Part shown: piece by piece, positions 1 through 64,000 of the stretch
Layout: the number at the start of each line of letters is the position of its first letter
How positions within the stretch are numbered: position 1 is the first letter of the stretch
Origin: Reichenbachiella ulvae
Lineage (GTDB): Bacteria > Bacteroidota > Bacteroidia > Cytophagales > Cyclobacteriaceae
Direction: 5' to 3'
DNA length: 64,000 nt
Assembly: GCF_025833875.1 (NCBI RefSeq)
Contig: NZ_JAOYOD010000001.1
Location: forward strand, 5,243,501-5,307,500
Translations under genes and position numbers: made by a program
Notes under the pieces: generated by a model
What the model was told of the DNA's origin: nothing
The model's database searches: none
The model's input: only the letters and a program-made list of their open reading frames with translations

Positions 1-227
1 TTTGGGTTGCGGATGATCAGAAAAGTAACGACAAGTTTATCGCTCTTTTTAATGTCTCAGATAAAGTACAGGATGTTTTCTTTGATCTGGAATGGGAAAT
101 GATACGAGGAAAGTTTGAAGTCAAGGATTTGTGGACGAATAAAGACATTCAATTAGTCAAGGATCGAATTAAGGTCGAGCTTGGTCCGCATGAAGGTACC
201 TTGTTGAGGGTGTCCGAAATGAAATAA
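1..227 (+). CDS. C-terminal end of a GH27-like alpha-galactosidase (partial)
   Basis: Only the last 74 codons are present, read in the frame that starts at base 3 and stops with TAA at 225-227. The translation has the look of the C-terminal beta-sandwich of GH27 enzymes: ALFNVSD near the start, then VKDLWTNKDI, then LGPHEGTLLRV before the stop. The complete GH27 at 4601-5920 ends in the same way (AVFNISDSD, IRDLWKKEDL, IPAHGAMMLRI), so the two are paralogues at least in this domain. The catalytic barrel lies outside the window, so activity cannot be judged. A strong terminator follows at 241-281, separating this gene from the regulator at 294. Confidence 0.7.
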   Translation, partial: WVADDQKSNDKFIALFNVSDKVQDVFFDLEWEMIRGKFEVKDLWTNKDIQLVKDRIKVELGPHEGTLLRVSEMK

Positions 228-240
228 CAGTGAATTGAAA

Positions 241-281
241 AATCCAACCCACTCTCTCTATGGGTTGGATTTTGTATTTTT
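241..281 (+). terminator. Rho-independent terminator after the partial GH27
   Basis: Perfect 10-bp stem AATCCAACCC (241-250) / GGGTTGGATT (262-271), 11-base loop, followed by a T-rich tract to 281. It ends the upstream transcript just before the HTCS gene. Confidence 0.8.
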
Positions 282-282
282 G
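275..282 (+). promoter_or_regulatory. Possible Bacteroidota -7 element of the HTCS gene
   Basis: TATTTTTG fits the Bacteroidota TAnnTTTG -7 consensus and lies 12 bases upstream of the ATG at 294, partly inside the T-tract of the terminator. No clear -33 TTTG is present at the right distance, so this is weak. Confidence 0.25.
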
Positions 283-293
283 GAAAGACTAAA

Positions 294-3200
294 ATGAAAA
301 GACTACTTACAATATTTATACTAGGATTATTGCCTCTGATTCATTCTGAGGCAAAGGATATCAATTATTATTTTAGACACATCACCGCCGAAGATGGGTT
401 GGCTCATACGGATGCAACTGATTTAGTTCAGGACAGGTTTGGGTTTGTTTGGATTGCTACCTTCGGTGGCTTGCAGCGATATGATGGTAATGGCCTGCAA
501 TTGTTTTGGAATGATGAAAATCAATTAAATGCCGTCTTTAATAATCGTATCAAAGGACTTCATCTTGGTGAGAATGATTTGCTGTGGTTGTCCACAGAAG
601 GTGGGGTTAAATTATTTGATACAAAAATCAATCAATTTATTAGACTTAAATCAAATGGCAGGGCTGCCAGCGACCTGCTTTCCAGTTCGTGTAGGGATAT
701 TGTGCAAGGGACGGATGGGGCAATTTATGCATTGTTAGAATCTGGACTTTATCGCATGAGTATTCAAGGCGATGTGTTAAAAACATTCACCCCATTGTAT
801 AATATTGATTTGAGACAATCCTATATAGGAGAGATTATTGAAGTAAACGGGGATTTGTGGGTTGTTCATACTTCGGGCGTTTTGATGGTTAAGAAGAATC
901 GTCTAAATGAGCGAAATGGAGCAGTAAAAATAGAGTTAAGTGATAGACGAACTGAAAAGAGTTTTTTTGCATTTCATTCCATTACACAAGTAGATGATAG
1001 CACTTTGCTTTTTGGTTGTAATAACGGGTTTATTGAGGTAAACCTGGCCCAGTCTTTTGGTAATGGTAAGATTTTGGGTAATTATCACAAATTATCTCTG
1101 GATCCATCTACCGGCCAGTATATTGATGTGACAAAGATTATTTGCTATGACAAAAATGAGTATTGGATTGGTACCAATGAAGGTTTAATTTCTGTCAAGA
1201 GTGTTAACGGAGAATATCAAGAGTCTTATTATCAAAATTCGGAATATGATAAAAATTCACTCACCTCCAATCATATCAATTCACTTTGGATAGACGATAT
1301 GGATCATCTTTGGATTACTACCTTCAGCGGTGGAGTTAATTTTATTAATCTTAATCAGAAACAATTTTCCATATTGAATAGGGATCCTTCTCAATTAGAA
1401 AATACTTTGGCTGAAAATTTTGTACGCGCTATTACAAGCGATGCTGCGGGGAATATGTGGCTTGGAACCTGGTCCAAGGGGCTAAATAAGTACAATCCGA
1501 AGACCAATACTTATACACTCTATTCCAAGGAGAGTAAGGACTTTTCACAAGACAAAATCAGAGCACTTGAAATTGATCATGAAGGCCGCTTATGGGTAGG
1601 TACTAATCAGGGACTTTATGTGAAACGACCCTATGTTGATGATTTTATTCCTATCAACTATAGTAATTCCGACATACAAGGGTCATCTTTTTACTGCTTA
1701 GGGGTTGATTATTTTGGACAGGTATGGGCTGGAAGTTGGAATGGAAAAGGATTGAATAGAATTAACTATATCAATGAAAAGGCATTAAAGGTTGAGGTTT
1801 TCAATACCTCTAATAGCAGCATTTGTTCAGATAAAATTACCTATATCTATGCAGACCCTAACTACCCTCAAGTTTTTATTGGGACGAATCAAGGTATGAA
1901 TCACATTTTGTTAAATGATGATGGCCAAGTGAAGAGTGTCTTTCAATACAAGGGGTATGAAGGGGATAGGACGTCTTTGAGCTCTAATTTTGTTTGGCCA
2001 ATAGTTAAGACCAATGATTCTACATTATGGGTTGGAACCCTAGGTGGTGGGCTCAATAAGCTGATCATCAAAGGTGACGGTAGGTATAGAGCTAAACATT
2101 TTGGGCCGGATGAAGGAGCCCCTTCTAGTGATATTGAGTCTCTGGAGTTAGATAAAAATGGGAATCTTTGGTTAGGTACTAAAGGGCTTTCCAAGTTCAA
2201 TCCAGAGACAGAGACCTTTACTAATTATGATTACAATGATGGACTGCAAGGCAATAGCTTCAAAATAGGATCATCTTATGCTGCACCAGATGGTACGTTA
2301 TATTTTGGAGGAATCAATGGTGTAAGTTATTTCAATCCAGATAGTATCACTAAAAGCAGTTTTGCACCAGAAGTAGTTTTTACAGATCTCTATATCAATG
2401 GACAGAAGATTGCTCCTAATGATTCTTTGAATGAAAATACATTATTATCTAAAAATATCTATTTAACAGATAAGCTGATATTGAATTATGATCAGAACAA
2501 TGTGAGTATTTCATTTTCTTCCATGCAATATTCTAACCCTCAAAAGTCAAGGTATAAGTACATGCTAAAGGGTGTCGATAGGGATTGGAACATTACACAA
2601 AATGCAGGTGAAAATACTGCAGCTTATCAAAACTTGGATCATGGAAGTTATGAATTTGCGGTAGTAGGATCAAATGGAGATGGAGTCTGGGGCGAGAAGG
2701 TTTCATCGGTTTTAATTGAAGTTACTCCTCCCATTTGGAAGACGTTTTGGGCTAAAGTCATCTATTTTATAATTATTACAGGTGCATTGGTATTTGTGTT
2801 TTACTCCCAGAGGAGATGGCTAAAACTAAAACGGGATTTGGAGTTTACTATACTTGAAGAACAAAAGATGGAAGAGATTCATAAAATGAGAATGAAATTC
2901 TTTACTAATATTTCTCATGAATTTCGAACTCCCTTGACGTTGATTCTGAATCCAATTGAAATGCTAATGTCCAAGTCCGTGCAAAATGAGACTATGGATA
3001 AGTTGCATAAAACGATATTCAATAATGCCAATCGACTTTTGAGCCTAATTAATGAGCTGATGGATTTCAGGAAAGCGGAAACCGGTGCTCAAGAGATCAA
3101 AGTGGCTAATGATGACATCCATGCAGTATTGAACAATATTACCTCTGGTTTTGATAACCTAGCTGATAAGAAAAATATTAACTATCAAACAAGAATTCGA

Positions 3201-4526
3201 TTGGCGGAGGTTGATGATTTTTGGTTCGACCAGGGAGTGATAGAAAAAATTGTACTTAACCTGATCTCCAATGCTTTTAGATATACGGAAAATGGAAGCA
3301 TATCAATCGAGGCAGGTACTGATCCTCTAATGATCCAAAGTACGCTACAGAATCATTTTGCAGTCCAGTCGGAAGAGAGATTTAACGAGTATCTTTATAT
3401 TAAAGTCAGTGATACTGGTATTGGAATTACTAATGCCTCCATCAAGAATATTTTTGATCGATATTTTAGGATTTCTGATGATAATAGTCAGCATTTGGGG
3501 TCAGGTGTTGGTCTAGCATTGGTTAGAAGCTTGGTTTTACTTCATAAAGGAGATGTGATTGTGAGGAGTGAACGAAGAGTAGGGAGTGAATTTGTAGTTT
3601 GCCTACCATTAGGTAAAGAACCATATAGCACCGAAGAGATCATCGATAGTAGTCTAGTTAAAAAATTAGATCATGTCATAACTCGAGAAGAATCCATCGA
3701 TTTTCAGGAAGAGGACCAATATGAGGATGAAAATGGGATTGATGAAAGCAAAACTAGAGTGCTCCTAGTAGAAGACAATCAAGAGTTGCTGTCCTTTCTC
3801 AAGGATTGTTTCAATGAAACATATCATATAATGAGTGCTTCTAATGGGGAAGAGGCCTTAGGTAAAGTACACGAAACAGCACCTGATATTATCATTAGCG
3901 ATATCATGATGCCGGTCATGGATGGTTTGACCTTTTGCCAAACACTCAAGTCAGATATTAATTATTCTCACATTCCAGTCGTCTTGTTAACGGCAAAGTC
4001 TGCTGATGAGAGCAAGATAAAAGGGGTGGAAACGGGTGCAGATGCTTATTTAACGAAACCGTTCAATTTAACCCTGCTCCAGAAAACAGTAGAAAACATC
4101 TTAGATAATCGTAACAAACTAAAAGATCGATATCGAAACGATACGTTCATTGAGGAGCGAGAGATGGTCAGTAACAAGAAGGATCAGGAGTTTATGGATC
4201 AATTGATTGAGATTGTTAACGTCAAGATGAATGATCCAGCCTTTGATATTGATCACTTATGTCTCGAAATGGGTAATAGCCGAACCAAACTCTATAACAA
4301 AATCAAGAGTTTGACTGGTTTGTCTGTAGGGGAATTTATCAGAAGAATGAGGATGAAAAAGTCTGCTGAAATCCTACTTAAAGAACAAATATCAGTATCC
4401 GAAGTAATGGTAAAGGTTGGGATTCAAAGTCAATCCTATTTCACCAAAACTTTTAAGAAAGAGTTTGGGGTGACACCAGCCCAATATAAAAATTCGGTGG
4501 AGAAGGAAGGAGAAACTGTTAATTAG
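294..4526 (+). CDS. Hybrid two-component system sensor/regulator (HTCS)
   Basis: A 1410-residue one-protein sensor and regulator typical of Bacteroidota PULs. Visible order: signal peptide (about 1-20); a long periplasmic double beta-propeller of reg_prop repeats with recurring LW(I/L)GT-type strands (to about 700); a Y_Y_Y domain (about 740-805); one membrane segment (about 815-835). Then come a HisKA domain with FTNISHEFRTPL and phospho-acceptor His875, a HATPase domain with DTGIGI and GSGVGLAL, a receiver domain with IISDIMMPVMDG (Asp1203), and a C-terminal AraC-type double HTH ending in the FTKTFKKEFGVTPAQY motif. The family binds an oligosaccharide in the periplasm and activates nearby PUL operons. 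It is paralogous to the HTCS at 22785. It stands alone, with a terminator on each side. Confidence 0.95.
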   Translation: MKRLLTIFILGLLPLIHSEAKDINYYFRHITAEDGLAHTDATDLVQDRFGFVWIATFGGLQRYDGNGLQLFWNDENQLNAVFNNRIKGLHLGENDLLWLSTEGGVKLFDTKINQFIRLKSNGRAASDLLSSSCRDIVQGTDGAIYALLESGLYRMSIQGDVLKTFTPLYNIDLRQSYIGEIIEVNGDLWVVHTSGVLMVKKNRLNERNGAVKIELSDRRTEKSFFAFHSITQVDDSTLLFGCNNGFIEVNLAQSFGNGKILGNYHKLSLDPSTGQYIDVTKIICYDKNEYWIGTNEGLISVKSVNGEYQESYYQNSEYDKNSLTSNHINSLWIDDMDHLWITTFSGGVNFINLNQKQFSILNRDPSQLENTLAENFVRAITSDAAGNMWLGTWSKGLNKYNPKTNTYTLYSKESKDFSQDKIRALEIDHEGRLWVGTNQGLYVKRPYVDDFIPINYSNSDIQGSSFYCLGVDYFGQVWAGSWNGKGLNRINYINEKALKVEVFNTSNSSICSDKITYIYADPNYPQVFIGTNQGMNHILLNDDGQVKSVFQYKGYEGDRTSLSSNFVWPIVKTNDSTLWVGTLGGGLNKLIIKGDGRYRAKHFGPDEGAPSSDIESLELDKNGNLWLGTKGLSKFNPETETFTNYDYNDGLQGNSFKIGSSYAAPDGTLYFGGINGVSYFNPDSITKSSFAPEVVFTDLYINGQKIAPNDSLNENTLLSKNIYLTDKLILNYDQNNVSISFSSMQYSNPQKSRYKYMLKGVDRDWNITQNAGENTAAYQNLDHGSYEFAVVGSNGDGVWGEKVSSVLIEVTPPIWKTFWAKVIYFIIITGALVFVFYSQRRWLKLKRDLEFTILEEQKMEEIHKMRMKFFTNISHEFRTPLTLILNPIEMLMSKSVQNETMDKLHKTIFNNANRLLSLINELMDFRKAETGAQEIKVANDDIHAVLNNITSGFDNLADKKNINYQTRIRLAEVDDFWFDQGVIEKIVLNLISNAFRYTENGSISIEAGTDPLMIQSTLQNHFAVQSEERFNEYLYIKVSDTGIGITNASIKNIFDRYFRISDDNSQHLGSGVGLALVRSLVLLHKGDVIVRSERRVGSEFVVCLPLGKEPYSTEEIIDSSLVKKLDHVITREESIDFQEEDQYEDENGIDESKTRVLLVEDNQELLSFLKDCFNETYHIMSASNGEEALGKVHETAPDIIISDIMMPVMDGLTFCQTLKSDINYSHIPVVLLTAKSADESKIKGVETGADAYLTKPFNLTLLQKTVENILDNRNKLKDRYRNDTFIEEREMVSNKKDQEFMDQLIEIVNVKMNDPAFDIDHLCLEMGNSRTKLYNKIKSLTGLSVGEFIRRMRMKKSAEILLKEQISVSEVMVKVGIQSQSYFTKTFKKEFGVTPAQYKNSVEKEGETVN

Positions 4527-4550
4527 TTCTTTTTTCATTGCAATTGAAGA

Positions 4551-4576
4551 AAGGGCACTGTTACATTAGTGCCCTT
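4551..4576. terminator. Bidirectional terminator between convergent HTCS and GH27
   Basis: Perfect 9-bp stem AAGGGCACT (4551-4559) / AGTGCCCTT (4568-4576) with an 8-base loop, between the stop of the rightward HTCS and the stop of the leftward GH27. The flanks are only mildly T-rich. Confidence 0.65.
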
Positions 4577-4600
4577 AATCATTACTAAAATAAAGTACAT

Positions 4601-5920
4601 TTATCTTATTCTAAGCATCATGGCTCCATGAGCAGGAATGTCCAATTGTAATGAGTTCCTGTTGGTTATCAGATCTTCTTTCTTCCAAAGGTCTCGAATA
4701 GCATTGAACGAATCGATTCCTAGCTCAGCTATATTAACATGAAAGCTTTGGTCGGAATCACTGATGTTGAATACGGCTAGTACGGTGTCTCCATCCAGTG
4801 TTGCTGTCCAGACGATTTTCTTCTCATCTTTCCATACCTGTTTTCCCCCCTTACTTTTTTGATTGACTTCTAGTACTTCTCCATTGGAGATCAATTCGAT
4901 AGTGAAATCATCACATTCTGGTAAGTTGCCACCAAACATCAGTGGAGATCGGAATATACACCAAAGTGTCATTAGAGTGATTTGCTCCTCTTGAGTAAAG
5001 TTGGTGCTTCGGTTTTGGCCACCAGATTCACCGCGAGGCATATAGCCTAGAGGTAGCATATCTGCATCTGGCCAGTGGTTTTCGGTCACGAAAGGAGCCC
5101 AATTGGCACATCTTTCCATTTGCTTGAGCAATGATCCCCAGTGATCCCAAAAGTCAGCTGAGATTCTCCAGAGGTTGGCATGGTTGCGGAGGTGATTGAT
5201 GATGGTTGTCTCTGGCCCTCCTGGAGAGATGCTTAGTACCATGGGATGTCCACAGCCATCTATGGCTTTTCTGATCCCTTCGATATCGTCTATGCGGTAG
5301 GGACTGCCTACTCCTGTGGGTGATCCATCACTATTTTCTACCTCGTGCCAGGCATTGACGTCATCTGCTTTGATGTAGTCTACATCCCATGAGGCATATA
5401 GCTCGAAAATGGAGTCATAGTATTTTTGAGCACCTTCGTGAGCAAAATTTAGCGTTCGTAAGCTATTGTACCATGGACATTTCTCTTTGTCATAGGAGAT
5501 GTCTTGAGCTTTGAATTCAGTTCCTTTGATGGGCGTGTTTTGCTGCACAGCTTGCACAGGAATCCCGCGCATGATATGGATGCCAAATTTCAATCCCAGG
5601 CCATGGATGTAATCTGCCAAAGGCTTGAATCCTTTTCCACCAGCGGAGGAAGGGAATTTCTCAGGGTCAGGAATCAATCGACCATATCCGTCGATCAGTT
5701 GATCAATGTTCACGTTTTTGTAAGTCTCGTGGGTGGCCCCTGGAGCAAACCAGGCCAGATCTACGATCACATATTCCCAGCCATAGGGCTTTAAGTTCTT
5801 GGCAATGAAGTCTGCATTTTGTTTTACTTCTTTTTCGGTGACAGTCACCGAAAAACAATCCCAGCTATTCCATCCCATAGGAGGGGTTGGGGCGATATTG
5901 TGAAGTGTTGTATTACTCAT
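4601..5920 (-). CDS. GH27 alpha-galactosidase / beta-L-arabinopyranosidase family enzyme
   Basis: A 439-residue GH27-type protein. The N-terminal PPMGWNSWDCF (about 14-23) is the family signature. The expected nucleophile is Asp186 in YIKADD. The expected acid/base is Asp256 in WRISADFWDHW, which aligns with the RNFADIDDSW region of human alpha-galactosidase A. The C-terminal beta-sandwich runs from about 350 to 439. Oddly, the DDCW motif that contacts the galactose hydroxyls reads D54-L55-A56-W57, so the second Asp is lost; this argues for an altered glycone such as L-arabinopyranose or a 6-modified galactose (inference). No signal peptide is evident, so it may act in the cytoplasm on imported sugar, in line with its place in a leftward operon behind a symporter. 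Confidence 0.88.
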   Translation of the reverse strand: MSNTTLHNIAPTPPMGWNSWDCFSVTVTEKEVKQNADFIAKNLKPYGWEYVIVDLAWFAPGATHETYKNVNIDQLIDGYGRLIPDPEKFPSSAGGKGFKPLADYIHGLGLKFGIHIMRGIPVQAVQQNTPIKGTEFKAQDISYDKEKCPWYNSLRTLNFAHEGAQKYYDSIFELYASWDVDYIKADDVNAWHEVENSDGSPTGVGSPYRIDDIEGIRKAIDGCGHPMVLSISPGGPETTIINHLRNHANLWRISADFWDHWGSLLKQMERCANWAPFVTENHWPDADMLPLGYMPRGESGGQNRSTNFTQEEQITLMTLWCIFRSPLMFGGNLPECDDFTIELISNGEVLEVNQKSKGGKQVWKDEKKIVWTATLDGDTVLAVFNISDSDQSFHVNIAELGIDSFNAIRDLWKKEDLITNRNSLQLDIPAHGAMMLRIR

Positions 5921-5940
5921 AATTGTTGTCGATATTTTTT

Positions 5941-5965
5941 AATGAGTGCCTTTTTAGCACTATTT
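5941..5965. promoter_or_regulatory. Copy of the TGAGYGC repeat motif, upstream of GH27
   Basis: AATGAGTGCCTTTTTAGCAC at 5941-5960 matches, with two differences over 21 bases, the sequence at 9178-9198 upstream of the sulfatase gene. The core AGTGC/GCACT can form a small hairpin. It lies 20 bases upstream of the GH27 start, in the gap between symporter and GH27. Possible operator or processing site. Confidence 0.4.
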
Positions 5966-5976
5966 ATTATTTACTA

Positions 5977-7749
5977 TTAGAGAATGACGGAGAATAGCAA
6001 AACCATAAACAGCATCAGAAAGATGCTGAGACCTGACCATAGTGGTACGCCAGTGTACCATTTGTTGCCCAGTCCACCACCGAAATTTTTGGTTTTGAAG
6101 TTGAAAGTCAGATCATCTGATACTTGCTCGGGTGCAGGAGCTGCTGTTAACACCGCAGAGATACTACATACTGCCATCGATACGATCCATGACAGCAAGG
6201 CTTGATTGGCGAATGGTACCAGGATGCCTTTCCAAAATGTAGCATTTGCACTCAGTTCCTCTCCAGCAAATACAGTGAATTCTAAAATCTTCAGCACTGC
6301 AGAGAATGCAAAAGAGATCAATACCGTATTCATGGCATCTTTTCCACTTACTTTTCTCCAGAGCATTCCCAGTAAGAAGATTGCGGAGAAAGGTGGCGCG
6401 ATGAAATTGTATAAGGCTTGAATGAAAACAAAAAGATTGACCTTAGTAGCAACAGCCAAAACAATTGCAATCCCAATGGAGGCAAATAAGATGACGATTC
6501 CCATTACTTTTCCTAATCTGACCTGTCCTTGATCGTCCAGCTGAGGGTTGATCATTTCTTTATGAATATCCATGACATACATGGTAGAGGTACTGTTCAG
6601 CACAGAGCTAACAGTACTTTGGATAGCTCCGAACAAGGCTGCTAACAAAACTCCCCTAAGGAATGTCGGTACCAATTGGCCAATCATCACAATATAGGTG
6701 TTGTTGGCTTCATCACTCATCAAACCCCAGTCCCCACTCAGAAGGAATTCAGGCTTCATCGCAAAGTAGATCATGCCAGGGATCACCACGATGAAGGGGA
6801 GTAGCAACTTTAGGAAAGAAGCAAAGACCATCCCCATACGGGCATGATACATGTCCTTAGCGGCAAATACCTTCTGGATCATGTGCTGATTGATCACGGT
6901 GTACCATAGACCAATGTAAAAGAAGCTGAAGACCCAATGCGTCCAGGGATTTGTATAGTGGTTGAGAGGTTGTAATACAGATAATCGTTCGTAGTTGTCA
7001 CCTGGCTCAGAGCCTTTGAGGATGTTGACCACATTTTGGTCGATCCAGTCTTGGACCCAAGCTACTTTGCCTGCATTGATGTCTATCATGTTTTGGAATC
7101 CGGCAATCATCCCTTCTCCATCACCCAAAGCTGACAGTCCCAGAAAAGTAACCGCCAGTCCACCACCAACCATGATGATAATGGTGAGCACGTCCATAAA
7201 AGCCACCGATTTTAGACCTCCGATGATGGCCCAGATACCTGCAGTGATACCAATGATGAAACAGCTCAATACTTTGTCCATCCCAAAGAAATTGTTGAGA
7301 ATCAGAGATCCTCCATAGATCACAGGCCCCATGAAGGCCACTACATTGGCAATGATTGATAAGATGGCGAAAAAGTGTCTCAATTTCTTGCTAAAGCGCT
7401 TTTCGAGGAACTCAGGAGCTGTGTAAACATTCGAGGACAGTAGAAATGGTATGAATATCCAGATCAAAAAAGTGAAGGCTATCACGGTGCTCCATTCGCC
7501 CGTGGCAACTGAGATACCATAGATTACAGCCGCACCTATCAGACCAATAAAATGTTCAGTACTGATATTGGCAGCAATGTAAGAGCTACCTACGACATAC
7601 CATGGTAAGGTTTTTCCAGCAAGGAAGTAGTCTGCGGCATCAGTACTTTTCTTCTTGCCACTGATATAGCCAATAAGGCTCAACAATATGAAATAACCAA
7701 AAAAGGCCACATAGTCTGCAAAGTGTAGTTCGAATGATGTGATTTCCAT
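5977..7749 (-). CDS. Sodium:solute symporter (SSS family), sugar uptake
   Basis: A 590-residue inner-membrane protein with about 13-14 hydrophobic segments and the SLC5/SSS family layout. The N-terminal GYFILLSLIGYISGKKKS.DAADYFLAGKTLPWYVVG is the family opening, followed by SYIAANISTEHFIG, the usual SSS sodium-site region. It is related to SGLT-like sugar symporters often found in PULs. It is the middle gene of a leftward operon: 13 bases separate it from the lipoprotein gene upstream (stop at 7763) and 56 bases from GH27 downstream (start at 5920). This suggests uptake of the monosaccharide released by the neighbouring hydrolases. The ligand cannot be read from sequence. Confidence 0.93.
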   Translation of the reverse strand: MEITSFELHFADYVAFFGYFILLSLIGYISGKKKSTDAADYFLAGKTLPWYVVGSSYIAANISTEHFIGLIGAAVIYGISVATGEWSTVIAFTFLIWIFIPFLLSSNVYTAPEFLEKRFSKKLRHFFAILSIIANVVAFMGPVIYGGSLILNNFFGMDKVLSCFIIGITAGIWAIIGGLKSVAFMDVLTIIIMVGGGLAVTFLGLSALGDGEGMIAGFQNMIDINAGKVAWVQDWIDQNVVNILKGSEPGDNYERLSVLQPLNHYTNPWTHWVFSFFYIGLWYTVINQHMIQKVFAAKDMYHARMGMVFASFLKLLLPFIVVIPGMIYFAMKPEFLLSGDWGLMSDEANNTYIVMIGQLVPTFLRGVLLAALFGAIQSTVSSVLNSTSTMYVMDIHKEMINPQLDDQGQVRLGKVMGIVILFASIGIAIVLAVATKVNLFVFIQALYNFIAPPFSAIFLLGMLWRKVSGKDAMNTVLISFAFSAVLKILEFTVFAGEELSANATFWKGILVPFANQALLSWIVSMAVCSISAVLTAAPAPEQVSDDLTFNFKTKNFGGGLGNKWYTGVPLWSGLSIFLMLFMVLLFSVIL

Positions 7750-7762
7750 AGTCTATTTATTC

Positions 7763-9043
7763 TTAGTTGAGTGAAAGAAAGATGTCACCATCGCGATCAT
7801 CTAGTTCAAAGGTTTGGTCCACAGAACCGTCAGATGCTCTTTTTCTTTTTTGTTCGAATTGGATGGTGACTGGGCCATTTTGCCATTCGTTGTAGATGAC
7901 GGTGCCCTTTGTGTATTCACGCTGGAATGCACCATCCTCTCTGGTGGTAACTTTCGTAAGCGGATTACCCAATTCTACGTCCCAAAAGGGATACCAATCA
8001 TGATAGTGGTCGGGTGTTTTCAATGGATTAGGATCTGCATATAGGGTATATCCATCGGAATGGGTGAGGCCCAGCGTTGTGACTGCTCGCATTCGAGACA
8101 GGTCGTCTCTGTTGCCCCATGTTTCCAGGCAGTTGATCACTGGTGCTTGAAAATGGCTTTCGAAGAAGGTGAGTGCCTCTCTCATTTTTTTCCATTTTCT
8201 TCCGTTACGGTTCGTGTCACCTCCCAAAATGCCTTTCACCTCTAGGGATTTGTCATCAATAGGGTTCAGCTCCATAAAAGAGCCATTAATGTAGGGCGCA
8301 TATTTTTCCCCATCTTCGATATCATCGTGGATGTTGACTATGATCAGCCCTTCCTGACCAATAGCAGCTCGTGTTTTTTTGATGATGTCAAGGTGCCCGC
8401 TCCAGTCAAACATGACGCCATCATAGACTCCTGATTCCAGAGCTAGTTTGCATTGTCTGGCGACATTGTCTTGAAATTCGGGATTGTCATAGTTGAGCAA
8501 GTAAAATGGCTCCCAGCCTCCTAGCCAGCCTTTTTCAATTTCTCCATTTTTGTTCCTGAGCCACCATGGACTGTCTTTGGGTAAGAAACTGCTAGGTGCA
8601 TCCCTCCATCTGACCTCAAAAAGCAGTACCATATTAGGGTTCTTTTCCAGCAATCGAGCTTTATTGGCTTTTGCCTTTGCCAGGCTTTCAGGATCAAAGG
8701 TGTCAGAAAGACCATCGTGTGTTCCAGCCCATTCCAGCCCCAAGACTAAATCAACACCTTCTCCCAGTTGACTCAAGGGTTCTTCCCAAAGGAGGTCATG
8801 TTTGGCAGCTGCATCCAATCTCTGCTCCAAAGTTTCGGTAGGGTACTGCTCTGGCATGTCTATTCCATACCATGCCTGAAAGATAGAAGGGTAGCTTCTG
8901 GCAGATATTCTTTCTACTGTAGTTTTTTGCTTGGCTTCTGTTTGAACAACTTTTTCTTCCTTGACTTCACGCTTGCTCTCGCAGGAGAACAATCCATAGC
9001 TGGCAGTTGCAAGTACCAGACTGGCTATATATAGTCTTTTCAT
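7763..9043 (-). CDS. Lipoprotein with TIM-barrel-like putative glycoside hydrolase domain
   Basis: A 426-residue lipoprotein: signal peptide with lipobox GLFSC (Cys21) and a charged linker to about residue 48. The rest resembles hypothetical (alpha/beta)8 glycosidase-like proteins of the GHL15 kind. It has SIFQAWYGIDM early, a strand reading VLLFEVRWRD, the loop DSPWWLRNKNG, and a strand end DGVMFDWSGHLD whose acidic residues could be catalytic. After these come IIVNIHDD and INGSFMELNP. I cannot assign it to a named CAZy family. First gene of the leftward operon with the symporter and GH27, so a role in breaking the same glycan is likely. Assignment to GHL15 is tentative; the fold and lipoprotein status are better supported. 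Confidence 0.65.
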   Translation of the reverse strand: MKRLYIASLVLATASYGLFSCESKREVKEEKVVQTEAKQKTTVERISARSYPSIFQAWYGIDMPEQYPTETLEQRLDAAAKHDLLWEEPLSQLGEGVDLVLGLEWAGTHDGLSDTFDPESLAKAKANKARLLEKNPNMVLLFEVRWRDAPSSFLPKDSPWWLRNKNGEIEKGWLGGWEPFYLLNYDNPEFQDNVARQCKLALESGVYDGVMFDWSGHLDIIKKTRAAIGQEGLIIVNIHDDIEDGEKYAPYINGSFMELNPIDDKSLEVKGILGGDTNRNGRKWKKMREALTFFESHFQAPVINCLETWGNRDDLSRMRAVTTLGLTHSDGYTLYADPNPLKTPDHYHDWYPFWDVELGNPLTKVTTREDGAFQREYTKGTVIYNEWQNGPVTIQFEQKRKRASDGSVDQTFELDDRDGDIFLSLN

Positions 9044-9121
9044 TTTAGCTTCATTATTATATTAAATCCAATCACCAAGGTAAAGTGACTGGGATCAAGT
9101 GGGATGTCCGTCCATATTAGA

Positions 9122-9131
9122 AAAGCGCTCA
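9122..9131. promoter_or_regulatory. AAAGCGCTCA motif in divergent promoter region
   Basis: AAAGCGCTCA (reverse complement TGAGCGCTTT) in the 217-bp gap between the leftward lipoprotein operon and the rightward sulfatase. The identical 10-mer occurs at 14061-14070 upstream of susC, and close relatives in inverted orientation occur at 9180 and 5943. Candidate transcription factor site. Confidence 0.4.
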
Positions 9132-9177
9132 TTTGTACATTTGATTAAAATCTAGGGATTTGAAGGTGTTTTGGAAG

Positions 9178-9201
9178 AATGAGCGCCTCTTTAGCACTTA
9201 T
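9178..9201. promoter_or_regulatory. TGAGYGC motif copy upstream of the sulfatase gene
   Basis: AATGAGCGCCTCTTTAGCAC at 9178-9197, nearly identical to 5941-5960, lies about 60 bases upstream of the sulfatase start at 9261. With 9122-9131 it forms an inverted pair inside the divergent promoter region. Confidence 0.4.
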
Positions 9202-9260
9202 GCGCTAGTGGAGGCTTTCACTTTCTTCTTTATTCGAGTAATTATTGATTTAAAGAAGAT

Positions 9261-10886
9261 ATGAGAGTATTTAAATACTATGCTGACTTGCTACTCTTGA
9301 TACTGATAGTTTCATGCAAGCAAGGTTTACAGAGGGCTGAGGTTGAAAAAGGCCAGATTCAGGAAAGGACCAAGAAGATGAATATATTATTCATCAATGA
9401 TGAAGATTTGTCCATTCGCGCTGTGGGTGCCTATGGCAATGAAGATGCCATCACTCCCAATCTTGATCGCTTGGCGGACCAGAGTATATTATTTAACAAT
9501 GCGATTTGCCAGGCACCCATGTGTAATGCCTCTCGTGCTTCATTTTTGACTGGTCTTAGACCGGAAAATATCAATGTTTTCACTAATCAGGACTTGATGA
9601 ACGAGTCTTCCCCAAATCAGATTTTGGGGATTGCTTCTGAACTCAAGGACAAGGGTGCTTTTTTGGCCAATATTGGCAAACTCTATCACGGGAGGGAAAA
9701 GCATATTCGATATGATGATTTTGATCTACTCGCTTATTGCAAGTTTCCGAAGGACTTTAAGGGAGAGGTGATTGCTGAAGACGAAAGTTGTTCTAAGAGA
9801 AGATTCATTTATTCTCCAGATTCTGTTTTGGAAAATGAATTGATCAAGAGACAGAAAATCTACGAGCAAAAAAACAAGGAAATCCCTATGACTGCTGAGA
9901 ATTGGTGGTTCGATGTGGGGATTCCTTATATAGGTATGCAATTTCAGCTACTGGGAGATTCTGGAGTGCCAGAAGAGTGCGACGAAGATTATAAGAAGGC
10001 CAGGTTAGCAGGGGAGTTATTGAGGCAAAAAGCCGCTGACGGACAGCAATTCTTTTTGTCGGTGGGCTTCTCAAAGCCACATACGCCTATCAGAGCGCCT
10101 AAAAAATACATGGATATGTATGAGGTGTCTGAGACGCGTTTGACATCCAAACAGCCAGAATTAGATAGTGGAATGTTGCCTGCATCCAAGCGATTTGGTG
10201 CTGGGGCTGATTTGTTTACCGGATGGTTTGATGAAGAATTTCCGCAATTGAGAGAAACGCCAGAAAGACAGCAAAAGGCAGTGGCTTCTTATTTGGCTTC
10301 ATCTACCTTCATAGATGCACAACTAGGCTATTTGTTGGATATACTCGAAGAGACTGGATTGGCTGAGAATACGATAGTAGTATTTATGACTGATCATGGC
10401 TTTCATCTGGGTGAGCATGGACTTTGGAGCAAGTACTCCGTTTTCGATGAGGTCTTGCGCGTACCTATGATGATCAAGGTTCCGGGTGTCGCTAGTGCAA
10501 AGCATGAGGGAATAGTGGAGCTGCTAGATCTACTGCCAACGTTGAAGGAAATGTGGGGACTTCCTGTGCCTGATTACCTGGAAGGGGAAAGTTTGCTTCC
10601 GGTATTTGAGCAGCCGGAAGTATCTGTTAAGACACATGCATTTAATACATTCGATCAGTACGGAATAGCTAAGAAACATGTCCGTGGTTATACGATCAGA
10701 ACAAAAAGGTACAGGTTGACCAAATGGGGAAAGAATACTTTGCATGGAGTGGAATTGTATGATTTTGAAGTAGACCCAATGGAGCAACATAATGTGGCGG
10801 ATCAGACTGATTATTCGAAGGTGAGAGATTCTCTTTTGCAGATTTTGGACAAGGAAATCATTCTTCAGGTAGAGGCAGAATCGTAA
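9261..10886 (+). CDS. Family S1 sulfatase (iduronate-2-sulfatase-like)
   Basis: A 541-residue exported arylsulfatase-type enzyme. N-terminal signal with lipobox-like LIVSC (Cys19). The core starts at MNILFINDEDL (about 40-50), where the acidic residues bind the metal. The active-site signature is Cys88-N-A-S-R followed by ASFLTGLRPE, so the Cys would need conversion to formylglycine; the maturase is not in this window. GFSKPHTPIRAPKKY and VVFMTDHGFHLGEHGLWSKYS supply further metal and substrate residues, and the layout is that of iduronate-2-sulfatase-like (SulfAtlas S1_7-type) PUL enzymes. It removes sulfate esters from imported oligosaccharides; position specificity is unknown. It is transcribed away from the GH27 operon through a shared regulatory region. 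Confidence 0.92.
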   Translation: MRVFKYYADLLLLILIVSCKQGLQRAEVEKGQIQERTKKMNILFINDEDLSIRAVGAYGNEDAITPNLDRLADQSILFNNAICQAPMCNASRASFLTGLRPENINVFTNQDLMNESSPNQILGIASELKDKGAFLANIGKLYHGREKHIRYDDFDLLAYCKFPKDFKGEVIAEDESCSKRRFIYSPDSVLENELIKRQKIYEQKNKEIPMTAENWWFDVGIPYIGMQFQLLGDSGVPEECDEDYKKARLAGELLRQKAADGQQFFLSVGFSKPHTPIRAPKKYMDMYEVSETRLTSKQPELDSGMLPASKRFGAGADLFTGWFDEEFPQLRETPERQQKAVASYLASSTFIDAQLGYLLDILEETGLAENTIVVFMTDHGFHLGEHGLWSKYSVFDEVLRVPMMIKVPGVASAKHEGIVELLDLLPTLKEMWGLPVPDYLEGESLLPVFEQPEVSVKTHAFNTFDQYGIAKKHVRGYTIRTKRYRLTKWGKNTLHGVELYDFEVDPMEQHNVADQTDYSKVRDSLLQILDKEIILQVEAES

Positions 10887-10891
10887 TTGAC

Positions 10892-10926
10892 ACAGAAGCT
10901 TTTGCTCTGTACGTTCAGTTTTTTTG
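10892..10926 (+). terminator. Weak terminator after the sulfatase
   Basis: Stem ACAG.AGC / GCT.CTGT with a one-base bulge at 10892-10910, followed after a few bases by a run of eight Ts at about 10919-10926. Confidence 0.35.
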
Positions 10927-11019
10927 CCCAATGGTGTTTTTACCTCTTTTAGCCTTGTCGGGATTTGGTTTCAAATTGTTAGCTGGCTTCCTTAGCTTTT
11001 AGAAAGACAATTACTACTT

Positions 11020-12813
11020 ATGAAAAGGATAATATTTTTTGGTTTGCTTTTTTCTTTTTTAGGGCTCAAGGCTCAAGAGCAAGCGACGATTTCGGGTGAA
11101 TTGAAAAAATGGCATAAAGTGACGCTGGACTTTGTGGGACCAGAGGTTTCAGAGTCAGACGAATTTAACCCTTTCTTCAATTATCGACTCAATGTAAATT
11201 TCACTCATTCTGAAAGTGGCAAGAGTTATATGGTACCTGGGTACTTTGCAGCTGATGGTGATGCAGCCAATTCTTCTGCTACCAGCGGTCAGGTTTGGCG
11301 CGTTCATTTTGCTCCGGATGAGGTTGGAGTATGGGCATATGAGGTTCAATTCAGAAAAGGAAAGTGGGTGGCAGTTAGTGATCGGGACACTCCTGGAGTC
11401 TCAGGTGAATTCATGGATGGTGCTAAAGGACAATTCATGATTGAAGCATCAGACAAAACAGGACGTGACTTTAGAGCCAAAGGTCGACTTGACTATGTTG
11501 GAGGACAATATTTGCAATTTCAGGAGACAAAGGATTACTTCCTGAAACAGGGGCCAGATGCGCCAGAAAATTTCTTGTCCTACGTGGATTTTGATGGAAC
11601 CTTTCATAATGATGGTCACAAAGATCATCTAGTAAAAAAATGGGAAGCACATTTGGTTGACTGGAAAGAGGGTGATCCAACGTGGCAAGGTGGAAAAGGA
11701 AAAGCGATCATTGGAGCGATGAACTATCTAGCGGAAAAGAAATTGAATTCTGTTTCTTTTCTGACAATGAATATAGTAGGAGATGATCAAAATGTATTTC
11801 CTTATGTGGATTATGATACTTACGATCGCTTTGATGTTTCTAAGTTGGATCAGTGGGAAATATTGTTTGAACATGCGGATCGGTTGGGTCTATTCCTTCA
11901 TTTCAAAACTATGGAAATGGAGAATCAGGGGCTTTTGGATCATGGGGGTGTAGGTGCTTATACCAAGCTATATTATAGAGAATTGATTGCCAGGTATAGT
12001 CATCATCTGGCGCTGAATTGGAATATGTGCGAGGAAAACGGTGATTGGGTGAAAAATCATAAAACGCCTCCTCAATTCAAATATGAACGACTATCGATGG
12101 CTGGATACTTTCATGATCACGATCCATATCAGCACCACATTGTGATTCATAATGGCAACATGTTCGAAGATATATTAGGGTCAAATTCTATGTACACAGG
12201 GTTATCTATTCAGACCCATCACGAAGATTTTCATTTGGTGCATCCCTGGGTGATCGAATGGAGAAACAAATCAGTAGAGGCAGGAAAGCCATGGGCCATA
12301 GCTGTTGATGAACCTGGAGATGCTCAGCACTCTTTAATGCCAGATAAGGATGACCCTTCACATGATGTCGCCAGAAAGAATGCCTTATGGGGAGGAATGA
12401 TGGCAGGTGCCTGGGGTTTGGAGTGGTATTTTGGATACAAGCATGATCATTCGGATTTGACATGCGAAGATTACCGATCGAGAGATGCTTTTTGGGACCA
12501 ATGCGTCATAGCTCTTGACTTCTTTAATTCTCTTCCCTTTTGGGAAATGCAGCCTGCTGATCAACTGATAGATAATGGCAACTATGTTTTCGCTAAGCCA
12601 GGAGAGATTTATGTGGTCTATTTCAAAACAGGTGAAAAGTCAAAACTCGATCTATCAGCCGCTCAAGGAGAACTTGAAGGCCGTTGGTTTAATCCAAGAT
12701 CAGGGGACTACTTGAAGAAAACAATCAAAGTAAAAGGAGGGAGTTCGGTGGAGTTGACAGGACCAAAGAAGGATGATGATCAGGATTGGACTCTTTTATT
12801 AACAAAAAAATAG
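11020..12813 (+). CDS. DUF5060-containing putative glycoside hydrolase
   Basis: A 597-residue secreted protein with a signal peptide ending near LGLKAQ. The N-terminal Ig-like DUF5060 domain (about 22-100) contains FNYRLNVNF and VWRVHFAPDEVGVWAYEV. The central TIM-barrel-like region (about 150-500) has LAEKKLNSVSFLTMNI, a strand end LNWNMCEENGDW with two glutamates that could include the acid/base, and AIAVDEPGD near the likely nucleophile. The C-terminal beta-sandwich (about 505-597) resembles PF12904 and contains NGNYVFAKPGEIYVVYF. Such proteins occur in PULs and are thought to be glycosidases, but the substrate is unknown. It lies between a sulfatase and a GH43 on the same strand, probably co-regulated with them. 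Confidence 0.72.
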   Translation: MKRIIFFGLLFSFLGLKAQEQATISGELKKWHKVTLDFVGPEVSESDEFNPFFNYRLNVNFTHSESGKSYMVPGYFAADGDAANSSATSGQVWRVHFAPDEVGVWAYEVQFRKGKWVAVSDRDTPGVSGEFMDGAKGQFMIEASDKTGRDFRAKGRLDYVGGQYLQFQETKDYFLKQGPDAPENFLSYVDFDGTFHNDGHKDHLVKKWEAHLVDWKEGDPTWQGGKGKAIIGAMNYLAEKKLNSVSFLTMNIVGDDQNVFPYVDYDTYDRFDVSKLDQWEILFEHADRLGLFLHFKTMEMENQGLLDHGGVGAYTKLYYRELIARYSHHLALNWNMCEENGDWVKNHKTPPQFKYERLSMAGYFHDHDPYQHHIVIHNGNMFEDILGSNSMYTGLSIQTHHEDFHLVHPWVIEWRNKSVEAGKPWAIAVDEPGDAQHSLMPDKDDPSHDVARKNALWGGMMAGAWGLEWYFGYKHDHSDLTCEDYRSRDAFWDQCVIALDFFNSLPFWEMQPADQLIDNGNYVFAKPGEIYVVYFKTGEKSKLDLSAAQGELEGRWFNPRSGDYLKKTIKVKGGSSVELTGPKKDDDQDWTLLLTKK

Positions 12814-12919
12814 GGAAGTCTGATCCTTCGGAGTAGTTGGTCATGGACTAATCAATTTGTTTTTTTCATTGGTAACGTTAAAATAAATCACTCTTGAGAT
12901 CAGACCCCTTTACCAATAT

Positions 12920-13909
12920 ATGACTAGGATAACATTGAATTTATGCTTACTGATTTGGGGCTTTAATTCCTGGAGTCAGGAATTGACTTTAGATGAAATC
13001 AGGGTTCGAGATCCATACATTGTGGCCTACGAACCTACTCAGACTTATTATCTCTATGCTCAAAAACAGAACAGGTTAGATGCAATAGAAGATGAGGTAG
13101 GAGTAGAAGTGTATCGCAGCAAGGACTTAAAAACCTGGGTAGGTCCAAAATCGGTTTTTCAAGCTCCTGAGGGCTTTTGGGGACGACAAATGGTCTGGGC
13201 GCCAGAGGTTCACGAATATAAGGGTAGCTATTATCTCTTCGTTACATTTACCTCTTATGATACGCTGGATACTCCAGGGCAATCGACCGCACCGCAGTGG
13301 AAAAGAGGTACACAAATCCTCCGAGCTTCGCACCCTGAGGGGCCGTTCGAATTGATTTCGAAGGATTCGCAGACACCTCCCGAATGGATGTGTCTGGATG
13401 GTTCTCTTTGGGTAGAAGAAGAAACCCCATACATGGTTTTTTGTCATGAATGGGCGCAGATAGAGGATGGAACCATCGATGTGATCGAGTTGAGTGATGA
13501 TCTGGCTAAGGCAGTTAGTGATTCTCAAGTTTTGTTTTCTGCTACTAGCATTCCATGGGTGAGAAGTCTGGCAGATACAGGATACAAACATCATGGTTAT
13601 GTCACAGATGGAAATTTCATTTATGAAACCAAGAATGGAAAATTGATCATGATTTGGTCATCCTTTGGGCCAGAGGGGTACGCATTGATTCAAGCCGTAA
13701 GTGACAGTGGGAAAATTCATGGTCCATGGAGACAAATTGAAAAACCATTGTTCAAAGCGCATGGTGGTCATGGTATGATTTTCAAAACATTCGAAGGTCA
13801 GTTGATGCTTTCTTTTCACCAACCCAATTCAGGGAAATTGGAAAGAGCCCAGCTTTTTGAGATCAAAGATAAGGGCGATCATATCGCACTGAAGGATAAG
13901 ATTAAGTAG
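12920..13909 (+). CDS. GH43-type glycoside hydrolase
   Basis: A 329-residue secreted five-bladed beta-propeller hydrolase with a signal peptide (about 1-19, ending WSQE). GH43 markers are IRVRDPYIV (base Asp), VWAPEVHEYKGSYYLFVTF, and MCLDGSLWVEEETPYMVF (second Asp). HHGYVTDGNFIYETKNGKLIMIWSSFG occupies the place where the acid usually sits in the related TDGPF-type subfamily. Activity in the family is exo-alpha-L-arabinofuranosidase, beta-xylosidase or exo-galactanase; I cannot tell which. It follows the DUF5060 gene by 106 bases and ends at a strong terminator (13934-13965), so the sulfatase-DUF5060-GH43 set forms one transcription block before susC. Confidence 0.85.
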   Translation: MTRITLNLCLLIWGFNSWSQELTLDEIRVRDPYIVAYEPTQTYYLYAQKQNRLDAIEDEVGVEVYRSKDLKTWVGPKSVFQAPEGFWGRQMVWAPEVHEYKGSYYLFVTFTSYDTLDTPGQSTAPQWKRGTQILRASHPEGPFELISKDSQTPPEWMCLDGSLWVEEETPYMVFCHEWAQIEDGTIDVIELSDDLAKAVSDSQVLFSATSIPWVRSLADTGYKHHGYVTDGNFIYETKNGKLIMIWSSFGPEGYALIQAVSDSGKIHGPWRQIEKPLFKAHGGHGMIFKTFEGQLMLSFHQPNSGKLERAQLFEIKDKGDHIALKDKIK

Positions 13910-13933
13910 TCTTTAGTCTTAGTTTTAGAGAGA

Positions 13934-13965
13934 AGAGGCCGTCCAATGGATGGCCTCTATTTTTT
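13934..13965 (+). terminator. Strong rho-independent terminator after GH43
   Basis: Eleven-pair stem AGAGGCCGTCC / GGATGGCCTCT (13934-13958, one G-T pair) with a three-base loop, followed by a T run to 13965. Confidence 0.9.
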
Positions 13966-14060
13966 GATACCCTTCCATGAAGTATTTTTGTATTTGTAAG
14001 AATATTAACCCATTCCTACCTTCGAAATCCGTCTGTATTAAGCCTTGGAAAGTTGTTGGG

Positions 14061-14070
14061 AAAGCGCTCA
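14061..14070. promoter_or_regulatory. AAAGCGCTCA motif upstream of susC (first pair)
   Basis: Identical 10-mer to 9122-9131, about 150 bases upstream of the SusC-like gene at 14218, in the 308-bp intergenic region. The rest of this gap holds the terminator at its left end and the hairpin at 14180-14207. Confidence 0.4.
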
Positions 14071-14179
14071 GTTGTTTGATTGCTTTGTTGATTTGTGTAT
14101 TTGTCCCTGCTGGGATGAATTAACTAGTCAAATAGACAAATAAACAAGCCTCAGAGCCTGCGAAACCCCAATTTAGTAT

Positions 14180-14207
14180 TGTGATATTGTTCGAATGGAC
14201 AATCACA
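14180..14207 (+). promoter_or_regulatory. Hairpin just upstream of the SusC start codon
   Basis: TGTGAT(AT)TGT at 14180-14190 pairs with ACAATCACA at 14199-14207 (nine pairs, two-base bulge, eight-base loop), ten bases before the ATG at 14218. It could be an operator or a leader-RNA element. Confidence 0.35.
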
Positions 14208-14217
14208 GTTACATGAA

Positions 14218-17200
14218 ATGAAACTTTTTAAGCGTATGAAACAACTATTTACTATTGCATGTCTGAGTGTGATGCTGGTTGCGTCGCTAGGTCTGAGGGC
14301 TCAAAATCAGATCAGCGGGACAGTCGTCTCAGATGTAGATGGTACCGGATTGCCAGGTGCCAACGTGATCGTCAAAAACACCAGTGAAGGAACAGTGACA
14401 GATCTGGATGGAAACTTTTCTATTTCTGCTCCGGATGATGCCACTCTGGTGGTTAGCTTTATTGGGTTCGAAACTCAAGAGATACTGGTCGCGGGACGCA
14501 GTACTATTACCATCAACCTCATAGAAGATTCAGAGACTTTGGAAGAAGTGGTCGTGATCGGATATGGTGAGGTCAAGAGGAGTGACATGACAGGTGCCGT
14601 CGGTTCTTTGAAAAGTGAGACAATCGAAAAGGTAACACCTACTTCTATTCAACAAGCATTGCAAGGTCGAGTGGCAGGTGTACAGGTGAGCTCGAATGAT
14701 GGAGCGCCAGGTTCTGGTATCTCTATCAAAATCCGTGGTTCTAATACCTTGACAGCAGGGTCACAGCCACTGTACGTGATCGATGGATATCCAATCGAGC
14801 AGGTCTCAGGATCTGATGGTGGAGACCCATTTAATCCTCTGTCCACGATCAACCCAAATGATATTGCGTCTCTTGAAGTGTTGAAAGATGCCTCTGCTAC
14901 AGCTATCTATGGATCGAGAGGATCTAATGGTGTGATTCTGATTACCACCAAGAAAGGTAAAGCAGGGAAGGTAAAAGTTGATGTGAGCTATAATACTAGT
15001 GTGTCAAGTATTCCAGCTGAGCGTATTCCTGAAATGATGGACGCTGAAGAATATACACAACTGCAATATCTAAGAGCCATTCAGAGTGGTCAAGGCCAGG
15101 ACTCCATCTGGTTAGCCAGATTAGAAAGAGAATGGTGGACAGCCGACACAGTTCAGTATACGAACTGGTTAGATGAGATCACCAGAGATGCGATTGGGCA
15201 TCAGGCGAACCTGTCAGTATCAGGTGGTACTGAAGATACTAAATATGGCGTATCTATTGGCTACAATGATGAGGATGGGATTTTGGAGAATTCAAACTTC
15301 AAGAGGTTTAGTGCTCGATTGAATTTGGATCAAAAAGTCAATAACTGGTTGTCTTTGGGTTTGAATAGTTCCTATAGTAATTCTGACTATACAGGAATTA
15401 TCAATGATTGGAGAGATGGTAACCTGATCAATCAGGCACTCTTTACCAATCCGTTTATTCCAAAGGATTTCGAAAACGTAACTGATATTTCAGATGACGC
15501 CTTGGGTGCATTTTTTGACCAATCTAATCCTATCAATGAGGTGATGGATCCTGAGGTCACCAAAAACTTCAAGAGAATTTTTGGGAAAGCCTATATGAAT
15601 ATTGATATAGCCAAAGGATTGAGATACCATATGAGTTATGGTGCCAATTATCAGCTCTGGAATCAGGATTACTTCTTCCCTACTAGTACTAGAGTAGGTA
15701 GGAATAACAATGGCTATGTAGAATTGAAAGATGACGTGCTTCAGGATTGGGTGTGGGAGAATAGACTGAGTTACAACAAGAAATTCGGTGAGCATAGTGT
15801 CAATGCTACTGCAGTGATGGAGATGACAAGGAGATCCAGAGAATCACTGTTTTTAACAGCCACCAATCTGCAAGAGGCTGATGAGGCACTTGGCTTATAT
15901 GGCCTGAAGAACGGTACCTTGAGCAGACCTACTCAGGAGCGGCCTGTTGATGATGCTTTACATTCTTACCTGGGTCGATTGGTTTACACTTTCAAAGGCA
16001 AGTACATTTTGACTGGTACTTTCAGAGCGGACGGTTCATCTAAATTCGCTGACGGTTACAAATGGGGATATTTCCCATCAGTAGCCGCTGCATGGAATGC
16101 TGGAGATGAAGAGTTTATACAAAACTTAGGCGTTTTTTCGGACTTGAGAGTAAGAGCCAGTTACGGTGTATCTGGTAATCAGCAGATCATACCTTTCCAA
16201 AACATCGCTGTAGTAGGTGATGGTAATCCTTACAACTTTGGTAACAATGTTGTCAACTCTAAGCAGTACGACAATTTTGCTACAGAGGATTTGACTTGGG
16301 AAACGACTTCTTCTTATGATTTTGGATTGGAGTTTGGATTCTTTCAAAATAGACTGACCGCTACGGCCGATTATTATTATAAGAAAACTGAAGACCTCTT
16401 ATTAGATCAGCCATTGCCTGGAGGTAGCCTTTTCAACTCCAGAGTAGCCAATGTGGGTGAATTGGAGAACAAAGGTTTTGAATTGACTTTGAATGGTGTC
16501 ATAGCGGAAAAAGAGGATTTTTCGTGGGATGCGGGCATTGTATTCTCCAGAAACCAATCGAAAGTTTTGGATTTAGGTGGTCAGGACAGAATCCTCTTTA
16601 GCAGTGGTAATGGTAACAACAACATCAACCGATCTGCGACTAAGGATGTCATGTTGAGAGTAGGTGATCCAGTGGGTATCTATTATGGATATGTACAAGG
16701 TGATGTCAAAAACACAGCTGCTGAAGAAGCCAATAACCCAGTAATCACAGGCGTTACCGCAGGCGTAGGAGCATTCAATCTCGCTGATTTGGATGGCAAT
16801 GGTGTCGTAGATGCCAATGATCAAATTCCATTAGCCTACACTGCACCAGATTTTACAGCCAGTTTCACCAACACATTCAGATATAGGAATTGGGAGCTTT
16901 ACACCTTCTTCAATAGCTCCTATGGCAATGAAGTGGTTAATGCCAATATCGTATTTGCTACGACTGGTCAGTATGGCAACAACTCTCTATCAGAATTGAG
17001 CGGCCACTACCTGAGTGATGTCAATTATGATGGCAACTACCAGGCAGTAGGTATCAATGATGTAAGACAGTATGTGAGGAGTGAGTTCATCGAAGATGGG
17101 TCATTTGTTCGTCTCGAGAATGTGACTTTGAGTTACAGTTTTGATTCGAAGTTTTTGGACAAGGCTGGATTGAGAAACCTGAAAGTGTATGTAGCGGGCA

Positions 17201-17349
17201 ACAACCTTTTTGTTTGGACCAAATATTCATGGTTCGATCCAGAGGTGAACTCGACATGGGGTACAGCTTCTAAAGTAGGCTTTGGAAAAGACCAGGGAGC
17301 ATACCCAAGAGCTAGAGTATTTAGAGTAGGTATCAACTTCGGATTCTAA
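14218..17349 (+). CDS. susC: SusC-like TonB-dependent outer-membrane transporter
   Basis: A 1043-residue SusC family protein. Signal peptide about 1-29; a carboxypeptidase-regulatory-like domain (about 30-115) with ISGTVVSDVDGTGLPGANV and VVSFIGFETQEI; then TonB-box-like EEVVVIGYGEVKRSD. The plug follows (about 125-245) with PLYVIDGYPI and the family signature SLEVLKDASATAIYGSRGSNGV. The rest is a 22-strand barrel ending in the aromatic FRVGINFGF. It imports oligosaccharides across the outer membrane together with its SusD partner, whose gene starts 13 bases downstream. The family assignment is certain; the ligand is unknown. An in-frame Met at residue 7 is an alternative start. Confidence 0.97.
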   Translation: MKLFKRMKQLFTIACLSVMLVASLGLRAQNQISGTVVSDVDGTGLPGANVIVKNTSEGTVTDLDGNFSISAPDDATLVVSFIGFETQEILVAGRSTITINLIEDSETLEEVVVIGYGEVKRSDMTGAVGSLKSETIEKVTPTSIQQALQGRVAGVQVSSNDGAPGSGISIKIRGSNTLTAGSQPLYVIDGYPIEQVSGSDGGDPFNPLSTINPNDIASLEVLKDASATAIYGSRGSNGVILITTKKGKAGKVKVDVSYNTSVSSIPAERIPEMMDAEEYTQLQYLRAIQSGQGQDSIWLARLEREWWTADTVQYTNWLDEITRDAIGHQANLSVSGGTEDTKYGVSIGYNDEDGILENSNFKRFSARLNLDQKVNNWLSLGLNSSYSNSDYTGIINDWRDGNLINQALFTNPFIPKDFENVTDISDDALGAFFDQSNPINEVMDPEVTKNFKRIFGKAYMNIDIAKGLRYHMSYGANYQLWNQDYFFPTSTRVGRNNNGYVELKDDVLQDWVWENRLSYNKKFGEHSVNATAVMEMTRRSRESLFLTATNLQEADEALGLYGLKNGTLSRPTQERPVDDALHSYLGRLVYTFKGKYILTGTFRADGSSKFADGYKWGYFPSVAAAWNAGDEEFIQNLGVFSDLRVRASYGVSGNQQIIPFQNIAVVGDGNPYNFGNNVVNSKQYDNFATEDLTWETTSSYDFGLEFGFFQNRLTATADYYYKKTEDLLLDQPLPGGSLFNSRVANVGELENKGFELTLNGVIAEKEDFSWDAGIVFSRNQSKVLDLGGQDRILFSSGNGNNNINRSATKDVMLRVGDPVGIYYGYVQGDVKNTAAEEANNPVITGVTAGVGAFNLADLDGNGVVDANDQIPLAYTAPDFTASFTNTFRYRNWELYTFFNSSYGNEVVNANIVFATTGQYGNNSLSELSGHYLSDVNYDGNYQAVGINDVRQYVRSEFIEDGSFVRLENVTLSYSFDSKFLDKAGLRNLKVYVAGNNLFVWTKYSWFDPEVNSTWGTASKVGFGKDQGAYPRARVFRVGINFGF

Positions 17350-17362
17350 AAAAGACTAAAAA

Positions 17363-19108
17363 ATGAAAGTATTTAATAAAAATAGATCAAGGATAACCCA
17401 GGCCATCTTGAGCCTGTTGATGATGGTTGTTCTATCTACTGGATGCGAGGAATTCCTTGATGTGCCAGTAGAAGATAGATACGTGTCAGAGAACTTTTTC
17501 AATGATCCGGCCAACGTGTCTTTGATGGTAAATGATGTGTATGTCTCTCTGAAACGAGGAGGACTGTTTAGCAATGGTATCGGACAAAATGCCATTACCT
17601 CTGATATTCAACGTACCGCACAATTCAATAGCCAGGGTGGTTTAGGTACCTATACTCATTCTGCGTCCAATGCAGCTCTGACTAATATTTGGCAGGGAAT
17701 GTATCAGGGGATCGCCAAAGCCAATAATGTGTTGGAAGAGATCGAAAAGCATGTGCCTGCGGATTTAGATGTAAGCGATCAAATAGGTGAAGTTCGATTC
17801 ATCCGTGCGCTGTACTATTTCAACCTGGTGCAGTTGTTTGGTGATGTGCCTTTGATCGTCAATACGATTCAGCCAGATGATGAACCGATGGGTAGAACAG
17901 ATCGTGGATTGGTGTATGAACAAATCATCGAAGATTTGACTTTCGCATCCAACAATTGTCTATTGGCTTCTGAGCAGTCAGATTATGGACGCGTCAGCAA
18001 AGGAGCGGCTCAAGCATTGCTATCAAAGGTGTACCTGACCAGAGCGAATATGATTGACCTGGGTCAGTTGGATGGAGATGCGGCTGCAGATTATCAAGGT
18101 GCAGTAGACAATGCTAAGTCCGTAATTGATTCAAATGAATATGGTTTAGTGTCCTATTTTCCCGATGTATTCAACAGGAATAATAAAGGGCATAACGAAA
18201 ATATCTTTGTCATCCAGTACATGCCTGGTGAGGATCTAGGTGGATGTGTAGGATGTGCTACTGGCATCTCAAAGCAGCAAAATGATGGAGGATCATGGAA
18301 CAATATCCTGGGGACTCAATATTACTATACGCTTTATGATGATACTGATCTAGTAAGAAGAAAGTGGACAGTGACCAAGGCTTCATTGGAAATCATCAAT
18401 GGAGAAATTGCGATGACTTCTTATGAAAACCCAAGATACTTTGCTAACCTTTTGGAATCCAAGAATCGTGATGCGACTACTTACTTCTTTAATGGTGGGG
18501 ATCAAACCTGGCCTACCTGGGAGCCAACACGAGTGGCGAAATTCAGAAGATGGCCATTGTCCAGTGCAGAGCAAGGATTCTTTAATCATCAGGCTTTCAA
18601 TATCGATGATCCAATCATCAGATATGCAGAGGTGCTATTGATCTATGCAGAGGCATTGAATGAAGTGAATAATGGACCTTCGGCAGCAGCCTATGATGCC
18701 GTCAATGAGGTGAGAGCAAGAGCCAGAAACTACCCAGCTGATGGGATTGATTATCTGATTGAGGGCTTAACCAATCCAGATATTGATGTTCAGGCATCTG
18801 CAGTGCCTGATTGGAGCGGGTTGTCTTACACGGAGTTCAGAGATAATATCCTGGACGAGAGAGCCAGAGAACTTGGAGGTGAGCAGGGTTGTATGAGATG
18901 GTTTGATTTGGTCAGAAGAGGGATTTTGGTTGAGAAAATTCAATACCTGAATACTTTCGATAACCCTTTGACGGGTGGACAGGAAGAGCCATGGTGGAGT
19001 AATAATCAAGGTCCTGGAATGAATGTACAGCCTCACCATTTGTTAATGCCAATTCCAGCAGATGAGTTGGACAAGAATCCAAACTTGAAGCAAAACCCGG
19101 GTTATTAA
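17363..19108 (+). CDS. susD: SusD/RagB-like outer-membrane glycan-binding lipoprotein
   Basis: A 581-residue lipoprotein: signal peptide with lipobox LSTGC (Cys28), then the SusD opening EEFLDVPVEDRYVSENFF. The TPR-rich body includes IRALYYFNLVQLFGDVPL, ALLSKVYLTRANM and IIRYAEVLLIYAEALNE. The C-terminal part has the DERARELGGEQGCMRWFDLVRRG signature and ends in HHLLMPIPADELDKNPNLKQNPGY, both typical of the family. It caps the SusC barrel encoded 13 bases upstream and presents bound oligosaccharide to it. Confidence 0.97.
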   Translation: MKVFNKNRSRITQAILSLLMMVVLSTGCEEFLDVPVEDRYVSENFFNDPANVSLMVNDVYVSLKRGGLFSNGIGQNAITSDIQRTAQFNSQGGLGTYTHSASNAALTNIWQGMYQGIAKANNVLEEIEKHVPADLDVSDQIGEVRFIRALYYFNLVQLFGDVPLIVNTIQPDDEPMGRTDRGLVYEQIIEDLTFASNNCLLASEQSDYGRVSKGAAQALLSKVYLTRANMIDLGQLDGDAAADYQGAVDNAKSVIDSNEYGLVSYFPDVFNRNNKGHNENIFVIQYMPGEDLGGCVGCATGISKQQNDGGSWNNILGTQYYYTLYDDTDLVRRKWTVTKASLEIINGEIAMTSYENPRYFANLLESKNRDATTYFFNGGDQTWPTWEPTRVAKFRRWPLSSAEQGFFNHQAFNIDDPIIRYAEVLLIYAEALNEVNNGPSAAAYDAVNEVRARARNYPADGIDYLIEGLTNPDIDVQASAVPDWSGLSYTEFRDNILDERARELGGEQGCMRWFDLVRRGILVEKIQYLNTFDNPLTGGQEEPWWSNNQGPGMNVQPHHLLMPIPADELDKNPNLKQNPGY

Positions 19109-19126
19109 TCCAAAAACGAAAAGAAA

Positions 19127-19732
19127 ATGAAGAAATTAATCAATAAATCATACTTAATCCTCGGTCTATTGGCCGGGGTGTTCTTTAGCTCCTGCGAAGA
19201 ATCTCTGGAGTTTCCAGATGTGAATTTTTCTGCATCCGAAACGACCATTACAGCAGGGGATACTGTTTTGTTTACTGCATCTTCTGGTGCTGATTTGTAC
19301 AGTATTTATACTGGAGATGCTGGACACGAATACAGCGAAAGCGTGTACGAGGTGCTGCCAGATTCGGCCTATGAAGACGTGACTATTCCCGAAGGAGAGC
19401 AAGTAATCACAGGACAGGATACCATTCGTGGACCTATCACGATGATGGCGCTGGAGTTGTATGACTTTAGAAAGATAGATGCAAATACGGGTGACCCGAT
19501 CGATTTCGCTACTGGTTTTGCAATGTCGCGTGTCGAATACAAGCAGGCCAGGGAATTCGAATATATCTATACTACTCCAGGTATCTACACGGTGACGCTG
19601 GTCACAACCAATGTGGGCCGTCCAGATAACTCGGGCTATGATGGCAATAGAGCGGATGCTTTGACCTACGATGAGTATGCCACCAGACGCAAACTTCAGG
19701 AGATCACCATAGTAGTAAACCCTATTAACTAA
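19127..19732 (+). CDS. Surface lipoprotein with PKD/DUF5017-like fold, SusE-position
   Basis: A 201-residue lipoprotein: lipobox FFSSC (Cys23), acidic residues straight after it, consistent with a surface-export signal. The remainder is a single beta-sandwich: VNFSASETTITAGDTVLFTAS looks like a PKD or DUF5017-type first strand pair, and YIYTTPGIYTVTLVTTNVG the matching C-terminal strands. It starts 18 bases after susD, where PULs usually encode surface glycan-binding proteins. A glycan-binding role is inferred from position and architecture, not from recognised binding residues. Confidence 0.65.
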   Translation: MKKLINKSYLILGLLAGVFFSSCEESLEFPDVNFSASETTITAGDTVLFTASSGADLYSIYTGDAGHEYSESVYEVLPDSAYEDVTIPEGEQVITGQDTIRGPITMMALELYDFRKIDANTGDPIDFATGFAMSRVEYKQAREFEYIYTTPGIYTVTLVTTNVGRPDNSGYDGNRADALTYDEYATRRKLQEITIVVNPIN

Positions 19733-19746
19733 AGAACATATCACTT

Positions 19747-21117
19747 ATGAAAAGACTAGAAATAATGAAAAAAACAGTCTTGCCACTGTGTGGTATGGCT
19801 GTGATTTTGGGAACCATTTTTTCCGGATGTGAAGAAGAGGGAAGCCAGACCAAAACAATTGCGAAAAAACAATCAGTTGATTTTATAGAAGGAGAAACTC
19901 AGGTGATGGAAAATTCCACAGAGGGTCTCGAGATAGCATTAGAAACTAGCAGTGCGGTTTCAGAAACCGGAATGGTGACTGTTATGGCCCAGTCTGAATC
20001 TCTCGTTTATGGAGAGGATTATACCACTACGCCAGAGGCGATTGATGGGGTGATTTTCCTGGAACTGGCCTCAGGTTCGAATACGGCTAGCTTTGTGATG
20101 AATCCTAAGGATAATGACGTAGCAGAAGCGAGTAAATTCATTTCTTTTGAAATACAAGGCGCGACTACTGGTCTAGAAAAAGGAGAAATGAATGCGGTGC
20201 AGATCGAAGTGATCAATGAAGACGCAGGGATGACAGCTTCTGTATCGTCTATTGATTTTGGTGCAATCAATACTGCGGAGGATCAGTATTCAGGAGTCAT
20301 GAGCTTTGATGTCAATATCATCGATATCAACTCCGATATAGAAGTAACGGCAACTGATCAAATCGTCTTGTCCAAAGCTGAAAATGGTACTTACAGCAGT
20401 AATTTGACTATTCCGATTTCTGAATTCAGTGATGGGATGATCACTTTGTTTGCTAAGGGAGACTCAGATGGTGTGACTAAGTCTCAGGATATCTCAGGTA
20501 GTATTATTCTTTCAACTGCTGATTTGGATGAAGATCGTGTGATCACTACTCAGGTGAATGTATCGATTCCATGTGGAGGAGAGCTAGATCCTATGGTCAT
20601 CGTAGATCAGGCATTTGAGGTTGCTGATTTATGTGCCTGGGAAGTGGTTGATTTTGGTAATAATGGTTTGACTATTGAGGAGGTAGCTGCGGTACAATCG
20701 ACAGTGACTAACTCTAGCAATGGAGCAGTAGAACTGAAAAACTCAAGTAATAACTATTTCGGTATCAAAGTGGACATCACCGATGTGATCAAGTGCTACC
20801 CAGATGCTACCGACTATATTTACAACATGTCTTTCGATCTATATTTTGATCCTAGTGCGTCAGGTGATCGTACGGTGGAAACTTATTTTGTAATCGACGG
20901 AGATGCGAGTAAAAAACAGTATTTCACAGCGGGGATTGCAGCATCGGATGCCAACAAGGGTAAATGGGAATCCAGGAGTCATTGGAGCAATAATATTAAA
21001 CCATCTGAGGTGACCAAAATTGAATGGGTATTCAACTCCTATGGAGGTACAGGAGAGATGGCCTGGTATCTGGATAACGTGAAAATGCGCTCTACACAAG
21101 CCTCGATTTGTAATTAA
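19747..21117 (+). CDS. Surface lipoprotein with Calx-beta-like and CBM-like domains
   Basis: A 456-residue lipoprotein with lipobox IFSGC (Cys28); Met7 (MKKTVLPL) is a plausible alternative start. After the acidic CEEEGSQ segment come a Calx-beta-like beta-sandwich (about 45-160; SVDFIEGETQVMENSTEGLEI, GEDYTTTP, FVMNPKDNDVAE), a second beta region (about 165-280), and a C-terminal jelly-roll-like module (about 285-456). That last module includes WEVVDFGNNGLTIEE and WYLDNVKM, which has the look of a carbohydrate-binding module. It is the last gene of the susC-susD-lipoprotein operon (14-base gap) and is probably the main surface glycan-binding protein. Function is by analogy. Confidence 0.65.
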   Translation: MKRLEIMKKTVLPLCGMAVILGTIFSGCEEEGSQTKTIAKKQSVDFIEGETQVMENSTEGLEIALETSSAVSETGMVTVMAQSESLVYGEDYTTTPEAIDGVIFLELASGSNTASFVMNPKDNDVAEASKFISFEIQGATTGLEKGEMNAVQIEVINEDAGMTASVSSIDFGAINTAEDQYSGVMSFDVNIIDINSDIEVTATDQIVLSKAENGTYSSNLTIPISEFSDGMITLFAKGDSDGVTKSQDISGSIILSTADLDEDRVITTQVNVSIPCGGELDPMVIVDQAFEVADLCAWEVVDFGNNGLTIEEVAAVQSTVTNSSNGAVELKNSSNNYFGIKVDITDVIKCYPDATDYIYNMSFDLYFDPSASGDRTVETYFVIDGDASKKQYFTAGIAASDANKGKWESRSHWSNNIKPSEVTKIEWVFNSYGGTGEMAWYLDNVKMRSTQASICN

Positions 21118-21137
21118 AAACCTTAAGAGTTAACATG

Positions 21138-21195
21138 AACTGTCCCTTAATATCTACCTCCTATTTGGTCGGGTGTTTGAGAGACAGTTTTTTCT
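21138..21195 (+). terminator. Possible terminator after the first SusCD operon
   Basis: AACTGTC (21138-21144) pairs with GACAGTT (21183-21189), then a T run to about 21193. The loop of 38 bases is long, so confidence is low. The remaining gap to 21331 shows nothing else. Confidence 0.35.
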
Positions 21196-21330
21196 TTATC
21201 GCACATATCATGAGTTTTTGCCTAAGGCAATGGATCTCTGATCAAAAATTAAGGATGATAGAGAAATACGAAAGAAATATCCCGAAGCATATTTGAAGCA
21301 AGAAAATCAAAAAAGAAGGAATATAACAGG

Positions 21331-22764
21331 ATGAATAGAATAGTTAGCATCGTGCTTGTCGGCTTGACAATGGTCGCATGTAGCCCAAATAATAACCATG
21401 AAGAGAAGAATATACCTTACAATGTGCTTTTCATCGCTATTGATGATATGAACAATTGGGTAGGAGCGATGGAAGGCAAGGCGAAAACCCCAAACATCGA
21501 TCGATTGGCAGGGCAGGGCATGCTATTCTCCAATGCGCATTGTGTGGTGCCTGCTTGCAATGCTTCTCGCGTGGCACTCATGACCGGTCAGCGTCCAGAG
21601 ACTACCGGCCAGTACCAAAACAGTGGTAATTTTAGGAATCGTCCAGGTGGTATCGATAGAGTGACCATCGCTCAGTTCTTAAGCCAACAGGGGTATGAAA
21701 CTGCTGCTGCCGGCAAGATTTTTCATCACCCAAGAGGAAGTGGCGAAAGTGCAGATTTGCTTTCGGATACAGCCTCCTGGGATTATCAGTGGGTAGGGAA
21801 CATTGGTACCGAAGGCAGAGATCAGTATCTGGATGAAAATGGTTTTGCCAAATGGCATGATGGTGAGATCGATGGCTATTTAGGGAAATTTGCTGTCTGG
21901 GGTACTACACCTGAGACCAAAGAAGAAACCGGAGACTGGAAGATGTCGCAATTTTGCGCTGAATTTCTTCAACAGAAGCATGACAAACCTTTCTTCCTGG
22001 CAGGAGGGATTTTTAGACCACATGCGCCTTTGCTAGCCCCACAAAAGTATTTTGATATGTATCCTTTAGATGCTATCGAATTGCCTGAAGTACCTGAGGA
22101 TGATATGGGTGATATCCCTCAAATTGCTAAAGAAAACTTTTCTACTCCTATGGTAAAGGCGATGAGAGAAAAAGGAGAATGGAAGAAAGCGGTACAGGCT
22201 TATTTGGCATCTATGACGTTTGCTGATGACTGTGTTGGCAATATTCTGGACGCATTAGATAATAGCCCATACAAAGACAATACTATAGTGGTGCTATGGT
22301 CAGATCACGGTTGGCAACTGGGACACAAATGGAGATGGGAAAAGTTCTCTCTTTGGAATCAAGGCACCAATGCGCCGCTTATCATAAAATATCCGGGTAT
22401 GGAAAATCCTGGAAAGGAGGTGAAGCAGCCTGTTTCCTATCTGAGTATCTACCCAACTCTTTTAGAAATATTGGGAGTGGAGAATGATTTGCCATTGGAA
22501 GGGGAAAGCTTGATGCCTTTGATGAATCAACCTGATATGCAATGGGAAATACCTGCAGTAGTCACCTATCCCAAAGGCAGCATCGGGGTTAAATTAGACC
22601 AGTGGAATTATATCAAGTATAAAGATGGGTCAGAGGAACTCTATGACCATTTGGTAGATCCTAGAGAATATAAGAATCTAGCCAATGATGAACAATATGC
22701 CTCAATTATGGCTAAATTATCCAAGTTCATTCCTAAAGGTGGTGTGCCAGAACAGGCCGATTGA
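21331..22764 (+). CDS. Family S1 sulfatase (second copy, S1_7-like)
   Basis: A 477-residue sulfatase lipoprotein: lipobox TMVAC (Cys17). VLFIAIDDMNNWVGAM carries the paired metal-binding Asp residues. The formylglycine signature is Cys76-N-A-S-R followed by VALMTGQRPETTG, the same CNASR form as the sulfatase at 9261. GGIFRPHAPLLAPQKY and VVLWSDHGWQLGHKWRWEKFSLW complete the active site in iduronate-2-sulfatase-like style. It starts 214 bases after the SusCD operon and ends 20 bases before the second HTCS, with which it may be cotranscribed. It is related to the 9261 sulfatase but diverged, which suggests a different sulfate position on the same glycan. Confidence 0.93.
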   Translation: MNRIVSIVLVGLTMVACSPNNNHEEKNIPYNVLFIAIDDMNNWVGAMEGKAKTPNIDRLAGQGMLFSNAHCVVPACNASRVALMTGQRPETTGQYQNSGNFRNRPGGIDRVTIAQFLSQQGYETAAAGKIFHHPRGSGESADLLSDTASWDYQWVGNIGTEGRDQYLDENGFAKWHDGEIDGYLGKFAVWGTTPETKEETGDWKMSQFCAEFLQQKHDKPFFLAGGIFRPHAPLLAPQKYFDMYPLDAIELPEVPEDDMGDIPQIAKENFSTPMVKAMREKGEWKKAVQAYLASMTFADDCVGNILDALDNSPYKDNTIVVLWSDHGWQLGHKWRWEKFSLWNQGTNAPLIIKYPGMENPGKEVKQPVSYLSIYPTLLEILGVENDLPLEGESLMPLMNQPDMQWEIPAVVTYPKGSIGVKLDQWNYIKYKDGSEELYDHLVDPREYKNLANDEQYASIMAKLSKFIPKGGVPEQAD

Positions 22765-22784
22765 TGCATGAAACTAACTAGAAA

Positions 22785-25700
22785 ATGAAAATACTGACGA
22801 AATGGATAGGGCAGGTAGTAATGATGGTGGGCTTGGTGGTCACTTCTCAAGCTCAGCACAATTTGTTCCAGTTTCGTCAGTTTACCATTGATCAGGGGCT
22901 TTCTCATACAGATGTTTTGGCGATAGCACAGGATTCAATCGGGTTCATTTGGATTGGCTCATTTGCAGGGCTGGATCGATTTGACGGCTATGAGAGCAAG
23001 AACTATTTCAACAACTATAGTAAGCAGCGCACAGGCTACATCAACCGAGTCAATGATCTCTGCATTGCCGACAATAAGATCTGGATTGGTTCAGAAGGAG
23101 GATTAGAGGTGTTTGATATCAAACTGGATGATTATCTGGTTTTGGACAAATCATCTATATCACTGGATTCACATTTTGGTGCTTCTATCCTAAAAGTAGC
23201 CGAAAGTGAGAATGAATTGTATCTGGGTACTGCTAGTGGATTGACGATCTACCGATTTGATAGCGGTGAAAAGAAGCTTTATCCATCAGAAATCAGAATC
23301 CCAGATGAGCTGACCAAATTCTTCTGTCATGATATTCAAATAGACCAATTGGGGAACGTATGGGTCATGGCAGGAACCCATCTCTATGTGAAGCACCACG
23401 AGGTAAATCAGTTTGTTCAGCTCAATGTATTGAGTAAGGGGGAGACGCAGAACCTCGAATATGCGAGAATAGGTTTCAATGACAAAGATGAGTTGATAGC
23501 CGTATCGAATGAAGGTATTTTTGTCTATCCCAATCAACTCACCCGCAACCAACGAAGAATAGATGTTAATGGCTATAAATTTGATCAAGCCATGATGTCA
23601 CGGCAGCTCTCTGTGCCAGCCAATCAAGTCGCACTTTTTAGGGATATAGAAGTGGATGATCGAGGTGGTTTATGGTTAGGATCCAATTACGGTGTATTGC
23701 ATTTGGAAAATTTCAAAGCTCCTAATCGTTACACTTTATACAATAGTTCTCCATCTGATCAGAAAAATGACCTGTCTTCGCAAAGCATCAATTGCCTCTT
23801 GATAGATCGCAGCAATGTACTATGGGCAGGTACTTATGGAGGTGGGGTCAACTATACGGATTTGAATCGCAAGCAATTTCATTTGATTGCTCATGATGCT
23901 CATGATGCAGAGCATAGTCTATCTGGTGACTATGTGAGGGCCATATATGAGCAAGAGGATGGCAATATTTGGGTAGGTTCGCAAGACAACGGTCTGGATT
24001 ATTTTGACTTTGAATCCAATCGCTTTATTCATTATCGACATGATAATAACAATCCAAATGGATTAAGTAGAAATGAAGTTCGAGCGCTGGCCATGGATGA
24101 TCAGCAGCGGCTTTGGGTGGGGACTCATGGAGGGGTAGACATTCTGGACAAAAACAGACGTCAGTTTGACCATATCAGGCGAAATCCTGAGTCACCAGGT
24201 ACCAGCCTTTCCAATGATGTAATTTTCAGTATTGACATAGATGTTTTTGGTCAAGTCTGGGCTGGATCTTGGGGGAGTGGGCTGAATCGTATCAGGTATC
24301 GTGGCAAAGGAGATCATGAAGTCAGCTGGTGGGATAGTAAAACCATGCCTCATTTTTTGAGCTCTGATCAAATTTCGTTTGTGCTGGCAGACCCTGATGA
24401 GCCCGAAATATTTGTGAGTACAAAAAATGGACTGAACCATATTTATTTGGATCAGAAGGGTGACATAGAAAAAATCAAGGTCTATCGATCCTCAGAGAAC
24501 AACCCCCATTCCATTACCTCCAATTTTATTTGGCCAATCGCCAAATTGAATGATTCGACGCTATGGGTAGGGACACTAGGCGGTGGACTCAACCGGATCA
24601 CTTATTACCCGAAAGATAAAGAGGGGTACAAGGCCAAAGCTTTTACCATGGCCGACGGTTTGCCATCCAATGATGTCGAGAGTATATTGATTGACAATGA
24701 GAACCTATGGTTGGGAGGCAAAGGCCTGACTTACTTTCAGGTGGAGGATCAGGAGATTAGGAATTTTGATGTTAATGACGGGCTGCAGAGCAACAGCTTC
24801 AAGGTAGGAGCGGCACATAGGGGAGCGAGTGGACGCTTTTATTTTGGCGGGATAGCAGGCCTCAATTACTTCTATCCGGACAGTATCATGCTCAATCAGA
24901 TGAAGCCGGATGTGGTACTGACTAACCTGACGATCAACTATCAAAATGCTGAAATTGGAAATCACGACAATGCCATTTTGAGGCATCCTTTGTATTTCAG
25001 TGATAAAATTGATTTGGCACATGATCAGAAAGTATTCGAGATTCATTTCAGCCCTTTGCATAATGCCAATGCACAAAAATGTAGATTCAAATACAGGTTG
25101 AAAGGCCATGATGATCAATGGCTCTATACCAATGCAGCCAGCAGAAAGGCTACTTTTTCAAATCTGGAACCAGGGGAATACTTTTTTGAAGTATTTGCTA
25201 CCAACAATGATGGCGTATGGGGAGATAGACCCGCGACCATAACTGTAGAAGTTCATGCTCCTTGGTGGGGGAGTTGGGTGGCGAAGTTGATCTATGCGAC
25301 GATGGCCTTTATGGTAATTGCTTTTATCTACTATTTGCGTATGCGATCCCTCAGGCTCGAAAAAGCCTATGAGATGGCCCAGTTCGAAGAAAAGAAGTCT
25401 GAGGAGATTCATAATCTAAGGATGCAGTTTTTTACGAACATTTCCCATGAATTCAAAACTCCACTGACACTGATAGTCAGTCCATTGGAACAGATTATGA
25501 ATGGAGCGGTCGAAGGAGCACAGCTCAATCGTTTTTATCAGATGATGAATAAGAATGCCAAGAAGCTGTTGAATCTAATAGATGAACTCATGTATTTCAG
25601 AAAAGTGGAGTCAGGGGTGATGAAGCGGCAGGTAACAGAATTGAATGTCGGTGAATTAGTAGAAGACATCGCTAGTAGTTTTATCGATCATGCGATGATC

Positions 25701-27047
25701 AAAGATATAGACCTATACATTCAGCTGGGCAATCGTCTACAAACTCTCTGGCTGGATAGGAGCATGTTCGAAAAAATCCTGTCTAACTTATTGGTCAATG
25801 CGCTGAAGTACACTGAAAATGGTGGACGGGTGCAAGTGAAGGTATTTGACAATTTGAAAAGTTTCAAGCCATCTTTTATCCATGATTATGGACTGAATAC
25901 GGATCTGAAATTTGAAGATTATATCTGGATCAATGTCATAGACAATGGCATGGGAATGTCCAAATCCGTGTTGGATCAGATATTTGATCGCTACTACCGA
26001 GTGTCAGAAGCTGCTGTGGGCAAGGAGCCGGGCTCAGGTCTTGGATTGGCATTGGTCAAAAGTTTGGTGTTGCTGAACAATGGGGTGATCAAGGTGTTTA
26101 GTGAAAAAGGCAAGGGCACTGAGTTTTTGGTTGGGTTCTTAAAGGGAAATGAGCATTTGAACCAAGACGAGATTTTAGTTGATGGTTCGGAGGTTAAGAC
26201 CAACACTTCTCCTATTATCAAACATGAATTAGAAGTCATATCACAAGAAAGTCAGGTATCCAGGTCTGATCATCAGGTGCATCGCGAAAAGATATTGATT
26301 GTGGAAGATGAAGCTGAGCTGAGGATGTTTATCAGGGAAAGCCTGGGTGCGAAATATGAGGTTAGGGAGGCAGCTAATGGTAAAGAGGCATTAGAATCCA
26401 TCAGGGATTTTAGACCGGATGTCGTGGTGAGTGATTATTCTATGCCGGTCATGGATGGAGCACAATTGTGTGAATCCTTGAAGGAGGATTTGGAGTATAG
26501 TCATATTCCTTTCATCATGCTGACAGCTAAGACATCAGAGGAGAGCAAAATATCTGGCACCCAAGCTGGAGCTGATGCCTATTTGACCAAACCATTTACC
26601 ATTCAGCTGCTGGAGCTTACTATTGATAATTTTGTCAATTCGAGAAAGAGATTGAGAGAGTTGTATGTAAATGATGCATTTACTGAAGCCAAAACGCTGG
26701 CACTCAACGAACGTGAGCAAGAATTCATGGATCAGCTCAATCAAATCATACAGGACAACCTGTCCAATCCTGAATTTGGAGTCGATTTCATTGCTAAAAT
26801 GATAGGCATGTCAAGAACCAAACTCTACAACAAAACAAAGGACATCACCGGACAGGCTTTGGGAGAATTGGTCAGAAATACTCGTCTCAACAAGGCAGCT
26901 CAGATGTTAGTCAATGAAGATCTTCCTATCATAGACGTGATGTATCGGGTAGGTATTCAAAGTAGTTCGAACTTTACTAAAGTATTCAAAAAGAAGTTTG
27001 GTAAAACCCCTTCTGATTTTGTGGCAGAGTTGAAGAAAAGGGGGTGA
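22785..27047 (+). CDS. Hybrid two-component system sensor/regulator (HTCS), second copy
   Basis: A 1420-residue HTCS with the same layout as the one at 294: signal peptide (about 1-24); reg_prop propellers (to about 710) with GFIWIGSFAGLDRFDGY and LWVGTLGGGLNRI; Y_Y_Y domain (about 750-815); membrane segment (about 828-848). It continues with HisKA FFTNISHEFKTPLTL (His888), HATPase NGMGMSKSVLD and GSGLGLALVKSLVLL, a receiver with VVVSDYSMPVMDG (Asp1217), and an AraC-type HTH ending FTKVFKKKFGKTPSDF. Shared blocks with the first copy (such as the GGGVN..DLN.KQF segment) show paralogy. Its position just before the second susC/susD pair suggests that it senses the sugar imported by that pair. 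Confidence 0.95.
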   Translation: MKILTKWIGQVVMMVGLVVTSQAQHNLFQFRQFTIDQGLSHTDVLAIAQDSIGFIWIGSFAGLDRFDGYESKNYFNNYSKQRTGYINRVNDLCIADNKIWIGSEGGLEVFDIKLDDYLVLDKSSISLDSHFGASILKVAESENELYLGTASGLTIYRFDSGEKKLYPSEIRIPDELTKFFCHDIQIDQLGNVWVMAGTHLYVKHHEVNQFVQLNVLSKGETQNLEYARIGFNDKDELIAVSNEGIFVYPNQLTRNQRRIDVNGYKFDQAMMSRQLSVPANQVALFRDIEVDDRGGLWLGSNYGVLHLENFKAPNRYTLYNSSPSDQKNDLSSQSINCLLIDRSNVLWAGTYGGGVNYTDLNRKQFHLIAHDAHDAEHSLSGDYVRAIYEQEDGNIWVGSQDNGLDYFDFESNRFIHYRHDNNNPNGLSRNEVRALAMDDQQRLWVGTHGGVDILDKNRRQFDHIRRNPESPGTSLSNDVIFSIDIDVFGQVWAGSWGSGLNRIRYRGKGDHEVSWWDSKTMPHFLSSDQISFVLADPDEPEIFVSTKNGLNHIYLDQKGDIEKIKVYRSSENNPHSITSNFIWPIAKLNDSTLWVGTLGGGLNRITYYPKDKEGYKAKAFTMADGLPSNDVESILIDNENLWLGGKGLTYFQVEDQEIRNFDVNDGLQSNSFKVGAAHRGASGRFYFGGIAGLNYFYPDSIMLNQMKPDVVLTNLTINYQNAEIGNHDNAILRHPLYFSDKIDLAHDQKVFEIHFSPLHNANAQKCRFKYRLKGHDDQWLYTNAASRKATFSNLEPGEYFFEVFATNNDGVWGDRPATITVEVHAPWWGSWVAKLIYATMAFMVIAFIYYLRMRSLRLEKAYEMAQFEEKKSEEIHNLRMQFFTNISHEFKTPLTLIVSPLEQIMNGAVEGAQLNRFYQMMNKNAKKLLNLIDELMYFRKVESGVMKRQVTELNVGELVEDIASSFIDHAMIKDIDLYIQLGNRLQTLWLDRSMFEKILSNLLVNALKYTENGGRVQVKVFDNLKSFKPSFIHDYGLNTDLKFEDYIWINVIDNGMGMSKSVLDQIFDRYYRVSEAAVGKEPGSGLGLALVKSLVLLNNGVIKVFSEKGKGTEFLVGFLKGNEHLNQDEILVDGSEVKTNTSPIIKHELEVISQESQVSRSDHQVHREKILIVEDEAELRMFIRESLGAKYEVREAANGKEALESIRDFRPDVVVSDYSMPVMDGAQLCESLKEDLEYSHIPFIMLTAKTSEESKISGTQAGADAYLTKPFTIQLLELTIDNFVNSRKRLRELYVNDAFTEAKTLALNEREQEFMDQLNQIIQDNLSNPEFGVDFIAKMIGMSRTKLYNKTKDITGQALGELVRNTRLNKAAQMLVNEDLPIIDVMYRVGIQSSSNFTKVFKKKFGKTPSDFVAELKKRG

Positions 27048-27329
27048 TTCAACGATTTATTGATTTCCACAAATTCCATTTCTTAATCTTGTTCAAATAC
27101 TCTGGATAAAGGGAGGGTTTACCTTGTTAATTTGTTCAATTTCAATCAAGTCAAAATAATATTTCCAATGAAAAAATGTGATTGGAGCGTCTGGTTGTTG
27201 TTTTTTCTTAATTGGACATTTTCACTACGCATCAGGATGTTTTAACAACAAGTGTAGTTGAAATCGCTTGAAATTCATAAGAGTTTAGCTGCTGTGGCTA
27301 GGCGTGATTATTACTATTAAACATATGAT

Positions 27330-30317
27330 ATGAAAGCAAAAATTACATTTTTACTCATGATCGCCATGAGTATTTGGTCCGTGGCTTGGGCGCAGACCGA
27401 AATACAAGGAACTGTGAGAGGTTCAGATGGCGATGATTTAATTGGTGCCAGTGTACTCATCAAAGGCACCACTAATGGTACCATTACGGATGAATCTGGC
27501 AAGTACCGCTTGCAAGTCTCGGATGCCAGCAATGCCATATTGTTGGTTTCCTACGTGGGATATAAAAGCCTCGAAATCCCTGTCAACGGTCGTTCGGCTA
27601 TCGATGTTGAACTCCCTCTGGATGCAGAACAGTTAGAGGAAATCGTAGTGGTTGGATACGGAGCTTCTGAAAAGAAGGATCTCACGGGTTCGATTGGAAA
27701 AATCAGTGCCAAGGATTTTAATGGGACCAATGTGAATTCGGCTGAACAGATCATGCAGGGTAAGGTAGCAGGTTTGAACATTGCCACTCCAGGTGGTCAA
27801 CCAGGTCAGGGTACCAGAATTAGAATTCGTGGAGGATCGTCCTTCGGTGCGTCAAATGAACCCCTATATGTAATAGATGGGGTGCAGGTAGGACTCGGAG
27901 GCGAATCTGGAACAGGAAATGATTTTGGCAAATTTGCGACTTCTCCCATCGATTATCTCAATCCTGCGGATATTGAATCTATCACTGTACTCAAGGATGC
28001 CTCGGCTTCAGCGATCTACGGTGCACGAGCTGCCAATGGCGTGATCATCATTACCACCAAAAAGGGCAAGGCAGGTAGTATGAGAGTGGACTATGATGGC
28101 AACATTCAATTAGGATCACCAATTGGTAAGTATGATGTGATGGATGCTGATGAATATGAAGAAGCATTGAATCATTATGGATTACCTACGGACAACGTGG
28201 GTAATGAAAATACCGATTGGCAAGACGAGATATTGAGAAATACAGTGTCACAGAGCCATAGTTTAAGTTTGTCTGGTGGAACCGAAACCACTACCTATAG
28301 AGCCTCCGTTTTGTACAAGGATCAGGAAGGTGCTATGCTGGGTACTGGTATGGATCAGCTGGTGTCCCGACTAAATTTGACTCAGTCTGCGATTAATAAT
28401 CGACTGACTTTGGGAATGAATATTATGTATTCTAATACCCAATATGACAATAGACCGACTCAAGATGCAATGCGCTATGCTTTGTTGATGAATCCATCTG
28501 TAGGAGTAAAAGATGAGAATGGGGATTGGAATACTCAGTTGATTAGTTTCAATACGGTGAATCCTGTAAGACTACTTCAGGAAGTACAAGATGAAACAAC
28601 CAAGTCGAACTTTATAGGAAACTTCACTGCTCAATTTGATGTGTCAGATCACTTATTTGTCAATGTGGACTATGGAGCTACAAGATACAATACGATTCGT
28701 CAGACTTATTATCCCTCCACTATAGGTGAGACAGATGATCTAGGTGGTCAGGGTGGTGACAACATTGCCCAGGGAGGTAACAATATTTTCAACATTCGGG
28801 CGACCTATAAGAACACATTTGCTGAGCGACACAATCTGAGCGTGATGATAGGTCATGAGTACCAAAAGAATCATGGACAAGGGACTAATTTTGTTCTGCA
28901 GGGATACTCTAGTGATTTGACAGGTTTTTATGATATCGGAGGCGCGAGTAGTCTCGTGAGTAAGAATGGTTACTACAATGAAAATAAACTGGCATCCTTT
29001 TTAGGTAGAATCAATTACAGTTTTGACAATAAATACATCTTGACTGTCAATATGAGGGCGGACGGCACAGACAAAGTAGCCGAAGACTATCGATGGGGAT
29101 TATTTCCATCCTTTTCAGTGGGCTGGAATCTGATCAACGAGAGTTTCTTACAAGGCCAAAGTTTGTTCTCTGATTTGAAACTGCGAGCTGGCTATGGTAC
29201 GATAGGTAATCAGGATATTCCTTCTTACCGAAATGTCTACACCTATAGTCCAAATGGTTGGAATACGCTGATGGGTAATGGCAATCGCGTGGGTGGCATC
29301 CAACCCACAAGAGAAATATCAGAAGATTTGAAATGGGAAACCACCACTACCACAAATGTCGGTTTGGATTTTGGTATTCTTGATGACAAAATCACTGGTA
29401 GTATTGACTTGTACAGCAAAACAACAGAGGATCTGTTAATGGAGCGTGGTACCATCGCACCGGCGATTAGTAATACGGTGATGGACAATATTGGCGAAAT
29501 TTCAAATAAGGGGATTGAGCTATCATTGAATGCTGCGGCCGTACAAGGCAGTGATTTTAATCTGAATCTGGGTCTAGTATTTGCTAGCAACAAAAATGAG
29601 GTGGTAGCTCTTGATAACGAAGATAGCTTCATCCCTTATGGGCCATTTAGAGCTCCAGGATATAGTTTGGTCAATGGAATGGTCGTGATGCCAGGAGAGG
29701 CATTGACTTCTTTCTGGGGCTATGATTTTGTAGAGGTACGCAATGGAGTTGAGTATTTCCGAAATGCCGAAGGTATCGAAGTGTCAAGCGGGGATCTCAC
29801 TGATGCTGACAAGATCATCACAGGTCAGGCAGCAGCTAAATTTACTTATGGACTCACCCTTTCTGGTAATTATAAGCGTTTCGATTTCTCAATGCTATTT
29901 AGAGGTAGTCAAGGCAATGATGTGTTCAATATCACTAATCTGATCAATAGCCAGCCATCAATGACATTAGGTGATGGCGGACAAAATGCATTGTCAGGAA
30001 CTATGGGAGAGGGGGAAGAGTTGACATCAGCTCTGAGACAGGTTTCCAATAGATACATCGAGGATGGTTCATTTTTCAGAATGGATAATTTGACTTTGGG
30101 TTATACTCTCAATACCGAGAGTTTGCCATGGCTGACCCGTGCGAGAGTTTATGCTCAGGCTCAAAACGTCTTTTTAATTTCCGGATACTCTGGGCCTGAT
30201 CCAGAGGTGTTTGCAATCGACCCAAGTTTTGCCTCTGGTATTCAAAGTCAAAGCTACGATTACAACATTTATCCTAAGTCTAGAACCATTACTCTAGGTG
30301 CACAAATCTCATTTTAA
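27330..30317 (+). CDS. susC: SusC-like TonB-dependent outer-membrane transporter, second pair
   Basis: A 995-residue SusC family protein. Signal peptide ends near WSVAWAQ (about 22). Carboxypeptidase-regulatory-like domain (about 23-105) with IQGTVRGSDGDDLIGASV and LLVSYVGYKSLEI; then EEIVVVGYGASEKKDLTG. Plug with PLYVIDGVQVG and ESITVLKDASASAIYGARAANGVIIITTKKGKAG; the barrel ends in RTITLGAQISF. It is clearly diverged from the SusC at 14218, so it may import a different oligosaccharide. The 282-bp leader contains TGGACATTTTC (27216-27226), also seen in part in other PUL promoters. Its SusD partner starts 18 bases downstream. Confidence 0.97.
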   Translation: MKAKITFLLMIAMSIWSVAWAQTEIQGTVRGSDGDDLIGASVLIKGTTNGTITDESGKYRLQVSDASNAILLVSYVGYKSLEIPVNGRSAIDVELPLDAEQLEEIVVVGYGASEKKDLTGSIGKISAKDFNGTNVNSAEQIMQGKVAGLNIATPGGQPGQGTRIRIRGGSSFGASNEPLYVIDGVQVGLGGESGTGNDFGKFATSPIDYLNPADIESITVLKDASASAIYGARAANGVIIITTKKGKAGSMRVDYDGNIQLGSPIGKYDVMDADEYEEALNHYGLPTDNVGNENTDWQDEILRNTVSQSHSLSLSGGTETTTYRASVLYKDQEGAMLGTGMDQLVSRLNLTQSAINNRLTLGMNIMYSNTQYDNRPTQDAMRYALLMNPSVGVKDENGDWNTQLISFNTVNPVRLLQEVQDETTKSNFIGNFTAQFDVSDHLFVNVDYGATRYNTIRQTYYPSTIGETDDLGGQGGDNIAQGGNNIFNIRATYKNTFAERHNLSVMIGHEYQKNHGQGTNFVLQGYSSDLTGFYDIGGASSLVSKNGYYNENKLASFLGRINYSFDNKYILTVNMRADGTDKVAEDYRWGLFPSFSVGWNLINESFLQGQSLFSDLKLRAGYGTIGNQDIPSYRNVYTYSPNGWNTLMGNGNRVGGIQPTREISEDLKWETTTTTNVGLDFGILDDKITGSIDLYSKTTEDLLMERGTIAPAISNTVMDNIGEISNKGIELSLNAAAVQGSDFNLNLGLVFASNKNEVVALDNEDSFIPYGPFRAPGYSLVNGMVVMPGEALTSFWGYDFVEVRNGVEYFRNAEGIEVSSGDLTDADKIITGQAAAKFTYGLTLSGNYKRFDFSMLFRGSQGNDVFNITNLINSQPSMTLGDGGQNALSGTMGEGEELTSALRQVSNRYIEDGSFFRMDNLTLGYTLNTESLPWLTRARVYAQAQNVFLISGYSGPDPEVFAIDPSFASGIQSQSYDYNIYPKSRTITLGAQISF

Positions 30318-30335
30318 TCCAAACACAAAATCAAA

Positions 30336-31892
30336 ATGAAAAATAAAATATATAAGATATCGATTGGCCTGCTATCCATTTGGTTTATGGCAGCCTGTAC
30401 GGATTTGAACCCCGTATTTAAGGACAAGATTGCTTCGGAGAACTTTTTCCAAACAGAGTCTGATTTTGAACAGGCCACAGCTGCTTGTTATGGTCAGTTA
30501 CAAACCTTGAGTTGGTTTGGTTATTGGTTCACCACTTCGCAAAATTCTGATGAAACCTGTACTCCTTCTAGAGAAGGTGGAGGATGGGACGATGGTGGTA
30601 CTCACAGAAATATGGAGTTACACGATGTTCAACCCGAACAAGGTTGGCCTATCAATGGCGTGTGGAACAACATGATGAGTGCCATTGCCGTGATTAACTC
30701 CTCCATCAATGGTTTGAGTGCTGCTTCGGCGGATGAAACAGTTAAGTCTAAATATTTGGCAGAGATGCGTACACTTAGGGCTTATTTCTATTGGTTGGCC
30801 ATCGATTTGTACGGTGATATCCCGTTGGTATTGGAGGCTCAGGATGCCAACGATCCAATGGGGAATACACCTCGGTCAGAGACTGTACAATTCTTATTAG
30901 AAGAGTTGGATTGGGTATTGGGTCAGGATATACCAGAGGGCTATGTGAGTAATCCTAGCTGGTTCCCAAGGGTCACGAAAACAACAGCCAAAGCCATCAA
31001 GGCTAAAATCCTGATCAATGCTGGTGTGTATACAGGCACTGAGCGATATGCCGAAACCTTAGACTTGTTGGAGGAAATACTGAATACAGATCAGGAAAGC
31101 GCACTTTATGGAGGAAATTATTTCGATTTGTTTGGAGTGAATAATGAAAACAGGACGGATGAATTTGTCTTCTATGCAGACTTATCACCAACTGATATGT
31201 CAACAAACTATGGCAATTTTTGGCCTCACTTCAGCTTTCATGGAGCCTTGACTCAAAAGTATTCGATGGCAGGTGGACCCTGGGGTGGGATTTCTATCGA
31301 AAACCATTTTTATCAAAGTTTTGATGCCAATGATCAAAGAAGGGAAGGAATTCTTGTTGGACCTCAGAGCTTTGATGACGGGTCTCCTTTGTACGAAGAT
31401 CCCAATGCAGCATCTCCCGTGCAATTGGATTTGAATCCGGTTTTTCCACTCAGAAATGCTCCAGCGAATGCAGGTGGTCGCATTGCGAAGTGGGAGACAG
31501 ATCCTACTGCGATCAACAATCGCATGCACAATGGCTGGCCTATCATCAGACATGCTGATCTTTTGCTAATGGCTGCTGAGTGTGAGCTGCGTGTCAATGG
31601 AACGTCTGCAGCGGCGGATGCATATGTCAATCAGGTAAGAGCAAGGGCTTTTGAACCTGATATGCCTTTGAGCAATGTGACTTTGGATGACGTTTTTGAT
31701 GAAAGAGGTTTTGAGCTTTATACAGAAGGTCATCGTCGCATGGATCAAATTAGATTTGATAAGTGGGACATCGGTGATTTTGCTGGAGATGCTGAGTACA
31801 ATGATGCCTCTACCACTACTGTGTGGCCAATCCCAGAATTTGCACTCAATGCGAATAAAAACCTGAATCAAAATGATGGTTATGGCAACTAA
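30336..31892 (+). CDS. susD: SusD/RagB-like outer-membrane glycan-binding lipoprotein, second pair
   Basis: A 518-residue lipoprotein: lipobox FMAAC (Cys21), then TDLNPVFKDKIASENFFQTESDFE. Typical family segments are EMRTLRAYFYWLAIDLYGDIPLV, TTAKAIKAKILINAGVYTG, WPIIRHADLLLMAAECELRVNG and the signature FDERGFELYTEGHRRMDQIRFDKW. It ends PIPEFALNANKNLNQNDGYGN. The N-terminal region resembles the branch whose members have a QTESDFEQATAACYGQLQ helix. Unlike the first pair, no SusE-position lipoprotein follows; instead there is a weak terminator and a 353-base gap. Confidence 0.96.
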   Translation: MKNKIYKISIGLLSIWFMAACTDLNPVFKDKIASENFFQTESDFEQATAACYGQLQTLSWFGYWFTTSQNSDETCTPSREGGGWDDGGTHRNMELHDVQPEQGWPINGVWNNMMSAIAVINSSINGLSAASADETVKSKYLAEMRTLRAYFYWLAIDLYGDIPLVLEAQDANDPMGNTPRSETVQFLLEELDWVLGQDIPEGYVSNPSWFPRVTKTTAKAIKAKILINAGVYTGTERYAETLDLLEEILNTDQESALYGGNYFDLFGVNNENRTDEFVFYADLSPTDMSTNYGNFWPHFSFHGALTQKYSMAGGPWGGISIENHFYQSFDANDQRREGILVGPQSFDDGSPLYEDPNAASPVQLDLNPVFPLRNAPANAGGRIAKWETDPTAINNRMHNGWPIIRHADLLLMAAECELRVNGTSAAADAYVNQVRARAFEPDMPLSNVTLDDVFDERGFELYTEGHRRMDQIRFDKWDIGDFAGDAEYNDASTTTVWPIPEFALNANKNLNQNDGYGN

Positions 31893-32245
31893 GTCATGAT
31901 TATCTAAAATTTTAATCCGGCGTGTCAGATCTTGGGCACGTCGGTATTTTCAGATCAAGGATCATTATTGATGCTTTCAATAGGTCTGATTTTATAATCA
32001 CCATTTCTATTGATTGTCGAGTGGGCAGCCCTGTGTAGTTGGGACATTCATGGAGAATAACAACAGCTCGATGACAGCAATTCTTTTTTAATCATTCGGA
32101 TTTCTGAATCTGTTTCAATTAGCAGACATGTACTTGCTTCTGGTCAAGTCATGTCAAGGTATGCCTCATCAGGTAGTGGTACTCTTTTGACTTTAAATAA
32201 AAGAGGTATGTATAATATAATAATAGCAATATGAAAGATTAAAAC
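31893..32245. other. Intergenic gap before the first beta-helix gene
   Basis: 353 bases without a gene. A weak terminator sits at 31917-31944: CCGGCGTG pairs with CACGTCGG with one G-T pair, 12-base loop, then TATTTTC. The rest is probably the promoter and leader of the gene at 32246; I see no recognisable consensus in it. Confidence 0.4.
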
Positions 32246-35191
32246 ATGAAACAATTAACAATGAATGGGAAGGCGGTTTGTATGGCCTTCCTTATGATGT
32301 TGGTTGCCCATTGGGTAGCTGCTCAGTTGACCACCTACGGCCCGATTCCTGGATTCACAGGGTATAGCTCTAGCCGCTATGATGTCAGGGTCAAAGAAGC
32401 TTCAGGTGCTTTTCAGAATAGTCATGTGCATCATCTGGTGTCTACCAGTAGTAATATGACGGATAGCCATTGGTCCACATTTTCCTATGGAGGAGCTGGA
32501 CTGGTAGAGGTGGAAATTACCTTTAATAATGGCAATATCAACAGTTATGAGTTCCGCCCCACTCATGTAAGTCAGGTGGTTCAATCAGGAAATAAACTCA
32601 ATTTCAAAATTGCATCTAATAAGTATGTTTCGGTGATAATCAATGGAAACATGAATCACCCCATCTTTATTTTTTGTGATCCTGCAGAGACGCAAGTACC
32701 TAATCCAAGTGGAGCTGACGTGTATTTTGTTGCCGGTGGTAGTAGCTCTTTGAATAATCCACTGACCATTAGGGATATTGGAAGTAAGAAGATTGTATAT
32801 TTCGGCCCTGGAGAACATTTTATCAATGAGTCTGATACTCATGGTTATACTCCTCAGAGTGGAAACCAAGCATTCTTCGTTTGCGCCAATAATGGCAATC
32901 GGATCGAAGGGAACCAAATTGAACAGATTTATATTCATGGAGAGGCCATCGTGCATGGCAATATCCGAGCCACCAGAGCAGAAAACTTGATCATTAATGG
33001 TCGGGGAATTCTGGAGGGAGAAGATACCTATGGTTATTCCAGTGGTGATTACTTCTCATCACAGATTCTGAGTTCGGCTATCAATATGGCGGCTTATAAG
33101 GATCAGGCCAGTATTTTCATTCCTGACATGAATCAAACGGTGGACGGAATTACTAGTATTTTACCAAGGAAATATAATATCCAGGTAGGAACTGGAGCAT
33201 TGGTGCGTAACTGCAAAATGTTTGCCTATCATCAGACGACTGATGGAATAGGTGTAGAAGCGAATTCCGTAGTTCGAAACAATTTCATGAAGGTGAATGA
33301 TGATGCGCTCAAGCTCTATCAGGACGACTGCTTGTTCGAGAATAATTACATCTGGCATCAGATGAATGGTGCCGCTATGATGCTTGGCTGGGATAAGGAA
33401 GAAGGGGATGATATTCTCGTAAAAAACACCTATTTGTTAGCTTGTGACATGTATCGTGCCGGGTATTTCAATGAAGGTTTCTGGGCCAACCAATCTATCA
33501 TCAGTTGGCTCAAACATTTTCCTTCGCCAGATGATCCTATGGATCTGAGGGACAACATCGTCATCGACGGGATCAACAACCAGGACATGCCGGATGATAT
33601 AGGTTTCATCCGCCTACTCGCCATTGCAATGGATGGACAGATGGGCGGCGGTGGAGCTGGTAGTCTAAATATGACCATAAAAAATGTCTCTTTCGGAGAG
33701 GAGGATGATGATACACCAAGCTATGTGGGTGCGGCTTCTGGACATTTCTCGAATGTGACTTTTGAAAATGTATATCGAGACGGTAACTGCATGGATCAAA
33801 GCAATGTGAGTGCAAGAGGATCTGGTAGTGTTTCGATCAGTGGCAGTTGTGGTAGCGTTAGTAATTATACCATCTCCGTGACGCAAACTGCTAATGGTAA
33901 CGTTGCTCCAGGTACTGTAACAGTTAGTCAGGGAAGTTCACAGAGTTTTAGTATTACTCCTAATAGTGGATATCAGGTGAGCGATGTATTAGTCGATGGT
34001 AGTTCAGTGGGAGCGGTGAGTAGTTACAATTTTAGCAACGTGAATTCCAATCACAGCATTACGGCTACATTTACTGGAGTTAGTTCAGGCAATGCACCAG
34101 TAGCAGGATCTACAGTTTGGATCAAAAATGTAGCAACTGGATTATATCTGAATACCCAAAGTACAGCAGATTTTGCAGTGGTATCAGGTACCAATAGTCC
34201 AAATAGCTCTGCAGAATGGGAGGTCGAAAAAACCGGCACATACTATCGATTCAAGCATGTAGAAGCAGCCAAAAGAATGCGGCCTGAAAACACGAATAAT
34301 GGCTCAAGCATTCAATTAGGTAAGAGCAATTGGACAGGGAACTGGACACAATGGGCTTTGGTGAATGAAGGCAATGACCGTTTTCGTCTGGTCAACAAAT
34401 TCACAGGCAAGCATTTGAGATTTGTATCTGCTACGGAAGGTTCTAATGCAGAACAAGCTCCGACCAGTGATGCGAGTAGCAGTACCTTATGGGTTTTTGA
34501 AGATCCATCGATAGGAGCTGGAACGAATGCCTATCAAACCTGGCAAGCAGAAAGTAGTGATGCTGATTCAGGAGGACTGACTACTTCTACCTGGTGCCAA
34601 CCCCATATTGGACAAATCGATGGAGGTGAATGGATTCGATTTGATCAGCTGAACTTCGGTTCTGGTTCTGCGTCCTTTACCGTACATGCTACGGCCGGAT
34701 ACGAACGTCCTGGTTCCTATGTCGAAATCAGATTAGATTCTCCTTCTGGCACTTTGGCAGGATCGGTGGAAGTGACGAATACAGGTGGCTGGTGCAGCTA
34801 CACAGACTTTACTGCCAACTTGAACGCCAGCGGATTACAAGATGTATATGTAGTCTTTGTAGGAAGCACTGATATCTATGATTTGGACTGGATTTCTTTC
34901 AGTCAGAATGGTGGTGCTCGGGTTATGGATGGGAGTGGATCACCCTCAGAGCCAGCAGAGATGATGATATACCCAAACCCTGCATCTGATGTGTTTCACA
35001 TTCGAGTTAAGGGAATAGAGGGACCTTATCATCTGGAGTTGATCAATCTATCTGGTTCCAGAATTTATAGCGATTGGCAAAGTGGAGGAGAAACTCTGTT
35101 GTCAGCCACTCAATTGAATCTGAAAGGAGTAATGATTGCTAAAGTGACCAGTGAAGATCGAGTTTGGATATCTAGATTGGTAATTAGATAG
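32246..35191 (+). CDS. Secreted multidomain beta-helix glycoside hydrolase (GH28/GH49-like) with CBM6 and T9SS domain
   Basis: A 981-residue protein. Signal peptide about 1-26 (VAHWVAAQ). N-terminal beta-sandwich (about 27-150), then a right-handed parallel beta-helix (about 185-528). The presumed active site lies at TDGIGVEANS (about 331-340), NDDALKLY (about 351-358) and MNGAAMMLGW (about 373-382), the GH49/GH28 (clan GH-N)-type acidic cluster. Then come a divergent InlB-type repeat (about 540-612), a ricin-like beta-trefoil (about 616-755, WIKNVATGLYLNT), a CBM6-type module (about 760-888, YQTWQAESSDADSGG) and a C-terminal type IX secretion domain (about 905-981). It is probably an extracellular endo-enzyme with two binding modules. 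Reaction and substrate are unknown. Confidence 0.82.
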   Translation: MKQLTMNGKAVCMAFLMMLVAHWVAAQLTTYGPIPGFTGYSSSRYDVRVKEASGAFQNSHVHHLVSTSSNMTDSHWSTFSYGGAGLVEVEITFNNGNINSYEFRPTHVSQVVQSGNKLNFKIASNKYVSVIINGNMNHPIFIFCDPAETQVPNPSGADVYFVAGGSSSLNNPLTIRDIGSKKIVYFGPGEHFINESDTHGYTPQSGNQAFFVCANNGNRIEGNQIEQIYIHGEAIVHGNIRATRAENLIINGRGILEGEDTYGYSSGDYFSSQILSSAINMAAYKDQASIFIPDMNQTVDGITSILPRKYNIQVGTGALVRNCKMFAYHQTTDGIGVEANSVVRNNFMKVNDDALKLYQDDCLFENNYIWHQMNGAAMMLGWDKEEGDDILVKNTYLLACDMYRAGYFNEGFWANQSIISWLKHFPSPDDPMDLRDNIVIDGINNQDMPDDIGFIRLLAIAMDGQMGGGGAGSLNMTIKNVSFGEEDDDTPSYVGAASGHFSNVTFENVYRDGNCMDQSNVSARGSGSVSISGSCGSVSNYTISVTQTANGNVAPGTVTVSQGSSQSFSITPNSGYQVSDVLVDGSSVGAVSSYNFSNVNSNHSITATFTGVSSGNAPVAGSTVWIKNVATGLYLNTQSTADFAVVSGTNSPNSSAEWEVEKTGTYYRFKHVEAAKRMRPENTNNGSSIQLGKSNWTGNWTQWALVNEGNDRFRLVNKFTGKHLRFVSATEGSNAEQAPTSDASSSTLWVFEDPSIGAGTNAYQTWQAESSDADSGGLTTSTWCQPHIGQIDGGEWIRFDQLNFGSGSASFTVHATAGYERPGSYVEIRLDSPSGTLAGSVEVTNTGGWCSYTDFTANLNASGLQDVYVVFVGSTDIYDLDWISFSQNGGARVMDGSGSPSEPAEMMIYPNPASDVFHIRVKGIEGPYHLELINLSGSRIYSDWQSGGETLLSATQLNLKGVMIAKVTSEDRVWISRLVIR

Positions 35192-35219
35192 TTTGAGGTC
35201 AAAACGAGCTGTTGAATAA

Positions 35220-35245
35220 AAAAGCCGGCCATTTGGCCGGCTTTT
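35220..35245. terminator. Bidirectional terminator between convergent beta-helix genes
   Basis: AAAAGCCGGCC (35220-35230) / GGCCGGCTTTT (35235-35245), perfect 11-bp stem with a four-base loop and A/T tracts on both sides; serves both the rightward gene ending at 35191 and the leftward gene ending at 35252. Confidence 0.95.
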
Positions 35246-35251
35246 AATATT

Positions 35252-36817
35252 TTAGAACCCTGCTCCAGTTGCTACCTCTGTCCCACATTTCATTTCAAAG
35301 GCCCAGTTGTTATTTCCTTCGCAAAAGTCTTGCAGTGTAGCACTACCTTCTCCCATGACAGTTGCGGGTGCTTTTAGTTCAGCGTTTGCATCGGTATCTA
35401 GTACGAGCTTCACCTTGGCATCAGCACTTTTTAGCCAAACATAGGGCAATGGATCTCCGGTGCGAATTTGTAATCCGGTTCTACCGCTGTAATCGGCAAA
35501 GAGACCTGCTCCTTTGATGTTAAGCGTGGCATCTACTGATCCGCTGGTGAGAGAGGCGGAGATCATCGCCAGATTGTGTTTGGCTGGCCCACTGTCTGCA
35601 GGGATGATTTTCACATTTTCGATGGTGTGTATGGTTGGGTCTTTGGCACCCCAGCCAAGTTGTAGTGGGGCTCCATTGGCATTGTGGATGATGGTGACAT
35701 TTTTGACTGTGAAGTCCTTGTATAGTTTGATGCCGTCATCCCAGGTGTCAATCAGCGTATTGGTGACCACAGATCCTTCTCCACCACCTATGCCGTCGCT
35801 GTTGGAGCGATAGTCATTACCATCCGTTTTAGCTGGTCTAGTGTTGATAATGTGAACATTGTCCACCATGACGGGATTGTTAAAAGCAGTGATGGCATAA
35901 GTGCGGGCATTTTCGATCGTCAGGCTTTGGACGTGGATGGGGTAGGTAGAGCCAAACACCGTAGGGCTTACAGCTCCATACTGCCATTTTTCACAGTCGT
36001 GCGCACGGTCGTCTCCGGCACGATTGCCGCAGCTGGAATCTGTTTCACCATTGGGACCCAGTGCCCAGTTTTTCGAATCGGTACCAAAGATGCGGCTGGT
36101 CTCACGATCCTCTCCTCGGATGATTACCTCAGCCTGGGTTCTAAATCCACCGGTGATGGTCACATTTGCTGCAATGACTACTTCCTTGATTTTTGATGGT
36201 AAAGTCCAATAGAACCCTTCCTGATCATTGTCCTGATCACTTTGATCGCTGAAATTTAAAGATTCTAATAGGGTTAATTTTCCTTCAGCAGATTGCCATT
36301 CGAATTGATTGAGGTATTGGATACCGGCTGGCAATTCTAAATCTTGAAAGGCACTTAGGTCATCTGGTTCACCTGTAGTTTCTTCCCTGTCATCATTTTC
36401 AATTCTAAGGGTGAGTTTATCCCTATTGCCAATAATCAAGCCATCGGATACTGATGATATTTCAAATTCAAGGTATTTGTCTTCTTCTATTGTTTCATTG
36501 TCAATCGTTGAGATCTGAAAACTGACTTCTTCAGAACCTGAATCTACAGGTAACAATATTTTTTGATCCAGTGAGATGGGATCTAGTGTGTAATCTGAAT
36601 TTATAGTTGCATCATTACTATTGACGCTAACTACTATTTCTTCATTCGAACCAACAGTATTGGATAGATTCAATGTGATTTGTTTATTTTCATTTGCTTC
36701 GCTCATTGCAGTAGCTGTAACAATGAACTGAACAGTGATTTCTGGGTTGGCATCTTTATTTTCTGAACTACAGGCTAGCAGAAAAATAGTAATGCATAAA
36801 AAAAGATTGTTTCTCAT
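35252..36817 (-). CDS. Lipoprotein with Calx-beta and parallel beta-helix domains
   Basis: A 521-residue lipoprotein: lipobox LLAC (Cys16). A Calx-beta-like domain (about 28-140) is followed by a linker with TGEPDDLSAFQDL and a parallel beta-helix (about 165-500). The helix carries the same fingerprint as the other four beta-helix proteins here: SDGIGGGEG (about 339-347), DDGIKLYKD (about 360-368), NGAPLQLGW (about 383-391). The second motif is DDGI rather than NDD(A/Y). Three cysteines near the C-terminus and a CGNRAGDDRAHDCEKW loop may be disulfide bonded. Being a lipoprotein, it probably sits at the cell surface, unlike the T9SS-secreted copies. It is the only beta-helix gene here on the minus strand. 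Either a surface-tethered hydrolase or lyase, or a glycan-binding protein. Confidence 0.72.
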   Translation of the reverse strand: MRNNLFLCITIFLLACSSENKDANPEITVQFIVTATAMSEANENKQITLNLSNTVGSNEEIVVSVNSNDATINSDYTLDPISLDQKILLPVDSGSEEVSFQISTIDNETIEEDKYLEFEISSVSDGLIIGNRDKLTLRIENDDREETTGEPDDLSAFQDLELPAGIQYLNQFEWQSAEGKLTLLESLNFSDQSDQDNDQEGFYWTLPSKIKEVVIAANVTITGGFRTQAEVIIRGEDRETSRIFGTDSKNWALGPNGETDSSCGNRAGDDRAHDCEKWQYGAVSPTVFGSTYPIHVQSLTIENARTYAITAFNNPVMVDNVHIINTRPAKTDGNDYRSNSDGIGGGEGSVVTNTLIDTWDDGIKLYKDFTVKNVTIIHNANGAPLQLGWGAKDPTIHTIENVKIIPADSGPAKHNLAMISASLTSGSVDATLNIKGAGLFADYSGRTGLQIRTGDPLPYVWLKSADAKVKLVLDTDANAELKAPATVMGEGSATLQDFCEGNNNWAFEMKCGTEVATGAGF

Positions 36818-36831
36818 AAGTATTCTGAAAA

Positions 36832-36862
36832 TTGAACCCGACTAATGGGTAGTCAGGTTCAA
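36832..36862. promoter_or_regulatory. Hairpin in divergent intergenic region
   Basis: TTGAACC c GACT (36832-36843) pairs with AGTC a GGTTCAA (36851-36862), seven-base loop, one mismatch. It lies 15 bases upstream of the leftward lipoprotein gene (start 36817) in the 293-bp gap to the rightward gene at 37111. Operator or leader hairpin. Confidence 0.4.
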
Positions 36863-37110
36863 ACTAACTATTAAGACTAAATTTTGTTAGAACAATATTA
36901 ATATCAACGGACACGAATGTCTTGTCTATATAGGCTAAATGCTTGTTGGATTGTACAGGTTTGTGATATTGTTGCTGGTTTAAAATGAAACTGAGTGAGC
37001 TTTTGACTGGATGAAGAACAATAGAGCAAAAAGCATGAATTCACAACAATGCCAATGGGTTTATTCTATTGTTTATTTGAAGGAATTTATCATTATAAAA
37101 ATATTCTGGC

Positions 37111-39531
37111 ATGATGAGAAAAGCAATAGGTCTGGTTTTTATTCTTTGGATATCTACTCATTTGGCCTTTGGTCAAGTTCATAATTATGAGTGGCCGAGT
37201 TCAATACCAAAATCAGATTTTTATGAAATTAAGGTAATACAAGGTGGGAAAGTTTATGATATCCACCCACATTTATCTACCCCAAATGACGAGGATGAAT
37301 TGATCACACCGACAGATCGGTCTCCTGACAATGGAATAGCTAATTATTTACTCGATCGAAGTATGACCTTTGGAACTTTTGCCTTTGAAGGAGAGGTTTG
37401 GATCGAAGTAACAAAGAAGTTTGGTTCTCCCGCTAGACGAGTAGAGATTGCTCCAAAGGCTTTTGGTATAAACCCCACATATTTTGATGGTTATCGAGTA
37501 CGATTCAAAATATCTCATGATATGAGTGAAATAGCGAAGTATATCAGCGTAGATTTTGTTTCTCCTGATAATAGAGATGAGGCAGCATCTAATCCGCAAG
37601 GTGAACATATTCTCAATAGTCTCATGATTCTTGCTGATAAGCCTGAGACCAATGTACCAGACCCTTTAAGTCCAAGTGTTGCTGTGTTTGGAGAGGATGA
37701 TAATTTAGAAGATGCTAATGTAATCTACTTTCGAAAGGGTGATTATCGTTTGATTGATTATTACCATTCAGTTTTTGGCCAAGAGGGGCAAATGCCTTAC
37801 ACGAAAAACGGCCAGATTATCTATCTGGAACCAGGGGCATTTGTTCGTGGTGCCTTTCACGGGCATGGATATGATCAAATCAAATTGAGGGGCAGAGGAA
37901 TAATTACTGGCCAGAATTATAGCTTCCACTGGTTCAGAGACGAAAATGACAAGAAAGATCCTTTTATCAATTTTATTGGCTGTGAGGATGTAGAGATAGA
38001 AGGTGTAATCGTAGAGAACCCTACACACCACACTATACCTTCGAGCAAGCGTACTAGTATCAAAAATTTGAAAATTATTGGTTGGTCGTACAATCAAGAT
38101 GGTATACGTCCTGGTGGCGATAGTGTGGCAGATCAGATTTTTATCAAGACCAATGATGATTATGACTATGCGAGAGATCCTCATGTGGTGAAAAATTCAG
38201 TTTTCTGGCCCACACACAATGGAGCAGTGGGGATGTTAGGGTGGAATGATTTGGGGAGTGGTTATGCTGAGTATATAAATAATGCCTATATCAACAGTGA
38301 AACACGAAACGTTAACAACAATACTGGAATCATAGGTTCACAAGCCAAAGATGGGATGAAACTAAGAGAAAATTACCTCTCAGACCTCTACATAGAAGAC
38401 GAACATGCCTATCTGGTGAACGCTACCTATACACTCAAGGACGAATTGAACCCAGGATATCTTAACGATTTTACTTTTAGGAATATAACCACGGAATACC
38501 CGTTTCAGTTTACCAATGGCGTGACTGCCTTGCAGCGAATGAATGGCTTGACTGATAATTGGTTGTCAGGATGGACTTTCACTAATTTGATTGTTGATGG
38601 TGTATTGGTGACCTTCGATAATCACTCGGACTATTTCAATATAAACCTAGAAGGGACAAACGGAATTAATGAGGATGCTGATAATTTTGTTCAAAATGTT
38701 ACTTTCGACACTGAGGGAGACTTGTTTCAACTGTCTTCGTCTGTGGGTGTTGGTGGGCAAATTCATCCTTCAGGTTTGGATGGAGAGATAACCTGTATCG
38801 GCGAGAGAGATCAATCCGTGACAGTAGTTCCAGATGAAGGTTTTAGAATTAAGCGAATAGTTGTGGATGGAGTGGAGCAATTCTTATATGGAACATCATC
38901 TTCAAGTGATCGTTCTCAAGTTATCTATTTTCAGGATGTGACAGATAATCATTCTTTTGCGGTGGAGTTTGAAGAAGGTGATGATTATTTTGGCCCTTCG
39001 GGTGGGGTAAGTGATCTGAAAGGAGTGTCTGAGCAAGGAGTGATTCATCTGTCGTGGTTTGATAACTCGAATCAAGAGTCTGAAATAAAGGTGTGGCGCA
39101 AAGAAGATGCTGGTGAATATATAGAAATTGCCAGCTTAGCCCCTGATGCGATGAGTTACATGGATATTGAAACCGACGCGGGAAAAAGCTACACATACTA
39201 TGTTGAATCCTTCGATGTAGACGCTTCTTTGGGTTCTACTGAGCCTTTGACTATAGAATCTGTGGTATTAAGGACAGATTGGGACAATGAACTGTCTGTA
39301 GTTGTTTATCCAAACCCCGTACAATCAGGTTCGCAATTACATTTGATAGTTGAGGGATCTAATCAGCTCAATACGTATGAATTGATTGATATAGATGGTA
39401 GAATTTTGAGCAAAGGAGTGCTGAAGGGTAAATCAACTGTGCTAGACATTGATCTTCGACCTGGATTAAATATTCTTAAACTCTACACTGAGGACGGTAA
39501 TATCATAAGCAAGAAACTTTGGGTAGAATAG
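37111..39531 (+). CDS. Secreted beta-helix glycoside hydrolase (GH49/GH28-like) with FN3 and T9SS domain
   Basis: An 806-residue protein with signal peptide about 1-21 (THLAFGQ). The N-terminal beta-sandwich (about 22-175) opens VHNYEWPSSIPKSDFYEIKV and looks like the N-terminal domain of GH49-type enzymes. The parallel beta-helix (about 185-540) has the fingerprint NQDGIRPGGD (about 327-336), TNDDYDYARD (about 346-355), HNGAVGMLGW (about 369-378). An InlB-like module (about 548-625), an FN3 domain (about 632-715; GVIHLSWFDNSNQESEIKVWRK) and a type IX secretion C-terminal domain (about 730-806) follow. The closest relative in the window is the protein at 45526. Clan-level assignment is fair; the EC activity is not known. 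Confidence 0.82.
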   Translation: MMRKAIGLVFILWISTHLAFGQVHNYEWPSSIPKSDFYEIKVIQGGKVYDIHPHLSTPNDEDELITPTDRSPDNGIANYLLDRSMTFGTFAFEGEVWIEVTKKFGSPARRVEIAPKAFGINPTYFDGYRVRFKISHDMSEIAKYISVDFVSPDNRDEAASNPQGEHILNSLMILADKPETNVPDPLSPSVAVFGEDDNLEDANVIYFRKGDYRLIDYYHSVFGQEGQMPYTKNGQIIYLEPGAFVRGAFHGHGYDQIKLRGRGIITGQNYSFHWFRDENDKKDPFINFIGCEDVEIEGVIVENPTHHTIPSSKRTSIKNLKIIGWSYNQDGIRPGGDSVADQIFIKTNDDYDYARDPHVVKNSVFWPTHNGAVGMLGWNDLGSGYAEYINNAYINSETRNVNNNTGIIGSQAKDGMKLRENYLSDLYIEDEHAYLVNATYTLKDELNPGYLNDFTFRNITTEYPFQFTNGVTALQRMNGLTDNWLSGWTFTNLIVDGVLVTFDNHSDYFNINLEGTNGINEDADNFVQNVTFDTEGDLFQLSSSVGVGGQIHPSGLDGEITCIGERDQSVTVVPDEGFRIKRIVVDGVEQFLYGTSSSSDRSQVIYFQDVTDNHSFAVEFEEGDDYFGPSGGVSDLKGVSEQGVIHLSWFDNSNQESEIKVWRKEDAGEYIEIASLAPDAMSYMDIETDAGKSYTYYVESFDVDASLGSTEPLTIESVVLRTDWDNELSVVVYPNPVQSGSQLHLIVEGSNQLNTYELIDIDGRILSKGVLKGKSTVLDIDLRPGLNILKLYTEDGNIISKKLWVE

Positions 39532-39548
39532 TCTTAATTGAAAACCAC

Positions 39549-39585
39549 AAAAAAGGGATGAACACCAATTGTTCATCCCTTTTTT
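39549..39585. terminator. Bidirectional terminator between beta-helix and GH43 genes
   Basis: AAAAAAGGGATGAACA (39549-39564) pairs perfectly with TGTTCATCCCTTTTTT (39570-39585), five-base loop, T run on either strand. Confidence 0.95.
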
Positions 39586-39604
39586 TATTCTTTTCGATTA
39601 TTAG

Positions 39605-40795
39605 TTACCACTCTATTGATTGCTCGGTGTAAGTTGGTCCATCAGATTGTACATTACCTTGTTTGTCAAACCATATAGGATCGATGACTAGCATCGGTTG
39701 CTGACCTTCTACGATACCGTGACAGGACAACCACCTGCGTCCATCAGGTCCGGTGAATATTTCGTTATGTCCCACTGCTACAAATGGAGTGTTGGGATCT
39801 CCGGTAAAATCAAGGCCGTTTTTCTCACAAGTGGCTTTGCTTTGAGCACCATAAAATGGGTTTTTTTCATACTTCGTCCACGGTCCTGTGATTTGGTCTG
39901 CTGTCGCATAGCCAATCTCATAGCCACGAGTCCAGCTGGAGTAGAAGAGGTAATATTTGTCCTTTTCTTTGATCACATAGGCTCCTTCTATACCGATGGC
40001 GTCCCAGTCGTAGTATTTGGCGACTTTTGGTCTGAGAGCTGTACCATCATAGTTGGCTTCCATCACGATTTCTCCAGTATCATCTTTTTCATAATCCACC
40101 TGAGCGGGTTGAATCGCAGAAGTTGGTTCTGATAAGAATGTGGCAGTCTCTAAATCAATCTGAGCAAAGCCAATCCCAAATTCACGGCCTCTATTCCAAA
40201 AAGCATATACTTTTTGGTCATCATCTTCGAAGAAGGTCAGATCATTTCCATTGCAAAGTGGTTTGTCTTCTGTCACCATCGTGTATGGCCCCTCGATTTG
40301 ATCCGCTACCGCATATCCAGGATGCTGCCCTTTGTAGCCCATCTCATCATTTCGGGCATTGAAAAGTGCGTAATACTTTCCTCCGATTTTCTGAATCTCC
40401 GGTGCCCAGAACCTACGGTAGTACCATTTGTCAGGACCACCTTGTTTGACGATATAATCCACAAACTCCCAGTTGAGCAGGTCTTTGGATTTATATAATG
40501 CGACTCCTTTGTTGAGGTTTCCGTCTTTTTCTTGTCTAAGCCAGTGAGGATAGGAAGTTCCGGTCATATACCACCAGTCTCCATCGCGCAGTACCTGGCA
40601 GTCACGCAGGCCATTGGGATCAATACCAGAAGAAATTGGATTTTGATAGCTGAATGTATTTGTGCTTTCAATCTTGTTCTTTTTAGGATTTGAGCAGGCG
40701 CTGAGTCCAATCAAAGCACCTAAAATTAATATTAAATTTTTAGTCATCACGCATGTATTATTTTGAGTGCTCAATTTATTAGTTGCCCACTTCAA
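39605..40795 (-). CDS. GH43-type glycoside hydrolase, lipoprotein
   Basis: A 396-residue reading frame. The better start is Met17 (base 40747), which gives a clean signal peptide TKNLILILGALIGLSAC with a lipobox. The five-bladed propeller has PNGLRDCQVLRDGDWWYMTGTSYP (base Asp), FWAPEIQKIGGKYYALFNAR, and NGNDLTFFEDDDQKVYAFW (second Asp). IGIEGAYVIKEKDKYYLFYSSWTRGYEIGYA holds the acid Glu in EGAY. The triad appears intact. Likely an exo-acting arabinofuranosidase, xylosidase or galactosidase. It is transcribed leftward, divergent from the GH43 at 41128, across a regulatory gap that holds a nested inverted repeat. Confidence 0.88.
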   Translation of the reverse strand: MKWATNKLSTQNNTCVMTKNLILILGALIGLSACSNPKKNKIESTNTFSYQNPISSGIDPNGLRDCQVLRDGDWWYMTGTSYPHWLRQEKDGNLNKGVALYKSKDLLNWEFVDYIVKQGGPDKWYYRRFWAPEIQKIGGKYYALFNARNDEMGYKGQHPGYAVADQIEGPYTMVTEDKPLCNGNDLTFFEDDDQKVYAFWNRGREFGIGFAQIDLETATFLSEPTSAIQPAQVDYEKDDTGEIVMEANYDGTALRPKVAKYYDWDAIGIEGAYVIKEKDKYYLFYSSWTRGYEIGYATADQITGPWTKYEKNPFYGAQSKATCEKNGLDFTGDPNTPFVAVGHNEIFTGPDGRRWLSCHGIVEGQQPMLVIDPIWFDKQGNVQSDGPTYTEQSIEW

Positions 40796-40817
40796 TGCCT
40801 ATTAAGGTGAATTCTTA

Positions 40818-40876
40818 TGGACATTTCGATCAAACAACTGATTAAATGAGCAAAATTGGATTTGCTCATATGTCCA
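40818..40876. promoter_or_regulatory. Nested inverted repeats in divergent GH43 promoter region
   Basis: Inner perfect palindrome ATGAGCAAA / TTTGCTCAT (40846-40854 and 40861-40869, six-base loop), framed by TGGACAT (40818-40824) and ATGTCCA (40870-40876). It lies in the 332-bp gap between divergent GH43 genes, closer to the leftward one. Candidate operator. Confidence 0.45.
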
Positions 40877-41127
40877 CACGTTTTGCTTATTGGTTTAAAC
40901 CTTCTATTGGTATTTAGTTCCTCAGCTTGCTTTGTCTAGCTTTAATTTCTGAATTACTAAAGATTATGGTGGAAAATAAGTTTCATTGGTTTATCCCCTC
41001 TTGATAAGTGGTTAAAATCCATGGATATACTGACCTAAATCAAGAATTGATAAGGAATTAAATAATAAATGGGAAGCATGGGCACACGAGAATCATGTAT
41101 TTCCAAAAAAGTTAGATAAGTAGCATT

Positions 41128-42609
41128 ATGAAGATGAAAGTGAGTATAGGGCTATTGCTGATGGCTATGTCCATTCAGGTTTTTGCACAAAAAGAGAATA
41201 GTAATACTGAACCATATCCATTCGGTAATCCTGTGATCAAGCACATGTACACAGCAGATGCATCACCACATGTGATGCCTGATGGTCGTGTGTGGATGGT
41301 CACTTCCGTGGATCTGGATGAGGGTGGTGGATACAGCACCATGCATAGTTATCACACCTTTAGTTCGGCTGATATGCGCAACTGGACGGATCATGGAGAG
41401 GTTTTTAGTATAGAAGATATAGCACCAAATGAGAATCCGAAGGTGGATGACTATGCCCTATGGGCTCCCGATATGGTTTATCGCAATGGAAAGTACTATC
41501 TCTACTATCCTGTGCACATCCGTCATCGTCAGGATTTGCAAGACAATGGCAGACCAAAAGTGACTACTTACATCGCAGTGGCAGTGAGTAATTCCCCTGA
41601 CCAAAAATTCACAGTGCTCAAGGACAAGATCGAAGGCACGCGCGGAATTGATCCATCTATCTTCGTAGATGACGATGATGAAGTTTATCTCTACTGGGGC
41701 AGCCACTGGGTAGCCAAGCTCAAAGACAATATGTTCGAATTAGCCACCGAGCCCGTAAAGTTGGAATACGGGGAGAAAAACTTCATGGAAGCACCCTGGA
41801 TGCACAAGAGGAAAGGAAAGTACTATTTCAACTATCACACGAAGTATGGTAAGCCCGTATCAAAGGAGAATCCAGATAATATAGACAGAGAAAAATCCCG
41901 ATTGGACTACAGCTGGGGTGATAGCCCGATGGGGCCGTTGAGCTATGGCGGGATACTGAACTATGAATTAGGCTATGGTGTGAATGAGGGACCTAAATAC
42001 ATGGACTATGACTATGTTCCCTGGAGACTCACTCAATCCAATCATGGAGGAGTGGTAACCTATCATGGTAAGGACTATTTGTTTTATCATACCTCAGCAC
42101 TTTCTTCTTGGAGACAAGATTGCTTCGTTGAAGAAGGCACTTGGACACAGCGCTCTGTCTGCGTCGATGAAATCCGCTACAACGAAGACGGTTCGGTCAG
42201 ACCTGTCCAGCAGACTGTATCTGGCGTAGTACCTGTGAAAGTCGATCAACCATTTGAAATCAAAGTTGATTTGACCAAAGCCGAGATATCAGGAGCAAAA
42301 TTGAAAGGACAGGAGCTCTCGATTACTAAAAATGCGACAACTATCAAATTGAAGGATGTGGATTTTGGATCGGGATATTACTACTTCGATCTGACACATC
42401 AAGTGAAAGAGGGGGTTAAGGTTTCCATTCGTTTAGACGATGTCCAATCAGGCTATACAGTGGGAACGATCATACTTTCAGAACTTGAGAATACCACCAT
42501 GCTGAGGGAAGCAGAAGGTAAGCATGATGTATATATCACCATCGAAGGGGCCAAGAAAGAGACGCTAAGCGACCTCAGGTTTTTTGCCGGCGCACCGCAG
42601 AAATTATAA
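41128..42609 (+). CDS. GH43-type glycoside hydrolase with C-terminal CBM6-like domain
   Basis: A 493-residue secreted protein, signal peptide about 1-21 (SIQVFAQ). Propeller domain (about 28-340): MYTADASPHVMPDGRVWMVTS (base Asp), LWAPDMVYRNGKYYLYYPV, RGIDPSIFVDDDDEVYLYWGS (second Asp) and FMEAPWMHKRKGKYYFNYHT (acid Glu), so the catalytic set is intact. The C-terminal beta-sandwich (about 365-493) resembles the accessory domain of GH43/GH127-type enzymes or CBM6 (FDLTHQVKEGVKVSIRLDDVQSG). It heads a rightward operon with GH2 (12-base gap), another GH43-type gene and a beta-helix gene. Confidence 0.9.
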   Translation: MKMKVSIGLLLMAMSIQVFAQKENSNTEPYPFGNPVIKHMYTADASPHVMPDGRVWMVTSVDLDEGGGYSTMHSYHTFSSADMRNWTDHGEVFSIEDIAPNENPKVDDYALWAPDMVYRNGKYYLYYPVHIRHRQDLQDNGRPKVTTYIAVAVSNSPDQKFTVLKDKIEGTRGIDPSIFVDDDDEVYLYWGSHWVAKLKDNMFELATEPVKLEYGEKNFMEAPWMHKRKGKYYFNYHTKYGKPVSKENPDNIDREKSRLDYSWGDSPMGPLSYGGILNYELGYGVNEGPKYMDYDYVPWRLTQSNHGGVVTYHGKDYLFYHTSALSSWRQDCFVEEGTWTQRSVCVDEIRYNEDGSVRPVQQTVSGVVPVKVDQPFEIKVDLTKAEISGAKLKGQELSITKNATTIKLKDVDFGSGYYYFDLTHQVKEGVKVSIRLDDVQSGYTVGTIILSELENTTMLREAEGKHDVYITIEGAKKETLSDLRFFAGAPQKL

Positions 42610-42621
42610 TCAGCTTGAAAG

Positions 42622-44448
42622 ATGAAAAGACTAAATATATTATTGATCCTTTGTCTGATATCAGTCACTGGATTTGGACAGAAGTGGCAGATGGCCGATG
42701 CGCCATTGGTCACTTCATGGGCTGAGGATGTCGATTCCAAAAATCCATTACCAGAGTATCCTCGTCCGATCATGGAGCGAGAGGCCTGGCAAAATCTCAA
42801 TGGTCTTTGGGAGTTTCAAGAAGCAAATGAAACCGATCGCATCCCATATGATCAAAATCTTTCGGAGACCATTTTGGTTCCTTACCCCTGGGAGTCTGCA
42901 CTATCAGGTATCAGACGTCAACTGGAATCACAGCGTGCCTGGTACAGAAGAACTTTTAGTGTTCCCGAAAAATGGAAAGGGCAAAGAGTTCTAATGCACT
43001 TTGGCGCAGTGGATTGGGAAGCTACGGTCTATATCAATGGACGATTTGTTGGTACTCATCAGGGAGGTTTTGATGCTTTTTACTTCGATATCACGGCCGC
43101 TTTGGAGGATGGTGAGCAAGAGGTGATCGTGCAAGTATTCGATCCGGGAACAGACGAAGCTGTTACAGTTGGAAAGCAGAATAATCAGCGATTCGACGAT
43201 CCACAACGTTATGCATACTCGCCTGCATCAGGGATCTGGCAGACGGTTTGGCTTGAGGCTGTGCCGCAAATTTACATTGAGGATATTCACACGACTCCTG
43301 ATGTCGAAAGTGAGATGATAGAGGTGACTGTCAATGCTTCCTCTCAGATAGATGATGGAGCCATGGCTAAAATTACCGTTTTGGATGGAGATAAAGAGAT
43401 CGGTAGTAGTCTGGGCAAATTGAACTTGCCATTTTATGTCTCTGTACCTGATCCTAAGCTATGGTCTCCAGATAGTCCTTTTCTCTATGATGTGAAAATT
43501 GAATTGATTAGAGAAGAAAAATCCATTGATGAAGTAAAGAGCTATGTGGGGATGCGCAAGATCAGTATGTCAAAATTCATGAACATGCAGCGCATTATGC
43601 TCAATGATGAGTTTGTTTTTCAGATGGGACCATTGGATCAGGGCTATTGGCCTGATGGCATCTATACTGCGCCTACAGATGAAGCTTTGAAATGGGATAT
43701 CGAAAAGACGAAGGAGTTTGGATACAACATGATCCGTAAGCACATCAAAGTAGAGCCACAGCGCTGGTACTACTGGTGCGATAAGATGGGCATACTGGTT
43801 TGGCAAGATATGCCAAGCACATTCAAGAAGCGTAGTGAGCAAGACAAGGAAATCTTCGAATTGGAGCTTCAGCGAATGATCAAGACCCATTGGAATCACC
43901 CCTCAATCATCAATTGGGTGGTGTTCAATGAGCACTGGGGTGCTTATGATGTGGTGCGCAATACCGAGAATGTGATGAAGCTGGATCCAACGCGACTCGT
44001 AACTGGTAATAGTGGAATTGATGCCGGAAAGCCTGACGTGGATTATGTAGTTGGGCACATCAAGGATAATCATAGCTATCGTCCGCCATCTGTCCCTTTC
44101 GGCAATGACCTAAGAGCGGTAGTGAATGGTGAGTATGGTGCTATCGGTTACAAAATCAAAGGTCACATCTGGGATACAGATGGACCCTGGGTACATCACA
44201 ACTATGAAGGGAAAGAGGCTGCTACTATGGAGTACGAACGATTTATTGATATGATCCTGGAATTTCAGGAGGAAGGCCTGAGTGCCGCGGTTTATACCCA
44301 ATGGACAGATGTCGAAAACGAAATGAATGGGATTTATACCTATGACCGCAAGGAGATTAAACTTGACAAGGAAAGAGTAACTAAGGCCAATCAATCTACT
44401 TATACCAAAGACAGAATGAAAGAAAAATATGTTGGAGATGAGAAATAG
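42622..44448 (+). CDS. GH2 family glycoside hydrolase (beta-galactosidase-like)
   Basis: A 608-residue secreted enzyme, signal peptide about 1-20 (SVTGFGQ). GH2 order: sugar-binding jelly roll (about 45-215; MEREAWQNLNGLWEFQ, WYRRTFSVPEKWKGQRVLMHFGAVDW), immunoglobulin-like domain (about 220-315), and TIM barrel (about 320-600) with FGYNMIRKHIKVEPQRWYYWCDKMGILVWQDMP. The acid/base is Glu437 in WVVFNEHW and the nucleophile is Glu504 in VNGEYGA. It is short for the family, with no C-terminal extra domains. Probable beta-galactosidase or a related exo-enzyme; the sugar specificity cannot be read. It follows the GH43 gene and overlaps the next GH43-type gene by 20 bases. Confidence 0.9.
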   Translation: MKRLNILLILCLISVTGFGQKWQMADAPLVTSWAEDVDSKNPLPEYPRPIMEREAWQNLNGLWEFQEANETDRIPYDQNLSETILVPYPWESALSGIRRQLESQRAWYRRTFSVPEKWKGQRVLMHFGAVDWEATVYINGRFVGTHQGGFDAFYFDITAALEDGEQEVIVQVFDPGTDEAVTVGKQNNQRFDDPQRYAYSPASGIWQTVWLEAVPQIYIEDIHTTPDVESEMIEVTVNASSQIDDGAMAKITVLDGDKEIGSSLGKLNLPFYVSVPDPKLWSPDSPFLYDVKIELIREEKSIDEVKSYVGMRKISMSKFMNMQRIMLNDEFVFQMGPLDQGYWPDGIYTAPTDEALKWDIEKTKEFGYNMIRKHIKVEPQRWYYWCDKMGILVWQDMPSTFKKRSEQDKEIFELELQRMIKTHWNHPSIINWVVFNEHWGAYDVVRNTENVMKLDPTRLVTGNSGIDAGKPDVDYVVGHIKDNHSYRPPSVPFGNDLRAVVNGEYGAIGYKIKGHIWDTDGPWVHHNYEGKEAATMEYERFIDMILEFQEEGLSAAVYTQWTDVENEMNGIYTYDRKEIKLDKERVTKANQSTYTKDRMKEKYVGDEK

Positions 44449-45517
44449 ATTAAGAACAACTATAGGAATAATGGCTGTGTCACTGATGGCATGCCATCCC
44501 AATATTCAATCAAAGGAAAAAAAAGATGTTGAGCAGCTACCCGTTGAGGTGATGCAACACAAAAAAGCTATTCATCCAATTGATGATTGGATGAGAGATC
44601 CTTTTATCACTCTGGGTCCAGATAGTCGTTACTATATGACCATGACTCAGCAAAAGAATGAGGAAGGTGATGATTTGATGCCAGTATACGTAAGTGATGA
44701 CCTTTGGAATTGGGAGAAAATAGGATTTCCCTATTCCATCAGAAAGGCTAGCAATGCAGAGGAGTTTGAGGCAAGACTAGCTGAGAAGAACGAAGAACGT
44801 GACGACCCCATGCCTATGAGACTATGGGCACCCGAAATGCACTGGGTAGATGATCACTGGGTCTACATCCATACCTCCAATACAGGTTTAGGCAATTTGA
44901 TCCAGACAAAAGGTACAGATTTGTTTGAGCTAAAAAGCCAATGGGGGAGCAATTTTCGGCGAAAGCATGACCCTTTTTTATTTCAGGACGATGATGGAAG
45001 CAAATATCTGGTCTATAAATGCACAGAGATAGTGAAGTTGAAAGATGACCTATCAGGTACTGATGGAGAGCCTGTACAAATCGGTCCTTCGAACCGAAAA
45101 ATGGGACATGAGGGTGCATTCATTATCAAATACAAAGGAAAGTATGTGCTATTCGGTACAGCATGGTCGACTGACGAAATGCGTCATGGTACTTATAATC
45201 TATACTACTGCACATCTGACAATCTAATGGGTCCCTATGGTGAGAGGAAGTTTGCCGGTCGTTTTCTTGGACATGGTACTTTGTTTCTAGATAAGCAGGA
45301 CCGCTGGTGGTGTACGGCATTCTACAATGCCAACAAACCACCAATTAGCCCTCAGGAGGCAAAAACTGGAGACCAAAGTGACACTGCCTATACCATCAAT
45401 AAACAAGGCTTAACTCTGGTGCCTATGGAGATCAAAATGGAAAATGGTGAAGTGATCATCAGACCTAAAGATCCAGATTATGGGTACCCTGGAAAGGAAG
45501 AGGTTCAACAGTTTTAG
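44429..45517 (+). CDS. GH43-type glycoside hydrolase, lipoprotein
   Basis: A 362-residue protein whose start overlaps the GH2 stop by 20 bases; Met4 (base 44438) is an equally good start, still overlapping. Lipobox SLMAC (Cys21 from the first Met). The propeller has DDWMRDPFITLGPDSRYYMTMT (base Asp), LWAPEMHWVDDHWVYIHTSNT, KHDPFLFQDDDGSKYLVYK (second Asp) and GHEGAFIIKYKGKYVLFGTAWS (acid Glu). The triad looks intact. The overlap suggests translational coupling with GH2, so the two probably work together on the same oligosaccharide. Confidence 0.87.
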   Translation: MLEMRNRLRTTIGIMAVSLMACHPNIQSKEKKDVEQLPVEVMQHKKAIHPIDDWMRDPFITLGPDSRYYMTMTQQKNEEGDDLMPVYVSDDLWNWEKIGFPYSIRKASNAEEFEARLAEKNEERDDPMPMRLWAPEMHWVDDHWVYIHTSNTGLGNLIQTKGTDLFELKSQWGSNFRRKHDPFLFQDDDGSKYLVYKCTEIVKLKDDLSGTDGEPVQIGPSNRKMGHEGAFIIKYKGKYVLFGTAWSTDEMRHGTYNLYYCTSDNLMGPYGERKFAGRFLGHGTLFLDKQDRWWCTAFYNANKPPISPQEAKTGDQSDTAYTINKQGLTLVPMEIKMENGEVIIRPKDPDYGYPGKEEVQQF

Positions 45518-45525
45518 TAAGTATT

Positions 45526-47400
45526 GTGAAGGAAATGAAAGGAATATATACAACAGTTTTTTTAGTTATGTTTAGTCTGATTGCGAAGGCACAGTCCATA
45601 GATGGTTTGGCTGTCTATGACTGGCCCACGCAAGAAGGAGAAGCATATCTGTCCAAGAACTACAAGGTGACTCTATCACAAAATGGAATTGTAATTGATT
45701 CTAAAGTGATTTATTCAGAAGGTAGGGATGAAGATATTGGGGATTGGGCTTCTCAGTTTAAGGGAGATCGTACTTTTAATTGGACAATGTTTTCCTATAA
45801 TTTTTCGAGCCCACTTACAATCACTGTTGAGAAATTATTTGGTGAAGCGGCAAGTGAGGTAGAAGTTTTTCCTTCTCCCTTTGAAGTAGAACCCATACTA
45901 TCTAATGATGGCTTGAAGGTAGAGTTTGTGTTGGATCAGCCTCGATATGTCTCGGTCAATTTTCTTTCAGATGATAATAAGCATACGAGTGATGGTGTGA
46001 TCAAGCATATGATGATGGTCTTTGCCGAAATGGAAGAAACCATAGTCCCAGATAAGAACAGTCCTGCGGTTCATGTCTACAGCGCCAGTTCTACATTGGC
46101 TCAGTTACAAGATGCCAATGTGATTTATTTTCCTGTTGGATTCCACGATCTACGGGATGTAATGGATGATTTTGGTAATCTTGGACCTGCAATAAACAAA
46201 GTAGGAAAGCAAGTGTATTTCGAGGGAGGTGCTTATGTACATGGACGTATCACAGGTGTTAGTGGTGAAAATGTGAAGATCTACGGACGAGGTGTTTTGA
46301 CTGGTCGTGAATACATTTGGAAAGAAACCTTTGCTCCCAATCAGGCACACATTGGAGTGGGCTACAATAATGGAGGTTACAATACCGTAGAAGGTATCAT
46401 TGTGTGTGATGGCGCTGGACATGGAGTCAATTTAGGTCATCATGCCACCTATCAAAATTTGAAATATTGGGGCTGGCATCCTAATAATGATGGCGCTCGT
46501 CCTTGGGGTACGGACAATAAGATTGATCAATGTTTCTTTCGTAGCTGCGACGATGCTTTGTACAACAAAGGCCTGACTGTGACAGAAACTGTTTTTTGGC
46601 CAGGATTCAATGGATCTATTCTTTGTATGGGCTGGGACGGGAAATACCATACGGAAAACTCTACGCTGATAGACAATTACGTGATATACCCTGAATGGAG
46701 GAAAATTGGGAATAATCATGGGATCTTGATGTCCCAAATCGATTACGATATGAATGGCACAAATGTCACTATCAAAAACCTGCATGTAGATGGCAATATT
46801 ACAGCATTGGTTAATTTGAAAAATAACACTCGAAAGACAACTGAAGGTGTTTATGAGTTGGGGACAGATTATACGGGTACAGTAGGGAATGTTTCAGGCT
46901 TGCATCTTGAAAATATCACAGTCACAGGTGGACAGCTACAGTTTATTGGAGATGCGTATGAACAAGAAATTAGTCCTAGTTTGAGTCTGATAGAAGGAAC
47001 CCAATTGAGTAATGGAGATGTCTATTATTTTGAGGAAATTCTTTTCAAAAATGTAGTGATCGATGGGGTGCTCCTTACTGAAGACAATAAAGATGATTAT
47101 TTTACTATTGATCCTGAGACTACCAGGAATATCTCTTTTGAAGAAGGGGAGGCCGAAAAAGAGGAAGAAATTTTATCTCTTATTAATACTAAGGGATATA
47201 AATATATACTCTATCCCAATCCTACCACACAATTGATAAATTACGATGAAGCAGAATCTGATACTAATTATCAAGTATGGACTACCTCAGGTCAATTGAT
47301 CTTAAAAGGTCAAGGCAAGAAGGTCGATGTGCAACACCTTAAAAGTGGTATTTATCTTTTTCGAACCCAAGGACAAGTTTTTCGCTTTGTAAAAGAGTAA
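45526..47400 (+). CDS. Secreted beta-helix glycoside hydrolase (GH49/GH28-like) with T9SS domain
   Basis: A 624-residue protein; Met4 (MKGIYTTVFL) is an alternative start. Signal peptide ends near IAKAQ. The N-terminal beta-sandwich (about 25-165) opens VYDWPTQEGEAYLSKNYKV, like that of the 37111 protein. The parallel beta-helix (about 185-545) has NNDGARPWGTD (about 320-330), SCDDALYNKG (about 341-350) and FNGSILCMGWDG (about 361-372), the shared acidic fingerprint. A type IX secretion C-terminal domain covers about 560-624 (YILYPNPTTQLINY). It starts 8 bases after the GH43-type gene and closes the GH43-GH2-GH43-beta-helix operon, so its product is probably the endo-acting partner of those exo-enzymes. 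Confidence 0.82.
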   Translation: MKEMKGIYTTVFLVMFSLIAKAQSIDGLAVYDWPTQEGEAYLSKNYKVTLSQNGIVIDSKVIYSEGRDEDIGDWASQFKGDRTFNWTMFSYNFSSPLTITVEKLFGEAASEVEVFPSPFEVEPILSNDGLKVEFVLDQPRYVSVNFLSDDNKHTSDGVIKHMMMVFAEMEETIVPDKNSPAVHVYSASSTLAQLQDANVIYFPVGFHDLRDVMDDFGNLGPAINKVGKQVYFEGGAYVHGRITGVSGENVKIYGRGVLTGREYIWKETFAPNQAHIGVGYNNGGYNTVEGIIVCDGAGHGVNLGHHATYQNLKYWGWHPNNDGARPWGTDNKIDQCFFRSCDDALYNKGLTVTETVFWPGFNGSILCMGWDGKYHTENSTLIDNYVIYPEWRKIGNNHGILMSQIDYDMNGTNVTIKNLHVDGNITALVNLKNNTRKTTEGVYELGTDYTGTVGNVSGLHLENITVTGGQLQFIGDAYEQEISPSLSLIEGTQLSNGDVYYFEEILFKNVVIDGVLLTEDNKDDYFTIDPETTRNISFEEGEAEKEEEILSLINTKGYKYILYPNPTTQLINYDEAESDTNYQVWTTSGQLILKGQGKKVDVQHLKSGIYLFRTQGQVFRFVKE

Positions 47401-47918
47401 TTGTCTATGATTTGAACAATTATTTCATTTATTGGTTTTTTACTTTAGGTTTTAGAGTTATGAGTCAATCGTGATAGTAAAGATTATGGTGGGTATTACT
47501 TTTTCCTAGTGTGATGTACAGTTTTTGTTAATTTTCGATGCTGTCAGCCTATTAAAATGAAATAGAATAAAGGAGTGTTTATCTTCTCTCAATAGTCTAT
47601 CTAAGTAGTTTTATGCATAAATCAGCTGACTTTTGATTGATTGTACTATCGTACATTTCTGAACATGGAAAATAAATTAGAGACTTGATTAGAAAAAGTA
47701 TTCCCATTACCTAAATCGAAAAAAAAGGTTACTGGGATTCTTTTGTGTCTGCTTTTCATCTGATAGTAAATGTTTGAACAATGCTAAAATTAGCACTCTT
47801 TGGTCATACTAAAATGAATAAAAGGAGACTGTTTTAAAAGTTCTCTAAAGTCAAACTAGTAGGTGAATAAGTAAAATGAAACCAAGTCGTAACCTAACTA
47901 ATTTCTTTTAAAGTTACA
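47401..47918. other. Gene-free gap with one short shared repeat
   Basis: About 520 bases with no plausible gene or RNA that I can support. TAAAGATTATGGTGG at 47478-47492 is identical to 40958-40972, upstream of the GH43 at 41128. No clear terminator follows the beta-helix gene. Nothing else stands out. Confidence 0.4.
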
Positions 47919-47953
47919 TTCCCTGACCAGCCGGCATAAGGTCGGTCAGGGAA
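47919..47953 (-). terminator. Terminator of the leftward sulfatase gene
   Basis: Ten-bp perfect stem TTCCCTGACC (47919-47928) / GGTCAGGGAA (47944-47953), extended by three further pairs inside. It lies 45 bases beyond the leftward sulfatase stop (47998). The tract after it on the minus strand is only moderately T-rich. Confidence 0.7.
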
Positions 47954-47997
47954 CTTGAAGAGCTTAAATGAATCTTTTTGAAGCGGCCTGGTTCTTA

Positions 47998-49548
47998 TTA
48001 TTTTAGGCTCACTCTGGGTGTATTGCTGATTCGATAGTTTCTGGCATTCTCAAATTCTTCATTGATGCATCTATCGCCCCAGCGGGAGATCATGTGTTTA
48101 AGAGAGAAAATGTTTTGAGGTTCAGCTCCTTTGTCTCCGTAAGTATTTGTCCATTCGGTCAGTATATCACGATGCTCTTGTAGCACTTTTGCATATGCAG
48201 GATCTTCAGCCAGGTTATTAATCTCGTGTGGGTCGTTTTCTAGATCGAAAAGCTCCTCTACAGGCTTTGTGGGTTTCCAGTATTTAGCTTGGACTTCATT
48301 CAACTCTCCAGCCTCATAGGCTTTTTTAATGTCTACATATTCGGCTCTTCTGTCCCTGTACGCCGGTTGGGTATAGGATCTGTGAGGCATATAGTTTTTG
48401 ATGTATTTGAACTGATCCGTACGAATGGCTCTTATTCTATCGATGCTAAAATCACAGCGGTCTCTGGCTGCAACGATGTATTCCCGATTGAAGTCTGAGG
48501 CAAACATATCCATTCCTTCCATGTACGCGGGGATGTCTAATCCAGCAAGTTTTAAGCTAGTAGTACCAATATCGATTCCATTGACCAGATCTTCTCTGAT
48601 CTCACCTTTTTTGATCTTCCCACCTTCACCATAGTAGGCCACAATTAAAGGAATGTGAATTCCCCCATCATAAACAAACTGTTTGTGTCTGATGCCCTTA
48701 TATCCATGATCGGTAAAGAAAAATACATATGTGTTATTCAGGAGTCCTTTGGCTTTTAACTCCTCCATGATGCCACTTACTTCGATATCTGTCATCCTGG
48801 CCGCATCGTAATGTCTAGCCCAGTCTTCATGTACAGAGGGAAGGTTGGGGTAATACGGTGGTAGTTCAACCAGATTTCTATCGATGGGTTCGATGCCCAT
48901 TTTTTTCAGATTGTTGTCATAGGCCTGAACTAGTGAAAGCTTTCCACCATTAAGTTGCACTTGACCAAAGAAGGGTTTGTCGCTGGTTAGGGAATCCAAA
49001 TAGTTGCCCTTACCAGCAAAGGTGTACCAATAGTCTACTTTGATGGGGTCATTGTATAATTCCTTTCGGTTATAAACAAAGTTGTAATCGTCCTTACCAT
49101 GATTGAAAGTATAATATCCAGCTTTCTTGAAAATTTCGGGTATGGTTTTTACTCCTTCAGGAAGAAAAATAGCGTCTTCCATGGTTCTTGAGGAATGGTG
49201 ATTGTGCGTCCCAAAAGTGGTAGGCATGGTGCCAGTGATTATAGCTGATCGGGCAGACGAACATACAGGAGCAGGGGTGAAGGCTTTCTTGAATAGCACA
49301 CCGTTTTCTGCCAGCCCATCGATTACAGGAGTAGGGTTGATATCTACACCATAGCTACTGAAAAATGGATTCAAATCTTCTACATATATCCATAAAACAT
49401 TGGGGCGGTCAGGTTGTGTTTCGGTCTGCATGCTCGATACTGAGCTACAGTTGTTCCATAGGAGGCTCGCTGCTGCGAGTAATAGTACACTTATCTTCTT
49501 CATTCTTTTCATATTTACTCTCATCAAATCTAAAGGGGCTAATAACAT
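47998..49548 (-). CDS. Family S1 sulfatase (CSSAR type)
   Basis: A 516-residue frame. The better start is Met13 (base 49512; MKRMKKISVLLLAAASLLWNNC) giving a lipoprotein signal with Cys34. The core begins RPNVLWIYVEDLNPFFSSYG; the formylglycine signature is Cys96-S-S-A-R followed by SAIITGTMPTTFGTHNHHSSR, the form seen in S1_8/S1_11-like sulfatases, unlike the two CNASR sulfatases to the left. VFFFTDHGYKGIRHKQFVYDGGIHIPL and WKPTKPVEELFDLENDPHEINNLA complete the family pattern. Probably periplasmic desulfation of PUL oligosaccharides. It is a single-gene leftward unit between two rightward operons. Confidence 0.92.
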   Translation of the reverse strand: MLLAPLDLMRVNMKRMKKISVLLLAAASLLWNNCSSVSSMQTETQPDRPNVLWIYVEDLNPFFSSYGVDINPTPVIDGLAENGVLFKKAFTPAPVCSSARSAIITGTMPTTFGTHNHHSSRTMEDAIFLPEGVKTIPEIFKKAGYYTFNHGKDDYNFVYNRKELYNDPIKVDYWYTFAGKGNYLDSLTSDKPFFGQVQLNGGKLSLVQAYDNNLKKMGIEPIDRNLVELPPYYPNLPSVHEDWARHYDAARMTDIEVSGIMEELKAKGLLNNTYVFFFTDHGYKGIRHKQFVYDGGIHIPLIVAYYGEGGKIKKGEIREDLVNGIDIGTTSLKLAGLDIPAYMEGMDMFASDFNREYIVAARDRCDFSIDRIRAIRTDQFKYIKNYMPHRSYTQPAYRDRRAEYVDIKKAYEAGELNEVQAKYWKPTKPVEELFDLENDPHEINNLAEDPAYAKVLQEHRDILTEWTNTYGDKGAEPQNIFSLKHMISRWGDRCINEEFENARNYRISNTPRVSLK

Positions 49549-49663
49549 TCGTTTTGCTCTCTAAGACTTCCTTTTGGATGTATCATTCATTCTATTAAAG
49601 TCTTGGTGGTTGGGATAATAGAGCAAGTCAAATGGAGATAAAAACAATTTGATTTGATACTGA

Positions 49664-50722
49664 ATGGTCATTTTTGAAGCTATGAGATGGAAGATGATTT
49701 TTGGGTTTGCTTTTCTTGTGAGTTCTTGTATTCCGACGAAGGATGGAAATCAGTATTTTCAGACTTGGCAGAATCCGATTTTGGATGGAATTAATCCATA
49801 TGGAATGAAAGATTTCTTTGTGTGGTCAGAAGAGGATGCATATTATCTAGTCGGCTCTGAATATTCAGATCCATTTGATGAGCAAACGAAAGGACCATAC
49901 CTATATAGCGCAAAGAATTTTGCCCAATGGGAAAAGGGAAAAGCCTTGATCGATCATGATCATATTGCTGATACAGCCTGGTACAGAGACGAGTGGCGCA
50001 TGCCAGAAATCATCCGGATTCAGAATAAATATTATCTCACATTCAATAGTAGAAATAATACCCTCAGACCTTACAAGAAGTATGGCTTTGGGCTTGCAAT
50101 TTCGGATAAGCTGGAGGGACCGTATGAAGTAATCAACAAGTCCGCACCGTTGGCCTGGACTAACCATGGTACAATAGTAGAAGCCAAGGATGGGAGTCAT
50201 TATCTCTACTATGATATGGACGGTCGATTCTACATCGCTGCAGTAGATGTGGCCGCAGCTCAATTGCTTTCAGAGCCAAAGGAGATTCTTGGGCCAGATT
50301 CATTAGGGGATGTCTACAAATATCTAGATGCTCCTCAAATCACCAGAGTTGAGGATGATTATCATATGCTTTTCAGTCAGTTTTATGGAGGTTATGTGAT
50401 CAGAGTTTTTCATATGATTGCTAATGATGCCATGGGCCCCTGGATTATGGCCAATAATGATCCTATATATACTTTTTTGGAAGCTGAGGCGGATCTGGAA
50501 GTAAAGATGGAGTATCCTGAGTCACACGGTTTCGCACCGCCTACCCAAGTTGTGTTTAGTAATCAATTATTCAAAGGTTTGGATGGTCAGTATTATATCG
50601 CCTATCACAGCTCAGAAAAATATTCTGAACCTTATCTCTGTATCGAACCAACAAGTATCGTGTCAGATAGCCTTGTAATTTGGAATCCCAAAAGTGAGAA
50701 TCAAACATCGGTCAAAGAATGA
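49664..50722 (+). CDS. GH43-like beta-propeller protein with altered catalytic residues
   Basis: A 352-residue frame. Met7 (base 49682) gives the best lipoprotein signal, MRWKMIFGFAFLVSSC. The propeller resembles GH43: INPYGMKDFFVWSEEDAYYLVGS, WRMPEIIRIQNKYYLTFNSR, GFGLAISDKLEGPYEV. However, the place of the second Asp reads WTNHGTIVEAKDGSHYLYYD (no Asp-Pro), and the acid Glu position reads YKYLDAPQITRVEDDYHMLF, where the usual E is D or absent. It may therefore be a diverged GH43/GH117-type enzyme or a non-catalytic binding protein. Its stop overlaps the ATG of the beta-helix gene (ATGA), pointing to translational coupling. Confidence 0.75.
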   Translation: MVIFEAMRWKMIFGFAFLVSSCIPTKDGNQYFQTWQNPILDGINPYGMKDFFVWSEEDAYYLVGSEYSDPFDEQTKGPYLYSAKNFAQWEKGKALIDHDHIADTAWYRDEWRMPEIIRIQNKYYLTFNSRNNTLRPYKKYGFGLAISDKLEGPYEVINKSAPLAWTNHGTIVEAKDGSHYLYYDMDGRFYIAAVDVAAAQLLSEPKEILGPDSLGDVYKYLDAPQITRVEDDYHMLFSQFYGGYVIRVFHMIANDAMGPWIMANNDPIYTFLEAEADLEVKMEYPESHGFAPPTQVVFSNQLFKGLDGQYYIAYHSSEKYSEPYLCIEPTSIVSDSLVIWNPKSENQTSVKE

Positions 50723-52104
50723 AAAGAATTGTTTTATATATTGCTATGCTCTACTTGGTCGGACAGGCGCGGGCTCAACTCGTGACTTATCCTCCTGCTG
50801 AAAACATTACAAGGGAAAACCCCAATATCTATCCTTCTGAACAGTACATAGTGACTTTGGAGCAGGACGATAGGGTCATTCAGGATTTCGTGTATTGCAT
50901 GAGCAGTATGCATACTACCAATTATAGTGAAACTACCTCCTGGGTTAATTTCTCTTTCGAGGGAAAGGTAAAGGTCACGGTGGAATGTTTGCAGTCAAAA
51001 ATCGATTTTGCACAAATTCAACCGCTCAATAAGGAAGTAGAGCCAGCAATTTTGAGTGCAGGTAAAATAGAATTCCTGATCACTGAACCTGGACAATATT
51101 CTGTCGAATTTGAACAAGGATCTATCATTAAGCATCCACTGTTGATTTTTGCCAATCCGTTGGAAGAAATGGTGCCTGACAAAAGCGATGAACATGTCGT
51201 TTATTTCGGTCCGGGTTTTCATAAGATTGGAGATAGATTAGAGCTCAAAAGCGGGCAGCATTTATATTTGGCGGGAGGTGCGTATGTCAAGGGGCAGATC
51301 TATGCTGAAGATGTAGAGAATGTAAAAATCAGTGGGAGAGGCATAATATCCGGAGAGGATTATATGCCACGGACGCATGAGCATATGATACGAATGCGAA
51401 ATGCAAATCAACTGAAGGTAGAAGGGATCACTATGATTCATTCGCCCAGATACATGATTGCCATTAATGGGGACGATCACTACTTCAACAATATTAAAAT
51501 GATGGGTTGGTGGTTCAGTACAGACGGAATCTCAGCTGGCACAAATACTTTGATTGAGAACTGCTTCTTCAAAGTCAATGATGACGCTATCAAACTGTAT
51601 AAAAGCAACACAACTGTTAGGAAATGTGTGATTTGGCAAATGGAGAATGGTGCGCCATTTATGATCAGTTGGAATGGTAGGTCAGACTTTGGGGATTGTC
51701 ATGTGTATGATATTGATGTCATACGAGTGGAGCATCACTGGGACAACGAAAATTTGGCGGTGTTTTGTGCTGTGCATGGAGGGCAGGCAGATATAAGCAA
51801 TTTCTTGATCGAAGACATTCGCATATACAATTCAAAGTGGCGTATGTTTCATCTAGTCACCAGACCTAATCGATGGGGAAAGTGGAATCCTGACAAAGGT
51901 TCCTTGAGTGACTTTCATTTTAAGAATATTACTTATTTCGGATCTCAGCAAATTCCCAGTCTGATCATGGGGCACGATGAGTATCATCCCATTCATGATA
52001 TCCAATTTGAAAATATTATGATTGATGGTCAGGTTGTTCAATCTTTTAAAAGAGACCAGTTCATAGTTGATGAAGAGTTTACTCAAAACATTAGTATCAA
52101 ATGA
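50719..52104 (+). CDS. Secreted beta-helix glycoside hydrolase (GH49/GH28-like), compact form
   Basis: A 461-residue protein, signal peptide about 1-19 (GQARAQ), no extra modules and no type IX domain, so probably periplasmic. N-terminal beta-sandwich (about 20-145), beta-helix (about 155-455). Fingerprint: TDGISAGTN (about 268-276), NDDAIKLYKS (about 287-296), ENGAPFMISW (about 309-318). It is closest to the core of the 32246 protein (VYFGPGFHKI versus VYFGPGEHFI; DDAIKLY versus DDALKLY). It is the middle gene of a tightly coupled trio: four-base ATGA overlaps with both the GH43-like gene before it and the DUF1593 gene after it. Likely an exo- or oligosaccharide-acting member of the group. 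Confidence 0.82.
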   Translation: MKRIVLYIAMLYLVGQARAQLVTYPPAENITRENPNIYPSEQYIVTLEQDDRVIQDFVYCMSSMHTTNYSETTSWVNFSFEGKVKVTVECLQSKIDFAQIQPLNKEVEPAILSAGKIEFLITEPGQYSVEFEQGSIIKHPLLIFANPLEEMVPDKSDEHVVYFGPGFHKIGDRLELKSGQHLYLAGGAYVKGQIYAEDVENVKISGRGIISGEDYMPRTHEHMIRMRNANQLKVEGITMIHSPRYMIAINGDDHYFNNIKMMGWWFSTDGISAGTNTLIENCFFKVNDDAIKLYKSNTTVRKCVIWQMENGAPFMISWNGRSDFGDCHVYDIDVIRVEHHWDNENLAVFCAVHGGQADISNFLIEDIRIYNSKWRMFHLVTRPNRWGKWNPDKGSLSDFHFKNITYFGSQQIPSLIMGHDEYHPIHDIQFENIMIDGQVVQSFKRDQFIVDEEFTQNISIK

Positions 52105-53111
52105 GATTAGCCAGTTTTACCCTTGCATTCCTTTTTGCAGTGCAAATTGTATTAGCTCAAAAGCCTTCTGTATGGATTTATACAGATACTACTGATCCGA
52201 GTCTCCCGGGAAATAATCATATGGGTACCATCAATGATCCAGATGATGTTTCGGCCATGGCGGGTTATTTGCTCATGGCTAATATGTTTGATACTAAAGG
52301 AATAATAGTTGCCAGTACACATCGCGAAGAGCATGCTCATACTCCTGACCAGGGAGAGTGGGCTAACCGTTATTATGGGGATGCCTATCGAAAGGATGTT
52401 AATGGACTTAATGAAAATATCGGTGGTTACCCGACGAATATACAATTTACCGAGTCATCCATCAAAGTCACAGCAGAGAGGTTTGATCTCAAAGGCGATT
52501 ATCAATCATTGGACAAATACCCAACGGTACGGATGCTACTGGACTCGATGCTTACAACTGATCAAGTGATCCATGTGCTTTGCTGGGGTTCTTTGACTGA
52601 GCCTGCAATATTGGTAAAGCATCTTATACAGACGAAACAAGTGCATTTATTTAATCAACTCAAATTTATTGCTCATTGGACCAACTCTAGCCTTCATCAA
52701 GGAACTCCCGAGCATCCAGAGCATGTGGCCAATTGCCGTGAAGATGCCACTGCTTGCGCATTCTTGAAGGAAATGGCCCTTAATGGTCATATCGAGTATT
52801 ACGAATGTGGAGCTATTGGCCAACATGGAATTGTGAGTGGAGGCCCAAAAGGCATGGAATATTTCGAACAGTTCAAAAGTAGTAGCCTTGGTAGAATGTT
52901 CGTTGAGGGGAAGTATGTACACAATGGAGTGGATCACTCAGATGCAGCTACTTATTGGGTTTTGTTAGGAGACTGGGGTGTTTCACTCTCAGATATCAAA
53001 TCGAACGGTGCCAATTTTCCAGACATGGAAAAAGCCAATCAAGAACGGTTTGCATTCTGGTCTCAGCGTATTCATGATGAGTTATTGAGAAGAGTGAAAC
53101 TTTGTTATTAA
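52101..53111 (+). CDS. DUF1593 / Sde182-type nucleoside-hydrolase-like protein
   Basis: A 336-residue secreted protein, signal peptide about 1-19 (VQIVLAQ). The N-terminal half has the nucleoside-hydrolase-like pattern of the DUF1593 (Sde0182 N-terminal) family: VWIYTDTTDPSLPGNNHMGTINDPDDVSAMAGYLLMANMFDTKGIIVAST, with clustered Asp residues that in true nucleoside hydrolases bind calcium and ribose. VIHVLCWGSLTEPAILVKHL matches the next family block, and HNGVDHSDAATYWVLLGDWG is the C-terminal acidic motif. The usual C-terminal Ig-like domain of Sde0182 is missing. It starts inside the stop of the beta-helix gene and is the last PUL gene. A furanoside or pentose hydrolase role is tempting but not shown. 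Confidence 0.78.
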   Translation: MRLASFTLAFLFAVQIVLAQKPSVWIYTDTTDPSLPGNNHMGTINDPDDVSAMAGYLLMANMFDTKGIIVASTHREEHAHTPDQGEWANRYYGDAYRKDVNGLNENIGGYPTNIQFTESSIKVTAERFDLKGDYQSLDKYPTVRMLLDSMLTTDQVIHVLCWGSLTEPAILVKHLIQTKQVHLFNQLKFIAHWTNSSLHQGTPEHPEHVANCREDATACAFLKEMALNGHIEYYECGAIGQHGIVSGGPKGMEYFEQFKSSSLGRMFVEGKYVHNGVDHSDAATYWVLLGDWGVSLSDIKSNGANFPDMEKANQERFAFWSQRIHDELLRRVKLCY

Positions 53112-53201
53112 AGAGTGTAATTTGTTTGAAGTAGTTCTGTAAAAATCAGTCTTAATTTGATCCGAATTAAGTCAAGATACTACAGGACAAGACATGAATT
53201 T

Positions 53202-53232
53202 AAGCCAGCGTCAATATTGGAGCTGGCTTTTC
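53202..53232 (+). terminator. Terminator at the right end of the PUL
   Basis: AAGCCAGC (53202-53209) / GCTGGCTT (53222-53229), eight-bp stem, 12-base loop, followed by Ts. Marks the end of the last PUL operon. Confidence 0.8.
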
Positions 53233-53408
53233 CTTGTGAGAAGTTCATGAGTATTTCACGTCTCCTTATTTGCTTCTCACTTTTCTTTATATATTGCTAG
53301 ATTAATCATAATTAATTGAGGATCAGATAGATAAATTTTACTGGGTTAAAATTTTTATTTCAATTAATTAAAATTTTTTATTTATAAACACTTTAAAATC
53401 AGCGGTAT

Positions 53409-53678
53409 ATGGAGGTAATATGTTTGCAGTCCAGAGCACTGGATTTGCTAATCACAAAAGTTCTGGATGAAGCGAAAGAACGTCTAGACAATCTCAACAA
53501 AAGGTGGCTCAATCATGAAGAGACAATGAGCCTTCTAAACATCAAATCAAAATCAACACTGCAGAAGCTTCGAGATGCTGGGAGTATTCGTTTTTCACAG
53601 CCAGAGAGGAAGATCATATTGTATGATCGTGAGTCTATCGAGCAGTATTTGGAAGCTAACGCAAGAGAAACATTTTAA
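53409..53678 (+). CDS. Small helix-turn-helix (excisionase-like) DNA-binding protein
   Basis: An 89-residue protein. An N-terminal amphipathic helix (about 10-32) is followed by RWLNHEETMSLLNIKSKSTLQKLRDAGSIRFSQPERKIILYDRESIEQYLE, the winged-helix pattern of HTH_17/excisionase-type proteins common on mobile elements and islands of Bacteroidota. It lies in AT-rich DNA beyond the PUL terminator, 11 bases before the next small gene, with a terminator after the pair. No integrase or relaxase is present in the window, so it is either a remnant of an element or a stand-alone regulator. Confidence 0.75.
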   Translation: MEVICLQSRALDLLITKVLDEAKERLDNLNKRWLNHEETMSLLNIKSKSTLQKLRDAGSIRFSQPERKIILYDRESIEQYLEANARETF

Positions 53679-53689
53679 CCAGAAGAATT

Positions 53690-53881
53690 ATGAAATATCA
53701 AGATGGATTTAACAAGGGCTATTTGCTGATGGAACTGCAACCCCAGATAGCAAAAGAACTGATCAAAAATTTAAGAACTGACTCGGAATATGGCAGAGGC
53801 CTGTATGGGGGAATTAAGCAATACGAGTTGGATCAGAGAATGCAGAACAAGAAGAATAGAGGAACCCAAATGAAATTTTAA
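53690..53881 (+). CDS. Small hypothetical protein paired with the HTH gene
   Basis: A 63-residue protein I do not recognise. It is charged, with a helical middle part (LLMELQPQIAKELIKNLRTDSEYG) and a basic tail (QRMQNKKNRGTQ). No signal peptide or membrane segment. It follows the HTH gene by 11 bases and is followed by a strong terminator 26 bases after the stop, so the two form a bicistronic unit. Confidence 0.55.
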   Translation: MKYQDGFNKGYLLMELQPQIAKELIKNLRTDSEYGRGLYGGIKQYELDQRMQNKKNRGTQMKF

Positions 53882-53906
53882 GAGGTCCCTCCATTAATGA
53901 AATATG

Positions 53907-53941
53907 AACCGATGATGGCTGTTGCTATCATCGGTTTTTTT
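53907..53941 (+). terminator. Strong rho-independent terminator after the HTH pair
   Basis: AACCGATGAT (53907-53916) / ATCATCGGTT (53927-53936), with GC/GC pairing inside, then seven Ts. Confidence 0.92.
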
Positions 53942-54040
53942 ATGTCTTTTTGGATTAAGTGCATCACTTTTTATTTAATATTTTGGCATAGATATAAGCA
54001 AATGTGACAGTCCAATTTCTGAGATTCTATTCTATATTTT

Positions 54041-54168
54041 TATATTCTTATACTTCTATATTCACATATTATTATAATATAAGAGTATAAGAGTATAAGA
54101 GTATAAGAGTATAAGACTTATAATAATAGCCTTTACTCAATATATAAATATAGAAGTATAAGAATATA
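54041..54168. repeat. 128-bp AT-rich palindrome enclosing an 8-bp tandem repeat
   Basis: The left arm 54041-54070 and right arm 54139-54168 are reverse complements at 28 of 30 positions (core TATTCTTATACTTCTATA). A second inner pair, TATTATTATA (54067-54076) and TATAATAATA (54119-54128), continues the fold. The loop holds AAGAGTAT four times in exact tandem at 54081-54112, plus a degenerate fifth unit. Almost no G or C in the arms. It lies in the 771-bp gene-free region between 53881 and 54653. It is not a normal terminator; possible extruding cruciform, a protein-binding array, or a remnant of a replication or recombination site. Confidence 0.85.
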
Positions 54169-54312
54169 GATATATACTTTTATAGCCTCATTAACCATAC
54201 CTCATATCAATCACTTCTAAGTGAATTTTTAATACCCAATAAGCCATTTGATTCTTGGAAATGTAATGATTGACCTTGAATCTAATTCTTCAGAACATGA
54301 ATGAGGAAAAAG

Positions 54313-54342
54313 AAAAGCGAGTCGGATATTTGGGTACCCAAA
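54313..54342. repeat. 30-bp direct repeat, copy 1
   Basis: Identical over 30 bases to 54446-54475. It contains GCGAGTCGGA followed by the perfect 14-bp palindrome TTTGGGTACCCAAA. The two copies are 133 bases apart. Confidence 0.9.
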
Positions 54343-54445
54343 CATTAAATGACTTGACTTGCTTTCTTTGAAAAATACAATATGTATTAAAATCACTATA
54401 TAAGTCTCAATTGATTGATTCTATACCATGATTTATATTTAAAAA

Positions 54446-54479
54446 AAAAGCGAGTCGGATATTTGGGTACCCAAATATC
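54446..54479. repeat. 30-bp direct repeat, copy 2, with extended 22-bp palindrome
   Basis: Copy 2 of the 30-bp repeat occupies 54446-54475. Here the palindrome centred on GGGTACCC is perfect over 22 bases, 54458-54479. Looks like a binding site for a dimeric protein or a site-specific recombination or attachment site. Confidence 0.9.
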
Positions 54480-54597
54480 ATCTACCTCTCTAAAGATTCG
54501 GTTTATGCGCCATACTGTTGCATTCATGAATATAAAAATAGTACTATCAGTAGTTTGAAGGGCAATTGAAAGGCAGGGTATCAGTTAGCCTTAAAAA

Positions 54598-54627
54598 TTG
54601 TTTGTCGTCTCCCGGGTGAACAAACAA
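54598..54627 (+). promoter_or_regulatory. Hairpin in the leader of the GIY-YIG-like gene
   Basis: TTGTTTGT (54598-54605) pairs with ACAAACAA (54620-54627), with CCCGGG in the loop, 25 bases before the ATG at 54653. No T run directly after it, so more likely an operator or leader element than a terminator. Confidence 0.45.
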
Positions 54628-54652
54628 ATTTTTAATTCTAACTAATACTATT

Positions 54653-55087
54653 ATGAAGATCGAGAGATTAGAAATGCCTGGTTTCTTTTATGTGTTGAAA
54701 CTTGAAAATGGGGTGAGTAAATTTGGAATATCCAGACGGTGGAGTCTTAGGTATCGCTACTACAACAAGGAGCACAAAGGGCAGCGTTTTCAGGTGGAAC
54801 ACCATGATCACTGGGACCATTTTTGGCAAGCAGAGTTGATCGAAAAGATGATGATTAAGCTGCTAGCCCCCTGGGCTGTTCCAGGAAAAAGGGAATATAT
54901 TATCGAAGCTTTTCCGATCGAAGCTATCATTTCCTGTTATCAAAAAGTTAAGCAATTCATGATAGAAGAAGAGGATTTTCTTTATGCTCAGGATTTCTAC
55001 AAGGAAGGCAAAGCCAGAATGGATCATTACAAAAATCTATACCGGATGAGAGAAAAGAAGTTCAAAGAGTTGATGATGCAAAGCTGA
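54653..55087 (+). CDS. GIY-YIG / T5orf172-like protein
   Basis: A 144-residue soluble protein. The start FFYVLKLENGVSKFGISRRWSLRYRYY resembles the two-strand GIY...YIG core of the T5orf172/MUG113 branch of the GIY-YIG nuclease superfamily (FYVL for GIY, KFGIS for YIG, then an Arg). A later LIEKMMIKLLAPWAVPGKREYI could carry the conserved Glu and end of the fold. The C-terminal third is a charged helix. Similar small proteins occur on phages and islands. It is a stand-alone unit, with the repeats to the left and a terminator to the right. The superfamily call is tentative. Confidence 0.55.
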   Translation: MKIERLEMPGFFYVLKLENGVSKFGISRRWSLRYRYYNKEHKGQRFQVEHHDHWDHFWQAELIEKMMIKLLAPWAVPGKREYIIEAFPIEAIISCYQKVKQFMIEEEDFLYAQDFYKEGKARMDHYKNLYRMREKKFKELMMQS

Positions 55088-55097
55088 AATGAACAAA

Positions 55098-55133
55098 AGG
55101 CTGCCTCTTACTTTTGAGACAGCCTCTTTTTTT
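55098..55133 (+). terminator. Rho-independent terminator after the GIY-YIG-like gene
   Basis: AGGCTGCCTC (55098-55107) / GAGACAGCCT (55116-55125), one mismatch, then seven Ts. Confidence 0.92.
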
Positions 55134-55236
55134 ATGCTCTCCGGTGTCTTAAGATTTACATAGAGCAAAGCCCAATCTTACTGAAGGTTCCCAATAAACA
55201 GCTATTCAAAGTCTTTCCTGTTTAATCAAGTATTGA

Positions 55237-55465
55237 AAAAACGCATTTTTGGAGCTTCGCGAAGCTGCGGAAAGCAGAAAAATCAATTTTTGGGCTTTCT
55301 GCAGACTTGAGAATGCAGAAAAACCAATTTTTGGAGCTTCCGCGAGTTACAGAATCAAGAAAAATCAATTTGTGGGCTCTCTGCAAATTGGGGAATGGAG
55401 AAAAACACATTTTTCTGGTTTCTGCAAGATGGAAAAAGTAGAAAAATCAATTTTTCCAGGTGAGT
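55237..55465. repeat. Array of five 41-bp tandem repeats plus a partial sixth
   Basis: Units start at 55237, 55278, 55319, 55360 and 55401, each exactly 41 bases, with a partial unit from 55442. Each begins AAAAA..CA.TTTTT.G followed by a less conserved CTTTCTGCAGA-type half and ends in GCAG, AAG, GAG or TAG. Unit 1 contains the palindrome AGCTTCGCGAAGCT (55253-55266). The period is not a multiple of three, and the apparent reading frames through it (55249-55590 plus, 55222-55410 minus) are by-products. It lies between the terminator at 55133 and the convergent end of the ATPase gene. Confidence 0.9.
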
Positions 55466-55512
55466 TGGACTTGGAGGGCAGTTTGTTATCCACTTCATAC
55501 ACAGTTTGTTCA

Positions 55513-56919
55513 TTAAAAAATTTCATCATCCAATTTTCTCAAGGCGTTTTTACTTACTACATACGCATAAATACTGTTGGGAACAATTAGAAGGTCTTCG
55601 AAATCTTCAAACTTTGTTTTACTGGTAATAACTCCTTTTGTCAAATTATTTTTGGACATAAATTGTTTTAGTTTACCAGCTTTAGGATTGTCTGACCATT
55701 TAATTTCAACTGCCCAATGTACATCTTGATAGTTGTTGCTGATTTGTATTAAATCTACTTCACCTTCATCCTTTCCTGTTTTCCAATTGGCATACCTTAA
55801 GAATTCATGTTCTCTATGTAGATATTGAGCGTAAACAGCTGTTTCAACCAAATGAGGAAATCTTTCGTCACCATCTGTTACTCGACCAAACAATCCCGTA
55901 AACAAACTTGGGTTGGTAAGATAAATTTTAAATTGAGTTATGTTCTTAAATCGCTTTGCAGTTAGGTCTACTCTATGCAGTACTTTAATTAAAAATGCGG
56001 CCTCTAAATATTTGATGTATTTTTTTATTGTCTTGTTATCAGTTTTAGTTTCTTGGGACACTTTTTTATAATCCAAAATCTCACCCGTACGATATGATAA
56101 TACATTAAAAAATTGTTGTAATTCCAAGGTGTTTTCGATACCAAATAATCCTGGTAAATCTTTCATGATTACCTTATCAGTTATATCCTTTTGGATTACC
56201 CTTTCAGGGTTTTTAACCTTGTCTGAGTTTAGAGCAATTTCTGGAAAACCGCCAAAATTAATATAGTCGATGAAATGATTGTTAAACCTTTCAATATCAG
56301 AACACTCGTAAAACCTTCTAGGTCCACCGAAATCGACTTCAGTTTCAGATAACAAATCATCATATCCATTCAAATCAATGTATTCAGCAAATGTTAATGG
56401 GGGTAAAAAGTAGTCTGTAAATCTACCCGCACCACTTTCAATGCTTTTCATCCGTAATGCTGCCGCTGCGCTACCACTTGCGATAAACTTTGATTTTCTG
56501 TTTCTATCTACGAGTGATTTTAAATGAATTTCCCAATTTTTCAAATACTGAATCTCATCGAAAAATATGTAGGACTCTTCAATAGAAACTTTATTAATTT
56601 CAAGTCCATAACTTATTAATTCTTCTAATGGAACATTTGTGTATATTGGTGTGTCCAAGCTGAAATAAAAGATATTTTTTGGATTGACCCCTTGATCAAT
56701 CAAATCCTGAATAGCTTGATACATTATCACAGTTTTACCAATTCTTCTTGGGCCCATCAAAACCACAGCCCTGTGTGGAAATTTTTGAGATACTAATTCA
56801 AAAAATCCGTGATAATATCTTCTTTTACTAAATTCGTCATAAAAGGGAATCCTATCATCTTCCCACCAAGTATTATCATCAACTATTCTACCTGCCAGTA
56901 TATTCTTATCAAAAGCCAT
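55513..56919 (-). CDS. AAA_14 / DUF4143 family ATPase
   Basis: A 468-residue soluble ATP-binding protein of the archaeal-type ATPase group. Walker A is GPRRIGKT (56-63), Walker B YIFFDEIQYL (about 117-125), followed by SKFIASGSAAAALR (sensor region). The C-terminal DUF4143 region (about 200-468) has INFGGFPEIALN, LQQFFNVLSYRTGEILDYKKVSQET (a winged helix), KIYLTNPSLFTGLFG and the nuclease-like DEGEVDLIQISNNYQDVHWAVEIKWSDNP, i.e. the D...E.K pattern of restriction-endonuclease-like folds. The cellular role of this widespread family is not established. AT-rich relative to the backbone genes on its right, so probably acquired. Confidence 0.88.
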   Translation of the reverse strand: MAFDKNILAGRIVDDNTWWEDDRIPFYDEFSKRRYYHGFFELVSQKFPHRAVVLMGPRRIGKTVIMYQAIQDLIDQGVNPKNIFYFSLDTPIYTNVPLEELISYGLEINKVSIEESYIFFDEIQYLKNWEIHLKSLVDRNRKSKFIASGSAAAALRMKSIESGAGRFTDYFLPPLTFAEYIDLNGYDDLLSETEVDFGGPRRFYECSDIERFNNHFIDYINFGGFPEIALNSDKVKNPERVIQKDITDKVIMKDLPGLFGIENTLELQQFFNVLSYRTGEILDYKKVSQETKTDNKTIKKYIKYLEAAFLIKVLHRVDLTAKRFKNITQFKIYLTNPSLFTGLFGRVTDGDERFPHLVETAVYAQYLHREHEFLRYANWKTGKDEGEVDLIQISNNYQDVHWAVEIKWSDNPKAGKLKQFMSKNNLTKGVITSKTKFEDFEDLLIVPNSIYAYVVSKNALRKLDDEIF

Positions 56920-57186
56920 TTTTTTAAATTTTAGGATTGCTTTCCCAAAATTAGTGATTTAAAATTAAAGGATGGTCATCCCAGAATTTAAACAGGACCT
57001 AATAGCCATATTCAATGTCTCATTCCTTAATCCAACCATGTAAGTCAGTTGCATTTCCATTGCAAATCAGCCTAGCCAACTAGTTGTCTTTGGAAGGTCA
57101 TCGAGGTTCAAAACCTCTACGACACTGGCAGACTTAACTCCAATTTCTTTCCCTATTTTTACTCCAATTGAAAAAAAACTAAAGGC

Positions 57187-59481
57187 ATGAGTAAGCAAGA
57201 CCGACGTGATGTGGCAGTGGAGGGATCGAAAGCATTTACAGGAATTCGACTAGCGGCAGCACCTAGCTATGCTGCGGGATTGCCTGCTGTCAAGGTTGCC
57301 CTGGACCATGCCATGAAAGAAATGGGATTGGCTCGGTCGGTCGCGACACTTTCTAAGCTCAATCAGGTAGAAGGAATCGACTGCCCGGGCTGTGCCTGGC
57401 CCGATCCAAAGAAGCGATCTTCTCTTGGCGAGTTTTGCGAAAATGGCGTTAAGGCCATCGCCGAAGAGGCGACTACCCAGCGAGTCACCCCCAAGTTTTT
57501 CGAAGAACACTCTGTAATCGAGATGTCCCGATGGACTGATTATCAAATTGGCAAGAGTGGCAGACTCACACATCCCATGATCCTGCGTCCGGGTAGCATC
57601 CACTACGAACCGATAGAATGGCGGGAGGCATTCGAACTAATTGCCAGGCAACTACATGATCTGGATGATCCTAATGAAGCGGTGTTTTATACCTCAGGCC
57701 GATCCAGCAATGAGGCGGCTTTTCTATATGGTTTGTTCATCCGAGCTTATGGCACCAACAACATGCCCGATTGCTCCAATATGTGCCACGAGTCCAGTGG
57801 GGCAGCACTCGGAGAGACCCTGGGTATAGGGAAGGGGTCGGTTACGCTGGAGGATTTTGAGGATGCAGAGGTGGTGATGGTCATCGGACAAAACCCCGGC
57901 ACCAATCACCCTAGAATGCTCTCTGCTTTGCAAAAATGCAAGGAGCGAGGAGGAAAGGTTATTTCAATTAATCCGCTAGAAGAAGCCGGTCTCGTCCGCT
58001 TCAAAAACCCGCAAGAATTGTCCGGAGTGCTAAAAGGCACGGCCCTTACCGATGTTCATCTTCAGGTCAAAATCAATCAGGACGTGGCGTTGCTAAAGTT
58101 GATTATGAAAGGTCTGGCTACTCTGGAGAATCAGCATGGTGGTGTATTCGATTGGGACTTTATCCGAGCCAAAACACAAGGAGTGGAAGAAGTCCTTTCA
58201 GATTTGGATCGCTACAGTGAAGAAGAGCTTTTGGCGCTTTCTGGAGTTTCAAAGCAGAAGCTGGACGAGGTGATAGTGCTTTTGGCTCAGAAGAAAAGAA
58301 TCATCATCTGCTGGGCCATGGGGTTGACCCAGCACAAAAATGGTGTGGACAATATCAAGGAATGCGTGAACCTGCTGTTACTAAAAGGCAGTATAGGGAT
58401 CATAGGAGGCGGAACTTGTCCCGTACGAGGACACAGCAATGTGCAGGGCGATCGAACGGTAGGAATCATGCATCACGTCTCCCCCAAACTCAATGCCTCC
58501 ATCGAAAAGGCTTTTGGTTTTCAACCTCCCAATAAGGAAGGCCTGGACACCGTTCATGCCATCAAAGCCATGCATGAAGGGAAAGCAAAGGTGTTTGTGG
58601 CATTGGGTGGCAATTTCTTGTCAGCCGCTTCGGATACCCACTATACTGCAGAGGCCCTTCAGCGCTGTGAGATGACGGTTTCTATCAGCACCAAACTGAA
58701 TAGAACTCATTTGGTTACGGGCAAAACGGCTCTGATCTTGCCTACATTGGGCAGAACCGAAAAGGATCATAAGAATGGTGAGAACAGATACGTGACCGTC
58801 GAAAACAGTATGGGTCGCGTACATCAGTCTCATGGTCGGTTGGATCCCGCTTCGGATCAGTTGATGAGCGAGCCAGAGATCATAGCGCAATTGGCCAGTG
58901 CTTATTTCAAGAAGGATTCTCCGGTCGACTGGCAGCAGTTTGGGACCGATTATGGTTTGATTCGAGAGAAGATAGCTGAGGTGTTTTCTGGATTTGAAGA
59001 TTACAGCCAAAGGTCTGGTCAATCAGGGTTTGACCTGCCCAATCATGCGAGGCAAGGAGATTTTAGCAAGATGCCTGAGGGGCGAGCTCGTTTTAGTGTG
59101 TGTGGACTGCCTCGTCATGAGTTAGACGAGGAGGAGTTTCTGCTCATGACTATTCGGTCCCATGATCAGTTCAATACGACGATCTATGGCCTGGATGATC
59201 GCTATCGTGGTATATACAACGAACGAAGGGTCGTTTTGATCCACGAGTCGGATGCCAAAAAGCTGGGATTACAGAAGTTGGACAAAGTAGATCTCGTCAG
59301 CTGCTATGATGGGGTGGAGCGGAGAGCCGAAGATTTTTTGATCGTTCCTTACAATATCCCTCAAGGCAATTTGGCGGCTTACTTTCCAGAAACCAACGTG
59401 TTGATCCCGCACGACCAATACGCAGACAAGAGCCATACGCCGATTAGTAAATCTGTAAAGGTGAGGATTGAAAAAAAGTAA
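57187..59481 (+). CDS. FdhF/YdeP-family molybdopterin oxidoreductase
   Basis: A 764-residue cytoplasmic protein matching the FdhF/YdeP (TIGR01701-type) alpha-subunit family: GIDCPGCAWPDPKKRSSLGEFCENGVKAIAEE (about 60-92), NEAVFYTSGRSSNEAAFLYGLFIRAYGTNNMPDCSNMCHESSGAAL, and MVIGQNPGTNHPRMLSALQ. IIGGGTCPVRGHSNVQGDRTVGI and the C-terminal molydopterin-binding region with RSHDQFNTTIYGLDDRYRGIYNERRV complete the pattern. Length is normal. Cofactor would be a bis-MGD molybdenum; the physiological substrate is not known (E. coli YdeP is linked to acid resistance). No Mo-cofactor genes are near. First backbone-like gene to the right of the accessory stretch. Confidence 0.92.
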   Translation: MSKQDRRDVAVEGSKAFTGIRLAAAPSYAAGLPAVKVALDHAMKEMGLARSVATLSKLNQVEGIDCPGCAWPDPKKRSSLGEFCENGVKAIAEEATTQRVTPKFFEEHSVIEMSRWTDYQIGKSGRLTHPMILRPGSIHYEPIEWREAFELIARQLHDLDDPNEAVFYTSGRSSNEAAFLYGLFIRAYGTNNMPDCSNMCHESSGAALGETLGIGKGSVTLEDFEDAEVVMVIGQNPGTNHPRMLSALQKCKERGGKVISINPLEEAGLVRFKNPQELSGVLKGTALTDVHLQVKINQDVALLKLIMKGLATLENQHGGVFDWDFIRAKTQGVEEVLSDLDRYSEEELLALSGVSKQKLDEVIVLLAQKKRIIICWAMGLTQHKNGVDNIKECVNLLLLKGSIGIIGGGTCPVRGHSNVQGDRTVGIMHHVSPKLNASIEKAFGFQPPNKEGLDTVHAIKAMHEGKAKVFVALGGNFLSAASDTHYTAEALQRCEMTVSISTKLNRTHLVTGKTALILPTLGRTEKDHKNGENRYVTVENSMGRVHQSHGRLDPASDQLMSEPEIIAQLASAYFKKDSPVDWQQFGTDYGLIREKIAEVFSGFEDYSQRSGQSGFDLPNHARQGDFSKMPEGRARFSVCGLPRHELDEEEFLLMTIRSHDQFNTTIYGLDDRYRGIYNERRVVLIHESDAKKLGLQKLDKVDLVSCYDGVERRAEDFLIVPYNIPQGNLAAYFPETNVLIPHDQYADKSHTPISKSVKVRIEKK

Positions 59482-59551
59482 ATACCCTTCCAACTATTCT
59501 AATTGATAAGGGGTCTTATGTTTTGTATTTTTAGATCTAAATCCACTTGAT

Positions 59552-60010
59552 ATGAAAACCAAAATCTTACTGGGACTACTGTTGATCGGTCTACTCGCCT
59601 GCGACAAAGATGAATCTATTGACTGCTGCGTCAATATTGATACTTATATAGATCTGCGTTTGCAAGATGCGGATGGCCACAACCTGTTAGAGGGAGATCA
59701 GGCTTGGACTACAGGAGATATTCAGGTTTACCATCACCTGGAAGATGGCTGGGAAATCAGCACTAACAATTTGATGATCATTGAACGAGAAAGCGAGAAC
59801 TGTCTTCGTTTTTTTGCCAGTGAAGAAATTGTGGCTGATAATATTTCTGAGACCAAACTGATTTTGCCTGAAGTTGAGGAAGGAATATTCAAAACAGAAT
59901 TGAGCAATACGGGATCAAGTCTTATTATGAATTCACTTTGGTACAATGATGTTCTGCTTTGGGAAATCACTGATTCAAGCGATCGCTTTTTTACCCTGAC
60001 GGTTCAGTAA
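59552..60010 (+). CDS. Small hypothetical lipoprotein
   Basis: A 152-residue lipoprotein: signal peptide with lipobox GLLAC (Cys17), then DKDESIDCCVNIDTYIDLRLQDADGHNLLEG. Beta-rich with no recognised domain; the LRLQDADGHNLL segment resembles the first strands of small Ig-like lipoproteins common in this phylum. Two adjacent Cys follow the lipidated one. 70 bases after the oxidoreductase and probably separately transcribed. Function unknown. Confidence 0.7.
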   Translation: MKTKILLGLLLIGLLACDKDESIDCCVNIDTYIDLRLQDADGHNLLEGDQAWTTGDIQVYHHLEDGWEISTNNLMIIERESENCLRFFASEEIVADNISETKLILPEVEEGIFKTELSNTGSSLIMNSLWYNDVLLWEITDSSDRFFTLTVQ

Positions 60011-60085
60011 ATCAAACCGAAACCACTTATCCAGCGATAATACATAAGAACAACTGACTAGAAATAGTAGTCTAGCTACGAGTAT

Positions 60086-61156
60086 CTAGAGTTCCACCTC
60101 AAACTTGTCTCCCAGCTCCTTCAGGTCATCCAATACGGCTTGTAGGACCGGGATGCCATTTTTGCTTCTCTCGGCTTCCATGCCTCTTTCGAAATCCCCT
60201 GGAATCTGCACAGGATTGTCTGCATCGACTGCTTCAGTCTCCCGGAAGCGAGCGACCCATTGGTCCATATGTTGCAGGAATTCTTCCTTGGGACGAAAAG
60301 CATCCACTCGCATTGCACCAAAGAAATGTCCCAGGCCTTCCCCGACAGGGTTGGCTACCGGATCGATAAAGCTCACAAATGGAGGAACCCAGGGGCCGTA
60401 ATTGGCGCCCGAAAGTACTGCGGAGAAAATATCCACAATAGATCCTAGAATGTAGCCCTTGTGAGAGGCATGCTCACGATCTCCACCAAGCGGGAGTAGT
60501 GCACCGCCTTCTTTCACACCATTGGCATTGGTAGTAGGGTGGCCTTCCTGATCTTGTACCCATCCGAGTGGCGCATCGAGTTTCTTTCTTTGCAATACCT
60601 CCAGCTTACCATTGGCAGCTGTAGTAGTCGCCATGTCTGCTATGAAAGGAGTTTCGTTCAAGGTAGGGATGGCCACAGAGATAGGATTGGTGCCCAGCAT
60701 CCGTTCTTTGCCAAATGTAGGGGCCACCAGCGGACTGGCGTTGGTCATAGAGATGCCGATCATGTCCTCTTCCAGAGCCATCATGGAGTGGAATCCCGCG
60801 ATTCCGTAGTGATTCGAATTCTTGACGCTGACCCATCCGGTGCCTACTTGTTTGGCTTTGTCGATGGCGACTTGCATGGCTTTGGGTCCTGCGATCAGTC
60901 CAAGTGCAGCATCTGCATCTATGGTTGCAGTGGAGGGTGTTTCATGTACGATTTTGATGTCTGGTTGGGCGTTGATGCGCTCTACTTCCCATAGACGTAC
61001 GTATCCTTTCAGTCGGGCGATCCCGTGAGAGTCGACTCCCCTCAGGTCTGCGCTGATGAGTACATCTGCGGCACCGGTAGCCAATTCTTCGTTGTGGCCG
61101 ATGGCCATGAATATTTTCTTTGCAAAGCTGTGGAGCTGCTCGTAAGTGTAATTCAT
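60086..61156 (-). CDS. Ldh-family (malate/L-lactate-type) NAD(P)-dependent dehydrogenase
   Basis: The open frame runs to 61180, but the ATG at 61156 (MNYTYEQLHSFAKKIF) is the better start: it follows the upstream stop (61158-61160) by one base and removes a non-conserved extension, giving 356 residues. PF02615 features: DLRGVDSHGIARLKGYV, VSVKNSNHYGIAGFHSMMA with the catalytic His, GTNPISVAIPT, MATTTAANGKLEVLQRKK, GALLPLGG and HKGYILGSIVDIFSAVLSGA. The family oxidises 2-hydroxy acids such as malate, L-lactate or ureidoglycolate; the substrate cannot be told. It is coupled to the Ppx/GppA gene upstream. Confidence 0.9.
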   Translation of the reverse strand: MNYTYEQLHSFAKKIFMAIGHNEELATGAADVLISADLRGVDSHGIARLKGYVRLWEVERINAQPDIKIVHETPSTATIDADAALGLIAGPKAMQVAIDKAKQVGTGWVSVKNSNHYGIAGFHSMMALEEDMIGISMTNASPLVAPTFGKERMLGTNPISVAIPTLNETPFIADMATTTAANGKLEVLQRKKLDAPLGWVQDQEGHPTTNANGVKEGGALLPLGGDREHASHKGYILGSIVDIFSAVLSGANYGPWVPPFVSFIDPVANPVGEGLGHFFGAMRVDAFRPKEEFLQHMDQWVARFRETEAVDADNPVQIPGDFERGMEAERSKNGIPVLQAVLDDLKELGDKFEVEL

Positions 61157-61157
61157 T

Positions 61158-62078
61158 TTAATTGGATTTGGGGAGACCATGAAACAAGACGCCTTCTTTG
61201 AGGGCGAAGGGTGAGACTTTGATCTGGCTGAAACCGCAGTTGTCCATGACGTTTTTGGTCACTACGGCAGCACCTACGATCATGTCTACTCGCATGCGAA
61301 CCATGCCGGGTATCACCAGACGTTCTTCCTTGTTTTTTGAAATCAGGTCATCGTATATTTCTTGAAAACTGTCTTGGGTTAGGATAGGAGATTCGTTGAT
61401 GCTGGCATTGACCTTGGCACTGTACATGTCCCAGAAGGTGTCAAAAGAACCAGACGAACCGATCAGATATTGCGCACCATATTGTTCGCACTTTTCGAAT
61501 ACTTCAGTCAGTGTTTCGTTCAGGAATTGGTTGAGATCATTTATTTCATTGGTAGCGATGGGATCAGATTTGTGAAATTGATCGATCAAGCGCTGACCGC
61601 CGATCTCATAGCTTCTGAGCCAAATGATATGGTCACCATCTGCCAATATGAATTCGATGCTGCCTCCACCAATATCCATGATCAAAGCGGGATCTTCTAT
61701 GGTCAAAAATTCTTTGACTCCCTGATAGATCAGGAAAGCCTCGTCGTGACCAGAAAGGATGTTGATTTCAATGCCCGTAGTCTCTCTGATCGCATCTACA
61801 AACTCTTGTTTGTTCTCCGCGTTGCGAACGGCACTGGTGGCAGTAGCTGTTACTTTTTCTACCTCGTATTCTTTGATTTTGGCACGAAAACGTGTGAGAG
61901 TTTCTATAGCACGTTCGACTGCATCGTCGGAGATAAAGCCCTTGCTGATGCCGTTCTTTCCTATGCGAACTGCTACTTTTTCTTTGTGTAATACTTCGTT
62001 ATCGGCAGCACGGTCTACGATCAGGAGGTGAAATGTATTGGTGCCAATGTCGATGATGCCTTCTCTCATATTCGTCAA
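61158..62078 (-). CDS. Ppx/GppA-family phosphatase (exopolyphosphatase-like)
   Basis: A 306-residue ASKHA-fold phosphatase. Phosphate motif 1 IDIGTNTFHLLIVD (7-20), RIGKNGISKGFISDDAVERAIETLTRF, KVTATATSAVRNAENKQEFV, and phosphate motif 2 LIMDIGGGSIEFIL. It is short, like the single-domain Ppx/GppA proteins of Bacteroidota, without the C-terminal HD part of E. coli Ppx. It hydrolyses terminal phosphate from polyphosphate or pppGpp. First gene of a two-gene leftward unit, divergent from the carboxylase gene at 62201. Confidence 0.92.
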   Translation of the reverse strand: MTNMREGIIDIGTNTFHLLIVDRAADNEVLHKEKVAVRIGKNGISKGFISDDAVERAIETLTRFRAKIKEYEVEKVTATATSAVRNAENKQEFVDAIRETTGIEINILSGHDEAFLIYQGVKEFLTIEDPALIMDIGGGSIEFILADGDHIIWLRSYEIGGQRLIDQFHKSDPIATNEINDLNQFLNETLTEVFEKCEQYGAQYLIGSSGSFDTFWDMYSAKVNASINESPILTQDSFQEIYDDLISKNKEERLVIPGMVRMRVDMIVGAAVVTKNVMDNCGFSQIKVSPFALKEGVLFHGLPKSN

Positions 62079-62167
62079 AATTCCGGCTAATTTATGAAAT
62101 TAATTGATCTTCTGTGAGGCTAGGCGAGGACTGTTTGCATTGCGGCCAGATTGTAGGTGTAATGGAC

Positions 62168-62175
62168 TATATTTG
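62168..62175 (+). promoter_or_regulatory. Bacteroidota -7 element of the carboxylase gene
   Basis: TATATTTG is an exact match to TAnnTTTG, 25 bases before the ATG at 62201 in a 122-bp divergent gap. TTG triplets occur upstream (62140, 62151) but not at the ideal -33 distance. Confidence 0.45.
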
Positions 62176-62200
62176 ATCAAACACAAAGCCCGTAAATGAT

Positions 62201-63757
62201 ATGACTTTAAAGACTGAAAAAGAGAAGATTGAGCATCTGGCCCAACTGAATAAGGAAGCTGAGCTGGGGGGAGGAGAAAAAAGAATCGCTGCCCAGCATG
62301 ACAAAGGCAAGTTGAGTGCCAGAGAGCGAATCGAGCTTCTACTGGACAAAGGAACCTTTCAGGAAATTGGAAAGCTGGTGGTTCATCGCGCTACGGATTT
62401 TGGGTTGGATAAGAAGAAGTTTCTGGGCGATGGGGTCGTCACGGGCTATGGCAATGTGGATGGCCGACTGATCTATGTATATAGCCAGGACTTTACGGTA
62501 TTTGGAGGATCCCTGTCAGAGACACATGCCGAAAAGATCGTGAAGATCATGGATCTGGCCATGCAAAATGGTGCGCCGCTCATTGGGCTCAATGACAGTG
62601 GTGGAGCCCGGATTCAGGAAGGGGTTGTTTCGCTAGGTGGCTATGCGGATATCTTCTATCGCAATACACTGGCCTCTGGTGTGGTGCCGCAGATATCGGC
62701 TATCATGGGACCTTGTGCAGGTGGGGCGGTTTATTCTCCAGCCATTACGGATTTTATCTTTATGGTGGAGAATACTTCCTACATGTTTGTGACCGGACCC
62801 AATGTGGTGAAGACTGTAACCAACGAGGAGGTGACCTCAGAGGAGCTCGGTGGTGCCTCTACACACAGCAGCAAGAGTGGCGTGACTCATTTCGCCTCAG
62901 TCAATGAAGTGGAGTGTATCCGAGACATAAAGCGACTGCTGAGTTTCATTCCACAAAACTGCGAAGAGAAACCCATGGATCTGCTTTTCGATCCCAAGGA
63001 CGAAACCAGAGACAAACTGGATAGCATCATACCAGAGAACCCCAATCAGCCCTATGACATCAAGGAGGTAATCAAAGAGGTAGTAGATGCGCAGGACTTT
63101 TTCGAAGTACATCAAAACTATGCGGACAATATCGTCGTAGGATTTGCTCGGATAGGAGGTAAAAGTATCGGCATAGTGGCCAACCAGCCGCAGAGTCTGG
63201 CAGGCGTACTGGATATAGATGCCAGTAAGAAGGCTGCTCGTTTTGTACGCTTTTGTGATTGCTTCAATATTCCACTGGTAGTGTTTGAGGACGTGCCGGG
63301 CTTCTTGCCAGGCACTGATCAGGAGTGGAACGGTATCATTTCGAATGGGGCTAAACTGCTCTTTGCCTTCAGTGAGGCTACCGTGCCGAGAATCACCGTG
63401 ATTACCCGCAAGGCCTATGGAGGGGCTTATGATGTAATGAATTCCAAGCACATAGGGGCGGATCTTAACTTTGCCTGGCCGACTGCAGAGATCGCCGTGA
63501 TGGGGGCTAAGGGCGCTGCTGAGATCATTTTTAAATCCGAAATCAAAGCGGCTAATGATCCGAAAAAGAAGTTGGATGAGAAGGTAGAGGAGTACACCGA
63601 AAAATTTGCCAACCCCTATGCCGCAGCGAGCCGTGGCTTTGTCGACGAGGTGATAATGCCCCACAATACTCGCTTGAAATTGATCAGTGGCCTGCGTATG
63701 TTAGAAAATAAAGTGGCTAATTTGCCACGTAAAAAACACAGTAATATTCCATTATAA
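62201..63757 (+). CDS. Acyl-CoA (propionyl-CoA type) carboxylase, carboxyltransferase beta subunit
   Basis: A 518-residue carboxyltransferase of the PccB/MmdA family. The N-terminal half has [63 protein letters not shown] and [22 protein letters not shown]. The C-terminal half has [51 protein letters not shown] and [19 protein letters not shown]. It transfers the carboxyl group from biotin to propionyl-CoA or a related acyl-CoA, in the cytoplasm. Length is normal. The biotin carboxylase and biotin-carrier subunits are not in the window. The next gene starts two bases after the stop. Confidence 0.95.
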
Positions 63758-63759
63758 TT

Positions 63760-64000
63760 ATGAATGAAAAGAGCAAAAAGTTTCTTTACGAATATTTAGA
63801 CAATGCATCACCGACTGGATTTGAGTCTTCGGGACAAAAGATTTGGTTAGAATATATCAAAGCCTTTACGGATGAATACATCACGGACACCTATGGGTCA
63901 GTAGCTGCGATCATCAACCCTGAAGCGGAGTACAAAGTAGTGATAGAAGCACATGCAGATGAGATTTCATGGTTTGTGAACTACATATCTGATGAAGGTT
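63760..64000 (+). CDS. M42-family aminopeptidase (partial, N-terminal part)
   Basis: The ATG at 63760 opens a frame that runs off the window after 80 codons. MNEKSKKFLYEYLDNASPTGFESSGQKIWLEYI and VVIEAHADEISWFVNYISDEG match the N-terminus of M42 (glutamyl aminopeptidase/endoglucanase M-like) metallopeptidases; the HADEI motif carries the first metal-binding His and Asp. Probably cytosolic peptide trimming. Cotranscribed with the carboxylase gene. Confidence 0.85.
   Translation, partial: MNEKSKKFLYEYLDNASPTGFESSGQKIWLEYIKAFTDEYITDTYGSVAAIINPEAEYKVVIEAHADEISWFVNYISDEG

Follow-up and report, generated by a model that had tools for sequence, protein, structure and literature searches.

The locus described here raises the question of which polymer would call for so many sulfatases, glycoside hydrolases and beta-helix proteins at a single site. 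The window that we analysed, a stretch of 64,000 nucleotides from Reichenbachiella ulvae, was originally predicted to hold at 1..53111 a very large PUL for a sulfated, branched glycan. Our analysis shows that this is about half of the true extent: the locus spans ~97 kb, with its downstream 53 kb inside the window and the remainder reaching ~43.8 kb further upstream, to genome position C1:5199736. The substrate is very probably a sulfated glycan, and L-arabinose is very probably a main product. We propose that the ~97 kb form one PUL, and that it probably serves a branched, sulfated polysaccharide in which beta-L-arabinopyranose (beta-L-Arap) is abundant. The genes in the window are as follows.

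1..227, +, 3′ end of GH27c; the gene begins 1227 bases before the window
294..4526, +, HTCS1, hybrid two-component system regulator (Pfam)
4601..5920, -, GH27a, predicted beta-L-arabinopyranosidase (Pfam; PDB 4nx0 match)
5977..7749, -, SSF sodium:solute symporter, possible arabinose/arabinoside importer (Pfam; relatives next to GH27a)
7763..9043, -, lipoprotein (by eye) with a short GHL15 match at residues 347-381 (Pfam)
9261..10886, +, sulfatase A, CNASR (Pfam, motif)
11020..12813, +, DUF5060 + Collagen_bind_2 protein (Pfam)
12920..13909, +, GH43a (Pfam)
14218..17349, +, SusC1, TonB-dependent transporter (Pfam)
17363..19108, +, SusD1 (Pfam)
19127..19732, +, lipoprotein with PKD-like domain (Pfam, lipobox)
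19747..21117, +, lipoprotein with no Pfam match, perhaps glycan binding (lipobox)
21331..22764, +, sulfatase B, CNASR (Pfam, motif)
22785..27047, +, HTCS2, hybrid two-component system regulator (Pfam)
27330..30317, +, SusC2 (Pfam)
30336..31892, +, SusD2 (Pfam)
32246..35191, +, BH1, GH49-like beta-helix with ricin-type lectin, CBM6 and T9SS-type tail (Pfam; PDB 1ogm; catalytic Asps)
35252..36817, -, BH2, divergent beta-helix lipoprotein (PDB 6nzs; D...DD; lipobox)
37111..39531, +, BH3, GH49-like beta-helix with T9SS tail (PDB/profile similarity; TIGR04183)
39605..40795, -, GH43b lipoprotein (Pfam)
41128..42609, +, GH43c (Pfam)
42622..44448, +, GH2 (Pfam)
44429..45517, +, GH43d lipoprotein (Pfam; PDB matches are GH43)
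45526..47400, +, BH4, GH49-like beta-helix with T9SS tail (PDB/profile similarity)
47998..49548, -, sulfatase C, CSSAR (Pfam, motif)
49664..50722, +, GH43e lipoprotein, adjoining BH5 (Pfam)
50719..52104, +, BH5, GH49-like beta-helix (profile led by BH5 against PDB GH49; conservation)
52101..53111, +, Sde182/DUF1593 nucleoside-hydrolase-like protein (Pfam)

SusC/SusD pairs stand here together with CAZymes and a dedicated regulator, as Pfam shows and as the term PUL requires. The scan, which covered 27 window genes and 20 of the 25 upstream ORFs, bore out the two HTCS, two SusC/D pairs, three sulfatases, five GH43, one GH2, DUF5060 and DUF1593 proteins first read from the window; the five beta-helix proteins are present as well, at 32246, 35252, 37111, 45526 and 50719. 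Two GH27 genes had also been predicted in the window, of which one is complete (4601-5920) and the second is a mere tail ending at 227, and the gene at 7763, taken for a TIM-barrel lipoprotein, encodes a protein with a short GHL15 match. The SSF symporter was absent from the earlier gene list. Five further sulfatases lie in the upstream part, along with two each of GH43, beta-helix proteins and SusC/D pairs, a propeller sensor that has a chemotaxis output and, further upstream of the window, a third GH27 gene. The whole locus has eight sulfatases, three GH27, seven GH43, seven beta-helix proteins and four SusC/D pairs. The five upstream ORFs outside the scan are 5210620, which is unnamed, and 5202847 (sulfatase), 5215009 (beta-helix), 5222484 (SusD) and 5242273 (GH27), whose names rest on sequence similarity or motif; the SusC at 5224295, with weak Pfam matches, is named by its position before a SusD and by its relatives.

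All eight sulfatases carry the C-x-[PSA]-x-R active-site motif of the S1 formylglycine type. Hallmark depolymerases of agar, carrageenan, alginate, ulvan, laminarin or fucoidan loci were not found among the Pfam matches of the genes scanned (27 in the window, 20 of the 25 ORFs upstream of it), a search that families lacking a Pfam model escape. Within the reach of Pfam, this bears out the original description of a large, sulfatase-rich PUL devoid of these hallmarks. No enzyme scanned reached an NCBIfam equivalog cut-off, and naming the polymer through GH43 or GH2 equivalogs was rejected on this ground; the GH43 proteins scanned against NCBIfam gave no GH43_24 exo-beta-1,3-galactanase match. 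We also rejected a GH117 (agar) reading of GH43-like proteins, there being no GH117-labelled PDB match for GH43d or GH43e at E ≤ 0.1, a name for the DUF5060 protein from its fascin matches, which are chance only, and a beta-helix assignment of the protein at 19747, which has a lipobox and no Pfam match.

The GH27 proteins bear directly on the sugar. The best PDB match of GH27a is 4nx0, the Geobacillus beta-L-arabinopyranosidase Abp (E 6.9e-135); alpha-galactosidases in the PDB follow far behind, at 1.7e-30 and weaker, and 3cc1, deposited as a putative alpha-N-acetylgalactosaminidase and sharing Abp's Ile, is intermediate (1.2e-120). According to the available text of PMC4598101, alpha-galactosidases have Asp at one specificity position, where beta-L-arabinopyranosidases have Ile or Glu. 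The catalytic Asps of GH27a align with those of 4nx0, Leu occupies the specificity position, and all three GH27 proteins of the locus are Abp-like, with Leu or Tyr replacing the alpha-galactosidase Asp. Across 17 GH27 proteins from this locus and those of seven related organisms, the nucleophile and acid/base Asp are always kept, and the specificity position is Tyr in nine, Phe in six, Leu in two and Asp in none; two further GH27 on a Persicobacter plasmid have Tyr and Leu. GsAbp, CpArap27 and plant APSE (PDB 4nx0; PMC4598101, PMC5853685, in their available parts) share with the locus enzymes the family, the catalytic Asps and a bulky specificity residue, which is Ile in GsAbp and CpArap27 and Tyr in APSE, in contrast to the Leu, Tyr or Phe of the locus type. 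A Tyr-bearing enzyme hydrolysed pNP-beta-L-Arap (100) and not pNP-alpha-Gal (<0.1), as given in the available part of PMC5853685, whereas Leu and Phe have no documented beta-L-arabinopyranosidase precedent in the passages available from the same two papers. On their specificity residues, the GH27 of the locus are predicted beta-L-arabinopyranosidases. GH27a has no signal peptide by eye and may be cytosolic; GH27c is 42% identical to it (5.2e-84).

The beta-helix proteins point to GH49. Single-sequence PDB searches matched BH1 to dextranase 1ogm (8.2e-12), BH2 weakly to dextranase 6nzs (1.1e-4), and BH4 (5.3e-5) and BH3 (0.0054) to GH49 as well. A profile of 16 sequences led by BH5 and including BH1, BH3, BH4, BH5 and BH7 matched dextranase 6nzs at 5.6e-49, isopullulanase at 1.8e-36 and dextranase 1ogm at 1.6e-34, the next catalytic family being far weaker (2.7e-8); for two of the seven proteins the GH49 likeness is remote. 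Similarity to the GH49 dextranases and isopullulanase (6nzs, 1ogm, 1wmr) extends across much of the N-terminal and beta-helix parts, and a D...DD set of aspartates is invariant in all seven proteins and aligns through the profile with 6nzs and 1wmr. We take these three Asps to be the GH49 catalytic residues. The known enzymes belong to an alpha-glucan context, in contrast to the sulfatase-rich, arabinose-linked surroundings found here. T9SS-type tails are present on BH1, BH3, BH4 and the upstream BH7, that of BH3 exceeding the TIGR04183 cut-off.

Related loci are present in eight other Bacteroidota, on a 358 kb plasmid in the case of Persicobacter. Each shares 8-27 of 51 genes with the R. ulvae locus as reciprocal best hits of at least 40% identity, and two shorter control stretches with other PULs, of 35 and 40 kb, matched 0 of 51, so the grouping of these genes is not due to chance; the nine loci, our own included, were collected by a pattern scan plus a plasmid search and are not a random sample. 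BH5 (53-62%) and GH43a, with relatives in all eight other loci, are the most conserved markers, followed by GH27c (53-59%), GH43b (60-70%) and GH43e in seven, GH43c and GH2 (60-64%) in six, and sulfatase C (60-68%) and the Sde182/DUF1593 protein (53-62%) in five. DUF5060 relatives were found in Lutibacter and Leeuwenhoekiella (66-69%) and in Arundinibacter and SUN052 (42-43%), and not in the other four loci. SSF relatives (60-65%) adjoin GH27a in F. flevense and on the Persicobacter plasmid, where a 62% relative of the GHL15-match lipoprotein adjoins both. Among the tailed beta-helix proteins, reciprocal relatives of at least 40% in the eight other loci are confined to Lutibacter for BH3 (63-64%) and to the Persicobacter plasmid for BH4 and BH7, and BH1 has none; that the T9SS-tailed proteins differ from the conserved ones counts against our explanation. 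SusC1/D1, SusC2/D2, both HTCS, both surface lipoproteins of the window and sulfatase A likewise lack reciprocal relatives at this threshold in the eight loci, and part of the window may therefore serve another glycan.

The locus is rare, since a BH5 search at 1e-60 found none in 397 genomes of one other family, and at 1e-30 found six among 395 phylum genomes, with our own genome the only close relative. Of 11 genomes with a BH5 relative of at least 49%, 10 carry a GH27 of the beta-L-arabinopyranosidase type, as against 28 of 395 phylum genomes; for seven of the 11 the criterion, a blastp match at 1e-40 to at least one of the three GH27, is slightly wider than for the rest. Divided in the same way, 23 loci comprise 11 with such a BH5 relative, GH27 occurring in 10, and 12 without, GH27 occurring in four. 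An empty insertion site within the genus was sought and rejected: the flanking genes are matched in all eight genus genomes, but lie hundreds of kb or more apart where they share a contig.

A second line of evidence comes from sugar catabolism. The gene for L-arabinose isomerase, araA, lies in or beside the locus in five of nine cases (Lutibacter, Arundinibacter, a Chitinophagaceae MAG, an Allomuricauda MAG and the Persicobacter plasmid) and is unlinked in the other four, including R. ulvae, where it is at C1:114282; Arundinibacter has a second araA elsewhere. The xylose isomerase gene xylA, taken as a control, is in or beside none of the nine loci though present in 8/8 genomes, and contig breaks in F. 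flevense, SUN052 and the MAGs may hide linkage of either gene. With the plasmid excluded, the chance of araA linkage in 4/8 loci is ~9e-6, assuming random placement and rough spans. Given these linkages and the GH27 specificity residues, the original verdict of no obvious known polysaccharide signature was too pessimistic, and its list of substrates (sulfated galactan or arabinan, arabinogalactan, arabinopyranan) can be narrowed: the GH27 residues, araA in 5/9 loci and the xylA control favour a beta-L-Arap polymer and disfavour a plain galactan. The araA linkage and the GH27 type each fit arabinogalactan use too, and a beta-L-Arap backbone does not follow from either.

A sulfated type II arabinogalactan, such as the Codium arabinogalactan protein, would carry beta-L-Arap as terminal side chains only, with GH43 and GH2 acting on galactan and L-Araf. 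Beta-L-Arap-acting GH27 do serve arabinogalactan use (PMC4598101, available text), and the Bacteroides plebeius loci, chiefly PUL13, that target sulfated arabinogalactan proteins and act on a Codium polymer share with ours SusC/D, sulfatase and GH families suited to arabinose and galactose, GH2, GH27 and GH43 being named; one S1_8 sulfatase is highlighted there, as against eight sulfatases, seven beta-helix proteins, three GH27 and araA linkage in 5/9 here (PMC8406133, in the part available). The arabinogalactan PULs 1, 7 and 8 of Maribacter sp. MAR_2009_72, also a marine Bacteroidota member, have GH43 and, in PUL 8, arabinose catabolic genes, hence araA linkage fits this substrate as well; in the available passages of PMC11036162, however, GH27 and GH28 are stated to be absent and the one sulfatase is in PUL 7. 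On a beta-1,3/1,6-galactan backbone there would be no evident role for three GH27 and for seven beta-helix proteins that bear the Asps of alpha-linkage hydrolases, and we consider an arabinogalactan unlikely.

Two or more PULs that adjoin by chance and have separate glycan targets, such as a sulfated arabinan next to a sulfated galactan or xylan, would account for four SusC/D pairs and two HTCS within 97 kb and for the lack of reciprocal relatives at 40% of SusC1/D1, SusC2/D2, both HTCS, BH1 and sulfatase A. Relatives from both halves (for example uSusC3, GH27c, GH43b, GH43c, GH2, BH5) nevertheless co-occur in single loci, as seen in Lutibacter, F. flevense, Leeuwenhoekiella and the Persicobacter plasmid, making such a composite improbable. 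Dextranase is the GH49 activity named in the available part of PMC10316084, and dextranases and isopullulanase are the best PDB matches of the beta-helix domains, as would be expected of ordinary GH49 alpha-glucanases acting on an alpha-glucan or dextran; eight sulfatases, the araA linkage seen in relatives and three GH27 resembling beta-L-arabinopyranosidases match a neutral glucan so poorly that we give this idea very little credence.

We return to a sulfated polymer rich in beta-L-Arap, of which the backbone itself is probably composed. The closest described polymer is the xylogalactoarabinan of Cladophorales, which has a 4-linked beta-L-Arap backbone, sulfate at C3/C2 and stubs of beta-D-Xylp and beta-D-Galf (PMC7550628, PMC5694217), and the 3-linked beta-L-arabinans of Codium are another possible substrate; a Cladophora-type source is a tentative guess from this chemistry. 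In Cladophorales and some Bryopsidales, sulfated pyranosic beta-L-arabinans form part of the wall, and some have anticoagulant activity, as described in the accessible portion of PMC7550628. Neither a backbone-cutting enzyme nor an assigned PUL for them was among the matches listed from full-text literature, in which subscription coverage is limited.

HTCS propeller sensors detect oligosaccharides, and those of the locus would do so here. The GH49-like proteins would cleave the backbone, with BH1, BH3, BH4 and BH7 acting outside the cell by way of their T9SS-type tails. Beta-helix hydrolases of alpha-linkages would suit beta-L-Arap because its C1-C4 configuration equals that of alpha-D-Gal, and from their sequences these proteins are candidate endo-beta-L-arabinopyranases, at somewhat less than even odds in our judgement. 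Fragments would be imported through the SusC/D pairs, as the family suggests, and stripped of sulfate and stubs by sulfatases, GH43, GH2 and others; two of the GH43 carry the beta-xylosidase-type GH43_C2 domain. L-arabinose would then be set free by GH27b and GH27c, acting outside the cytoplasm, and by GH27a, next to the SSF importer, the specificity being predicted from residues, and AraA/B/D, whose genes several relatives carry within or next to the locus, would convert it to pentose phosphate. We speculate, tentatively, that with the GH49-like proteins as endo-beta-L-arabinopyranases the conserved set, joined by araA and its partners in several relatives, makes up an entire route for the use of green-algal xylogalactoarabinan, and that this route has spread across the Bacteroidota.

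The locus offers a short list of candidate genes for sulfated pyranosic arabinan breakdown, which, if our reading is true, would provide tools to sequence such arabinans and show who recycles this algal biomass. Matches listed for habitat literature include none naming F. flevense or Arundinibacter. Relatives of the locus occur in the named strains F. flevense DSM 1076 and Lutibacter sp. HS1-25.

We predict that the substrate of this locus, originally described as a sulfated galactan or arabinan, is more narrowly a sulfated polymer of L-arabinose whose chain probably contains beta-L-arabinopyranose. The gene content reported for positions 1-53111 was borne out by ORF listing and Pfam scans, with beta-helix proteins BH1 to BH5 found at 32246, 35252, 37111, 45526 and 50719 and a lipoprotein without Pfam match at 19747. 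Of the two GH27 genes placed in the window, one is complete (GH27a, 4601..5920, minus strand) and the other (GH27c) is present only as a 3′ tail at 1-227. The proposed extent, 1..53111, proved too short: reading the upstream 80 kb of the 5.56 Mb genome (the window is C1:5243501-5307500 of its contig) moved the start to ~5199736 and the span to ~97 kb. The whole locus holds 8 sulfatases, 3 GH27, 7 GH43, 7 beta-helix proteins, 4 SusC/D pairs and 2 HTCS. Its upstream part comprises 25 ORFs, 20 of them Pfam-scanned; those at 5202847, 5215009, 5222484 and 5242273 were assigned by similarity or motif.

Upstream genes of the locus (start coordinates on C1; P, Pfam; M, similarity or motif)
5199736, sulfatase (P)
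5201328, GH43 with GH43_C2 (P)
5202847, sulfatase (M)
5204590, outer-membrane barrel (P)
5207177, DUF1080-type (P)
5208028, beta-helix BH6
5209441, Kelch (P)
5210620, small ORF (outside the Pfam-scanned set)
5211238-5214993, propeller sensor with MCP output (Reg_prop and Y_Y_Y joined to HAMP and chemotaxis signalling domains)
5215009, beta-helix BH7 (M)
5217333, sulfatase (P)
5219322/5222484, SusC/D pair (SusD, M)
5224295/5227303, SusC/D pair
5228985, lipoprotein
5230198, cadherin (P)
5232255, DUF4380 (P)
5233741, ThuA (P)
5234707, DUF1080-type (P)
5235510, sulfatase (P)
5236948, GH43 with GH43_C2 (P)
5239167, GH27b (P)
5240737, sulfatase (P)
5242273, GH27c (M)

The propeller-MCP sensor may couple glycan sensing to movement; several long relatives spanning both parts occur in the same genome and genus. 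Downstream, the locus edge is marked by an AT-rich stretch (window 53081-55455) in which several short tandem repeats lie. Pfam matches from 55513 onward are unrelated to the locus (AAA/DUF4143 ATPase, molybdopterin oxidoreductase, Ldh-type oxidoreductase, Ppx/GppA phosphatase, carboxyltransferase). The host is a close relative of Reichenbachiella: among matches that carry a name, the Ldh-type oxidoreductase (60086) comes nearest to its counterpart in Reichenbachiella sp. 5M10, at 86% identity.

A pattern scan and plasmid searches yielded eight related loci. For 51 genes of the present locus we counted the reciprocal best hits that reached 40% identity: Lutibacter sp. HS1-25 and Flavobacterium flevense DSM 1076 had 27 each, Leeuwenhoekiella parthenopeia had 26 and Persicobacter sp. 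JZB09 plasmid 5 had 24. Fewer were found for Arundinibacter roseus (13), an Allomuricauda MAG on two contigs (12), a Chitinophagaceae MAG (10) and Flavobacterium sp. SUN052 (8), and none of the 51 for two control stretches holding other PULs. GH43a and BH5 recur in all eight loci, GH27c, two upstream sulfatases (uSulf2, uSulf5), GH43b and GH43e in seven, and GH43c and GH2 in six. Three loci (Lutibacter, F. flevense, Leeuwenhoekiella) keep the upstream tandem uSusC3/D3 and uSusC4/D4, and the Persicobacter plasmid keeps part of it. No reciprocal partner at that threshold was found in the eight loci for the window pairs SusC1/D1 and SusC2/D2, either HTCS, BH1 or sulfatase A, and T9SS-tailed beta-helix proteins differ between loci, which speaks against the whole window being one conserved machine. 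Since one version lies on a circular plasmid of 357,561 bp (Persicobacter sp. JZB09, CP012863.1, ~74.8-190 kb), the data suggest that the pathway can move between Bacteroidota. The Sde182/DUF1593 nucleoside-hydrolase-like protein (window 52101-53111) occurs in five of the eight loci and so may be an unrecognised furanosidase, for example for galactofuranose stubs.

In PDB searches GH27a matched the Geobacillus beta-L-arabinopyranosidase Abp best (6.9e-135), ahead of 3cc1 (1.2e-120), deposited as a putative alpha-N-acetylgalactosaminidase and sharing Abp's Ile, and of alpha-galactosidases (1.7e-30 and weaker). At the specificity position of the printed alignments, alpha-galactosidases have Asp, Abp has Ile and GH27a has Leu. 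The GH27a nucleophile aligned with the position occupied by Ala in PDB entry 4nxk; the catalytic residues of Abp are numbered D197 and D255. Both catalytic Asps are kept in all 17 GH27 from this locus and those of seven related organisms, and the specificity position holds Tyr in nine, Phe in six, Leu in two and Asp in none; two further enzymes, on the Persicobacter plasmid, have Tyr and Leu there. The available portion of PMC4598101 says that alpha-galactosidases have Asp at that position where beta-L-arabinopyranosidases have Glu or Ile, and, with that of PMC5853685, indicates that further residues or loops also count for GH27 specificity. At least one Abp-type GH27 occurs in each of the eight loci. 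Such enzymes were found in 28 of 395 genomes of a phylum sample (this genome included), in 10 of 11 genomes with a BH5 relative of at least 49% (the exception is a 2.5-Mb MAG), and in 4 of the 12 remaining pattern-scan genomes, which have no such relative. The Persicobacter plasmid also has the block of GH27a, SSF symporter and GHL15-match lipoprotein (window 4601-9043), at 66%, 60% and 62%, and F. flevense has its GH27a and SSF part.

Several related loci are also linked to L-arabinose catabolism. In Lutibacter, genes for ribulokinase, ribulose-phosphate epimerase, an SSF symporter and L-arabinose isomerase (equivalog NF002795, NCBIfam, 829.7 bits, cut-off 622) stop 114 bases short of one of the GH27 genes in the locus. 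GH2 and a sulfatase-GH27c pair flank araB, araA, araD, talC and SSF in Arundinibacter; SusC/D adjoin araB, araD, araA and SSF in the Chitinophagaceae MAG; a sulfatase and GH27 adjoin araA and SSF in the Allomuricauda MAG; and the plasmid locus carries araA at the opposite end from araB, araD, transketolase and SSF. Linkage of araA was thus seen in five of nine loci, a count limited by contig breaks, and not in this genome, F. flevense (transketolase inside the locus, araA on a separate contig), Leeuwenhoekiella or SUN052. The control, xylose isomerase, is present in 8/8 genomes, absent from the plasmid and at the locus in none, subject to the same breaks.

The best catalytic-domain PDB matches of single beta-helix sequences were dextranases (BH1, 8.2e-12; BH4, 5.3e-5; BH2, 1.1e-4; BH3, 0.0054). 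A 16-sequence profile (BH5 and eleven relatives, BH1, BH3, BH4, BH7) retrieved dextranase 6nzs (5.6e-49), isopullulanase (1.8e-36) and 1ogm (1.6e-34), then an exo-polygalacturonosidase (2.7e-8). An Asp and an Asp pair ~20 residues later are invariant in all seven locus proteins and align in the profile with the same residues of 6nzs and 1wmr. One source annotates the F. flevense BH5 as 'Glycosyl hydrolase family 49', and in other sources relatives are labelled GH28. BH1, BH3, BH4 and BH7 are probably secreted because they carry T9SS-type tails (scoring above the NCBIfam threshold in BH3 and BH4, below that of Pfam in BH1, and recognised by motif in BH7). We infer that the GH49-like proteins may be endo-beta-L-arabinopyranases, with BH3-BH5 among the candidates for cleaving a beta-L-arabinopyranose chain.

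As described in the accessible part of PMC7550628, Codium makes 3-linked beta-L-Arap sulfated on C4 or on C2 and C4, Cladophora makes 4-linked beta-L-Arap that carries sulfate at C3 and C2 as well as stubs of beta-D-Xylp and beta-D-Galf, and the C1-C4 configuration of beta-L-Arap is that of alpha-D-Galp; PMC5694217, in its accessible part, reports a similar polymer from freshwater Cladophora. The locus content matches this chemistry, with GH27 and GH49-like enzymes of alpha-linkage type, many sulfatases and GH43 with a beta-xylosidase-type C2 domain. Beside the enzyme set, the fit is seen in the relatives, which include F. flevense, a freshwater species. Among the literature matches listed, with subscription papers mostly outside coverage, there was no PUL or enzyme for such sulfated arabinopyranans. 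Closest, going by the available portions of these papers, are loci for sulfated arabinogalactan in B. plebeius (PMC8406133) and arabinogalactan PULs in Maribacter (PMC11036162); the latter lack GH27 and GH28 according to their authors, and arabinose genes are present in Maribacter PUL 8 too.
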